The notes under the pieces are model-generated. The model ran no database searches. It saw nothing but the letters and a program-made list of their open reading frames with translations, and had not been told where the DNA came from. The position numbers and the translations under genes are program-made. 64,000 nt of DNA from Sipunculus nudus (taxonomy: Eukaryota > Annelida > Sipuncula > Golfingiida > Sipunculidae), in NCBI GenBank assembly GCA_026874595.1, contig CM049307.1:96136330-96200329 (forward strand). The letters run 5' to 3'. Positions 1-64,000 of the stretch are shown one piece after another (the stretch's first letter is position 1; the number at the start of each line of letters is the position of its first letter).

Positions 1-662
1 AGATAAATGCTGGTATAGCATGATTTTTTGTGTGTCTACCTACGGACCTTGATTTCCTATTATATAAAAGAAATGCTGAAAATATACAACTCTCGAACAG
101 CTCTAGATTAATCATAAATTTGCCTATACATATCTAAATGTCAAGCCAAGTCCCTATCGAGTCTGTTGACAGGAAACCAAGTATTTGTCAAGATACATTT
201 TTCTGAAATGACCGGTTTTTTTTTTCAATCTTTTCATACCAAAATCAATCATATACGTTACTTTTTCTCATATGCAGCTGCTTACCGCTTTGTCGGCATT
301 ACTTTTTTTTAACATTTGGCACAACAAATAAGCGATATATGTTCGTAAATGCGTATAACTGCGTAGAGATCGTTTGCTACAATCTGATTGGCTGTGAGCT
401 CGTTTGCTACAATCTGATTGGCTTTATGCTTGTGGAGCGTGAGAAGAGGCTATGTAAGATATATGAGAAAGGCAATGTAAAATATAAACCGCGTGCCACT
501 TAACAGTTTGGTGAATCAACATTAATCATTTTTGTAATTTATACAAATATATTCATCAAAAATACAAATATAAACAATCTCAAAATCACCTGTAAAAATA
601 TCATATTATGCGACTGACGATTGAAGTAGTACTCATCCTATTTATAGACTAAAATTAATTTT
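1..662. other. AT-rich non-coding edge with duplicated CCAAT box
   Basis: No long ORF is seen. A 23-bp sequence ending CTGATTGGCT occurs twice, at 371-393 and 401-423, exactly 30 bp apart, so there are two reverse CCAAT boxes. TATAAA at 483-488 follows. This could be a plus-strand promoter, but no recognisable gene follows. Confidence 0.3.
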
Positions 663-812
663 ATGACAACAAATCATGCCGAAACTATAAAGACAAGTGA
701 ATCAAATGAAGTTATAGACAAAATCAAGGTGCTTTTTAAAAGCCAGAGTCCTTGTTCGAGTTCCAATACATGTACAACTAGTCCTTCTAAATTATTGTGC
801 AGTGATAAATGA
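663..812 (+). CDS. Possible short ORF, 49 aa, unknown
   Basis: An ATG-to-TGA frame of 50 codons lies downstream of the CCAAT/TATA-like motifs. An in-frame TAG precedes the ATG. The product begins MTTNHAETIKTSESNEVIDK and has a Ser/Thr/Cys-rich second half. It shows no signal peptide, membrane segment or known motif. It ends six bases before a MITE. It may be chance. Confidence 0.15.
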   Translation: MTTNHAETIKTSESNEVIDKIKVLFKSQSPCSSSNTCTTSPSKLLCSDK

Positions 813-819
813 CTATATA

Positions 820-967
820 CAGTAAAATCTCGATATTACGACCACCGATAGGACCACGATAAAGTGTTTTTTTTTTATCAAGGTCTTATATTTTGAGAAA
901 AAAAAAGAATCGGGATTGTGATCAAATGGTCGTTATTTTAATGTGGTCTTTATAATAGGTGTCACTG
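820..967. mobile_element. MITE, Tc1/mariner-like ends, TA target duplication
   Basis: A 148-bp element with ends CAGTAAAATCTCGATATTAC and a matching inverted ...GTGTCACTG, flanked by TA on both sides. An inner GACCACC / GTGGTC pairing resembles the Tigger-like ends at 43712. There is no coding capacity. Confidence 0.7.
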
Positions 968-969
968 TA

Positions 970-3319
970 TTAATCAAAAGACACTCATTAAATTACTCCA
1001 TAGACAACTAGACACTCCATTTAATACCTAATGACAACAGGACACTACCGTTGGCATCTTCTTTCAAATTTCACAAAGTAAGTTTTCAGGAATAAAATAA
1101 AGGAGATGAAATATGGGAATGTCATTCGAAAGTCTTCATTTAATCAAAACAATTTTGTCTTCCTTGGCTGGTATCATTAGCAGAACTTCTACACCTGTTA
1201 ACATTTAGATATATTTGGCATTCTATTCTTTGAATTTTTATTAACAGGTATACGGGTTCTGCTTAAGACCAGTGTCTCAACAGTGTATGCGAAAAAAAGC
1301 AATTCTTGAATATAATAGCTTTCTATATAAGGTTCTCCGCAAATATCTCAACACATTTTAATGTTTCCCCAGTAAATTTGTGTAATCTTTTTTTCCAAAA
1401 CAAAAAATGCTGCATCATTTTAGCCAATTTCTCACATACAAATTTTACAAATATCATTCAAAACACGCACAAAATCATATTATTATTTCATGAGTAGTTT
1501 GTGTGTGGACAACCCATTAAGAATCTGTATTATGACCTACTGGTGTTAGATAACGGCCAAAACCCCCTTCTCTTACCTATTATTAGTGAATCATATCGGC
1601 ACACCACGCATCAGTGATCGTAACACTCTGATATATACATTACCAGTTGGGTTGCACACAACTGTCAGGAAATTCATTGGTTTATCATACAGATGTGCAG
1701 ATAAAACTAGTGAACATTCCATTTGTGTCAATTTGTACATACCAGTGCTATATAACGACCTTTAATTCTGCACACGCACACAAAAAACACATATTTGGTC
1801 CAAATTCTCTCCATAAACTTTAGGCAATGAATAAGGATTCATGTTAGGTCTGAACAGTCAAACCAAGCTACTCTATACAAGGTGTCAATCACATATCAGT
1901 TTTACTAATCAGGATTCATATAGTTAATATAAATATTATTGTAAAATGATTAACAACATATGTGTGTGTAATCGTATGTCTTCCCGATCCCCCCCCCCCC
2001 CCCTTCTGAACCTGATTTTCTGTGTTGTGTACATGTCGTGCTTCACTACCACGAGTTCACCTTCACCAATGCAGGCCCTAATATATATGAATGGAACAGT
2101 CTCTCTGGGGATAAAGGGATCATCCCATGTCACAATGGTATGTAATCCTCTGAATTAAAAATATATTATACTGAACCAGAATACCTCCAATACTAAACAG
2201 ATTGCTCTGCGACTCTTTTAACTGTTGACAAAATTTCATCTAAATCCATATATAGCTTTTTTCCGTAAAATAGGAAACAGAAAATCAAACGAACCGAGGG
2301 GAACATAATACCTCCTTGGCAGAGGTTTAAAAACTTCTTCTAAATACAAAACAAGGTTTACACCAAAAGACACTCTGTGTCTGCATATGTGCCTACTGAA
2401 TCATACTTTATGAATTTTAATCATATACTAACAATGTACAATCAAGGCTCTAACCCCCCGTACCTTTAAAACAAATGTAAGTTATCCTTGCAGTCAGTAA
2501 CGTTTGTGAACTATGTACACACACACTGCACATTGTGCTTTGTAATTCTTTATAATACTACTCAACATGATGTACAAATTAGCATATTTTATATACCCAA
2601 TTATAAATACATTTGCATATATATTAATCATACGCTTGAGGTGCGTCATCTTCTCATACAGTGCATAAATACATATATCAGTTATTTAACCATACATCTG
2701 CTTATAACCTACCAGATGCCATTCGACATTCATGACCAGTTCACCACAAAATAAAATTTTTTATTTTTACATTTTTACATTTCTACAATTATGAAAACTT
2801 TAAATATTTCATAGTATCCTGTTTGTCATGGCAACCATGCTGCTATGGAAACTAACTGGCCTGCCTAAACAGACTGAAATAAATCCTTTGACAAATAATA
2901 TTTGGAATATTTGGATAGTTTAAAGGCACTGGTATGGGTATTTCTCATTTATTCTTAAATACAATAAATAAAAAAAAATTTTTTAAATTGTTGAATTAAA
3001 TGTTAAAATCCTCCTAAACCCTGAACTTATTTCATTGTTATCACTGAAACCAAGCAATTTTAATTAAATAGATTTAGCATCTAATAAATTGTTTAAAAGT
3101 TCATGGCACAAAAATTTAAAGAAATAAAATATTTCTAAACACAAAATCCTATTCAATTCAATCACAATTTCAATACTGATCAGGTTGTTATTAATTACAG
3201 TAAGTAGACTTAAATTTTAATTAATCAGCCATGCAATTACAATATCAAGCATTCTTGTGCTTGCTCACAATTGAACTCGAAGTGTGAAAACGGATTTGTA
3301 CAATGTGACCAAATTTCAA
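970..3319. other. AT-rich non-coding stretch
   Basis: Short chance ORFs only. A poly-C run lies at about 1990 and AT-rich low complexity at 2755-3230. No gene or recognised repeat is seen. Confidence 0.5.
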
Positions 3320-3489
3320 CAAGGGACCCATGGGTCACGGCGCTCAGCTGATCGTGATTGGACTATAAATGTTTCTCCACTGTGATACTATATCGAGTTG
3401 ATAAAGCTTATGAATATCATGTACATGTTGGGCTATTATAAAGGAATGTAATGTAATATGTGAGTAAATGATAAATGAAACTAGAATAC

Positions 3490-5218
3490 GGGTAGTCGAC
3501 AAGCGACTATGTGTATCCGCCTAAATCAGAGTGGTACGGGTGAAGTGAGGCATGGATTGAGTGGCAAGGGAAAATTGAGTGTTGCATATTAGCATGGATG
3601 TCTGCAGCCAAACTGTGTATGTAGGTTGCCCCCCATACCACAAAATCCAGAAAGCCGTCCAAGTTGTATACATATGCAAAATTTAAGGCAGATAAGTCAA
3701 ACCACTACATGTATATGAGTGATTTTAGCCCGTGGCAGACAAACAGATGGACGCTGAGCAAAAATGGTTGCAGGTGACGCCACCAGTTTTGTGTATGATA
3801 AAGAGCTATGTGAGAACTATACACACGCAAAACTTTGGCCCAATCAGTCAAACGGTTCCCAAGATATGAGCTTGGATGTCTGCTGCATAAACTAGAATGC
3901 AGGTGGCGCCACCTGTCATAAAATCAAGAGAGCTGTCGGGGATGTATAAACCTGCAAAATTTTGGGGAGATATGTCAAACCACTGCCGAGATATGAGTGA
4001 TTTTATCCCATGGCGGACAAACAGACAGGAGCTGTGCAAAAATGGCTGCAGGTGGCGCCACCAGTTTTGCGTATGATGAAGAGCTATGTGAGATCTATAC
4101 ACATGCAAAATTTTGGCCCAATCGGTCATACAGTTCCCGAGATATGAGCTTGGATGTCTGCAGCGTAAACGTGAATGTAGGTGGCGCCACCTGTCATAAA
4201 ATCAGAAAAGCTATCCAGGATGTATACGCATGCCGAATTTCAGGTGAATTAGTCAGGTCACTGCAGAGATATGAGTGATTTTAACCCAAGGCAAACAAAC
4301 AGATGGACACTGTGCAAACATGGTTTCGGGTGGTGCCACCATTTTTTGTGTATGTTATAAAGCTCTCCAAGGGTAATATTTGAGCAAAAAAATTTTCCTG
4401 TTCGGTCAAATGGTTCCCGAGATATGAGCTTGGATGTCTGCAGCATAAACGTGAATGTAGGTGACGCCACCTGTCATAAAATCAGTAAAGCTATCCAGGA
4501 TGTGTACGCATGCCAAATATCAGGTGAATTAGTCAAGTCACTGCAGAGATATGAGTGATTTTAACCCAAGGCAGACAAACAGATGGACACTGTGCAAACA
4601 TGGTTGCAGGTGTTGCCACCATTTTTTGTGTATGTTATAAAGCTCTCCAAGGGCTACATTTGTGCAAAAAAATTTTCCTGATCAGTCAAACGGTTACCGA
4701 GATATGAGCTTGGATGTCTGCAGCGTAAATGTGAATGTAGGTGGCGCCACCTGTCATAAAATCAGAAAAGCTCTCCAGGATGTTTACGCATGCCGAATTT
4801 CAGGTGAATTAGTCTAGTCACTGCAGATATATGAGTGATTTTAACCCAAGGCAGACGACCAGATGGACACTGTGCAAACATGGTTGCAGGTGGTGCCACC
4901 ATTTTTTGTGTATGTTATAAAGCTCTCCAAGGGCTACATTTGTGTAAAAAAATTTTCCTGATCGGTAAAATGGTTCCCGAGATATGTGGGTTTATGTGTG
5001 GAAACAGACGCACAAATGGACGCAGAGCGCAGAGGAAAAGTCAGAGGTAAAAAAAAAATCGGGGCGCAGCAGTTCACATGTGACCCGAACATAATCCCGG
5101 GTTTCGTAAAATTCCGCCCAGCGGTTACGGAGGAGTTCTCCGGACACCTACGCGGTGGCGGCGGCGGCGGCCTGCAGCTGAAAACATAGTATCCGCAAAA
5201 CTCTGTTTTGGCGGATAC
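3490..5218 (+). mobile_element. Family C tandem-repeat element (about 280-bp units), copy 1
   Basis: A 5' hairpin (TAGTCG at 3493, CGACTA ending 3509) precedes arm GTATCCGCC at 3513. The body is about five imperfect units of roughly 280 bp, each with GAGATATGAGCTTGGATGTC. The end is a 30-nt hairpin at 5189-5218: GTATCCGC pairs with GCGGATAC, AAAAC with GTTTT, loop TCT. The 3' strand is complementary to the 5' arm. Perfect GGTGGCGCCACC palindromes lie at 3902, 4051, 4180 and 4740. A second copy is at 47773-49652. Confidence 0.8.
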
Positions 5219-5699
5219 AATTACCCGACTGATGGATTAATAGAGTCAAATAAAGTGGTTTATTTTTTATTTATTTAGGAGGGGTTGAAAATTGTAGTAT
5301 ATTTGAGCAAATATGAATGCAATGACAGCAGTAATAAGCAGTAGTCGAATGATGATAAGGCTATTTGTTGAAGGATCTAAAGTGTATGGTAGTCTGCAAG
5401 AGTTCAATTTGACAGATATAATGTTATGATTAACTATGCTGATGAAGTGATTTATGAATATGTGACTGTATGACACAATATCTCTTTAGTCTTGACAAGG
5501 TACATTATTGTGATGCCCACTATGTCTACATATTACACAATATTGACATAATTTCTGGCATGTACATAGGTACCTATGGACAAATAGTTATACAAAATAT
5601 TATGAATATATCTGATTCATCTTGTTCTTGCTTACTGAGGCTGACTTTGGGATGGGGTTCGGAGAAGGGAAAAGTGAGTGCAGCAAGAAGGTGGATGTA

Positions 5700-6020
5700 G
5701 AAATATTCTATTGTAATGTTTTTCATTTATATAAGAATATGAAAAGCTAAGAGGAAAGGGGCCCTCCTACTTGGTTATAGTAAAGTTCTAAATATATGAT
5801 TGCAAACTAATACTCTGACAAGACTGTCATGAAGAAAAACAGTAAAAGTTTTGAGATACTGTGTTGCATACGAAAATTTACAGATGGACAGGCAAGTGGA
5901 AAGAATGGACAAATACCTTTATTTCACTTTCAAGAGAATAATGCATTTAAGTTTATATTTAATCCTATTTTTTAAGCAGATCCACTTTTTCCATTAAGAA
6001 GTTTTTATCTGAATCATTTT
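5700..6020. repeat. Inverted single copy of the 29.0-kb repeat
   Basis: The reverse complement of this stretch aligns along its length with 28975-29290, including TACTTGGTTATAGTAAAGTT and the AAGAGGAAAGGGGCCCTCC core. Confidence 0.75.
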
Positions 6021-8182
6021 TTTATTTACAGGTTTATAAATTTTTAATTAAAAAACCTGAAAATATAAGTTAAAATATTAGAATTGTTGCAAAAGTTGCA
6101 ATCATTATATATACAGAGTAAAAAACATTGGGTCATATTATGCATACACATATATTTTATTATTTTTAAATCATAAATGTTTAAACTGATTTTAAAAGAA
6201 AATAATGCCACAACATGGCATGTACAAGAATATTCCTTGAATCACTATTAAAAAGTTTTGCACATTGGAGTTTTCAGGACATGCTTAATTTTATTCACCA
6301 AAATAAAATAAAAGTAAATTTGATAAAATAAAACATCTTTTCAAATAAAGTATACACACTGTTGGTTAGATGAGGGACAAACAATATCATTGTGCTAATT
6401 ACTATTCCAGTTTTAATTAATTACTGGAATTAATAGTCAATTTCACACCTGGTGAAGTTTTTACTCTTCTGAAGTAAGGAATTACTTATCTAATGAACAT
6501 CCACACTTTAACAGCAATACACCACTTTGTGGACACAATTAAATGTACACTTTATTCATTGTAACCCTGGTGGTTCAATACAAAATCTAAAATGTAGCAT
6601 GTCCAAGAATAAAATAAAATACAGAAAAATTATAACATTCATCTAGTTTATGCACCAGCTGGGGGGGGGGGGGGGGGGGCATGAGTGCAGGGCAGAGGGG
6701 AAGCCTGCTAGAAGTGGCCAAGCTGGGCCAAGGTAAGCTGCCTGGGGTGGGTTACATAATGCAAGTGAAGGCTGTACTACTAGGTGGGCTAGATGTAAAC
6801 AACACTTGACATGGTGTATGAAAACATGAATAAAAGCTTTTCATTCCAATCAATTTTCTTTGAAAGTTCAGATTTTAAAAGATTAAATCCTTATGCATAT
6901 ATGCTGGAAAAAAATTAAATCAACAGTGCCAAAGTTGGACAAAATTTAAGGTATTGATTTTTTATTTATGCTAATAACTTGAAAAATTTGCAAAATTCAG
7001 ATCTAATTTTGGTAAACAATTGAATCTTGATTAAATAAAGTTATATTCCTGAAAAAAAGTCTCTAGGTTCAGCAATTCTCATGTGAGTTAATATATTTCC
7101 TGATTTTTTAAAAAATTGCATTATGTTTTGGCCCATAACTTCAAAATAATACCCAATACTAACCTAATTTTTGGTATGTTCATAGAAAATTTATAAAAAA
7201 ATGTGAATACTAAATATGATCAAAAACAGATCAGTGGTTTTGATATTAGGCAGCCTTGAAGTGTAACAATGGCTTTTTTTTATGGAAAACAGAGGTTTTT
7301 TTTCCTTAATATCTCGAAGGAACAAAGTCCTAATGACCCAATTTTCGGTATGGTAGGAGATTTTGGGGACATCTAAAATTATGTCAACAGCCTGGGGAGC
7401 ATAGAGATGTGCACTGAATGACCTACAGTCATAAAAGTGGACTGCTTGACAATGTAAGGGAATACAACAAGAGCCTCCAAAAAAATTCAATAACTAGCCC
7501 AATTTTGCAGCTTTTATTATCATATTTCAGATTTTAACAGATTAAATCCTTATGTATACATGGTGTGAAAATTATATCCACAGTACTTACAGGAAAAAAA
7601 CGTGCCATGGCCAAAGTTGGGCAAAATTTAAGGTACCAATTTTATATTTTTGCCAATATTTATAAAAATTTAACAAATTTTAATCTAATTTTTGGTATAC
7701 AATTAAATTTTGATTAATTAAAGTTGTATTACTGGAAAAAAGTCCCTACCTTTAACACTTTTGGTCTTAAGTGACCAAATATCTTCCTGATTTTTTTTAG
7801 AAAGTCCATTATGTTTGGGCCCATAACTTTTTTAAATTATATAATACTGACTTAATATCTGGCATGTACATAGGAACTATATAGAGGAATATTTATGGTA
7901 GATATGAAGAAAACCAGATGAGTGGTTTTGATATTAGGCAGTCCTGAAGTGTAAAAATAGATTTCTAATAAAAAATTGAGGTTTTTCCTTAATATCTCAA
8001 AGGAACAAAGTCCTATTGACCCAATTTTTGGCATGGTAGGAGATTATGGGGACATCTAACTGTATGCCGAAATTCAGATTCGTAGGTCCAACGGTGTCAA
8101 AACGTGCCAGTCTTACGGACGGACATCCAGACGGACCGACGGACAGACAGACGGACGGACGATGGACAATGGACCATGACTA

Positions 8183-8213
8183 TAGCTCAGATGACTTATA
8201 GTCAGCTGAGCTA
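8183..8213 (+). repeat. Family A terminal hairpin
   Basis: A 31-nt near-palindrome: 8 bp (TAGCTCAG with CTGAGCTA), one mismatch, 5 bp (TGACT with AGTCA), 3-nt loop TAT. Other copies lie at 22881-22908 (partial), 24426-24456, 26757-26787, 47040-47070 (degenerate), 51331-51361 and 51923-51953. Confidence 0.85.
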
Positions 8214-8806
8214 ATAAAGTACTAATATTTCATAGCCCTTGTTGATCAGGGATCAGATTTATATGCAAATTAAACAGAAAATATCATCCATATTCACCAT
8301 TACAAAATCTTTTCACATACATGATATTACTTCTAGACTATCACTTGCCAAATTAACAATTCAATCATAAAGATTCATTAATTCATTTATAGGAGGTCAA
8401 AGGTCAACTTATCTCATATCTATAACAAGTATATATATAATCATTAAATACATCTTTGAACTGAATAAAGAAGCATATGTCTTTTTGTCTGTGTGCAACA
8501 GCTACAAGATTGTGTGCATTAAGCCAAACAACATTTAAATGCAAGCTCCATATGGCAGGTATATATATTACAACTAAATTTCCTTTGATTTCAGCTAAAA
8601 ATCATTTTACACATATATACCACAATGGTAACAACCAAGTACCTACGCTGCCTGGCTTATAGACCAAAAACTCCTGTAAATAAAATAAAAACAAAAATTT
8701 TCCAGATCTAGCATATCTGAACACACACGATTAAACTTGACTTGAGACAAAATGGAGTATAGGTTCATCTTAGCACGTTCAGCTGATAGCACCTAGCTTA
8801 ACGTCA
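8214..8806 (-). other. Region 3' of MOB1 stop, probable 3' UTR
   Basis: Non-coding AT-rich sequence directly downstream of the MOB1 stop on its strand. No minus-strand AATAAA was found here, so the UTR may extend into the repeat at 8213. Confidence 0.35.
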
Positions 8807-9048
8807 TCATCGGCTTTGACTTGTTAACTTTTCTATCAACTCCTGTAAAGGTGCGAGTTCCTTCTTTTCAACCAGGCTGAATTCTTGGACAAAGAATATG
8901 AAGTGTTTGAAAGACGTGTTTAAGTGGGCTTCCTCTGACAGCTGAACCACCTGTTGAAAATGTTGATGATATATATGTGCATACACTCGGAACAGACGCT
9001 TTAGAATTGTTTTGGCAATCGACAGGAAATTTCTTGGGAATGGCACAC
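8807..9048 (-). CDS. MOB1: MOB1 coding exon 4 and stop
   Basis: 242 nt. The acceptor TTTCCAG precedes GTGTGCCATTCC; the exon ends LTSQSR and TGA at 8809-8807. It holds zinc ligands His161 and His166, and the C-terminal helices HLNTSFKHFIFFVQEF and ELAPLQELIEKL. The 3' UTR follows toward lower coordinates. No AATAAA on this strand was found close to the stop. Confidence 0.97.
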
Positions 9049-12000
9049 CTGGAAAGAAAGGCCAACATAAGAGTATAAAAAAATAATAAACTAACAGTAA
9101 TTTTGAATTTATTAAAAAAAATCCTCAACATGCATCAAAGGAAAAATCAGATGCTCAAATTCAATTTTTATTAGGAAATATAATGATTTTATTTCTGTTA
9201 AACTGTTTTCACACAGAAAAGTTAAGTCAAATACTTTTTCTGCAATACCCAATTCAGTATACAGAGTTCAGCACCCTTTGTTTGTATTGCAGGGGAATGA
9301 AGCATATTCAGCACCATATATAAGATAAGGTATACAATTAACTTCTCATTATACCAGTTATAATTCATGCATGTAAATATTCTCCCCATTGTATATGCAT
9401 TGCAAAAACTGTTTTTGACGTGCATACATTCAACATATGCTCACTGAATGTATGCTCACACTGCATTAATGTAAATACTGTAATAAAGAATTTGGTATTA
9501 AAACTACCTCCCAGTGTGGTTTCTACCCTATTCTATTTCTTAAAATATACTCCCCATTTTATACATAAAATTAGGGTAGTATACAAGATTATACCACAAA
9601 ACCATAGTACTCACCTATTTTTGAAGGAAATATTGTTTCGTCATCGAGTTGATCCTGGACCCATGTCATAAGGTAATCGATGTACTTGGGAGCGGAACAC
9701 TTGATTGGTTTTTTAACTGTCTGGCCATCAGCCCAGTGGTATTCATACTTTGGACCAGCTGACATTACAGGACATGATGGCTCTGTACAAAATTCTGTTA
9801 TTGTTCCATACAACATGTTGATCTGGTTGAAGAAATCCACAGCTGAAAATATTGAAGAGATATCAGTATCTCCATAATGTAAACCATAAAACTCTTAATA
9901 AAAGTCGCATCTTGATTATAAGTCGCACCTTGACTTTAAGGTTCGCCATTTGGAGTAGCCATTCAAGTTTTGTTCCAGTCCATAATGGCAGTAAGTACTG
10001 TATTTCAATTACAAGTCCCTCTAAAGTGTCATCCTAATCACACAGTACCATCTGAAATACGTATTATGGTACCTAATATTTAGCACACCAACAATTAGTT
10101 ACCAGTTAAAGACTGGAGTGATATGTAAAACTGCCAGCATACAACATCTGAAGATTCACTTTTGATGATGCAAATTGTTTCCCGCCTATTACATGATCAT
10201 ATATATGGCTACAGACAACCAAATATCACTAAAGGAACATAATCAGGTGCAATATTATGCCTGTTCTTTCACATTACCAGTGCAGTTTTGCTTTACACAA
10301 AAGTTTCCCAACAAACCATCCCAGCACACAGTCGCAGTACCTTGCAAACGGCTGTTTAATACCTTGTTATGGTTCTGTGTGTATGTAAACACAGTCCATG
10401 TGTGTTTGTTTACGATAAAAAGGCTGCGTGACTTGACGTCTGATTGTGAGCCACAGGACACGATGTTTTAGCCAGCGGGAATAGGTATAACATTTTTTGG
10501 GCTAAGTCAGTCAAGACATCTCATGATTGGCAGGTGTTTTGGCTCAGCGATGCACCAAGTCCCACTCGCTGTGTTTATGTTGACACCTGTGATAGCATCC
10601 GGTCTACTGTTTTTAACACTCATTTAAAGAAGTAACCAAACAATTTCAATGCAAAATTTTTGGCAGGGACAAGTTTATTTCAAAGGGAAGAAGCTATTTT
10701 CCGTGATAATTCAACATGCTTTATAGGTGATTGGGCCCCTTTAAGATAAATGATTTCTGTGTATGGTAAATATCAATCAGATATGGATACGGGACACTCA
10801 CTGTTAACAGCGATCCATTCATTGAGGTCTTCTCCTTCTGGCAGTGTGACAGCAAGTCTGAGGTTTCCGCTGCCGAGCGTGGCAGCCGCATGTTGCATCA
10901 GATCATACTGGTGGGTCCCTTCAGGGATGTTTTTCTTTGGTTTAAAGGTCTTGTTGCTTCGGCCACCACTGGAATACAAAACAGTTATAGTTACTGCCAT
11001 GTAGGGGGGGGGGGGGGAAGAGAAGTGCAGATAATACATCAAAAGGCTCTGAAAGGGACTATGGTCTTCAGGGCTTTCAATTGGAAGAAATATTGGTGTC
11101 ATCCAGGCCTGGTGTCTACACAGCGGAACAATTTAGAATATCCCAAAAATGCACTCATTTGTCAGGGATACACAGCTGTGTGTTACCCCCCCCCCCCCCC
11201 TTCTATTTTAGGAAGGACGATCTTAATCTTTTTAAATGCGACTTATCTCAATGTACATTTGTAAATCAGGACAGTCTTAACCTTTTTAAATGTGACTAAT
11301 CTCAGTGTATATTTGTAAATCAGGTTTAATATGAGGCAAAACTGGTGTTGGATTCCATATGCAAATGCCAGTACAAAATAAATATATATATTTCTTTGTG
11401 GGTTGCTTCCTGTAATAACTAGCCCCATCCCCATGTTTTCTTTTTGAATATCAGGGTTTGTATACAAAGACCAGCCCTCTGGCCATCTGATTACCTTAGG
11501 CACTGGATTCACATCTGGTTTTGCTGATCACCTGACAGTCCAGTATAACAACACATACAGCATTAACACTGAGCTATACATACCCCTTTCATTATCTTTG
11601 ACACCAGTCCATGACCTATGCAAGAAATCAGAGCACAAATATTGTCCTCCTGCAATATTCAGTCTATAAACTTGAGATTGCTTCAGGGATTATTTCTGTG
11701 AAATACTGAACAATTTGGCTGGAAATTTTTGGAAAATTAGATTTTTAAATGTTTTTTAGCTTTTTCCCTATATAATCTAAGTCAATGCAGATAGCAGTAA
11801 AATTAGCTCAATCTGATAAATTTATGACTGCTTCTTCCATAAAATTTGGAGCTGCTAGCTCTGAGAGTTTTTGAGATATCATGAGTAAAGTCAGTAAACG
11901 TACAGATGGTATGACAGTAGACGCCACAGCATCACAGACACATAAACCTACTGGTTCACTTAAAATTTTACATTCATTTGATAATTAACAAGGCCTACAG

Positions 12001-15000
12001 GCCTAATGCGAACCTGTGGATATGGATATACACCAGGTATAACGCTTCAATGCTGAACCACTACTTTTCATATATATGAACAATGCAAGTACTAAACATT
12101 TTGAACAAGAAACAATACACAAACATCACTGCTGAAATTCTGGCATGGGTGCACACAACACAAAAATTATTGTAGGTGGCACCACCAGTCTTGTATACGA
12201 CAAAGCTATTTGACATGTATAAATATGCCCAATTTCAGGCTGATATATCAAATTCTTCCGTAGAATTAAGCAGGCACATACACTTTGAAAAAGTCATTGT
12301 AGATGGCAACACCTGTCTTGTGAATGAGAAAGCCATTAAAGACACATAGACAGGTCAGAACATCAGCCCAATACATCAAACTTACCTTGAGTCTGATGCA
12401 AGGGGCTGACCAGGCTTAGGTGAGAAAGGCTGTTGCCCCAAGTGTACTGTGACAAATTACTGTCACAGGCTACTGCACTGAGTGACCTGCACCTGGCTAG
12501 ACTGAGTGAACTTTTGACCTGTACCTGGCTGCACTGAATGAACATGAGGTGATCACATGATACTCATGAGGTGATCACATGCTACCCATGAAATGATCAC
12601 ATGCTGCCCATGAGGTGATCACATGCCTTGTGCTTGGCTGCACTGATTGAACTCTTGACCTAAATCTGGCTGCACTGAATGAACTCTTGATCTGTTGCCA
12701 AATCTGAAACAGTTGGCAGTTTCTCAACCTATTCAAGAAACATACACAATCTTGGCCTGTTATGTAACTCTGCTAAAATTTATCCAACACAAACCATTTG
12801 AACAAACTTGAGAAGGCTCGCCTCTGGGATCATTTCTGTAAAATATAGAACAATTTGGCTGGACTCTTTACAAGAAGAAGAAGTTTTTTCAGCTTTTACC
12901 CTGTAAAATCTAAGTAAATGCAGATAGCAAAAATAAGCTGAATCCATCAACATTTGATATGTGACTGATAATTGCATAAAATTTGGAGATGGCAAGTCCT
13001 GCTATTCCTGAGAAATTATGAATAGTGTACAGATGATATGTAATATCATAAATCTACATTTTTTTAAAGCTTTTAAAAAACCTTCTTGTCAATATTTTCC
13101 ATAGGTATTCTGAAATCTAAATGTCTTGAGGCATGATGTAATGGATGCTGATAAACTGGTGCTAGGCTAGATGTATCTGCTTCACACAGCTAACATATAT
13201 CATAAAATGACTCAATTCAATCTTTATAATTCAGCCAAAATTCATTTTTTGGAACCATAAAAGACAATTATTATTAGAATGGTTTAGGGAATTATTCTTG
13301 CAAAATATTAAACAAACTAGCCTCAGTTTCATCAGTCGAAAAACGTTTTGTAGGTTTATAACTCATATGGGAAAATACAGCAAAATGGCAAAGTTCAGCT
13401 TCCCATTACTAAGCCAAAAATCATTGAACCAAAACAATTTGAACAAATTTGAATTATCAACTTCTAAGGATAATTAATGTAGGAGATTTAAGAATTTGGC
13501 CCAGTGGTTTTTGAGAAGAAGATTTTTGTAGCCACTCGGCTAACATGGGCTGTTATGGCATATGACTAAATTCAGCTTCCCATAACTTAGCCAAAAGTCA
13601 CTGAACTGAGACCATTTGAACAAACTTGAATTATCAACATCTAAGGATAATTAATGTGTGAGATTTAAGAATTTGGCCCAGTGGTTTTTGAGAAGAAGAT
13701 TTTTGTAGCCACTTAGCTTACATGGGCTGTTATGGCATATGACTAAATTCAGCTTCCCATAACTCAGCCAAAAGTCACTGAACTGAGACCATTTGAAAAA
13801 ACTTGAATTATCAACATCTAAGGATAATTAATGTGTGAGATTTAAGAATTTGGCCCAGTGGTTTTTGAGAAGAAGATTTTTGTAGCCAGTTAGCTTAAAT
13901 GGGCTGTTATGGCATATGACTAAATTCAGCTTCCCATAACTTAGCCAAAAGTCACTGAACTGAGACCATTTGAACAAACTTCAGAAAGCACTACCCTAGG
14001 ATCATTTCTGTGCGATATTAAACAATTTGGCCATTTCGCTTCAGAGAAGAAGTTATTTGTAGCTGTCAGTATGATACGGGCACTGATGACCCCCGTACAA
14101 AAAAGGCCGATGCAGGTGGCGCCACCAATACCTCAATTTCAGATATGACTCATGTGACCAACATTGGCATAAAATTTGGTGATGATAGCTCAAGCCATTT
14201 CTGAGATTGTAATTTTAGTATGCTTTTTTGGACAGATGACTAAGTTCAACATCCTGTAACACGGCCAAAAATCACAGAACTTAAACCATTCGAACAAACT
14301 TGAGAGAGATTGTTCCAGGAATCATTTCTGTAAAATATTGGACAATTTGGCTGAACAGATTCGGAGAAGATTTTTTAAGCTTTTTTAGTTTTTCCCCCAT
14401 AAAATCTAAGAAAATGCAGTTAGCCAAAAAATAAGCAAAATCCGATAGAGTTTTTTAGATGACTAATTTTATGCATAAGATTTTGTGATGCTATTTCTTG
14501 CTGTTTTCAAGATAGTATGGGTTAACGTACAGATGCCGGACGCCAGACGATGCCACACCATCGCATAAGCTCACAGGTTCGCTAAAAAGAGTCTTGTGGA
14601 CAAGAGGTTTGCGAGTAGATACAGATATGAGCTGGTTCAGGGGTAGCCACACCTTCAACTGATAGACAGGAAGTCATTCTCTTTGTTATTAATTGAGATC
14701 AGGATTTAGGCCTGACTGAATGAGGAACTGGTCCAGATGAAAGAACATGAACATGCCCTTTTCTCAGGAGTGGTTTTCGTATTGGGCTGAAATTTTGCAT
14801 GTTCATAGATCTAGACCAGTTCCAATATTGAATTTTGGTTCAGCCTAAATCTCCATTGGGATATGGCCTGGACCAATCTATGTGCATTTTTTTATTATAT
14901 ATGTTAAAATATTATTGCAATTGTTTACAAGAAACTTAGATGCTAACTAAACAAAAAAAAGCAAAGGGGGGGGGGGGAGAACAATTATTTCCCATTACCC

Positions 15001-18000
15001 CTCTCCTTAGATCTAACAAGCACACACAGACACACACTGAACAGAGGTTAGACGGTCATGGAGCTACAGCCTACAGCAAGGTTTTCATGTAACTGTTCAA
15101 TCATTTGCCCTACACAGCAGTCTTTATTAAGATTTCAAAGCCTGTGGTCTCCAGAGCACAGACAGTCTCAGCATGCAGCACTGTTTGCTGTTAGCCCAGC
15201 CTGTCACTTCCTCATGGCTGACTGTCTGAGTTGATGAACAACCCTGGCTGCCAAGTCCCAGAAAACAGCAGTACACAGAGGGAGCCTTGCCAAGTGCTGC
15301 TGACTCCTGCTGTGACAGCATACTGACAGGTAAACTCGGTTTTTCAGCAAACCACATTGAACAAAGGATACCATCCTTATGAAGCTCTTTCTTCTCCTGT
15401 CCAGATAATACCAAAATCTATATTGTGAATCACATCCTGTTTTGTTATCAATTGAATGATTTCCTCTTAAAATAGGTTTCAGAATACTGGTACGTCTGCT
15501 CAAAATGTGGGAGGAAAGGATAAAAACACTGCGTCTTTCAAATCAAAATTAAAATCATTAATGAAATTTAGAAATCATTAATTTGTTATTTAATGACTCA
15601 ATTTTTTTATTTTTAAGATAGTTATTTTTTTTAAACTACTACATAGTGCATTAATTAAATTGTTTATTTATTATTTTTTAGATGAAGGTTTAACTGTTTA
15701 GTTATTAGGCTCTTAAAATCTATTACAGATTACAGAATATAATGGGACAAACACACTTGTGTTAGGAAATACAAACACACTTCACTTTTCATGAGCCCAT
15801 GTGCATGTAGTCATTATATACATGTATTTCTATGCACAGAATTATGACATTATTTATTCATAAATACTGCCTTCTGTATTTTGTATAATAAATACAAAAT
15901 GTAAATATGACAATGTAAAGAGAAGCATGTATAAAAATATATTAATATCTATTTTTAAGGTTGAACAGTAAAAGATATATCAATCATTACTTCAGCCAAA
16001 CTGAAGTTAGGATTTTGTGAAACATGTATAAAATGTTAAGTCTTTTTTTTAATAACTGTGTATTATCACATACCCTTATTATAATTCTAAATCAGGAAAC
16101 TAGTTATCAAATTACAAATAGGAACGGTATAAAAAAGTGAGGTTATATTACAGAAACAAGTCAACGTAACTATCTGTAATTAGCCCCTGGGAGAACATTA
16201 ATTTTCAATACTGAATCACAGCTTATTTATATCTGAAAGACAAATGATCATTTTGGAATGCTAAAAACAGAAACTAAACCCATGACCTGCAGCATGATGT
16301 AGTTGATGTGAAGAACATTGTTTGACTATGAGTCTGCTCCCCATTTGGTGACCATAGTAACCCCTGATAACCACATCATGACATGACACCATAACAACAA
16401 TTTCCACATCCTTATATCATGACTAACTAGTTCAATGCAAAACAAAAACCCAGGTGCCATAACTCACTCTCCTCTTTAGTCCATTCTTTCATAATTCATA
16501 CCATTAATAAACCTCCGATCCCTCAAACAGGGTAACGATATGACCATAATCTATTCAATGGCTACTGTTATATTATTGTCTTCCGAGAAAAAAATTTATA
16601 TAATTAATTAGGCTGTTGTTATATATTGTTGTCCTCCAAGTAAACAAAATATAAGATGGCCCTTATGAACCATTTGGCTGAATTCCATATTTCCATTACG
16701 TCAGCATTTCCATCAAGGCATGATGATGGAAAATCAAAATCATGAAAAAGACTGAACTAGTCTAGCAGTTCAAGTTTAATCTTTAACTTTCACTGCCATG
16801 CAGGACATCTTAAATTATAATTCCTAAGTGAGCCTCGTCCTGCTACAAAAATGTGAATTATGTAAAGAAACTATATATCTGTTTGGCTCTAGCACCTGTC
16901 ATTTGCACAAGCAAAATCTGTGAAAAGTTCACTGTGATGACCCAGGAGTTTGTGAATGGAAGCAATTTTGGTTCAGAGCAGATGTGACTTTGGTTGTGAG
17001 GAGACACAGCTGATGGGCATGGCCTCCCCATTAAGCTTGCAGAGCGATCATCCTGGGTGCAAGCGGACCGTAAAAAATGTCATCGCCTCAGCTGAAATTT
17101 GAGCTAACGATCTCCTGGCTTTCGAGTTGTATGCTCTACCCCTGAGCTAGAGAAGCTGGTTTGAGTTTGACCAAGTTTAGTTGTGAGATGTCCTGGGACT
17201 ATGGTTGTGAGGAGATGACATCTCTAAGATGTGATTTTTTTGGTATCACCATTAAATTTCTTTATTAAAAGATGTTTAATCATCTATAAAGCATGTTGAA
17301 AGATAACTTCCTTGTCTTAGAAATAAACTGGTACCTGCCAAAATATTGCCCTGAAACTGTTGGCTTACTCTGATATTGGGAGTGTTTAAAACAGTAGACT
17401 GGGGCAGGATGACAGACGTCAACATAAACACAGCGCGTGGGAACCCAAGCATCACATGGGCCACAACACCTGTCAATCAGGAGATGCCCAGACTGACTTG
17501 ACCCAAAATATGTAATACATTTTCCCTCTGACTGAAACATTGCACTCAGGCCTAGGACTCGTTACAGATGCACACACTTTGCTACCAGTGTCATTTCAGC
17601 TGAGGCCCCTCCACTTATCGAACATGTAAATCTCTTGCAACAGATTCTACAATGATCTTACATTCGACCCATGGACTGTAATGTCCATCCAGCAGAGATA
17701 TATCAAGGACAAGATGGTCCATGAATGGACGACTCTTTGTTTTGGATCTGTTGCGCATGCGCAAAATTGGACCTCCATAAATGCAGCCTATAAATACAGT
17801 TGAACCTGTCTGAAAGACCACCTGCCTCATCAGACCACCTGTCTTATTAAGTCCATCCTTGGTTGAACTGACTGCTTTCACATTGGTTATAACTGACCTG
17901 TCTTATAAGACCACCTGCCTTTTAAGACCACTTTTGGCCAGTCCCAAGGGTGGTCTTATTACACAAGTTTAACTGAATTTAAACACTGCATGTAAATCAT

Positions 18001-19197
18001 CCTTCTCAGTTTGGTTGGTATCTTTAGTTCAACAACTTTTGATAATTTTGGACTCAGACAACACAAGTGGCTTTTATAATATAGTGGCAAGTTGCATCCA
18101 TTAGAATTTCATGCAGTAATTTTTTCTGATGACCACAATCTACCTTGTCACAAATAAGCCATATTATACATGTGAGCTTAGGCACAGTCAGCTACAGAAC
18201 TGAGCTTTCATGGCCGACACAGCCGGTAGCATGAGGGGCATGACCAAAAGCACCTTGTCAAGCTTTTCTGATTTTGTGTGCAGAGCATCTGTTTACCACT
18301 AATTTAGTGTTTAGCCAATGAATGCTCACTACACAATGTCATGGCTGCCCAGCAAGTATATGTCCCTAACATAACCGACTGGTAGAAATGAGGGAGACAC
18401 AGGAACTTGATTCAGCTATCTTTGGTGCTGGCAATGAAAGCTCAGGTCTGGGCATCTGTGTGTAAAACACACAGTGGTCCATCTGGTTCTACAACCCACT
18501 GTGTGACCTGTCATTGAGACATTCTGGTGTGAGAGAGATGGAGAATTTGCAAAGCTCTGTCTTATCTGGATTACTGCCAGATGCCCGTGTTGAGGATTTT
18601 ATTATTATTTTGCCGGGACCCCACATAAATAAACATGATGATATTTTTCGGCCTATTTTTTATAAAATCTCCAAAGGATTGCCTATATTTATAAAGAGGT
18701 GATTGGACCCCTTTAAATTTATCATTAACTAAAACAATCCTTAAAAAAGGTTATATGTAAAATTTGTAAAAACAAAAAAGGCTACATTCCCTCCTTTATT
18801 TTTATCACTATGGTATAGTTATCCCACTGTTATAAAGCGTAAATGTTATTATAAAAATATCAATATTCACAATCACTACTGTACATAATGAGTACATAGA
18901 TTATTAATCATAATAATAATATGAACAATAACAATAGACTCAGGAACAAATTATATAAGTTTGAATTTTTAAATTTGAATTAAATCTTAACACATTTGAA
19001 TGTTGACATGGTTACATAAATATAATTGCCTATGATGTCATGCATGATTTCTGAGGCAGTGAGTAGCTAGACACTTCTTTTTTTATGCTGTCACAGATCA
19101 GGTGTCACCAAGATTCAAAAGTAAACAAATCTGACAGTGCCCCTTTCGAGGACGAAAACAGTAAACAGCATCCGTGTACTTACAAAAAGAAGCTCAT
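8807..19197 (-). CDS. MOB1: MOB1 kinase activator, complete gene (4 coding exons)
   Basis: Coding exons in transcript order are 19197-19184, 10968-10802, 9842-9615 and 9048-8807. They join in frame to 651 nt, or 216 aa, the same length as vertebrate MOB1A/B. MOB1 is a small adaptor of the Hippo pathway: it binds and activates LATS and NDR kinases after phosphorylation by MST/Hippo, at the cortex and centrosome. The zinc ligands expected for the family are present (Cys79, Cys84, His161, His166, in FCTEPSC and AHIYHQHF), as are the MST target threonines Thr12 and Thr35. The EDLNEWIAVN and ELAPLQELIEKL stretches are near-identical to animal MOB1. All introns are GT-AG and phases match. The start is supported by the MSFFF N-terminus (MSFLF in human). 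MOB2 and MOB3 differ at the N-terminus and are excluded. Intron 1 is 8.2 kb and full of repeats. The 3' UTR end is unknown. Confidence 0.96.
9615..9842 (-). CDS. MOB1: MOB1 coding exon 3
   Basis: 228 nt (76 codons). The acceptor is TTTTCAG and the donor GTGAG follows ATA G. It encodes VDFFNQINMLYG through FPSKIG, with the first two zinc ligands Cys79 and Cys84 and the KYEYHWADG motif. Confidence 0.97.
10480..10745 (+). repeat. Dispersed repeat ending TGATTGGGCCCCTTTAAG
   Basis: In MOB1 intron 2, just downstream of exon 2 in transcript order. It aligns with the reverse complement of 17275-17530, sharing GCGCTGTGTTTATGTTGAC-like, GTCTACTGTTTTTAACACTC and CAACATGCTTTATAG segments. A related GTGATTGGACCCCTTTAA end occurs at 18698-18716. 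Probably a non-autonomous transposon. Confidence 0.6.
10802..10968 (-). CDS. MOB1: MOB1 coding exon 2
   Basis: 167 nt. The acceptor TTTGTATTCCAG precedes T GGT GGC CGA; the donor GTGAG follows AAC A. It encodes residues 6-60 plus a split Thr61, including Thr12 and Thr35 and the EGEDLNEWIAVN block. Confidence 0.96.
12542..12631. repeat. Short tandem repeat with TGATCA palindromes
   Basis: Four units of about 25 bp built on CATGAGGTGATCACATG, each with the TGATCA palindrome, inside the family E element. Confidence 0.75.
13400..13975 (+). repeat. 177-bp tandem array, about three near-identical units
   Basis: Units share ATAACTTAGCCAAAAGTCAC, GAATTATCAACATCTAAGGA and TTTGGCCCAGTGGTTTTTGA in the same order, with only a few base differences. 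More diverged units flank the array on both sides. Confidence 0.85.
14583..16984. other. MOB1: MOB1 intron 1, no recognised feature
   Basis: AT-rich intron with a poly-G run at about 14966. Two overlapping minus-strand frames at 15127-15503 show no domain or splice context. Confidence 0.5.
17020..17160 (-). mobile_element. tRNA-derived SINE, copy 1
   Basis: On the minus strand an A-box-like TAGCTCAGGGGTAGAGC (17149-17133) is followed at tRNA spacing by a decayed B-box region (AGCTCAAATTTC). A non-tRNA tail with GCACCCAGGATGATCGC follows. A relative with a better B box is at 55235-55345. The acceptor stem does not pair, so it is not a tRNA gene. Confidence 0.6.
17275..17530 (-). repeat. Inverted partner of the 10.5-kb dispersed repeat
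   Basis: Its reverse complement aligns with 10490-10735. The two minus-strand ORFs here (17276-17540) are frames within this repeat, not a gene. Confidence 0.6.
17797..17975. mobile_element. MITE, 179 bp, GACCACC-rich ends
   Basis: Ends CAGTTGAACCTGTCTGAAAG and the inverted ...CACAAGTTTAACTG. Internal repeats of AAGACCACCTG. A TA precedes it on the left; on the right it is AA. Ends resemble the Tigger-like element at 43712 and the fragment at 45118-45185. Confidence 0.65.
17976..19183. other. MOB1: MOB1 intron 1, 5' part
   Basis: AT-rich, with a fragment ending GTGATTGGACCCCTTTAA at 18698-18716, related to the 10.5-kb repeat. No gene seen. Confidence 0.45.
19184..19197 (-). CDS. MOB1: MOB1 coding exon 1 (14 nt plus 5' UTR)
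   Basis: The minus strand reads ATG AGC TTC TTT TT followed directly by a GTAAG donor at 19183-19179. It supplies MSFF plus two bases of residue 5. The phase fits the next exon exactly (TT joined to T gives Phe), giving MSFFFGGRSNKTFK against MSFLFSSRSSKTFK in human MOB1A. The exon is too short for ORF calling. Its assignment rests on the family N-terminus, the donor and the phase. Confidence 0.85.
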
Positions 19198-19618
19198 TTC
19201 TGCAATTTAAAATTGCCCTTCTTTGGTTATTTATGCTTTAAAATCCCGATGGCGGAGAGTGTTTATGATTTTCATAGAATTAAAGCAGTGATACCCTGAG
19301 CTATTTCTCCTATATCAGAGGCTTCCTGTGTTTGACATATCTAACCCGGAAGTACATACGGGGTCAAATCCGTCATGAAATATATAATTATATAAAAATG
19401 AACATTTTTTATTACTTATGTCAAATTCATACAAACAATTATATTTTTCGCATACTGGTCAAATCGAATAAAGCGCAAACCTCATAAACAAAAAAGGAGT
19501 CTTCTAATGTGGCTAACTGGGAACGAGGCTGCATGTGCTGCACGCCATATTTGTTACGACGGGAACAGGTTTGCCGGTTTGCTCAAATCATTTGTGGCAA
19601 CAACAGCACGAAGTCAAC
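19198..19618. promoter_or_regulatory. Divergent promoter between MOB1 and hnRNP H/F genes
   Basis: Only 421 bp separate the MOB1 ATG (minus) from the hnRNP ATG (plus), so both promoters and 5' UTRs lie here. The sequence shows an ETS-family core CCGGAAGT at 19346-19353, a reverse ETS-like TTCCTG at 19323-19328, and YY1-like GATGGCGG at 19248-19255 and GCCAT at 19544-19548. No strong TATA box is seen at a suitable distance from either gene. ETS plus YY1 without TATA is typical of housekeeping animal promoters. Function is inferred from position and motifs. Confidence 0.7.
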
Positions 19619-19639
19619 ATGTACAGCGGAGAGGATCAG
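19619..19639 (+). CDS. hnRNP H/F exon 1 (start, MYSGEDQ)
   Basis: ATG TAC AGC GGA GAG GAT CAG is followed by a GTAAAA donor at 19640. The phase is 0 and reads straight into ATG AAC AAA GAT GAG in exon 2. If this short exon is only 5' UTR in vivo, translation would start at 21907. Confidence 0.7.
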
Positions 19640-22600
19640 GTAAAATCAAACACAAGGTTTATTTAAAATAATTCATAAGTTTAAGGTAAATCGGCCACAA
19701 AAATGGAACAGAAAAAGCGAGTTGTTTCTGTAGCCCTTGGATTCCGGCGTGCAATGACGCTTTGTTGGCATGTCCATGCCGGGTTGACGCAGTCCAATTT
19801 CTTGTGGCATATTTTGTCGTCTTAATTGATATAAAAAAATGTGAAGTTTCAATATATGCACAATCATCAGGATTGGGGGAGGATATCTATTCGTTGCTGA
19901 ACAGATTTTGTGCCGGTGGGGCCGCTTTGTCTTGTAGCCTTTGCAAACTCCCGCCATTTTGAATATAAAACAATGAGAACCCCCCCCCCTTAAATTCCTT
20001 TCCGTTTTCCACACACATATTCGTGTACCAAAGCAGGAGACTCTTAATGATAAGAAAACTGGGATATGTCATTGTTATTAATAATTATGTCTGTATGTCT
20101 GCTTGGTCAAAATGGATATTGCTCAAATTAGATTCCAGTAAAAGTTCAGAACAGGAGACTTGTCCAAAAATTCGTCCGGTGAGGGGCTGTTATTTTTGGC
20201 CAAGTAGAGGGGAGCAGGGTCCAGCATGTTCTTTTACATAACCTGTGACACAAAGGACAGGCAAGGGGCCAGTATTACAAGAATGAACTGCTTAAAACCA
20301 CACCATTCCAGATGATCCTATATAGCCAACATCTTGGTGGATTGGGTACCCACACAAACGAGCCTAAATTCTTGGAGGTCGTGTTTTTCATGGAGACTGA
20401 TAGACAGTGTCTGTCTCTATAATACAGAGACGGAGAGCGCTGCATGCATTCTTGTGGTGCCCTGTCTGATATTACTAAATGTCCCTCCTTGGCCAAATTA
20501 CCAAACATAATCTGGCCAACATACCCTTAACTACGTCTCCATACTTGTTTTCTTGCTGAAATAAGAAAATGAACCATATGATCCAGGTGCAAAGTTAAGA
20601 TGGGATGCTTGCAGGTTTCTAACCAAACATAACATGTTGCATTAGGGTCAAGGACTCTGGGAGAAGCCATTTTCAAAGTCCTTCCTCTGATTGGCTGTTA
20701 GGTTTCAGACTCATTCATCCAAGCATAAGATTTACTGCCTGGTCCCTAAAATAGTGCCATCTAGTGAATAAGACAGAAAGTGCTTGCAAAACAATGGTTC
20801 CATGTGGGGCTAGTAGGCACCTGCAAATTTTCTCGCTTTCACTTATTAGAACTGGTTCACACACCCATTAAAGACCCACGTTTGTTTATTTAAAGCTTGT
20901 TATCTGATTTATCTAAATTTCTGTGTCCTTGCTGGCACACCAAAATTTTTAATAGAATGCTAGTAAGCCTCACTGGGAGGCTTACTAAGTAGGGTTGGTG
21001 CTCATGGTGACTAACATTGTGGCAGCATGCGAGGCGCTATGGCCCTGGTCGTGATGTCACAGGAACTGAACTTGTGCAGGGAATAAAACCATCTGAGTTC
21101 TGAACCCAGCTTTAAAAAATGTGAGTATAAATGTCTTGAAGGTGTTTTTCATGAAGTTATCAATTAGCGCTTTTTTAACACTTGTGGGGTATCAGAACCT
21201 CACACATGTGCAATCACAATATTGTAACAGGAAGTGCATCCCCTCCACAAACATACCAATAATCCAAATCAGGAATCCTAATGATAAGTAAACTGGTTAT
21301 GTTTTAAGAATTGTGCTTGTACTTCTGTTGGTTTTTACCACTGGAAACTGCTGCAGGCCAGCAGGTGAAGTACTAATGTACCAGCCAAGGGAGGTTTTAC
21401 AATAAAAGGAGTCCCTGGGAAGGCCAGCAGAGCACCCATGGGACAGGTTTCTTATTTTGCGCAAGTTTCCTTGCAGGTGCTATTATAGTTTAAGACATCC
21501 TGGCCCAGACAGCTAATGATTTAATACTTTTTTTCCTGCTGGCTAAAAGAATCACACATTTAACCAGTGGCCTGCTCACTGGGGTTTGCACCTAACACAC
21601 AGGACAACATTAAAACAGCATAGTTTATTCTATTCATCCGCTGCATAAATGCTTAACTTGTGTGGGCCTGTTGGAGCCACAGGGAAGGTGTTATGTGCAA
21701 GCATAAACCCCACACACACACATACATGCCCCTGAACTACTGCCAGAGTGGTGATGAGGTTGCCGCCTTACATATGATTATGATAATGCTACATGTTCAA
21801 ATTGTTTCTCATATTAGGTATGCTAAGATAAAGCTGTATTCCTGTACTGAAGATTCCTGGTTGCTGTAGCTTGGCACTGCCTGTAAAATGGGATATTTAT
21901 TTCCAGATGAACAAAGATGAGGATGATGGGTATGTTGTCAGATGCCGAGGACTGCCCTGGTCAGCAAGTGCAGAAGAAGTCATGAATTTCCTAGAAGGTA
22001 ATGGTAACTGGTTTTGTATAACAAGAAAAGTTAATTTTTATTAGGGATATTTCAAAAGTTGCTTTTATGCGGAGTAATGTGGTGGCAGCCAACGCGTGAC
22101 GCGAGCAAGGTAAAAAATTAAATTTGTTCTTTTTTCATGGTTTTATTAGCACTGCTTACCATCAGTCATGCTGAAATTTTAAAAATTTAGTATTTGTTTG
22201 ATGTTCTTGTGCCTTGGCAGAAATATTCACCAATCACCATTAAAATTCTGGAAGTATATCCTACTTAAGAGAATACTGTTAAGTGATCACTGAATCTGGA
22301 ATAAAAGTTGGAGTACTATGTTAGTAATTTAAGTGATGCATTTAACAAAAATCATGTATTGTTATTCCTCAGTGTTAATTTTCCCAATGCTGTCTTGTAT
22401 GTTATGTATGAGAAAGTTATATATCTATAAATAGGCTTTTTTCCTGCAGGTTGTAATATTGTTGGAGGAGAAAATGGAGTTCATTTCACATATGTACGAG
22501 ATGGTCGACCAAGTGGTGAAGCGTACGTGGAGCTTGTGTCAATAGAAGACGTCGAAAAGGCGCTGGAGAAGAACAATGCACACATGGGCAAAAGATACAT

Positions 22601-25600
22601 AGAAGGTATCAGTTGTCAACTAATAATATGCACATGTATATTGCATGTAAAAAGGTGTATTTGCCAAATTTTGTATGTGAAATATTTGGAATTAGTATTT
22701 CTGATGTCATTGAATTTGTTCCACAATTTTGAAATTGTAAGTCTTTGAAGGTGGAGACCTTGTAAGTGCAAATTTGGTTTGTCTTTTGAAAATAAGATTA
22801 AGTTGTTCCTGGAGTAATTTATATGACATTCAAACGTTTCTGCATGTATCAAGTTTTTAATTCAGGAAAATTGTCATTAGGTCAGCTGACTATAAGTCAT
22901 CTGAGCTATAGTCGTGGTCCATTGTCCGTAGTCCGGCCGGCCGACCGTTAACAGGGCACGTTTTAAAACCGTTGGACCTACGATTCCGAAATTTTGCATA
23001 CCATTAGATGTCCCCAAAGTCTCCGACCATACCGAAAATTGGGTCATTAGGACTTCGTTCCTTCGAGATATTAAGGAAAAACCTCTTTCAATAAGAAAGC
23101 CATTGTTACACTTCAAGGCTGCCTAATATCAAAACCACTGATCTGTTTTTGATCATATTTAGTATTCATATTCTTCCATACATTTTCTATGAACATACAA
23201 AAATTTAGATCAGTGTTGGGTATTATTTTGAAGTTATGGGCCAAAATATAATGCAATTTTTAAAAAATCAGGAAATATATTTACTCACCTGACATGAGAA
23301 TTGCCGAAGCTAGAGACTTTTTTTCAGGAATATAACTTTATTTAATCAAGATTCAATTGTTTACCCAAAATTAGATCTAAATTTTGCAAATTTTTCAAGT
23401 TATGAGCATAAATAAAAAATCAATACCTTAAATTTTGTCCAACTTTGGCAATGGCACAATTTTTCCCTGTAAGCACTGTTAAATTAGTTTTCACAGCATA
23501 TATACATAAGGATTTAATCTTTTAAAATCTGAAATTTCAAAGGAATTGATTGAAAAGAGTAGCTTTTTTTTCAAGTTTTCATACACCATGTCAAGTGTTG
23601 TTTACATCTAGCCCACCTAGTAGTACAGCCTTCATTTGCAATATGTAACCCACCCCAGGCAGTTTGCTTTGGGTCAGCCTGGCCACTATCAGCAGGCTTC
23701 CCCTCTGCCCTGCACTCCCCCCCCCCCCCCAACCCGATGGTGCATAAACTAGATGAATGTTATTATTTTCTGTATTTTATTCATTCTTATTCTAGGCTAT
23801 GCTACATTTTAGATATTGTATTATACCACCAGGGTTACAATGGTTTAAGTGCACAATTAATTGTGTCCACAAAGTGGTGTATTGCTATGAAAGTGTGGAT
23901 GTTCATCCGATAAGTAATTCCTTACCTCAGACGAGTAAAAACTTCACCAGGTGTGAAATTGACTATTAATTCCAGTAATAAATTAAAGCTGAGATAGTAA
24001 TTAGCACAATGATATTGTTTGTCGATAATTCAACCAACAGTGTGTATACTTTGTTTGAAAAGATGTTTTATTTGATCAAATTTACTGAATCTTTTATTTT
24101 ATCTCGGTGAATAAAATTAAGCATGTGCTGAAAACTCCAATGTAAAAAACATTTTAATAGTGATTCAATGAATAATCTTGTAGATGCCATGTTGTGGCAT
24201 TATCTTCTTTTAAATTCAGCTTAAACATTTGTGATTTAAAAATAGTTAAATATATGTGTATGCATAATATGACCCAATATGAGCTACACTCTGAATGTAT
24301 AATGATTGCAACTTTTGCAACAATTCTAATATTTTAACTTATATTTTCAGTTTATTTTACTCTGGATATATAATGATTGCAACTTTTGCAATAATTCTAG
24401 TATTTTAAATTATATTTTCAGTTTTTAGCTCAGCTGACTATAAGTCATCTGAGCTATAGTCTTGGTCCATTGTCCGTCCGTCCATCCGTCCGTCCGTCCG
24501 TAGATGTGGCACGTTTTGAAACCGTAAGACCTAGGAATCCAAAATTCAGCATAATGTTAGATGTCCCCAAGATCTCCTACCAAGCCGTTAACTGGGTCTT
24601 TGCGACTTCGTTCCTTTGAGAAATTAAAGAAAAACCTCAATTTTTTATTAAAATCCTATTTTCACACTTCAGGACTGCCTAATATCAAAACCACTCATCT
24701 GTTTTTCCTCATATTTACCATAAATATTCCTCTATATAGTTCCTATGTACATGCCAGAAATTAAGTCTGTAAAGTATAAATTCTTTAAGTTATGGGTCCA
24801 AACATAATGGACTTTGTAAAAAATCAGGAAAAATAATAACTCACTTAAAATGAAAAATTTTGAAACTAGAGTCTATTTTCTCAAGTATATAAGTATGTTT
24901 AATTAAGATTCAATTGTTTACCCAAAATTAGATCTGAATTTTGTAAATTTTTTAAGTTATTAGCATAAAAAAAATCAGTACCTTAAATTTTGCCCAACTT
25001 TGACCATGGCACGTTTTTTTCCTGTAAGTACCATTGATTTAATTTTCACAGCATGTAAACATAAATATTTAGTTTGTCTAAATCTGAAATTTGAAAATAA
25101 AAGCTTGAAAATTAAGCTGGTTATTGATTTTTTTTTCTGTAGTCACTTGCTTTGATTACAGATGCAGGGTCCCACTGCAGGTCACTGGAAGTCAGCTATG
25201 CCAGGGTTTCTGATTTGTTACAGTCACTGGGGGAGATCCCCTGCTGTGACAGGTGTACAGTTATTCTCATATCACCACCCCAATCAACCCCCCCCCCCCC
25301 CCCCCCCCCCCCCCCGCAAACCCAACCCACCAAGTGTTATGCAGTAATTGTTATTGTTTTCACTATATCTCCTTAATTGTAATGCTGTTACTCCGATATG
25401 CAAAAACTTTCCTTGAAAAAATAATTCAAGGTGTAATCCAGAAGATGCAATGTTGTGTAATGTAGCATTTCTAATAAATCAATTTTCTTTTAAATGATTT
25501 TAACAAATATAAATGAACCCATCAGTATGCTTAAATTATTATAAAATATAAAGCACATTATGGATAAATAAAGACACAATTAAAAATTGTGAAATCTAAA

Positions 25601-28600
25601 TCAAGTATTATTTTTAGATATTTATTGTTTTGCAGATTTAAAAGATATATTTTTGTGGTAAAAAATAAATAAACATTTGTATGCATGATGTGGTATTATC
25701 TGACAAGATTGAGATTTATGATGATGCAATTGAGAATTATGAATCAACTTTTATATGCAGATATATATGTTAAATTGGAAATGTATAGAAATATAAACTT
25801 AATTTAGAAAATAATTGATGTGATAAAAAAATCAGGATTTAATACAAACATTTGTTCATTATTTTCCTGCCTCAGCAGAATTTGAGATCAGGCTTTGTTT
25901 GCCCTGTTTTATGTTGTTAATTAGCTATATTTCAGCTGTATACATTTCATGAAAAAAATACATATATAATTAAAAATATATATTACGCAAAAAAATAGAT
26001 TCAATTGAACAAATGTGTAAACTACTGAAATGTCAACAGTTAATAAAAAAACCAACTAATGATCATGGTAATAGTACAGATCATTTGTTCACAAACTGCT
26101 CACATGCTTTAGTTTCAACATTAGGAAACAAAATGGTCAGGTCACAAATATTTTTTGCAACAATTTCTTGCTCATCAATACAAACCAATCATATAAACCA
26201 ACCATGGCCTTTATTACCTCTTCCTCTTGCACTTTATCTCCATTAGATATTATTTTAGATTTTTACCTTCAAGGTTAACGTCAGCTGAGCACAGTGACCC
26301 ATAGGTCCCTTGTGTGTACATTGATGTGAAATTAGTCTAAAGTGAATATATTACATTTATTTTTTTTTTAATATAAATAAAAGCCATAAAAGCAGGTACT
26401 TATGATCATTATTTAAATGTGTGAATTTTGTATATTCTGGATTCTCAACATCATTGTTTGGTGAAAACTGAATAAATACCAGACATGGTGCAAATACTTT
26501 GCAATTGTAGTTAAATACGAATATGAATATGTACTCCATTATAAAATTTCTTGCATAAAGAATGGGAATTCAGGTAAAAATGAAAGTATATGAATACCAG
26601 TGCAAATACTTTCAAAATGTATTCATGAATGCATTCATGAATATATTCTTTAATATTATTTTAATAATCATTTCAGTTATATTTCATTTTAAAAAATCAT
26701 ACGATTCTCTTATTATTTTTAATAAAAATTATATTTGGGACAATATTTGTAATTTTTAGCTCAGCTGACTATAAGTCATCTGAGCTATAGTCGTGGTCCA
26801 TTGTCCGTCGTCCGTCCGTCTGTCCGTCCGTCCGTCCGTCCGTCCGTAGATGTGGCACGTTTTGAAACCGTAAGACCTAGGAATCCAAAATTCAGCATAA
26901 TGTTAGATGTCCCCAAGATCTCCTACCAAGCCAAAAAATGGGTCTTTGCGACTTCGTTCCTTTGAGAAATTAAGGAAAAACCTCAATTTTTTTATTTAAA
27001 TCCTATTTTCACACTTCAGGACTGCCTAATTTCAAAACCACTCATCTGTTTTTCCTCATATTAACCATAAATATTCTTCTATATAGTTCCTATGTACATG
27101 CCAGAAATTAAGTCTGTTAAGTATAAATTCTTTAAGTTATGGGCCCAAACATAATGGACTTAGTAAAAAATCAGGAAAAATATTTACTCACTTAACATGA
27201 AAAATTTTGAAACTAGAGTCTATTTTCCCCAAGTATATAACTATGTTTAATTAAGATTCAATTGTTTACCCAAAATTAGATCTGAATTTTGTAAATTTTT
27301 TAAGTAATTAGCATAAAAATAAAATCAGTACCTTAAATTTTGCCCAACTTTGACCATGGCACGTTTTTTTCCTGTAAGTACCATTAATTTAATTTTCACA
27401 GCATGTAAACATAAATATTTTATTTGTTTAAATCTAAAATTTGGAAGTAAAAGCTTGAAAATTAAGCTAGTTATTGATTTTTTTCTTGAGGCTCTATTGT
27501 AGTCATTTGCTTTGATTACAGATTACAGATGCAGGGTCCCACTCCAGGTCACTGGAAGTCAGCTATGCCAGGGTTTCTGATTTGTTACAGTCACTGGGGG
27601 AGATCCCCTGCTGTGACAGGTGTACAGTTATTCTGATATCACCACCCCATTCCCCCCCCCCCCCCCCCCCCCCCGCAAACCCAACCCACCAAATGTTATG
27701 CAGTATTGTTATTGTTTTCACTGTATCTCCTTAATTGTAATGCTGTTTCCACTCTGATATGCAAAAACTTTCCTTAAAAAAGTAATTCAAGGTATAATCC
27801 AGAAGATGCAATGTTGTGTAATGTAACATTTTTAAAGAAATCATTTTTCTTTTAAATGATTTTACCAATCATAATGGAACCCATCAGTATGCTTAAATTA
27901 TGATAAAATATGAAGCACATTATGGATAAATAAAGACACAATTCAAAATTGTGAAATCTAAATAAAGTATTTTTTTTAGACATTTATTGTTTTGCAGATT
28001 TAAAAGATATATTTTTGTGGTAAAAAATAAATAAACATTTGTATGCATGATGTGGTGTTATCTGACAAGATTGAGATTTATGATGATGCAATTGAGAATT
28101 ATGAATCAACTTTTATATTCAGATATATATGTTATATTGAAAATGTATAGAAATATAAACTTAAATTAAAAAAAAAATTGATGTGATAAAAAAATGAGGA
28201 TTTGTTACAAACATTTGTTCATTATTTTCCTGCATCAGCAGAATTTGAGATCAGGCTTTGTTTGCCATGTTTTATGTTGTTAATTAGTTATATTTCAACT
28301 GTATACATTTCATAAAAAAAAAACATATTTAATAATTTATATTATACAAAAAAAAGATTTGATTGAACAAATGTGTAAACTACTGAAATGTCAACAGTTA
28401 ATCGAAAAGCCAACTAATGATCATGGTAATTGTACAGATCATTTGTTCACAAACTGCTCACATGCTTCAGTTTCAACATTAGGGAACACATGGTCAGGTC
28501 ACAAAATATTATTTGCAACAATTTCTTGCTCATCAATACAAACCAATCATATAAACCAACCATGGCCTTTATTACCTCTTCCTCTTACACTTTATCTCCA

Positions 28601-31600
28601 TTTGATATTATTTTAGATTTTTACCTTCAAGGTTAACGTCAGCTGAGCATAGTGACCCATAGGTCCCTTGTTTTAATGAATAGTTAGACTCTTATATTAT
28701 ATGTTCTGCTTATAAGTTATATGGCCATGTCAAAATCTGTGTGACAATAGTACTCCATTTGTTAATAAAATAAATGAAATCAATCCTCTTCCCTGTCTCC
28801 AAAGGTACTATCAAAATCATAGATAAGCTAAACAACTCATAATACAGCTTATATTTATAACCACACAAAACCAGCATGTGCCTCATTTCTAAATCATATT
28901 TTTTTTATCATATATAACAGCTGAGCGCCGTGACCCATAGGTCCCTTGTTTTACTAAAAAATTATTAAACTTGCAAAAAAATGATTCAGATAAAAACTTT
29001 TAATGGAAAAAGTGGAAATGCTAAAATATAGGCTTATATATAAACTTAAATGCATTATTCCCTTGGAAGTGAAATAAAGGTATTAGTCCATTCTGTCCAC
29101 TTGCCTGTCCATCTGTAAATTTCATATGCATCACAGTATCTCAAAACTTTTACTGTTTTTTTTTTCATGACAGTCTTGTCAGGGTATTAGTTTGCAATCA
29201 TATATTTAGAACTTTACTATAACCAAGTAGGAGGGCCCCTTTCCTCTTAGCTTCTCATATTCTTATATAAATGAAAAACATTACAATAGAATATTTGTGG
29301 AAATGCTAAAATATAGGCTTATATATAAACTTAAATGCATTATTCCCTTGAAAGTGAAATAAAGGTATTAGTCCATTCTGTCCACTTGCCTGTCCATCTG
29401 TAAATTTCATATGCATCACAGTATCTCAAAACTTTTACTGTTTTTTTTTTTCATGACAGTCTTGTCAGGGTATTAGTTTGCAATCATATATTTAGAACTT
29501 TACTATAACCAAGTAGGAGGGCCCCTTTCCTCTTAGCTTCTCATATTCTTATATAAATGAAAAACATTACAATAGAATATTTTGCATTTGCAAAAGTTTC
29601 AAACTTCAGATGAGCGCTGTGACCCATGGGTTCCTTGTTTTAGAATGTGTTGTTACTCTTCTGTTTGGCCAAGGTGTCGCCCTGTTCATTGTTCATTTAA
29701 GGTAGCATGTTTTGTTTCCACCTTTAAGAATATATTGTTTATAAACACCACAGCTGTATTTTAAGTGAAGTTTCTTATTTTGCATTTTCTTTAACCCTTT
29801 CATGCATTTGTTTCAGTTTTCCGAAGCAAACAAAGTGAGATGGAGTGGGTGGTAAAGCGGAGCGGGTCAGATCAGACAAATGATGCTGTGGTCCGGCTGC
29901 GAGGTCTTCCTTATGGCTGCTCTAAAGAAGAAATTGCACACTTCTTTACAGGTCAGGAAAAGTTCTATGATAGATTTAAGATGTAAATGTAAAAACAACT
30001 TGAGAGGATAATCTGTGCTTCATTTGTGGAGTAAACCTAACCAGTATCAGAATTCTGCCCTTGTATAGTGTTGTCAGTTTGATGTGCTAACTGGTGTGTG
30101 GGTATGAACTGTTTTGATCTCGTGGACTTTGTGCTAATTAGGATATTTAAGGATAATTAAGGTGTTTGAGAATGACAGTCACAGGGGGATTTTTCTCTCT
30201 GTCATCAGAACAGCTCTTATTGAAAAATAATAGTTGCTGTTGAAATCCAGAATTGCAGGAAAGAGCTGATGCCAAAAAAAAAGAAAACTCTAACAGTTTG
30301 GGTTTCAGTTGTATAAAATGGAGTATATTTGGTATAGCAAAGGGGCCCAAGCTTGCTATTTGAGGACAGTTGTAACATTGAATGGCTATTCTGTATGGTT
30401 TCATGAGCTCTGAATTCCACTGACATGCTTACATATAAGATAAAACAGTATCTTAATAATTTCATGCAGCGAGAGGAATAGTTTTTAGCTGGACATGTGA
30501 AGCTTCAATTAGTTATCTGTTAAACAGAGATAAAACATGGGTATGTATGTCAGGAATTGAGAAGTTAGTTTTTTCTTTGGGTAAAGAGTAATGTTAAGGC
30601 ACTGGATTAAATATTCATCCACAGTGTAACTAAATTCCTGGTGACAAATGTGCAAGTCCATAAAATCAGGTAAACCAACAGAATACTTTGGGATTGCTGG
30701 ATGGACCAATAAGCTTTTTCACTGTTACAGATAAAACCTGTTTAGCCTATAGTGCTGTTAACTTAACCTGTAGCCAATTAAGAGAATTTGAGCTTTAACC
30801 AAGTCTTGACTTCTTGATCCCAATGAACAGAAAAATGCTCTTGCATTGCTATTTAAGCTAATACGGTGAATTGAGTAAAAGAAAATCAGACAGCCAATGT
30901 TGACATAGTATATTGGCTGGTGATATAAAAGAGCAATCCTATAAGTAATCTATATGGAAGCATAAGTATCATTGATCATGGCACTGTATGATAAGTTAAT
31001 GATATGTTATGGGATATATGACATGTATGCTGATATACCTTTATCTTTCCTTGGGCTGGGCGTATAGGGATGGAGATAGTCCCAAATGGGATTACCCTAA
31101 TTCAAGATCCTCATGGGCGGACAACGGGGGATGCCTATGTCCAGTTCGCATCACAAGATATTGCTGAACGGGCTCAGCAAAAACACAAGGAAAAAATTGG
31201 GCACAGGTGGGAGGCCGGGCCTGGCTGGGCTTTTGAATATGTATAAATGGGCTTGGTCATGTGATCCTGAGGGACCAATGACTGACGGGCTACTCTACAG
31301 GTGGGGTGAGAAAATTGAGTGGTAGGTGGGGTCTCTACTATGTCCTTTTCACTCTGGAGCAGCTGCCTTCCAAATGGAATTGTTTTTCGGAGGAATAAAT
31401 AAAACCTAAGTGGGGTGCTGGAAAAGGACGGACAACCCAGTCTGGCTATATAGCTGTTAAATGCGTTTTGGATCAAGGATGTGTATCCCATCAGGCTCTG
31501 CACCCAATTAGAAAAAGCCGCCTGAGGCTCACAAGATTTGGTTTTAATGAGGATTAACATAAAAAAAACTATTTTATAATAATAATAAAAAAGTAACTAT

Positions 31601-34600
31601 TGGAAACTTTTCACTGAATTATTTATATTGTAAATTGTACTTAGTAACTTTTTGTGCTAATTCAACCATCTACCATTTCAAGATAATTTTCATTAGCTTG
31701 TAATTTTAATGTAATTTCATCACTTTTTAATTTGGTTAAATTTGATGTGTTAGAATGAATTAACAACTGTTGTTATATGTAGATAATTGATATTAAAGTT
31801 GAATAATATTTTGTGTAAAGTTCTTAAGGTCTTGTGTTGAATATTAAACCTGTATACCATGTACATCACTGATATGGGTGGTTGGTTCACCTCAGGGTTT
31901 AATTTTCAGGTATATTGAGATCTTTAAGAGTAGTCTGACGGAAGTCATGTCTGCTTCACAACCACGCATGAGAGGCATGATGGGAATGGGAGGCAGGCCC
32001 GGGCCTTACGACCGCGTTGACAGGTTTGGCAACATGGGCGGTGGAGGCATGAACAACATGAACTCGAACGCTTATGGAGGTAGAGGAAGAGGTCGGGGAA
32101 ACATCAAAGGTCAGTCAGTGTGTGAAGCTCAAATGTGTTAATTTATTTTATTATTTAACAGTAGGTCACAAGCGTGTGCAATTAGTACTCAAATGGAGAT
32201 GGTTAAGGTAAACATTTAGAAAAGTTAATGTTTTGGAGAAAGTTGCCACTGTTTAAAGAAACTGGAGAGCTTTACAGTTTGGGAAGTGCCTTATTCAGGT
32301 TGAAATCTTTTGAACTATTGATTTAGTCTTGCACATTTTTTTTGTTAAATAATTCTCATAATATTCACTTATTAATCTTTAGCTGTCATCTTTTCTCAGT
32401 GCCATTTTGTATTGCAGCTTATGAGCTACTGCATTTAGCCACATTGTAAATGTCACTTTCTTACAGGTTCTTTCATGATTGTGACAGGTGCTTCGTTTTC
32501 TTTAAGGATACTTTGATGACTGTTACGATGACTTTGGCGGTGGTTATGGAGGTGGATCAGGTGGTGGTGGGTTTGGAGGTCGCGGCATGTCAAGGCGAGG
32601 CGGCATGGGAGGTGGCAGCATGGGTAACATGGGAGGAAGTCGGCGAGGAGGAGGAGGCGGCGGTGGCGGCGGCAGTATGGGAGGAGGAAGTATGAACCGT
32701 GGCGGTAACATGCAGGACCGAGGCGGTGGAATGATCCAGACATACACCAGTCAGACAGGACACTGTGTACATATGAGGGGGCTGCCTTTTGTTGCCAATG
32801 AACAGGACATTTTAGATGTAAGCATATTTAATTTGATGTCATTTGTTCAATCTATTATACTCCCCGCAACTGGAGATTTCTAGTTGTCTTCTGACATTGT
32901 TTGTCATCATCCTTCACGTCATATTATTGATAAGAAAAGATGATTATTTCAGTGGGTTGGTCATGTACGTGGGGGGGGGGGGTGTTGTCAGATGGGAGTT
33001 TACTGAATATATGTTCATAAGTTGTAGACCTGAGAAAGTTGTCCCAACACAAGCTACATTACATCCTTGTGAGATTAGTATTTATGGGACATTTAGGAAT
33101 TATTTTGTTAAAAAAAGGTAAAAAGAGGACACTATAGTGAAATATTCTCAGAAAAGGTTTTGTTTTCATTACTCTTGTCACTAGCTGCCAGCAAAACCCA
33201 ACCCTCATAGTTCTGTAGAGGCTTTATTGTATCCCCAGACAAAGTCGGGATACTATGGTTTCACGACGGTCCTGCCGCCACCGCAGAAAAACCTTGTCAG
33301 CGGGATAACTCAAAAAATATTTCACTGATCTTTTTCAAACTTTACATTTGTATAGATATAGGTAAGGGGACGAAGCCTATTTTTAAATGGGGTCATGACC
33401 TATGCTAGGAGAGTGACCTTGACCTTGAATAGGTCTATTTTTGCTGAAAATAATACAAATTCTTAAATATCTCAAGTAAGCTTGCATGGACTGGTCTAAA
33501 AATTAAGGTGACCGAAGATCTTGGATAGCCTTGTGATATACCGGAAACTGGTGGCACCACCCATTATCCTTTTATTGTTTTTACGCCTTTAATACCATCA
33601 TAATTGCCACTTGACAGTACTGTAAGTATTATAAGTCAAAAACTAATGGACAGATATCTTTCATATTATGCACATGTAGAGAGATGGGTTATGGGATGAG
33701 GTCTATTTACATTTTGGTCATGGCCTTTACCATGAGTGGCCTTGACCTTTAATGTGTCCATATTTGGTGAAAATCACACACCTCTTATGATATCTCCAGT
33801 GTTGATAGCCATATGGATTTCAGACGTGACTTATGTATGGCCCACCACTGAAGTAAGAACCCTATGGGTTCAAGGGTCATGAGGTCAAAGGTCAAGGTCA
33901 CTGGACTCGCATCTTAAAAGATACTGTGGATGTATTTTAAGCCAAACTTTCATCCCAGGTCTTCCATCTTGAATATATAGCTCACTTGCCAATAGTGGAT
34001 GATCCATATCAGTTTTGGGGTCACAGGGTCAAAGGTCAAGGCCACAGCTATCTGTCAAAAAATTAGTTTCTGGATGATAATTCTCTTATTGATGTATTGA
34101 TTTCAAACTTGACCTATATATGTCCCATTGAAAAAGCAAGACTCCAATTGATTTTGGGGTCAAAGGTCAAGGTCACAGGATACATCTTTAAAAAGATTGT
34201 GGATGCATTTTCAGCCAAACAATTCATCTCAGATCTTTCATCTTGCACATATAGTTCATCTGCCAATAGAGGAAGACCCCTATCAATTTTGAGGTCAAAG
34301 GTGAAGGTCACAGGAGCCATCTGTCCAAAAATTAGTTTCTGGATGATAATTCCTGCTTTTATTGATGTATGGATTTCAAACTTGACTTGTATATGACCCA
34401 TTGGAAAAGCAAGACCCGAATTGATTTTGGGGTCATGAGGTCAAAGGTCAAGGTCACAGGACATCTTTAAAAAAATGTGTATGCATTTTCAGCCAAACAT
34501 TTCATCTCAGATCTTTCATCTTGCACATATAGTTCACCTGCCAAGAGAGGAAGACCCCTATTTATTTTGAGGTCACTAGGCCAAAGGTGAAGGTCACAGG

Positions 34601-37556
34601 AGCCCTCTGTCCAAAAATTAGTTTCTGGATGATAATTCCTGCTTTTATTGATGTATAGATTTCAAACTTGACTTGTATATGTCCCATTGGAAAAGCAAGA
34701 CCTGAATTAATTTTAGAGTCATGAGGTCAAAGGTCAAGGTCACAGGACACATCTTTTAAAAAGATCAAGGTCACAGGACCAACATCTTCAAAAAGATTGT
34801 GGATTGATAGATGGAAGAAACAATAATTGCTTGCCAAGTGTCAGTATATGCTGCTAAAAATGGGGGCGTATTCTTAAAGGGGGGGCGTACTATGTCTGGG
34901 GATACTCTTGCACCTGCGCCGCCAAGAAATGTCTAGTTGGTATATACTGTGGAATTGCACCAATACATGGCTGGTTAAAGTTTGCTTTGTTGTGTTAATT
35001 CTTCCTTGCTTCTTTTTCAGTTCTTCCGCCCACTAAACCCAGTGAATGTGGTCATCCATTACAACAACGACGGGAGGGCGTCAGGCGAAGCTGATGTCGA
35101 TTTCTCAACACACGAAGAAGCCAAAGAGGCCATGAAGAGAGACAAAAATTCCATGCGTATGTATTACTTATCTAAAAATAATATAAAAATTTATAGGATT
35201 TTATTGAGCTCATTATGTGATTTGTAGTTTTCTTAAAATTTTATCTGGGAAGTAAATATAATGGCAGGATGATAGTTATTTATCCCAGGTATTTGTTTTT
35301 GGGACTGGGTATTAGTAATGAGATCCATTTAGGATTTACAATGCGAGCATAATTAGAAATAAAATACATTGCAGGCAAGGGACAGGTGGTAGTAGTAAAT
35401 TAGTGAGTTTGTGTTATCCAAGATGACATGTAAGGGAAAAGGGTAATTTTACAACATTTTCAGTTGAGTGAGTGGCAGCCTCACCATTTTCATCATTATG
35501 TATATTGCTTGATGTAGAAATTTCATAAACATTGACAGCAGTCCTTTAGGTTGATATGCAAGTACCATCTCTCTTGAATGTATCAAGTGATTCATGGATG
35601 GCCCTTGACAGGTGACATACATGTAACAGAAGCTTTAATCTTTAAATGTGTTTAACTGATTGTAATGATCCAGAGCATATACTTGTGGCATGTTACTTAC
35701 CTGTTTATATATTTTTACAGAGCACCGGTATATTGAATTATTCCTCAAGTCAACACCAGGTGGACGTCAGTCAATGGGAGGTGGATATGGCAGCGGTGGA
35801 GGAGGCGGTGGGGGCATGGGCCAGATGAGCCGTGGTGGTGGAGGCGCTGGAGGATACGGAGGCAGTGGCGACAACTTTGGTAACCGCAACTTTGGGGCAC
35901 GAGGTGGTGGGGGTAGGTGGCCGAATAACCTTAACCCACTGACCCCACCTTACCTTGATTTATATAACACCCCACCCTGCTACCTTTAATTATCACCACA
36001 CCTCGCTACCTTTTTATTAACACTCTAACCTGCACCTTTATTTATCAACTCTCAATCTTAACACCCCACCTTCTAGATGGCAGTCGCCTACCTTACTATA
36101 AAATGCAGACCCTCCATAACCTTCTATCCCTTTGCCACCCTTCAACCTTAAATTTAATCCCTATCCCTCAATATAAATAGAACATGCCACCCCAGCCTCA
36201 AACCCAACCCCGTCACCCCCACTCTCAACCTTGAAATGAATCCCAACTCCTTAACCACAAAAAATCATGCCACCCACAGCCTTAAAACACCACCCTTCAA
36301 CCTAAAATCAAATCCTTGTAATAAACATGCCACCCACAACCTGAAAAAAATAGGCCACCCAATAAAATCTGCATCATATAACTAAAACTGCACATGCATC
36401 TTTCAACACCATGATAGCACGTCAGCCTCACCCCTCAAACCTAGAAGAATACCTCTACCCTTCACTGTTGGAAATCAGTTGTAATTTCATTATTGATCAT
36501 TGGTAAAAATTGATTGGTCTCTACCAACCTGTCAATGTGTTATCGGAATTAATTGGTTCTTCAGTAGTTGGAAACTCTTAACATATTCAAACCAGTACAT
36601 CATCTTAGCTGATAAACAGGGCTTCATCTTGCTAATTATATGTAAAAATTCTATAGGTTTATGTAGCTATAGTAACCTTAGGTATGAAAGTAGTAGATTA
36701 TTAGATTTTTAGAGTTAGCTCACATAAATTGAATGAAGCATATATATCCTCATCACAAAGCTTGTTATTTGTAAAACTTTAAATTGATTATGGCAACCCA
36801 AGATCCGTGTTCAGATTTTTTTACATCAACTGACTAATCATAGATTATTATTAATCATCAGCCACTCCCCCTAAAAAAACTCTGTCCCATCTGCAAGCCC
36901 TTAAGACGCCCTCCGCTAAACCCTATAAACGTGCCTTACCCTTATGCTTTCATAATTATAAAAGGCATCATTTCTCAACTTTCAATATTAATCTTTTCTG
37001 CAGCTCTAACAATATTTAAACATCTCATGCTGCTCAAGCATTAACCTTGCAGACTGAAAACAGTACCTCTACTCTTTAGCCCTCAATTCTCATATAATCT
37101 AACAATATTACACACACAGTTGTACCCTATAACAGCAGCACTACTTTCAAAATGAGAGAGCCCCTCATCTCCTGTTTATGTAGCAATACCTGGTAATCCT
37201 TTCTTTCATCTATTAATACTGATTTGGTTCTAGGGTTTTGGTTTCCTACACAATTGGCATGCTAAAAATAGCTTACCTTGTATTACTAGTCAATCAGCAG
37301 ACTCATAATTATGTGATTTCACTTGTTTATACTTATGTTTTAATTAAGTGGTACAGGTTTATTTTTAGCTTTGGTAATGTTTTATTGTATACAGGTTGTG
37401 TTGTACAATAACTCCTTTTGTTAAGAGTGATTATTTTGTTCTGCAGGTAATTACGGTGGCGGCTACGGAGGCGGCGGCAACAGCATGGGCGGAGGTTACA
37501 ACAGTGGAGGCGGAATGAACAGCAATATGGGGAACCCAAACTACACTGCGTTTTAA
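19619..37556 (+). CDS. hnRNP H/F-like RNA-binding protein, complete gene (10 coding exons)
   Basis: Exons: 19619-19639, 21907-21997, 22450-22605, 29817-29951, 31068-31206, 31910-32109, 32507-32817, 35021-35156, 35721-35912, 37447-37556. Joined length is 1491 nt, or 496 aa; all introns are GT-AG with matching phases. Three quasi-RRMs lie at about residues 14-91, 113-187 and 332-405, marked by [16 protein letters not shown] and MRGLPF. A Gly/Met/Arg-rich linker spans about 198-325 and a Gly-rich tail runs from 408 to the end. This is the hnRNP H/H2/F layout. These proteins bind G-tracts in nuclear pre-mRNA and control splicing and 3' processing. GRSF1 lacks the Gly-rich regions and is less likely. 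The start at 19619 extends by seven residues from an in-frame ATG at 21907, the alternative start. Exact paralog assignment is not possible. Confidence 0.95.
19640..21906 (+). other. hnRNP H/F intron 1
   Basis: 2.27 kb between the start exon and exon 2. CCCGCCATTTTG at 19951-19962 resembles a YY1/E2F-type site within 350 bp of the promoter. The rest shows nothing recognisable. Confidence 0.6.
21907..21997 (+). CDS. hnRNP H/F exon 2 (qRRM1, first half)
   Basis: 91 nt. The acceptor TTTCCAG ends at 21906 and the donor GTAATG starts at 21998. It encodes an acidic lead (MNKDEDDG) and [17 protein letters not shown], the beta-1 and alpha-1 part of the first quasi-RRM. Confidence 0.95.
22450..22605 (+). 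CDS. hnRNP H/F exon 3 (qRRM1, second half)
   Basis: 156 nt. The acceptor is TTCCTGCAG and the donor GTATCAG. It encodes [20 protein letters not shown] and MGKRYIE, the RNP1-equivalent and last strand of qRRM1. The human H1 counterpart reads FIYTREGRPSGEAFVEL. Confidence 0.96.
22881..24360 (-). mobile_element. Family A (pearl-like) element, minus orientation
   Basis: The terminal hairpin is at 22881-22908, followed by a short CCGTCC/CCGGCC run and a body that matches the reverse complement of 6050-7500. A poly-C run lies at about 23720. Its 5' end is probably the arm at 28918-28948 or 29608-29638, making it the outermost of a nested set. Confidence 0.6.
24426..26311 (-). mobile_element. Family A element, full-length copy 1 of a tandem pair
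   Basis: Hairpin at 24426-24456, then a (CCGT)n run at 24475-24500. The body includes a poly-C run at about 25289-25315. The 5' arm lies at the high end: GTCAGCTGAGC at 26280-26290, then GTGACCCATAGGTCCCTTG. The arm is the exact complement of the outer part of the hairpin. Copy 2 at 26757-28670 is collinear over its full length. Confidence 0.8.
26013..26246 (+). pseudogene. Fragment resembling a LINE endonuclease domain, copy 1
   Basis: An open frame contains [20 protein letters not shown] then TN, the pattern QLI-PT...DHLFTN typical of the apurinic-type endonuclease of non-LTR retrotransposons. The normal downstream SDH catalytic motif is degraded. It lies antisense to the family A element that carries it. 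Recognition is by pattern only. Confidence 0.4.
26757..28670 (-). mobile_element. Family A element, full-length copy 2 of the tandem pair
   Basis: Hairpin at 26757-26787, a longer (CCGT)n run at 26815-26850, poly-C at about 27652-27674, and arm GTCAGCTGAGC at 28638-28648. Differences from copy 1 are scattered single changes plus length changes in the C and CCGT runs. Confidence 0.8.
28359..28616 (+). pseudogene. Fragment resembling a LINE endonuclease domain, copy 2
   Basis: Same frame as in copy 1, with [13 protein letters not shown] and [18 protein letters not shown] stands where SDH would be expected, so the catalytic Asp is replaced. It continues into [13 protein letters not shown]. Confidence 0.4.
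29012..29581. repeat. Tandem duplication, two 285-bp units
   Basis: 29012-29296 and 29297-29581 are nearly identical, both starting GTGGAAATGCTAAAATATAG. They differ by a base or two and by T-run length. A diverged single copy lies inverted at 5700-6020. Confidence 0.9.
29817..29951 (+). CDS. hnRNP H/F exon 4 (linker and qRRM2 start)
   Basis: 135 nt. The acceptor TTTGTTTCAG ends at 29816 and the donor is GTCAGG. It encodes [15 protein letters not shown], then [20 protein letters not shown], closely matching hnRNP H qRRM2 (VRLRGLPFGCSKEEIVQFF). Confidence 0.96.
29952..31067 (+). other. hnRNP H/F intron 4
   Basis: 1.1 kb, no repeat or ORF of note. Confidence 0.6.
31068..31206 (+). CDS. hnRNP H/F exon 5 (qRRM2, second half)
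   Basis: 139 nt. The acceptor CGTATAG is short of pyrimidines. The donor GTGGGAGG is followed by two more GGG triplets within about 25 nt. It encodes [24 protein letters not shown] and KHKEKIGH, matching qRRM2 of hnRNP H. Confidence 0.96.
31910..32109 (+). CDS. hnRNP H/F exon 6 (end of qRRM2, Gly/Arg/Met linker)
   Basis: 200 nt. The acceptor is TTTTCAG and the donor GTCAGT. It encodes RYIEIFKSS, then an [15 protein letters not shown] segment comparable to QRPGPYDRPG of hnRNP H1, and an NMGGGG and RGRGRG stretch. Confidence 0.95.
32507..32817 (+). CDS. hnRNP H/F exon 7 (Gly-rich linker and qRRM3 start)
   Basis: 311 nt. The acceptor TTTAAG is less common but phase-correct; the donor is GTAAGC. 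It encodes [16 protein letters not shown], a long [10 protein letters not shown] low-complexity region with nine consecutive glycines, then [19 protein letters not shown], the start of qRRM3 ([19 protein letters not shown] in human H1). The G-rich coding strand is itself a potential binding target for this protein. Confidence 0.95.
33229..34905 (-). mobile_element. Family D hairpin-ended element with AGGTCA-rich tandem units
   Basis: Lies in hnRNP intron 7. Inverted ends GTATCCCCAGACA (33229-33241) and TGTCTGGGGATAC (34893-34905). The left end is also a hairpin: GTATCCC with GGGATAC, a 2-nt bulge, GAC with GTC, loop AAA (33229-33253). The body has tandem units of about 270-290 bp with GATAATTC...TTTCAAACTTGAC and repeated AGGTCAAAGGTCA. 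A degenerate copy lies at 39540-40410. No coding capacity. Confidence 0.75.
35021..35156 (+). CDS. hnRNP H/F exon 8 (qRRM3, middle)
   Basis: 136 nt. The acceptor CTTTTTCAG ends at 35020 and the donor is GTATGT. It encodes [32 protein letters not shown] and MKRDKNSM, collinear with human FFSPLNPVRVHIEI and GEADVEFATHEDAVAAM. Confidence 0.96.
35721..35912 (+). CDS. hnRNP H/F exon 9 (end of qRRM3, Gly-rich tail)
   Basis: 192 nt. The acceptor TTTTTACAG ends at 35720. The donor GTAGGT at 35913 lies inside a G run. It encodes [14 protein letters not shown], then [15 protein letters not shown] and related repeats. Confidence 0.94.
35913..37446 (+). other. hnRNP H/F intron 9 with a G-poor CCACCC-rich first part
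   Basis: Its first ~550 bp (to about 36480) is strikingly rich in C and A on the plus strand (CCACC, CACCCC, AACCTTAA) and almost lacks G runs, right after the G-rich exon 9. No element ends or ORF seen. Confidence 0.6.
37447..37556 (+). CDS. hnRNP H/F exon 10 and stop
   Basis: 110 nt. The acceptor is TTCTGCAG. It encodes [16 protein letters not shown] and the C-terminus MGNPNYTAF, with stop TAA at 37554-37556. The 3' UTR runs to about 38470. Confidence 0.94.
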
Positions 37557-38470
37557 TTCATTGCTGTGAGAGACTGATCATGTTTAGTGCAGCTAGCATT
37601 TTTTCTTGCAATTCCAAGAGTTATGAAGTATTAACTGAGGCACAGTTTCAGTGCTTTGTGGAACAAAAAACAGTTTAACAGTTGTTGACAGACTGTAATG
37701 ATTTTTGTACAAGATTCACGGTGACTTGGTGTGGGTGCACCATGTCGTTAAGATCTGAGAACACTGAAAATGAAAAAGTAGCTGCTTTAACAGGATTGAC
37801 CTGTTCTTTGCCACATCACATTTGTATATGAAGAATTTTTATACATGGTTTTGTTGAGTGTATTGGGTCGGCAGGTCTGGTCTGAGGGAGAGATGTTCTC
37901 TTGTACCGCTACGCTGTCCGAGAATTGGTTTCGGACTTTTATGACTTGATAATCAAATGAGCCATTCTGTGTAGCTTAAAGAGAATTTGACACGAAATCT
38001 TCAACAGACCATCGCTCATTAAGTATCTAACACACAAACAGTACAAGAACAGATAATAATGTTAAGTATATGTATGTATGTAGCAATGTACTGCCAGTGT
38101 AAAGGGTGGATGATGAATGCGTGTTAGAGAATGTTGGTGAACAAATTTGTTGTAATTTCATTATTGTACTGTTTAAATAATGGTTCATTCCTTTGTGTTG
38201 GGTTTACTTGCTGCAAGCGTATGGAGGGAGGGGTACATCATGACATTTGCCAGTTGAGGATTGTGGGACACACGACTGGCTAGATTTGTCGAGATGCTAC
38301 ATCAAAGGTAGTAAGCTCTTCAGATTTGCTATAATTAATATAAATATGTAAAATCACTTGATTCATTGTCTCTCCTGAACTTTGTTACTTCATGTTTATG
38401 ATTCCAACCAAAGTTCTTCTTCATATGGAATATGAACCCTATTTGTAATAAAATCATCTTCATTTGTTGT
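37557..38470 (+). other. 3' UTR of hnRNP H/F gene
   Basis: About 0.9 kb of non-coding sequence runs from the stop to the AATAAA at 38447-38452. It holds no long ORF and no recognisable repeat. The end is inferred from the first good poly(A) signal. Confidence 0.6.
38447..38452 (+). promoter_or_regulatory. Poly(A) signal AATAAA of hnRNP H/F gene
   Basis: A canonical AATAAA hexamer 890 nt past the stop, followed within 15 nt by a GT/T-rich stretch (CATTTGTTGT), as expected for a cleavage site. Confidence 0.65.
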
Positions 38471-39539
38471 CAGATTTGTTGCTATATTAAAACACGAGTA
38501 TGATTGAGAAGTGGCCCCAAGAAATTTAAGTTTGAAGTGAACTAAAAGTTTATTTTGGAGAGGACTTGAAAAGATGCTGTGGTGAAGTCCTGATTTAGAA
38601 GGGCATCCATTTCTGCTCTCATTGAAATAATGTAAGACACTGGTTCCTTTTCTGAATATTTGCTCTAGCTCATATCAGTAGCCAAAGTTTTAAATTAAAC
38701 AGATGCTGTAAGCAAAATATCTCATGGTTTGACAGGAAATGTGGTCTGCCCTGTGGAAGCTAGTGTTGTACTTAGCATATTAAATTGATTTGTTGGCTGC
38801 CAGTGAAATTCTAACACTATCGGACATGATTTATTACCTGTAAAATCCTAGAATTTAGGTGTATGGTCCAACAGAAGGGTCATTCCACCTAGAACTTTGA
38901 CAGTACAGGTCCCCTTGGCACCAAGAAAGCTCCCCAGATAAGATTCTTGCAGTTTGTCCTCAGCAGTACCTTTATGTTGCATCTTAATGCCCCTATTTAA
39001 CCCAGACTGGTTTATTTCTCCCAAATTCTTGAAACCACTCATGGGGGCTGCCATTTTACTTGCATGGTATGTCGCAAGGAGCATGTCAAAATAATTATGC
39101 TGCTAAATTCAGTAAATTGTGATAATGGATGGATTCTGTCACTGAATCTTTTAACTTGTTACATGCAGGTCTGGAGGCTTTAGGGTCTAGCTGATCTCCA
39201 TAATTTGATAATCTATTTTAATAATCCATCCACATTTCAACCCTGTGTTATACAACGTCCCCTTATATTATACTGCATTATCTGATTTATCTGCCTTTGC
39301 TTGTTATTTCACACTGTTCTGTTAAGTGTATTTTGGATACACCATATCCTGTTGTGTAGAATGGTTATGTAAATATGTTGGTCAACAATGTGGTTTCACT
39401 GTTGTCACGAGCTGACATTGCTCACATGTTACATTCACACAACGTCATGGACGTGGTACATGGTACAGGACAAGTTTCTGCAGAACCAAGGCATTTTACA
39501 TCAGCCTCTGCTGTTTAACATTCATTAGTGCCCCTGCTT
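38471..39539. other. Intergenic space between convergent genes
   Basis: Non-coding, no recognised repeat. Confidence 0.5.
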
Positions 39540-40410
39540 GATTAAGGTGCCCTGTAGTAATCACTGTCTGTCCACAAATGCGTTTCCAGATGATAGCTCC
39601 AGTTTTGATGGACATGGATATGACAAACCATTAAAGTTTAGATGGACAGATCAGCTTCAAAAATAATTTATTAATGACCCAAAGGAAGAACCATATTTAT
39701 TTTGGGGTCATGATGTCCGAAAGTCCCACATCTGTAAAAAGATGGTGGATGCATTTTAAGCCAAACTGTTCACCAAGACCTTCCATCAGACAAATATTGC
39801 TCACCTGCCAATAGGGGAAGATCCCTTTTGATTTTGGGATCTTAAAAGTTAAGGTCGCAGGAGCCAACTTTCAACAAAGTCGTTTCCAGATGATTACTTC
39901 AGTTTGGATTGACATATGGATTTCAAAACTTTACTTATATGTGTCCCACCACTAAAGCAAGAACTCAATTGACTTTGGGGTCTAAGGTCAGTCACACGCC
40001 CAACATATTTACATAAATAGTGCATGCATTTTAAGCCAAACATTTCATTCCAGACCTTCCTTCTTGTCGACCTGCCAAAAGATGAAGAACCCTATTGATT
40101 TTGGGGTCAAAGGTCAATGAGCCATATGTCCTCAAATTTGTTTCCAGATGATAACTCCAGTTTGAATTGAAATATGCATTTGAAACTTTAATTAATGGCC
40201 CACCACTAATGTAAGAACCCTTAAGATTATATAGTGTAGAGGTCATAGGTAAAGGTCACAGGACACAGCTTGAAAAAGATTGTGGAGCATTGCAAATGTT
40301 TCATAAAAAAATCTTTGAGTTTAACAAACAACAGGGGAAGAATCTTATTGATTTCAACAGAAGTATAAAGGTCAAAGTCACACGACCATCGTACTGATTT
40401 ACATGCCGAG
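39540..40410 (-). repeat. Degenerate family D fragment
   Basis: Shares GTTTCCAGATGAT, GATTTTGGGGTCAAAGGTCA, TTTAAGCCAAACATTTCAT and related blocks with 33229-34905 but lacks clear ends. Confidence 0.65.
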
Positions 40411-40822
40411 TAGGCCTCCAGCTTAATATATCAGATGTAATTATGTCTCTGCTTGGGATACTGCACTCCTACACCTTCATACACAACTTTCACTAATTTA
40501 AACTTAACATCTTGGTTCAGATGCTAAAATACTGTTTTGGGTCAGTTCCCTCGGTCTCTGCATGTAATCGGGTCCTTTATTATATTTTTAAGCATCACTT
40601 GCCTGCATTGGAAGCCTATAGGCCTTTGGCAGGGCTTCGTGACCTCTCAGTATTCTAGTTTCCCATTTAAACTGCTGGAGAACACCAGCAAAATTCTGCT
40701 TTGGGGAGAAACAAGTTACCCCTGAAGTTTTTCTGGGTAAAAGTAATATCTGAGAGAAAAAAATTCACATACTGTAGTCTGCATACAAAAATTATGCAAA
40801 ATACTGGGGTTTTTTTTAACTT

Positions 40823-41882
40823 TTTATTAAACAAAAGACTTTGTAAAACAGGTCCAAAGTGAATATGAACAAGAATGAAGTGTAGACAGAACCCTGTTGA
40901 TACTGGTAACTGCAGGAAAAGGTTATCTAGAAACACCTCGGAGAAAGGCCTAGACAACCTGTGAATTCCAAGACAAACTTATGACAGTCCACATTGAGAA
41001 TCCTACAGGGAGATGTAATTATACAGTCTATGCATATTCCTAAAACTGGTAATGGTTTTATAAATATAATTCAGACATGGATAAATAAGACCTCTTGATG
41101 TACACTACAAGATACCTAATAATGCATTACATTCATACAGGAGATGCTAACTCTATCTCATATGGTCATTTGAATCCACATTAAATCATTTGTTCAGGAC
41201 AGCTATGGTGTATTGTAACTAGTCATTTAATTCAATAACAGGTAAATATTCTGACAGCAATATCCTTCAGGACCTGCAAATATTATCACACATTTCTTTT
41301 AAATATGTTTTAACAAATATTTATTACTATAGGTCTCAACTAAGAAAGGTTATTTGTAAAAAGTACTGTAACTTTTCCAATCTGGCAGTCTGCAAAAATA
41401 AGTGTAGTATACTTTATTTTCAAACTTTGAAATTATAACCATCATCTTAAGTACAGAATTTTTTTTTCAACTTGTAGAAATGTATGAGCTATACAGAATA
41501 TCCATGGGCCGAGCTTAAGGATTCAAGATGCAATAAAAAGGTAACATTTTCACCTTTAAAAATTCACTGCTGATTTGCTTCAGAAATGGTCAATGAAAGG
41601 TTGAAAAACAACCTAGACATTAACAGGAAATTCAACAAACACCTTCTTAAAAATAACTTTTAACCAAACTGAGATTGTACATGTCTGAATGTGCAAATTA
41701 ATACAATAGTAACTGAAGACCAGACAAATACTGGATGAGTGCAATATTTAAGTTTTAATGGAATCTGTTTATAAGCATCTCCATGTACTGGCAGAAGAGG
41801 CAGATACAGGTGTTCAATCAGGGTATCAATGACATGGATAGGTTACACACAGGGAGTGGGAGGAGACTAGATAAGACTGGTT
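40823..41882 (-). other. MICU1: Probable 3' UTR of MICU1
   Basis: Minus-strand AATAAA hexamers lie at 41413-41418, 41320-41325 and 40823-40828, any of which could end the transcript. The stretch has no ORF or repeat. The boundary is a guess. Confidence 0.4.
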
Positions 41883-42034
41883 TTAGTCTAGAATTGAAGG
41901 AGTCTGTGACTTTGCACATTTGAACATGGCACTACAAAGCTTCCAGAAGCCTGTCTCTTTGGCTTTATCTAACCCTCGTAACATCCGACGTTTCATGACT
42001 GAAACAAACTCTTTGTTGCTCAATTCCTCGTCAT
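41883..42034 (-). CDS. MICU1: MICU1 last coding exon and stop
   Basis: 152 nt. The acceptor is CTTTCAG. The first two bases complete Asn, giving loop [12 protein letters not shown]. It then encodes [20 protein letters not shown] and [16 protein letters not shown], with stop TAA at 41885-41883. Confidence 0.94.
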
Positions 42035-42888
42035 CTGAAAGAAAGTAACAGTGATTTATAATGAAGATGACAGATATTAAAGCAAGTAATTATTAGTATT
42101 AGGCCAGTGAAAAGCAAAATTTATCAGACAAACTCTGGGGCAAGAATAGTACTGGGAAATAAATATTTTTGGGGGTACTGTTAGTGCTATCTTCTTCTTA
42201 AGTGTCTGGTACAATGAATCTGTAATAAGTACCGCCCTCTGTTGGATAATTTCAGGGCTAAGACAACAGAATTTCAGTCATTTTGTCAGGATTCTACATG
42301 AATTAAATTTGGCATTGCTTCTACAATGCTGAATGGACACAGTGACCAGAATAATCATGGACCAGAATGGATAATTCTGCAACCTATGAGATCTTGGTTT
42401 TTGTCCTATATTGTCACATTTGGTACAATGACATGCAGTATATATTATTATCAAAACTTTATTATGTTAAAAAATTAGCCATAAAGACCTGATTTATTAA
42501 TGTCCACACCCAACATTTAAATGATGAATACAATGTTTTATTTTGAATTTACTCACTGTTCTCATCAAAAAGCGTAAAGACAACTTCCACGATGTGGTCA
42601 CTCAGCTCCACGTGAGCAACTGTCCTGGCCACGTGCTTCAAGGTCGCTGAAAGGTTAAAGGTCATATTTTCTTCAGGTCTTCAGAGCATGTAATTAAAGA
42701 ATATCATGACTGTTCATGAATGTAACTGGCCTAGTTTCAGGGTAACATAATTTTTAAATTTGTTAATATTATTTCAAGGTTTTTTATTTCCAAGAACATA
42801 AAGGTTTTTTACATAATAAGCCTGCTTCAAATATCCTTTTAGTCATCCTATCCTGCCCCCTATGCATATATATATATATATAATATAT

Positions 42889-42985
<97 letters not shown>

Positions 42986-45900
42986 TTAAAATCTTTTCAA
43001 AAAGTTTTAAATTATTTTAACTCACGCATTTTTAAAATACACAAGAAAAAGTTTCAAGTTTTTTAAGCATGTGAGATCCCTGGTTTATATAACCTCTACT
43101 GCATTTCTACCCCTCTACCCTCATATACCGGTACACCCTTTTTTCATATCACTGACCTTTGTCTATTGAAGCCCCAGCCATGTGATAAAACATGAGGGCG
43201 GTGTCGATGTCATTGATAAACTTGAGCACCTTGAAGAAGTCCAGGTATTCTCCATAGGTCACTCCCTGGAAACAAAAAAATTGGTGTCCTTTGTCATGGA
43301 AATATAGTCTCCTCTGACTGCATTACCTCAGAATTTAGATCAAACTACATGCTTTAGAACAATCAATATTTGTTGAATATGTTTTCTAAAAGGGAAATCT
43401 GCGTTGTGCTCCCCAAGTACAATGTTAACTCTGCTTATATCCTTTTTTTTATCCATTAAAATGGTATCTCAGTAACATCAATGATCATAATTAATTCACT
43501 TTTTCATATAAACCTCAGCCTCAGATTCTGCTTTTCCCTGAAGTGAATATATTGCTAAAAAATTCTTTTCAATTAAAATTTTGTAACCAATGTCTCTAAA
43601 AGATATTATTCTTAAAGATTAATATAAAATCTGTTGCCAACTAATCTCTGGAAAACTTCTTTGACTTTACCGTCTGATTCTCCACTAACTGTTCCCTGAA
43701 GAGATTGTATACAGTGGAACCCCGCCTTGCGACAACCCCACAATTGCCACCACCCCACAATTACGACCACTTTGCTTGGTCCCGAATTTTTTTTAGTTTA
43801 TTTATGTTTAAAAATGACTCAAAATTAGGACCACCCCTGAATTCAGAATTACGACCAGATATCCAGGCCCAAGCGCTAATGCGACCCCGCTAATGCGACC
43901 ACCGCCGAGAAGTACTGAAACAACTTTTGTCACGAGTCAATGGCTGTGCCATGTCACAGGCGCGTTAACGAAAGATCAAAGAGGGTAACAAGGGTTCCCA
44001 ACCCTAGTGTAACCCTTCTTGACTCGGTGTCTGCACTGAGACTCGTTTAGGCGTAAGTTGTAGATCAAAGAGGGTAACTATCGGCTGATTACTTAATGAG
44101 CCGGTCTGCCTGGCTAACTGCCCCGGGGTCTTGGGCTAGCGATGCTAATTGCCCGTCAGTGATCACCTGTATTACAAGTACCAAAAGTGCGGGGGTGAGA
44201 GCTTAATATTTTTACTCATCACATAATGTTCGATCCTCATTGGTCAAATTAATGATCTAGTTAATCCTTAATCCTATTGAGCAGTCAGTCAAATGTATAA
44301 ATACAAAGCTTGCATGGGGGCAAATCCGTTGTCATGCCTTATCAGATAGATCGCTGTCAGTTTATTTCTCTGCTGGTTCAAGTTGCGTTTAAATTGCTTG
44401 CTGTTGTGCGACCATGCCTCGGAAAGAGCGCTCCTTGAAGGAGAAAGTGGTGTTAATCAAGGCGGAAACACCAGGATGCAGTCAGCGCTAACTGGCTCAG
44501 CAGTTAAGCGTTGGCAAAACTCAAGTGCTCGAAATATATACTCAGGCGGAGGGCTAAATATATGACAGCCACGTATTATGTTCAATTTGTTCAAGTAGGT
44601 TATCTTCGTATTGTCTCTAGTGTAATTATGTGTTAATCATCAGTCACTACGTTTGTGTCAATGTATATATATTTTTATCATGAATAAATATATAAACAAT
44701 TTTGTTTTCTTTTCAGCTACACAAAATAAAACATTCCTAATAAGGGTTCTCCGCTTAGTAAAATATTTTGTTATAATTTACATTAAAGATATGCAATATA
44801 TACAAACTGATACACATTAAACATCGCCGTGATGTATGCGACCAAGGTAAGAGTTTCACAAATGCGACCACCCCCAAATTACGACCACTTTGCCCAGTCC
44901 CCAGGGTGGTCGTAATCGTGGGGTTCCACTGTACTTAATTATACTTTGAACTCCTGGTTTATGAGAACAGATACATTGATTTAATAAGAATATACAGATA
45001 AATTTATCTGTGGATCTGATATTTATCTCCCAAGACACACAGCCATGGTAAGTGCATCCTCTTGATATGGTACCATTTTTATTAGAGGATGTTATTTGTT
45101 TGTGCAAAAGATGAATCCTGTGTTATAAGACCACCAGGTGGTCCCATTAGACAGGTAGTATTTAAGACAGGTTCCACTGCAGTTGATCTCCTAAATTTCT
45201 GTGTCTGTATATCTGTACATACAGTAGTCTTTGTAAATGTCCAAACAAAATTGTTTCTAATTGTTTACATGGATTTCATTTTCAGAGCGGTAACTCTTGA
45301 GAGAAATAAGAGTTTGTGAAAGTCTGAAAGTGATTCTTTGTTTGCCTCATAAATAAAGACATGTTTCAGGGTCTGGTGGAGGTATGTGCTTTCTGAGTGA
45401 TGTCTAGTTCATGCAAAGATCAATATTTATTTCAAATTGATCAATATATATCAATTAAAAGATGGGCCTATTTAACACAGGCAAATAAAAGAGAAATATG
45501 TGGAAATGCATCAGGGTAAGACAAAGATAATCAAATGAGATTTCCTCAGTTGTTTAAACCAACACTCTGGTCCAAATGCACTGTGGATTAATAATCAATA
45601 TTATTAAATAAAGTTATGCAAATGTTATCACAAAATATATTACAATTTGATTGTTATACATCCAATAGAGCCATCCCTGTTGAAAAACTGGAAATTAAAC
45701 TACTAATAATTTGAATTTTTGAAACATATCACATACTTAAATGGCTTATTGTTAACATTTACTAGGACATTATGTAGAAATGAAAAGATCTTTTATTGTT
45801 ACTGGTATACTAGCTTCTAGTAAACTACTATTAATTATACTTATCTCTCTGAATTGTTATATGATGCATATACACTATATAAAAGCAAAACTCTACTGTC

Positions 45901-48900
45901 ACCTACACAGATCTATGAACACATCAGTCTAGGTTAGTTCAGAAGATCTGTAGTAAAATAACTCTTCATCTCTGTAATTTGCCATGTTAATGTATGAATA
46001 TGTTGCCTACTGTTAAGACTTTTAACCTTGTTTTTTATGGCTATGCTACTGTCAGCCAATTATATACTCTGCTACTCTCAGCCAATCAGATCAATGGCTC
46101 TGCTACTCTCAGCCAATCATATCAATGGCTCTGCTACTCTCAGCCAATCATACTAATGCCTCTGATACTCTCAGCCGATTATATCAGTCATTATATTAAA
46201 TGGCCTATGTAAATTCCTGCAGTTGGCTGACTATGAAAACATTTTTAGCAGATGACCAGATATGCATGCATGTTTTGAAATAATATATTTTGTTAAAACT
46301 TATAAAGTGAATACATGTACATCTTTTCCTCAAGAAAGTCTAGCTGAAAAATATAAAAAGACAAATTTTTTTTTTGAATTTTCAAGACATGGCATCTGAA
46401 TTACCTCAACTTTCAAGTATAATATACGAAACACGAACTGACTCTAAATATATCAATCCAACTGCAAGAGAAAAAATTAATACAACAAGAATAGGCAAGT
46501 GACGGGTTAAATTTTGAGAGAACAAGGGACCCATGGGTCACGGCTCTCAGCTGTTATATATGATAAAAAAATATGATTTGGAAATGAGGCACATGCTGGT
46601 TTTGTGTGGTTATAAATATAAGCTGTATTACAAGCTTATGTATGATTTTTTGATAGTATCTTTGGAGACAGGGAAGAGGATTATTTATTTTATCAACAAA
46701 TGGAGTGCTATTGTCACACAGATTTTGACTGTCCATAACTTTTTCAAATTATATAATACAGAATATATATGGTAAATATGAGGAAAAACAGATGAGTGGT
46801 TTTGATACTAGGCAGTCCTGAAGTGTGAAAATAGGTTTTTAATAAAAAATTGAGGTTTTCCTTAATTTCTCAAAGGAACAAAGACGCAAAGACCCAGTTT
46901 TCGGATTGGTAGGAGATCTTGGGGACATCTAACATTATGCCAAATTTTGGATACCTAGGTCCTACATTTTCAAAATGTACCACATCTACCGACAGCAGGC
47001 GCGACGGACAGACAGACGATGGACAATGGACCACCACTATACCTCAGATGAGTTATAGTCAGCTGAGCTAAAAAATCAAAATTGTCCAAGTCTCAACAAA
47101 AAGAATTAATTTAACATTAAAATAATAAGATTTCTCTTGTTTATTTGTCCTGTGTATTGAAGGGGTAATTAGGGGGAGGGGTCTCTGTTGTTACCGCTCA
47201 CTGCTAAAAAAATGTGAAAATATAAGATTCATCTATTTATAGTACAGGTCTGTCAACAGAATGGTGGGGGGGGGGGGGGGAGTAAGGCTCCCTGTGGTAT
47301 TAACTGCAGACAGTCTGATCAAGCTCAACAAGAGAGAGGGCTTGCCCCAGTAATGGGATTACATAATTAGAGCTGGGGGAGCATAGAGAGCTGCACTGAA
47401 TGACCTACAGTGACCAAAGTGGACTGCCTGACAATGTAAGGGAATACATCAAGAGCCTCAAAAAAAATATTCAATAACTAGCCTAATTTTGCAGCTTTTA
47501 TTTTCACATTTCAGATTTTAACAGATTAAATCCTTATGTGTACATGCTGTGAAAATAAAATCCACAGTACTTACAGGAAACAAGTGACCCATGGGTCATG
47601 ACGCTCAGCTGACTGGGAAGAGATTCACAAAAGGAAATTTTATCATCAGAATGGTAGATACCCATTCAACTGAAGCATCAAACAGATTAACCAACAGGCC
47701 AAGATTTAGTCTGTATTTATAGATCTGAAAAATAGAGAAAAAATGTGTAAACTTTAAAAACTAGAATAAGGGTAGCCGACAAGTGACTACGTGTATCCGC
47801 CAAAATCAGAGTGCAACAGGTGAAGTGAGGCATGGATTGAGTGGCAAGGGGAAACAGAGTGAGGTATGTTGCATATTAGCATGGATGTCTGCAGCCTAAA
47901 TGTGTATGTAGGTTGTGCCACCTACCACAAATCCAGAAAGCTGTCCAAGTTGTATACATATGCAAAATTTTAGGCAGAAAAGTCAATCCACTACATGGAT
48001 ATGAGTGATTTTAGCCCACGGCAGACAGACAGACACTGTGCAAAAATGGTTGCAGGTGGCCCCTCCAGTTTTGTGTATGATAAAGACCTATGTGAGATCT
48101 AAACACAAGCACAATTTTGGCCCAATCGGTCAAATGGTTCCTGAGATATTAGCTTGGATGTATGCAGCGTTAACTAGAATGTAGGTGGCGCCACCTGTCA
48201 TAAAATCAAGAAAGCTGTCCAGGATGTATAAACCTGCAAAATTTTAGGCAATCATGTCAAACCACTACAGAGAAATGAGTGATTTTAGGCCACGGCAGAC
48301 AAACAGACAGACGCTGTGCAAAATGTGCAAAAATGGTTGCAGGTGGCCCCTCCAGTTTTCTGTATGATAAAGACCTATGTGAGATCTATACACATGCAAA
48401 ATTTTGGCCCAATCGTTCAAACGTTCCCGAGATATGAGCTTGGATGTCATCAGCATAAACTAGAATAAAGGTGGCGCCACCTGTCATAAAATCAAGAAAG
48501 CTATCCAGGATGTATAAAACTGCAAAATTTTAGGTAAATATGTCAAACCACTGCCAAGATGTGAGTGACTTTATTGCACGGCAGACAAACAGACAGACGC
48601 TGTGCAAAAATGGTTGCAGGTTGTGCCACAAGTTTTGCGTATGATAAAGAGCTATGTTAGATCTATACATATGCAAAATTTTGGCCCAATCGGTCAAACG
48701 GTTCCCCAGATATGAGCTTGGATGTCATCAGCGATAACGAGAAAGTAGGTGGCGCCACCTGTCATAAAATCAAGAAAGCTATCCAGGTTGTATACGCATG
48801 CCGAATTTCAGGTGAATTAGTCGATTCACTGCAGAGATATGAGTGATTTTAACCAAAGGCAGATGAACAGATGGACACTGTGCAAACATGGTTACAGGTG

Positions 48901-51900
48901 GCGCCACCATTTTTTGTGTATGTTATAGAGCTATCCAAGGACTACATTTGTATAAATTTTATTTCCTGATCAGTCAAACGGTTCCTGAGATATGAGCTTG
49001 GATGTCATCAGCATGAACGTGAATGTAAGTGGTGCCACCTGTCATAAAATCAAGAAAGCTATCCAGGATGTATAAAACTGCAAAATTTTAGGCAGATATG
49101 TCAAACCACTGCCGAGATATGAGTGACATTATCGCACGGCAGACAAACAGACAGACGCTGTGCAAAAATGGTTGCAGGTGGCGCCACCAGTTTAGCGTAT
49201 GATAAAGAGCTATGTTAGATCTATATACATGCAAAATTTTGGCCCGATCGGTCAAACGGTTCCCGAGATATGAGCTTGGATGTCATCAGCGTGAATGAGA
49301 ATGTAGGTGGCGCCACCTGTCATAAAATCAAGAAAGCTATCCAGGATGTATACGCATGCCGAATTTCAGGTGAATTAGTCAATTCACTGCAGAGATATGA
49401 CTGATTTTAACCAAAGGCAGATGAACAGATGGACACTGTGCAAACATGGTTACAGGTGGCGCCACCATTTTTTGTGTATGTTATAGAGCTATCCAAGGAC
49501 TACATTTGTATAAATTTTATTTCCTGATCAGTCAAACAGTTCCTGAGATATGAAAATCAAGTCCCAGAGGAGCTCTCTGGAAACGAACGCAGCAACGGCG
49601 GAGGAACCCGGTCAAAAACATAGTATCTGCAAAACTTCGTTTTGGCGGGTACAAAAATACAGGTGGCTCCACCAGTCTGCAAAAACTAATAAAAACACTT
49701 AATGATCAATATCCATGCAAAGAATCATGGTGATCTCGGCATTAGTTGTTCAGATACTTCAGCTTTTGTATCAAATTGTCCATTATTCTGAGGGATACTT
49801 CGGAGTCCTATACCTTGAAGGATATGGGTAACAGAAACCTAATTTTAAGTTTCCACAGGCACTCTTCACGGGCCTCCTTGCATGACAAGAATGAAGATTC
49901 TACGTCCAGTTGTTGCGATTTGGACCCTGTTGACAGATAACCACATCTTTAAAGGTATCAAAAAAGAGAAAAAAAATCATAAAAATTTGGAAAAAATAGA
50001 GGTGGCGCACCCAGTCTGCAGAAACTGATGGAACAGGTCATGATCAATATGTATGCCGAAAATCATATCCATCACTGTTGTAGTTATTGAGATACTGCAG
50101 TTTTTGTATCAAATTTTCCATTATTCTGGGGGGTAATTTGGAGCCATACAGCTTAAAGAAAATGGGTAACAGAGACCTAATTTCAGGTTTCCATGGGGAC
50201 TTTTCATGGGTCTCCCTGTGTGTCAAGAATGAAAATTCTAGGTCCAGTTTTAATGATTTGTGCCCTCTTTACAGATGTTCATAACTTTAAAGGTCTCAAA
50301 AATAGAGAAAAAATTCATAAAAAAAACCCGAACAAATACAGGTGGTGCCACCAGTCTGCAGAAACTGATGAAACACTCCATGATCAATATCCATGAAAAC
50401 AATTATGGTGATCTCTGCATTAGTTGTTCAGATACTTCAGCTTTTGTATCAAATTTTCCATTATTCTGAGCTGTACTTTGGAGTGCCATAGCTCAAAGGA
50501 TATGGGTAACAGAGACCTAATTTCAGGTTTCCATGGAGACTTATCATGGGTCTCCCTGAGTGTCAAGAATGAAGATTCTAGGTCCAGTCATTACGATTTG
50601 TATCCTGTTGACAGATAACTACATCCTTAAAGGTCTCAAAATTAGCGAAAAAAAAATTGTGAAAATTTGAAAAAATACAGGTGGCGCCACCAGTCTGCAG
50701 GTACTGATGAAACACCTCTTGATCAATATGTATGCCAAAAATCATGACCATCAGTGTTGTAGTTATTGAGATGTTGCAGTTTGTTTTTATCAAATTTTCC
50801 ATTATTCTGGGGGGTTATTGGGAGCCCCCGATAGCTCAAAGGATATGGGTAACAGAGACCTTATTTCAGGTTTCCATGGAGACTTTTTATGGACCTCTCA
50901 GTGTGTCAAGAATGAAGATTCTAGGTCCAGTCTTTATGATTTATGCCTTGTTAACAGCTGTTCACATTTTTAAAGGTCTCAAAAATAGAGAAAACATTTA
51001 GTAAAAAATCGAAAAATACAGATGGCGCCACCAGTCTGTAGGAACTTATGGAACATCTCATGATCAATATGTATGCCAAAAATCATGACCATCAGTCAAG
51101 TAGTTAATGAGATATTGAAGTTTTTGTATGAAATTTTTGACTTTTCTGGGGGGTACTTTGGGGCCCCATAGCTCGAAGGATATGGGTAACAGAGACCTAA
51201 TTTCTGGTTTCCAAGGAGATTTTTCATGGACCTCTCAGAATCCCAAGTTACAAGGTTCTAGGTCCAGTGGTTACGATTTGTGCCTGGTTAACGGACGGAC
51301 AGACGGACAACAGACAAAGAGTGATCGCTATAGCTCAGATGACTTTCAGTCAGCTGAGCTAAAAAATGTGCCGTGGCCTAAGTTGGGCAAAATTTAAGGT
51401 ACCGATTTTATATTAATGCTAATAACTTAAATAAATAGCAAAATTCATACCTAATTTTGGTAAACAAACGAATCTTGATTAAATGAAGTTATATCCCTGA
51501 AAAAAAGTCTCTAGCATCAGCAATTCTTATGTTAAGTGAGTAAATATATTTCTTAATTTTTTACAAGGTGCATTTTGTTTGGGCCCATAACTTTAATAAA
51601 TTACGCAATACTGACCTAATTTTTGGTATGTAAATAGGAAATGCAGGGAAGAATATGAATATTTACTATGATCAAATTCAGATCAGTTGTTTTGAAATTA
51701 GGCAGTCTTGAATTGTAACAATGGGTTTTGAATGGAAATTGGAGGTTTTTCCTTAATATCTCGAAGGAACAAAGTCTTATTGACCCAATTTTCAGTATGG
51801 TAGGAGATTTTCTGGACATCTAACTGTATGCAAAATTTTGGATTCATAGGTCCAATGGTTTCAAAACAAGCCCTGTTAACGGACGGCCGGACGGACAGAC

Positions 51901-54900
51901 GACGGACAAAGGACCACGACTATAGCTCAGATGACTTATAGTCAGCTGAGCTAAAAATGTAAACATTTAAAAAAGGCCTTACAGTATAAAGATTTTAATA
52001 TAACCAACACTTTAACTCAAGGTAGGTGTTACATTACATACCTTGTATTCAAGTTTCCTCTTGTAAGAAGGATCTTTTAAAGCCTTTATGCGACATTTAT
52101 AAAAATCAGCAAAATTTATTTTATCTGTTTTCAGCCCCTGAGGTCTTTGACAACGTAGGGCAAAATGCATTCAATGTTTCAAAATCCCTTTATATATCTA
52201 TATTATAACTGATGGAGCTGAAATTTTGTGTGTTGCTTTGTAGGGATTGATGCCAAATGTGTCTCAAGGGGGTGGGTTATATTTTTACATATAAATCTTC
52301 AAGAATTTGATATAATTTTTTGAATGCACAAACAAAGCACCATCAATCAGAAACTACATCAGAGTGTCTAGTTCGCCTCATTTAATACTAGTCAGCCAGA
52401 TTCAAACTTGGACCTCGGAAAACCCATCCCAGAATAAGTGATGGATCTGTCCCAATGCAAGACTGGGTAATACTAGTATGCTAGTAATCTATCTCACTTG
52501 GGATTTCATCGGACCGCCACAATACAGGAAATAGAGATAAACTAAATGTGTCGGAACGACACGAATGCCCCTGCCTAGAGCAAATTAGAAATATTTGTTA
52601 AATTTTGTAAATTTTTTTAAGTTCAGGAGGTGTTATATGGTCAAAAGTAGGTCACCAAGGGCAAATTGCAAACTCAATCTGTAACGGGTCATTATCAAGC
52701 AACACACCAAAAATCAGGCCCATATCTGCAGGCATTGCGAAAAAAAGTCTGTACATGTGCATTTTTCATGAAAATTTCTAAGTTAAGGAGCCGTAAAACG
52801 GTCAAAATTAGGTCAACCAGGACGAAACGAGAACTCGATCTGTAACTGGTCATTATCTGCCGACACACCAAAAAATCAGGCCAATATCTGCAGGCATTGC
52901 GAAAAAAAGTTTGTACAACTGTTTGATTTTGGAGTGATGGAAGGACAGAATGACAGACATGGATAAAACTATATGCCCCGGCCACTTTGTGGCGGGGGCA
53001 TAGAAAATATTCATGACTGGCAGCATATTGTGTTGTTAAATCCAAAGGTGTCAGCACTTGAGCTGTGTTGGAAAGAGCATTTCTTAGGCTTAATTTATGC
53101 TGATTCACACATGTGAAGCATAATGGTGTACTAGAATCAAACTTCTAGGTGCTATAGAGGTTGCTGTTTAAGAAAATGGCTTCCGCATTATGGCAGTTGT
53201 AGAGGTAATTGCTTCATGTCAAGTAATGACTGATCAGTCCGAAAGAATATAACAGTAATAAACCCATGTCCAGTGATTAGAATGTGGAGGGAGATGCCTG
53301 CAATAACACTGCTTTTATACAGACAGTTATTTCCTGGGTGATACCCTTGGTGTCAAAGGTCAAACTTGGATATTTCTGATTCCTTAGAATCACACCATAC
53401 TTGTGACAAATTTCATTCAGTGGAGTTTTGTTGCTTTGATAACAGTACAATAAATAAAAATAGTTGTAATCAAAGGAGTTAAATAATGAAAAATTATGAC
53501 AATATCAGGATTTATTTCTATTCTAATGGAAAGTTAGTTCATACTACCAAGAAATATATTACATAAAGATATTATTAAACAAAAAATCCAAGTCTCAAAA
53601 GGTTGATTGAGCTCAAATAAACTTATGTGCTTAGTTACATCTACAAATACTTCTCACATGAAGCAGGCCCAGTTTGGAAATTTTAATAACGATTCTCTAC
53701 ATGACTAAATTTAGTCTCTGAAACTAGCTCTATGAGTGTACTTACCCATCACCATAGAAAATGAATTTAAATCACACTACACTGCATGCAAACTTTGCCC
53801 ATAACCAATTGATAAAGATAGAAAAAGAGACTGAAAAAAGGTTAAAACTCCATACTGATTTACAGTGTTAATATTTTAATCACTATTTTAAATATTAATT
53901 TATATTTTTGTGACATATTTGACACCATAATCCTTAAAACATCCATACTGGTATTTAAAGCAGCATGCCTGAGAGAGTTAACAAAAAAAAATACCCCAAT
54001 ACAAATTCATACGAAACACTATGAACTGTGCCCTGTATGGCAAAAATGCTAGGGGATAGATAAGACTGATAAGAGATAAAGACTGATAAGAAAAAAAGAT
54101 AACAATTTATCACTACATACCTTTGGTGTAAGGGACAGCTGGGAAATATTCCAGAAAATTGGTGGAAAATATAAATATACAAGCAGTGCTCCATAATACC
54201 TCAATACAACATACATGTCCTACAGCACGTCCTACTTGGCAGTGCCCATACTGACTAACACTGAAAACATTTTAATAGCAAGACTGCCACTGTGGAATTT
54301 ACTTATATATGAAATAATCCTGGACAAAATCAAATTCTAAAAAATTATGAAAAAGTATAAATCTGAGTCAATATGCCCAATTTGTAGTATAACGTTAATT
54401 ATTGAGCAGGTTTTAAGTAAAAAGCACCAATGCTTAAGCAAGCATAAGTACTTTCCTAGCTTTCACTCTTATATTCTTAAATTTAAAAAATGCAGATCTT
54501 GATTAGTGATAGCATATCATTCAATAAACATTATTAAAAATACCCATGGTAACTTTCACTGCTCTCATCTTTTAATTTCAATTGTAGCTTAAATACATGT
54601 GTAAGAATAGTTATAAGAACCCTAAATATATGATGTAGTGGTAAAATGTAAATTTTTTAAATTATCAGACCTGAAAGAAAATCGGATTAAGTGACTGAAA
54701 AACAATTTTTTTAACAAAGTATACAGTGGCAGCACTGCTAAAGATAGCATAGAACTATATCATTATCAGCTGTTGTCATCAAGGCAGACAATAAACTGAC
54801 ATATTTAACTGTTACATTTACACAAAACCACAAAGCATAGCTGTCTTAAAGCAAAATGTGCTGATCTTCAAAATCTGTTCTTTTTCAATGATTTTTTTGT

Positions 54901-57900
54901 GGACAAGCAGTCAAGAGGTCAGAAGCATTCTTTCAAATTCTTGTGGCAAAATACAGTTTTTCAATATTCTATTGGTAGAAAAAAATTTTGTTTTATTAAA
55001 AACCATTTTATTGCTTACTTATTGTATGCAATCCTGCAGAATTCTGTATTAGTTAAGACTGTGACAGGGTGGTAGCACACGATTATCCTGGTGTCGCCCT
55101 GGCTTGGCATATTGTACACATGTTCTGGGTGTGTAATCATCCCCATTACTATGTCTGAGGAAAAACTACCAACAGCTGCAATGGTTTGTGAAACACAGCT
55201 GTGGGGTACAGCCTTCCAATTAAGAGAAGCTCACCCTTGCTGGGGGTGGACTATGAAAAATCTCACTCCGCCTTGGCTGAGATTCAAATCCACTCTCCAG
55301 GCTTTGAGTCCTACACTCTATCCCTAGACTCAAGAAGCCATTTGGCAAAATATCCTTGCCTTAGTTACCTCCTATCTTCATGAAGAATGACTATAGTAAT
55401 CTGGTCACATATTTCAATGATGCAAACATAAAAAGGTCTCCTAGGAAACTACTATGGTTAATCTAATACAAAGGTGAACATTGTTGTACCATAGTTTAGA
55501 AGCTCTCAAATGCTTTAGTCATAAGCTATAGTGACCTGTAATTTTAGTCCCAGTTTTACCATCTACAACAGCTTGTGATGAACTGTGGATAAAATTGAAG
55601 CTTTCCTGTCAATTCCTTCAACTTGAGCACACATGTTTTCCAGCATAAATTTATATTCAAATCAGGCTGTAAGGAACCAGATAAGCTCAGCCTTCGAAGA
55701 GAGAATATAATAAAGTAATTTTTATAGTTCAGAAAATGGCACTGGACCTCAAGAGTATGTTTTATGATCAATTATTTAATAAAAGGGCTAAAATAATGCA
55801 CACACAGTTTAACAGAAGACCTCTAAACATGCTTGTGAATACATAGAAACTTTTGACTGAGCTATATAACATGAAGCTATCACATACAAACACCAAAGGC
55901 CATCGCTGAATCACCACAAACAGTTCCATAAGCCATACTGTAAGCTACCATAATCTAAAACATATTGTACATATTTTTAAAACACTATTTCTAACTGGTT
56001 TCACATGTTCTACCCACAAAGAAAACCTACAGGAAGAAACTCAAAGATTCAGAAATAGGCTATAACCAGTGATTCTGTGAGATGGAAATATCACACTACC
56101 ACTTTATTTATACTAATAATTTAAAATTTTGGCACTCAAAGGCCAAGGACTGACAAATTTTGAGCAATTTCCATGGTATTTAAATGCGCTCATTAGTAAA
56201 CGTACCAGTCTTTTGCAAAGCCATCTAGCTCCACATAAGCTGGGGCAAATCCTGCCAAGGTTTCATAACCTTTGACATTGTCTTACAATTTGAATATAAT
56301 GATCTGACTGGTACTGGGCACTCATAGTAATGGAACAGAGTAAGCACCAACAAAGCCCAGATGACTGAGAATTCATGCAATCATGCCATTTGTGACATCC
56401 ATTATTTTCATTAACTACTGGTAAGTTCAAACTGAGTATTTACTACAGGTGTGGGATTGTGAGGGAAGACATAATTACGGAACATTTTATACTTACAGGG
56501 TAAACTATAATTAACTGTGCTGCTTTGCTTATCTGTACAGTAATAATCAGTCTTATCAGTATTTTGTTTTTACTATTGTGCCATATAACGACCCTCACCA
56601 GTTTGATCTTGATGAACACAGAGTTCATGTACGTGAGACTGATAACGGGTAGGATCCAGTGAACGTTCTCTGTACTCTACAGTGTCACGATGCATCTTTA
56701 TGTTAATGATTGTATACCTTCATCATCGTTATCTTACCTTTGCTTCATCATCCTTGAACCTCTTCTTCAGCCTCTTCATCATCTTGATGCGTTTGTTTTC
56801 TGCGAGGCCGGCGTACAGGAGCAGAATCTCAGCGAAGTCTTTCTCGGTGATCTTGTTGTCTTCAGGACCGTAACGCTCAAACTGAAACAGGAAGGGGCAT
56901 TACTGTCTTATACTGGAGAACAAGTGATCAAGCCAATAAGTAAACAACTTCATACATGCACATTCTGCAAATGGCCCCCAAAGGTTTGGAATTCTTTCCA
57001 TTCTAAACAAAGGAAATCCCTGATCCTTACCTAATGTGAAGCAAATTTAAATATAGGTCTTTTTTGGGTTTGCTTTTGGTGGTTTATATGCATCTGTGGC
57101 ATCTATTTACTCTTCTTATATTATCACAAATACACATTTAGGAGAGAGAAGAGAATGCTGGCAGGTTGGGGGGGGGGGAGGAGGGGAGTAGTCAGAGATT
57201 CAGAGAGAGCATAATGATTGGTTTTGAAGAGAATATGGTTCTGTGTGTATGCAAGTTCATGTTTAGTCTAATTATCATAGATCTGATTATATATAGGAAC
57301 CATTCATCACCTCCACCTGGAGGAAATGAGTTCATCCCAGTTCATGTGTGTGTTAATGTGTGAACATAACTCATGTAATCATTAGTGGAAACTCATCAAA
57401 TTTTCAGGGCATTTCAGGAAGAATCAATTAAATTTTAATGTGGATCTGGCACATGATCTCGATTCAAGAACATCATCACGGAAAATTCACAAATGTAGAG
57501 TCACTTATGCTGAAGGTACCAAAAAAATTGAATGTAAACAAGGTTATGGGAGCATCCAACAATACTTTACTCTGTGTGTGTACATAGTTATCTCACCTCC
57601 AGTTTAAGTATGTCTTCCTGCAGTTGATGCTGAAAGTCAAGGAACTTCTCAATGGTGAGCTTCTGATCCAGCTGGTGCCCGAAAAAGAACGTAGTGAGGG
57701 CAGAGTTCATGCCCTTCAGAGTGTTTCCTGTCACTGCATGATCACGGTGACGAATCCCGATGCTGGTCTGTGACCTCAACACTGACGTCACCTGAAAATG
57801 TGGTTATTATACAATTAAGGTAAAGGAAGTGGCTTAAAATCTGATATCAACAATGATGTCAGATTTATTTGACATTACACTTTGCCTTCCTGGTCTTTCA

Positions 57901-60387
57901 GGCCTTTCATTCTTGTAGGTTTTCCTTGTAGTCACAAGTCCACAAACAATATAAATATAACGTCTATAGTATTTTCAGATCAGAGAGTGAGATAATCTGC
58001 TACGTGATTTCTTTATACATTCAATGTTTTTTTTTTTTATAGAATTCAAGAGATGCCTACAAGTAATACTATTAGATATGCACATAACAAGGGCATGCAT
58101 TCACTTAGGGTTACATATTTGCACTGGAGGTGATTTTAAAATTGTTTGCGATCATTACAAAGTATAGTGTTGTAGATATAGTGAAATCACTCTTGAGTAA
58201 GTTTCACCTGACATGTCACATCACATACATATATCCTGCAAAATAATCAACCTGACCTTGATCTGAGGGTACCCATCAAATAAACCCAACTCCAATACAA
58301 GTATTGCAAATTTAGTGCTCTGTGTCATACATAGAAACAGAATCGAAATACATAACAACTAAATGTAACTTCCAGAAGATAAAACCCTGAATGCCTCTCT
58401 TCAAAGTTTAGCCATGCACTATTTTTCCATGATAAACCTGACAGCTGTTTTTCAACAAAACAAGCTGGCATTAAGTTGAAAGGAATGACAATTGCACATT
58501 TTTACGTTTAGTCAATCATGATGTTAATAAGATGTTTCACATATGAACTGTCATGTCATCATATGTTTATAGAGTGGCACACTGACTTAGCAGTATCTGT
58601 GATTATTTTACAATACATCTTTATGTTTACCTTTCAGTCTGTGATTACACTAGTAATCTGGACACTTACCCTCTCAAATTCTGAGTACTCCACTTCTCCG
58701 TCTCCGTTCAAGTCAAACATTTTGAAGGCGATTTCAAACATCCTGGGTGGTGCTGAAATGAAAGTGGAAAAATAAAATATAAAAGTTAAAAAAATGCCAA
58801 CAAAAGGTAAAGTCTAATTATTTTCTTTGCTTTGCCTCCTTTACGTTAAAGCTAGCATCTCCAAGTGAAGTGGGCATTTTTATTAACACCTGTAAGGATT
58901 TTTTTTTTTTACATTAATGTGGTTGAATGATTTTCTCCTGATATGTGGGAGAATCCATGTTTACAAGTTACTGAACAAAACCTAGGTGCCTTGTATGACT
59001 GTCTTTTTTTTAAACTTATCCATCTCTCACTCACTTTCCTAACCAAACATTCTTTAATCAATTACAATCATTTTGCTGAGAGATGCAGCAGAGGTGATAG
59101 TTTCAGTTCAAGTATATACAACAGGTTTGCATATTTATTTTTTTCACTATGTATTTTAATTTGTACTGGTCTGAATATTTGGCACTGGTGCAGGTCCTAC
59201 TATCTTAGACTTACCCAGGCCATCCAAAACTGGTTTAAAACCAGGGCTATAATAGTTCAATGGTGCTCTGATACCTCATTATACCGAGTCCAATATTGTA
59301 TCAGTATCACCAATGTCCCTGTTCACATATGTTGATGATATATATTTATTATCCAACAGAAAACTCACTGGCTGGAAATAAGTTACTGTAATAACTCGCA
59401 TATAAGTAAAGAATTTTTTTCCCTGAAAAAAAAAAACCATCTGAAGTTCGGGGGGTTGACTTATGTGAAGGTATGAGTCTGAGAGCCCAAATTTGTGGCT
59501 TGAATGTCCGACCAAACTGCTAATGTCATGCTATTCTTATACATATGTTTTTATGATAAATAGTATGTGATTGTCATACCGCAGCATGATCAAACGAACT
59601 AACAGGGCTGTTTCATTATTAGAACTGAAGGCTTAGAGAACTCGAACGAGCAGAGCTCAGAATTTTAACTCTGATACTACTAATACAGTAGAACCTCAAA
59701 TATTAGAATGGTTTGGAGGACATAAAATTTGTTAAGATAATTGAGGTTACGGATATGCAAAGTCAGACATTTTTCAAGAAGAAAACTGCTAGTACATTGA
59801 TATGAACATTGGGCATATCATTATCAATGTTCCATTAATATGCTAATCCTGACATACATTAACATTATCTAATCAGATTTTTTTTTTTTTAATCATTGTT
59901 AATCCTATTTTCCTTTCAAAAGCAGTGAAGCATTTAATAGAGGTAAATATCAGTTCCTTACTTTAAATTTAAGAAAAAAACTAATTCTCAGAAAAAAAAA
60001 GATACAGAAATTTGAGATTCTACTGTATGTATCATACTGTACATGTGTATATGCATCATACTTAAACACACAATATGGTTCATTTTGGTTCAGTTAATGA
60101 CTGGATATGAACTGATAAATTATAACACTGAAATAAATGTCTTCAGTGTCCTTGATTTTAAGGTACAGCTGGATAATTTGGTTGAAGGAAAAGTTTCAAT
60201 TTCTACAAGCTATTCATGATACCAATGGAAAGTCACAGTAACAAAACTGGAAGCAGAAATTCAGGTCACATGACTCACTGGAGAGAATGACGAGAAGAAA
60301 CATGTAGTCGGAGAATGAAATCAGGCCGCTCTGACCGAGTTTGTAGAAGATGCTGTCATCTCCAAGCTCACAGTGCAGAGCGTCTTT
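41883..60387 (-). CDS. MICU1: MICU1, C-terminal 293 aa (gene truncated by window edge)
   Basis: Exons in transcript order: 60387-60279, 58752-58670, 57791-57597, 56881-56738, 43265-43157, 42646-42557, 42034-41883 (882 nt with stop). MICU1 sits in the mitochondrial intermembrane space and gates the calcium uniporter. EF-hand 1 has loop [12 protein letters not shown] (58670 exon). EF-hand 2 has loop [12 protein letters not shown], split between the last two exons; both keep acidic positions 1 and 12. [42 protein letters not shown] and [19 protein letters not shown] match vertebrate MICU1. The FKCA motif near the C-terminus keeps the Cys that bonds MICU2 in vertebrates. The last residues (SQTPSILD) differ from vertebrate MICU1. 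The 5' exons, about 180 codons by comparison, must lie beyond 64000. MICU2 and MICU3 fit less well at the C-terminal helix. Confidence 0.94.
42557..42646 (-). CDS. MICU1: MICU1 exon ([13 protein letters not shown], start of EF-hand 2)
   Basis: 90 nt. The acceptor is CTTTCAG; the donor GTGAG follows AAC A. It encodes [18 protein letters not shown], then VFTLFDEN. The EF-hand 2 loop begins at FDEN and is completed by the next exon. Confidence 0.95.
42863..42983. repeat. Compound (AT)n(GT)n(AT)n microsatellite
   Basis: About 120 bp of AT dinucleotides with a central GT tract of about 11 repeats, between the exons at 42557 and 43157. Confidence 0.95.
43157..43265 (-). CDS. MICU1: MICU1 exon ([20 protein letters not shown])
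   Basis: 109 nt. The acceptor GTTTCCAG precedes GGAGTGACC; the donor GTCAG follows AAA G. It encodes [16 protein letters not shown], then [17 protein letters not shown], against [17 protein letters not shown] in human. Confidence 0.95.
43712..44931 (+). mobile_element. Tigger/pogo-like DNA transposon, internally deleted
   Basis: 1220 bp, flanked by TA, with inverted ends CAGTGGAACCCC and GGGGTTCCACTG and inner ACGACCACTTTGC on both sides. At 44414 an ATG opens [13 protein letters not shown], the N-terminal HTH (psq/CENP-B-type) start of Tigger transposases, continuing [12 protein letters not shown] after an in-frame TAA at 44489-44491. The catalytic DDE region is absent, so the copy cannot be autonomous. 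Confidence 0.8.
44414..44557 (+). pseudogene. Tigger-like transposase N-terminus, broken
   Basis: 48 codons matching the HTH start of pogo/Tigger transposases. A stop replaces a residue between CSQR and LAQQL, and the frame ends soon after IYTQAEG. The rest of the transposase is missing. Confidence 0.6.
45118..45185. mobile_element. Fragment of a GACCACC-type MITE
   Basis: TATAAGACCACCAGGTGGTC and AAGACAGGTTCCACTGCAG resemble the ends of the elements at 17797 and 43712. No complete pair of ends. Confidence 0.4.
46045..46190. repeat. 31-bp tandem repeat with CCAAT motifs
   Basis: About five units of GCTACTCTCAGCCAATCA plus a variable rest, spaced about 26-32 bp. Several units contain CCAATCA. 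Confidence 0.8.
46523..47070 (+). mobile_element. Short complete family A element
   Basis: 5' end CAAGGGACCCATGGGTCAC, arm CTCAGCTG at 46546-46553, a body with a reverse match to 28740-28915, a GACGGACAGACAG run, and a degenerate terminal hairpin at 47040-47070. About 550 bp from end to end. Confidence 0.7.
47773..49652 (+). mobile_element. Family C tandem-repeat element (about 280-bp units), copy 2
   Basis: Arm GTATCCGCCAAAATCAGAG starts at 47793. Six or so units of about 280 bp follow. The 30-nt terminal hairpin is at 49623-49652: GTATCTGC with GCGGGTAC, AAAAC with GTTTT, loop TTC. Perfect GGTGGCGCCACC at 48184, 48470, 48748, 48897, 49177, 49306 and 49455. Confidence 0.8.
49655..51300 (+). 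repeat. 340-bp tandem array, five units
   Basis: GGTGG(C/T)GCCACCAGTCTGCA-type starts recur at about 49661, 50000, 50339, 50679 and 51021, so the period is about 340 bp. Units share TTTTGTATCAAATTTTCCAT, GATATGGGTAACAGAGACCT and GATTCTAGGTCCAGT. Several short ORFs here are frames of the repeat. Confidence 0.9.
51362..51953 (+). mobile_element. Family A (pearl-like) body and terminal hairpin
   Basis: 592 bp directly after the previous hairpin. Body matches 7600-8213 (AAAGTTGGGCAAAATTTAAGG-type start, CTCGAAGGAACAAAGTC), then ACGGACGGCCGGACGGACAG and a hairpin at 51923-51953. Confidence 0.75.
52564..53002 (+). mobile_element. Family B hairpin-ended element, about 440 bp
   Basis: A 5' hairpin GTGTCG / CGACAC (52547-52561) precedes arm ATGCCCCTGCC at 52565. 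The end is a 31-nt hairpin at 52972-53002: TATGCCCC with GGGGCATA, one mismatch, GCCAC with GTGGC, loop TTT. A GGACAGAATGACAGACATGG run precedes it. The interior has a repeated segment with ACACACCAAAAATCAGGCC and TCTGCAGGCATTGCGAAAAA. Confidence 0.75.
53003..55234 (-). other. MICU1: MICU1 intron, no recognised feature
   Basis: AT-rich intron between the exons at 56738 and 43157. Chance ORFs only. Confidence 0.55.
55235..55345 (-). mobile_element. tRNA-derived SINE, copy 2
   Basis: Minus strand: TCTAGGGATAGAGTG (A-box region) then GGATTTGAATCTC (B-box) and a tail with GGCGGAGTGAGATTTTTCA. Shares its head layout and AAAGCC(T/A)GGAGA with the copy at 17020-17160. Confidence 0.6.
55346..56737 (-). 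other. MICU1: MICU1 intron, no recognised feature
   Basis: AT-rich, non-coding. Confidence 0.5.
56738..56881 (-). CDS. MICU1: MICU1 exon ([16 protein letters not shown])
   Basis: 144 nt, phase 0 at both ends. The acceptor is TGTTTCAG and the donor GTAAG. It encodes [20 protein letters not shown] and a lysine-rich [15 protein letters not shown]. The next exon is 13.5 kb away across a repeat-filled intron. Confidence 0.94.
57597..57791 (-). CDS. MICU1: MICU1 exon ([13 protein letters not shown])
   Basis: 195 nt, phase 0 at both ends. The acceptor is ATTTTCAG and the donor GTGAG. It encodes [18 protein letters not shown], then [20 protein letters not shown] and [13 protein letters not shown], collinear with the human interdomain region. 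Confidence 0.95.
58670..58752 (-). CDS. MICU1: MICU1 exon with EF-hand 1
   Basis: 83 nt. The acceptor is ATTTCAG and the donor GTAAG. It encodes [20 protein letters not shown], then EYSEFER: a canonical EF-hand loop with D1, N3, D5, E7, E9 and E12. Confidence 0.95.
59686..60025. mobile_element. MITE, 340 bp, CAGTAGAACCTCAAAT ends
   Basis: Ends CAGTAGAACCTCAAATATTAG and the inverted ...GAAATTTGAGATTCTACTG, flanked by TA on both sides, in a MICU1 intron. No ORF. Confidence 0.75.
60279..60387 (-). CDS. MICU1: MICU1 exon ([17 protein letters not shown])
   Basis: 109 nt. The acceptor GATTACAG precedes AAAGACGCT; the donor GTGAG follows TCC A. It encodes [20 protein letters not shown]; the human counterpart is [20 protein letters not shown]. 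It is the most 5' exon found in the window. Confidence 0.93.
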
Positions 60388-63040
60388 CTGTAATCACCAT
60401 GGCAACCAATTCAATTAACTCATTATATTAACATCATACAAGACTAACTAATGTGCAATCATAATTCTACAAGAACTTATTAATACGCAAAAATATACGA
60501 TTGACCACATGACTAACTACCTGCTAAGTCTTATATGACACTAAAACTTTAATTATCATATATCACAAATATATAGGTTGCATGTTAAAAGGAGTGCAAC
60601 TAAACAATTTGACAATGTATCCATATTCAACACAAAACTAAAACTGATTAAAGTGCAAATAATAAGACCATGATATATTACATAACTTGCAAGTTTAAAC
60701 TGATCCTATTACTTTATAATACTTAACATGGATTTACATATATCACTGTCAATACTAGATTTGCCATATAGCCAGGGTTCAAGATTTATAATATATTATT
60801 TTCTAATAAAAATTCCTGCATGATGGTTACTTAAAAGTAATGAAACATATGCACCAGGTTTGTTCATTACACCTGAATATAAATTTTAAATTCTGAAATG
60901 AAAACTCATACACAAGGAGGATAACACTTTTGGAAGAAAAAGTTTTATAAATTAAACTTAAAAATCCTTAAATTACCCCTGAACCTATCAAATATGTCAT
61001 TTATTGTTTAGCATTTTGATGAATTTACATGTAAAATTAAGTTTCGTCCCTTAAAGTCTGTTTTACAATGTTTAGAAATTAACAGAATAGAATATCCAAT
61101 AATAGACTCATTTTGAAACTCAATGATATTAAAGTACTTAAAAGGATAAAATGCTGTTTTAAAGTTTTCTGAGGCCATGAAATTTTGTTTATACATTCCA
61201 GCACTATTTAGATTTTTAAGGTCCTGCTTGCAGCATATATTCATATTATGCATAAAGAAAATCCTGGCTCCAATACTGTATTCATATGTGCAAGGTGCAA
61301 TCCCACAGCAAATAAAACACGGTTACATCATGGACCTGAAGAAACAGAAAGGGTAAACTGATTTTAAAGGGGTCTGTTATTTATTTATAAAAGGGTGCAC
61401 TGACAAATATATGGGATCAGCAGGAACATAAACCATGGTACACAAGGCCAAAAAAATATAATGGTTGGTTCTCAGGCACTTTTTTTCAGAAATCAGTGGG
61501 GGAGGGCATTTTTTTTTTATTTTAAATTTTTTGTATGTTTCGATAAAAATGTCAAATGATAAGGGAAAAACATGACAAAAATAACAAAGGAAATTTTAAC
61601 AAATTTGTATGATTTTATCTTCTTGAAAGAAATGTCCGAGCGGCTGCAGCTCAACATTTGTAAGTTTCTATTGAAAATCAAATTAAAAATTTTTGATGTG
61701 GGGATTTTAAATTGACGCAGTGGTGCCTGAGAACCATACCTTTTATTTTTTTTTGGTCTAAGTCATTTCTTCAATCTGATTCATAGCACATAGTCCTGTA
61801 TTTTTAGAAAGAGTATCTAGACAACCAGGGGTGTGTTTTCGTTCTCCAAAAATGTTCCTGTTCCTATTCGCAAAAATGATGCAAACAGGAACATATTCCC
61901 ATTATTGGATACCAAAACACCCCCTGGTGATGTAACAACTCCAAGAGTTGGTAACATTTTCCTTGAACAAAGAACAGGTACATGATTGTGTTCATGAGCA
62001 AAAATGTTCTGTGTTCATGAACAGAGGTATGAACGAAAATACGCCCAAAGTCTTACAAATGTGACTGACCAAAGAGTGCACAGAACGTGTGTTTTAACAC
62101 GAATGGTTGTTGCAAGTGTGATGTCACAGATTTTGCTTATTATATTTTAAAATCTGGCAATGTATATTGTTATTATTTGTGTGTTTAATATGTGTATATA
62201 AAATTAATATAGAGGGGCATTCATCATGGGTCAAAATATGTGTTTCTCAAGTTGACTTTGTATATCTTCAGTCTGCACAAAAGCAACATCTTTTTAGCAC
62301 ATTGATCATTAATAATTCATTAAAAAACATTCCATCTGCACTCCATGCATGGATATAACAGTTAATGCACACAAACAGACAATGGCACGGAAAAACAAGT
62401 TTCATACTATAGGCCTACACACATTCTAGTGAAAACTTGTAAATGTATAGCCAAGTCACACAAAAACACACAAATCAATTACCACTGGTATGAATCCCTA
62501 AATGTAATGTTCCCAACCTGACGCTGTTTACACATCCACTTACCAAAGTGTTAAGTCATAGAACTAGAATTGTGAAAACTATAATTATGCCATAAATCAG
62601 GCCTACTGCTAATACTAAATTCTTGACACGTGGTAAATCAATATATATAAAATTAACTTGGGGAAAACACTGCAAGTACAGATTGAGCTGAATTATTTTC
62701 CTGTATATTCAAGGGAAGTTGTTAACAGTTAACCTCTAAACCCTCTAACCCCAGATCCGCCATGGTATAAATACTTGCTCTATTTGGTACAGACAACCAG
62801 AAACCTGATATACTGAATGTTAAAAAATACATTTATACCATTGTCTTTATTCATTAGTACAAAGGATAACCACAGATTTTAATAGTGTGCACACACACCC
62901 AGTCACACTGGTACACCAAAATTTCACAAATGCACTGTAAAATGTTAACAGTGTTGTTTCAGTTGTATTAAAACACGAAAATCTGTGGGAAACATGGAGT
63001 GAACCATATGGCATGTAAGAAATGCACAAGTGGATGTAAA
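60388..63040 (-). other. MICU1: MICU1 intron, no exon found
   Basis: No minus-strand frame with MICU1 similarity and splice sites was found between 60388 and the right edge, so the next upstream exon lies outside the window or is very short. Confidence 0.5.
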
Positions 63041-63730
63041 TGTCGAGGAGAAAGAGAACCTGGGAAGATCCAGAATCTTCCCCGGGAAAAATGAGAATTC
63101 TCATTCTGTCCCAAGAAAACTGTGAACTCTCATTTTCCCCTGGGAGAGACCCAGGAATTCAGTTTTGAAATTTAAACCTGAGAAGTCTCATTTATCTTAA
63201 GAAAAATAGAAGTCATTTATGGCAACTTTTTATTCTTTTACTTTATTTTATTTTTTTTATGTTTTCTTTCTTCTTTTTCAGAAAAAAAAACTTTGATCTG
63301 GTTTCTTTCACATTAATTCTGAACTGTTCAAGCAGTTAAAAGAACAAATTAACACTCACATAAAATGAATTAATATGTGACTAAAATATGATTGAAGCTT
63401 ACAATTTCAAGTTGAAATAGGTGATATGTATATATGTATAACAAGTTCTTTCTTTTTTGTATTATGATTATTATATTATAGCTAGGACAGATTCTTGATA
63501 ATTAGTTGGCAGAAAATAATTAGCTGGGCAAAATGAGAATTCCCATTCTTCCTGGGAAAAACCAGAATTCTCAATTGTCCTGGGAAAAATGAGGATCAAG
63601 TGATAGTATGAACTGAATCCCATTCTTCCCGGGGAAAAATGAGAATTCTAATTATTCCTTGGAATTCCCATTCTTCCCAGGAAGATTCTAGATCTTCCCT
63701 GATTCTCATTCTTCCCTTGACATATGGGAG
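63040..63730. repeat. Cluster of short palindromic repeats
   Basis: Recurring pieces of ATTCTTCCCGGGAAAAATGAG and its reverse complement, with the 12-bp palindrome TGAGAATTCTCA at 63092-63103, plus TTCCCGGGGAA and GATTCTAGATC. At least ten related pieces, in both orientations, with unrelated AT-rich sequence between them. Confidence 0.65.
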
Positions 63731-64000
63731 TTACCAGCGTCCTGTAACAAACCAGTGCCTGAAAATCTTACCTGGAATACTGCTATAACACTGATGGTTG
63801 CTTGTCCCTTCAAGGGTAAACCAAGCAAACAAATAAGCTCGGGAAGGCTGGATAAGCACTTGATGTTTGTGAGATGTATTTAATATTTGCTCTTCTATAG
63901 AATTAGCTAACAAGTATCAAGCATTATGGGGTATTAAGCATTATGAACATATGATAATGCAAATATAAACAAATAAAAATATGTAAAACACTAAAAATTA

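Follow-up and report, generated by a model that had tools for sequence, protein, structure and literature searches.

In Helitron2, the 5′ asymmetric terminal inverted repeat (ATIR) is enclosed in a hairpin, and a second hairpin follows the 3′ ATIR (Bao and Jurka 2013, PMC3627910). Pairing between the two ATIRs has been proposed to disrupt the hairpin at the 5′ end, possibly fixing where replication stops, and Helitron-1N1_CRe is described as inserting after TTTT without duplication (PMC3627910). These parts recur under different names in Helentrons and in the non-autonomous elements derived from them, the HINEs (Thomas et al. 2014, PMC4067079), and elements are grouped there by a rule in which a family shares an identical subTIR of at least 11 bp and a subfamily at least 80% identity over the last 60 bp (PMC4067079). 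Rolling-circle elements are abundant in bivalves (PMC10294476), and in the Pacific oyster the Cg_HINEs could be related to none of 10 autonomous elements (PMC7492417).

The window analyzed here is a 64-kb stretch of Sipunculus nudus DNA, which is part of a genome of 1.43 Gb. In the window and the genome, four families with different end sequences (A to D) keep one published fold, and they are, with high confidence, non-autonomous Helitron2/Helentron elements (HINE/DINE-1 type), for which the likely mechanism is Rep(HUH)-helicase-endonuclease copying with an ATIR switch and T-rich joining. A first-pass annotation had noticed the common end plan and likened the families to Helentron-like non-autonomous elements, a likeness borne out by the end anatomy, by a T-rich target without duplication (A and C) and by a matching autonomous element (A). 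The plan is real, but its orientation had been read mostly backwards, and it is the one published for Helitron2/Helentron; the two alternative foldings suggested in that annotation were likewise an idea already in print for Helitron2 (PMC3627910). What is new is the members and not the kind, the end fold having been published.

Elements in the Window

Family A occurs on both strands of the window, B and C on the minus strand and D on the plus strand. Two complete A elements lie on the plus strand and are 92% identical. The one at 24427–26313 has its 5′ hairpin at 24427–24455, a GTCC microsatellite, the 3′ ATIR at 26280–26290, a 3′ hairpin and the terminus CTTG, and the one at 26758–28672 has its 5′ hairpin at 26758–26786 and its 3′ ATIR at 28638–28648. 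On the minus strand, the A element at 3318–8212 (5′ arm end at 8212, 3′ terminus at 3318–3320) hosts C copy 1 (3479–5218, minus strand), which has a 5′ hairpin at 5218–5189, a 3′ ATIR at 3521–3513, a 3′ hairpin, the terminus CTAGTT at 3484–3479 and an empty site.

Another nested arrangement lies further along the window. An A element on the minus strand at 47579–51360 (5′ hairpin 51360–51332, a microsatellite, 340-bp central repeats at 49653–51281, 3′ end 47613–47579) sits within another A element, the 5′ part of which occupies 51361–51952 on the minus strand and which resumes from 47578 onward. A central repeat of the inner element is in turn the site of C copy 2 (47759–49652, minus strand). 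The B element (52540–53001, minus strand) has its 5′ hairpin at 53001–52973, its 3′ ATIR at 52575–52565 with one change, its 3′ hairpin at 52562–52548 and the terminus TTAGTT, where the consensus is CTAGTT. The D element (33229–34938, plus strand) has its 5′ hairpin at 33229–33253, central repeats at 33875–34762, the 3′ ATIR at 34893–34905, a decayed 3′ hairpin and the terminus CTAGTT at 34933–34938.

Element Boundaries and the Order of the Ends

The placement of arms and hairpins at element boundaries was confirmed by multi-copy alignments, in which profile conservation drops sharply at the ends, from mostly 1–2 bits within the element to 0.8 bits or less beyond it, thus establishing the ends and boundaries of the four families. 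The profiles comprise 26 5′ and 25 3′ ends for B (from 31 loci, namely 30 plus the Rep locus L036), 20 and 20 for D, 19 5′ and 24 3′ ends for A, and 15 5′ ends for C. The 19 A 5′ ends are what was left of 33 after the exclusion of 14 reverse readings of the self-complementary hairpin, and of the 16 C 5′ ends fetched, one (L135) did not extend far enough to be included in the profile. Ends of A and B were chosen by near-consensus patterns, so that copies with broken hairpins fall outside the pairing counts given below.

The C and D samples consist of the best-scoring matches, and their flank statistics consequently lean towards the window copy. For the D 5′ end, the best 40 of 2457 first-look candidates are the window copy and 39 others that are 94–98% identical; similarity begins at query 14–28, and in 37/39 at 23–28, just ahead of GTATCCCC at query 30. 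At the D 3′ end (best 40 of 1794), the 39 others stop at query 139–148, that is, at CTAGTT (query 134–139) or at most 9 bases beyond it. For the C 5′ end (best 40 of 2371), 30/39 others start at query 58–71, at or near the junction of TAATT (query 68–72) with GTATCC. The remaining 9/39 match on through the flank, which would follow from the copying of an A element that had C in it, or from segmental duplication.

In the window, the arms and their complements are present for all four families, as the first-pass annotation had it, B's two strands being one base apart there. The small hairpin that had been put at the 5′ end lies at the other end. When the arms are read with their surroundings, the supposed 5′ end of A, B and C is the biological 3′ end, and in D the 5′ hairpin opens with the arm at 33229 as its first strand, while the small hairpin follows 34905. 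A 3′ position for the arm-bearing hairpin is accordingly rejected, this hairpin being 5′ in the true orientation. The true order in each family is a 5′ ATIR in an imperfect 5′ hairpin, the body, a 3′ ATIR, a small 3′ hairpin and the terminus CTWGTT. The arm does occur twice direct and once inverted, but the second direct copy is inexact in each consensus, with one mismatch in A and B and a bulge of 1–2 nt in C and D.

Family A begins with AGCTCAGCTGACTATAAGTCATCTGAGCTATAG directly after TTTTT and ends with (G)TCAGCTGAGC, 5 nt, GACCCATGGGTC and CCTTGTT. Family B begins with ATGCCCCCGCCACAAAGTGGCCGGGGCATATAG after TTTTT and ends with GGCGGGGGCATTCGTGTCGTTCCGACACATCTAGTT, its genome consensus having a perfect 11-bp ATIR. 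Family C begins with GTATCCGCCAAAACAGAGTTTTGCGGATACTATG after TAATT, and its 3′ end, as found in three copies only, is made up of GGCGGATAC, a hairpin of the GTCG..CGAC type and TTCTAGTT. Family D begins with GTATCCCCAGACAAAGTCGGGATACTATGG after TNATT and ends with TGTCTGGGGATACTCTGGCACCTGCGGTGCCAAGAAATGTCTAGTT; the consensus of its small 3′ hairpin, decayed in the window copy, is GGCACCTGCGGTGCC. The families had been called unrelated in sequence, but this does not hold for the short 3′ terminus, which is CTAGTT in B, C and D (intact in 19/25 B and 19/20 D 3′ ends) and mostly CTTGTT in A (21/24, with CTAGT in 2/24).

These ends resemble those of Helitron2 in having hairpins at both ends, ATIRs of 8–15 bp and the same proposed alternative pairing, and differ in their own sequences and in the 3′ terminus CTWGTT (PMC3627910). 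All four families have the 5′ ATIR within the 5′ hairpin and, some 20–60 bp from the 3′ end, a 3′ ATIR followed by a stem-loop (in C from three copies only), as defines Helitron2/Helentron (HINE) elements. As in the Helentron, HINE and DINE-1 elements described in PMC4067079, there is a subTIR with an inverted copy by the 5′ subTIR, a 3′ stem-loop, a microsatellite and central repeats, the T-rich target is unmodified, and for A there is a partner of the endonuclease type, the copy of which is about 14.9 kb here; the families are likened by anatomy. The description of the oyster Cg_HINE also compares well, with a subTIR of 11–12 bp and a 5′ inverted copy, a GTCC-type microsatellite, central repeats, a 3′ palindrome and T-rich sites (PMC7492417). 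The families do not fit canonical Helitron1 elements (5′-TC, 3′-CTRR, A/T target, no 5′ hairpin), as ATIRs and 5′ hairpins are present here, A ends in CTTG, and B, C and D end in CTAG yet lack the TC start.

C and D both start with GTATCC and both carry TACTATG after the hairpin, and judging from these shared bases the two may be related.

Target Sites

When C copy 1 is excised in silico, the resulting 240-base join matches 40/40 scored places (1188 first-look candidates) over exactly 240 bases at 98–99%. The joined flanks of the A element at 51360–47579 carry 7 T, the same as three intact copies. The joined flanks of C copy 2 are gapless at the junction against 2/4 sibling repeat units, the other 2/4 having one and three additional bases at that point. 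Taken together, the empty sites (one for A, two for C) indicate that in A and C there is neither duplication nor loss at the target. A T-rich target without target-site duplication is established by these sites for A and C, and is suggested by flanking T only for B and D. TTTTT stands upstream of the 5′ end in 20/26 B and 14/19 A copies, and TNATT in 18/20 D and 15/15 C copies, the latter two being best-scoring matches biased to the flank of the window copy. The two terminal T can be assigned to either end or to both, an ambiguity that is also described in a mite study (PMC4067079 section 6).

Pearl-like elements used to be classified as MITEs of cut-and-paste DNA transposons, and such an origin would account for short inverted repeats near both ends and for a high copy number (56,497 arm matches versus 56 for a reversed control pattern, which contains two CpG and is probably biased low). 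It would also sit well with the 64-kb window, for which the genome Rep search, with 150 of 195 candidates scored, listed no Rep match. The duplication-free empty sites nevertheless rule out a MITE origin for A and C. The inverted repeats are moreover asymmetric, the 3′ one being internal to a hairpin and the terminus, and the A ends bound a Helentron, so that a MITE origin for the four families is highly improbable.

The Autonomous Partner of Family A

The search of the genome for an autonomous Helentron with the same ends, recommended in the first-pass annotation, succeeded for A and, in the flanks read, found none for B, C or D. It scored 150 of 195 candidates and yielded 143 Rep matches, with open frames of up to about 2400 aa. 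One copy, C17, has an open Rep frame of 2342 aa and an A-type 3′ end 1 kb beyond the remains of an endonuclease. Two further copies match C17 at 98.9% (C5) and 98.6% (C10) identity over the 630 bp up to the A-type 3′ end, and the similarity of the three copies stops at GTCAGCTGAGC..CACTTGTTT. At the other end, similarity between C17 and C5 begins with AGCTCAGCTGACT directly after TTTTT, with a difference of about one central repeat between the two in that region. The 3′ end of this Helentron is thus defined by three copies and the 5′ end by two. Between the C17 5′ end and the Rep frame lies a 2-kb stretch of which at least 1998/2000 bases are matched by four other places; the length of the element, about 14.9 kb, is from coordinates, a 3.6-kb part that holds the Rep-to-helicase stretch being outside the sequence read. 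Family A ends therefore bound a Helentron of about 14.9 kb with a Rep frame and endonuclease remains, and an autonomous element with A ends is found at C17, C5 and C10. Both the C17 and the C5 copy contain a further A 5′ end, and the autonomous A-type Helentron also carries an inserted C element.

The window A element at 47579–51360 is kin to this Helentron. Its 5′ 1.25 kb, comprising the microsatellite and the 340-bp repeats, is 76% identical to C17, and 35/36 terminal 3′ bases are shared. The 11-bp subTIR is identical, and the last 60 bp agree at 39/60, below 80%, which by the rule given above would place the two in one family but not in one subfamily. The commonest-looking family is thereby tied to a protein-coding parent element in the same genome, a link that the oyster study, as described in PMC7492417, could not make for its own elements and in which family A differs from Cg_HINE.

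The endonuclease matches of C17 are below the Pfam cut-offs (25.5 versus 27.4 and 20.1 versus 24.5 bits), indicating that this copy may be decayed. The full set of Rep, helicase and endonuclease for the A partner rests on the C11 lineage, which has Rep, PIF1 and Exo_endo_phos domains, and on C13, which is related to C17 and has the endonuclease. C13 shows a 10/11 ATIR match without A's 3′ hairpin, and the A 5′ end was not found in 2 kb added upstream (L078). In the intact-looking C11 lineage, similarity runs on beyond 1.8 kb of 3′ flank, and all 1900 bp of flank are matched by three other copies, so that its end lies further out. The A-type 3′ end was not found in the 1.2 kb fetched at 3/7 further autonomous loci (L082, L084, L085), and two loci (L081, L083) represent what is probably a second autonomous lineage, its ATIRs being A-like and its end CTAGT.

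In elements of this type, the autonomous Rep(HUH)-helicase-endonuclease protein would recognize the ends and peel or copy one strand from the 5′ end, halting at the 3′ end. Once newly exposed, the 3′ ATIR would be able to base-pair with its 5′ counterpart and so melt the weaker 5′ hairpin, and the element would join a T-rich site without duplicating the target. What we infer is the order of these steps, the role of the alternative fold and that a related protein mobilizes B, C and D.

No autonomous element with B, C or D ends was found among 30 Rep loci fetched with 1.5-kb flanks, which stop short of the ends of most Rep lineages. With a partner found for A only, the single mobilizing machinery that the first-pass annotation suggested for the four families is unproven. 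Its suggestion that such a machinery tolerates changes of end sequence but not of end shape agrees with both the data and published work, except that the short terminal CTWGTT is also kept. One B end adjoins the Rep locus L036 but points away from Rep.

B, C and D might instead be moved by machinery other than A's, nearer to the proto-Helentron or the canonical type. All three can be read as starting with TT and ending with CTAG (CTAG/TT ends), and for C and D the insertion point can be put between A and T (TNA/TT), in view of the TNATT counts, which come from best-scoring matches only. The proto-Helentron-Pi has a 5′ TT, a 3′ CTAG and an A-T target (PMC4067079 section 11), and C and D resemble both this element and, with TNAT/T, the target of FoHeli1/2 (PMC5148889), in each case in a few terminal bases. 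The L081 and L083 lineage, however, combines A-like ATIRs with a CTAGT end, so that CTAG is no mark of separate machinery; B is like A in its TTTTT flank, and the terminal TT could just as well be assigned to the 3′ end. Separate machinery is thus somewhat unlikely.

Hairpin Folding and Geometry

The 5′ hairpins of A (z = −4.85 and −5.90), B (−5.25) and C (−3.21) fold better than shuffles. The small 3′ hairpins are ordinary in A (−0.88 and −0.47) and C (−0.76) and unusual in B (−3.25). For the D window copy the opposite strand was folded, giving z = −1.85 for the 5′-hairpin stretch and +1.27 for the 3′ end, where 188/200 shuffles fold as well. Since some 3′ hairpins are no better than shuffles, and central repeats and microsatellites are present, the hairpins could be taken for chance products of low-complexity or satellite DNA. 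Against this stand the sharp multi-copy boundaries, the empty sites, and the complementarity of arm, hairpin strand and 3′ ATIR in four families, which together rule out this reading, its likelihood being practically nil.

The 5′ hairpins share a regular weakness. Stem position 8 is unpaired in 19/19 A and 26/26 B 5′ ends, the remaining positions being paired in 79–100%; the C hairpin has one bulged base (13/15 hairpins identical) and the D hairpin a two-base bulge (16/20 identical), and each consensus has a 3-nt loop. Over 11–13 bp the ATIR duplex of every one of the four consensuses is perfect, without the mismatch or bulge of the 5′ hairpin. The duplex also scores as the stronger fold in A (−14.3 versus −9.6 kcal/mol for the hairpin), B (−17.0 versus −12.1), C (−15.7 versus −10.0) and D (−15.6 versus −4.8), although these energies set an intramolecular hairpin against a two-strand duplex and so rank rather than predict. 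As copies of one family share descent, the regularity amounts to four observations at most. A constant mismatch or bulge in the 5′ hairpin was not noticed in the description of Helitron2, and the word "mismatch" is absent from the main text of PMC3627910.

It can be suggested, tentatively and with more doubt than belief, that the 5′ hairpin is "built to lose". The mismatch or bulge between an outer stem of 7–8 bp and an inner one of 3–5 bp with a 3-nt loop would make it weaker than the perfect ATIR duplex, so that arrival of the 3′ ATIR would switch the fold and end replication. The Helentron group of one genome would then read hairpin geometry and CTWGTT, leaving the arm sequence free to drift. 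The regular weakness makes the published switch proposal testable by a simple mutant series. The two loci of the second probable autonomous lineage have GGCC/GGCC in the 3′ hairpin instead of GACC/GGTC, which is a paired change.

The family C copy at 3479-5218 (minus strand) of the window, which is nested in a family A element (3318-8212, minus strand), is accompanied by a 72-bp flank of A sequence, and nine further loci carry family C together with this flank. The family C sequence and its A flank form a composite that has apparently been copied as one unit.

The ends of these non-autonomous Helentron families are also found joined or doubled. On the minus strand of one fetched stretch (L063, 393-431), the 3' end of one family A copy directly abuts a family A 5' end (CCCTTGTTTTT AGCTCAG). 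Such a head-to-tail arrangement is what tandem copying, or insertion at a terminus, would leave. Two family B 5' hairpins, spaced 39 bp apart, lie at a single element end (L044, 1205 and 1244). Two D-like 5' ends with a longer hairpin (GTATCGCCAGACATAGTCTGGAGATAC) are spaced by 411 bp (L059, 2545 and 2956); this pair is a relative of family D in tandem.

One Rep-bearing lineage is represented by C11:50385293 (L012, L075, L076), in which an intact frame of 2235 aa encodes DUF6570, OTU, Rep, PIF1 and endonuclease domains, as well as STPR repeats. In its 3' flank, a 1.9 kb stretch is matched throughout by three other copies at 98-99%, and the element ends beyond this stretch.

Probable host exons are present in the window at 9589-9894 (-), 22431-22748 and 35020-35160 (+), of which we take one to be probably MOB1-like and the others to be probably RRM stretches of an hnRNP-like gene. 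The family D element (33229-34938, plus strand) sits immediately ahead of one of these probable RRM stretches.
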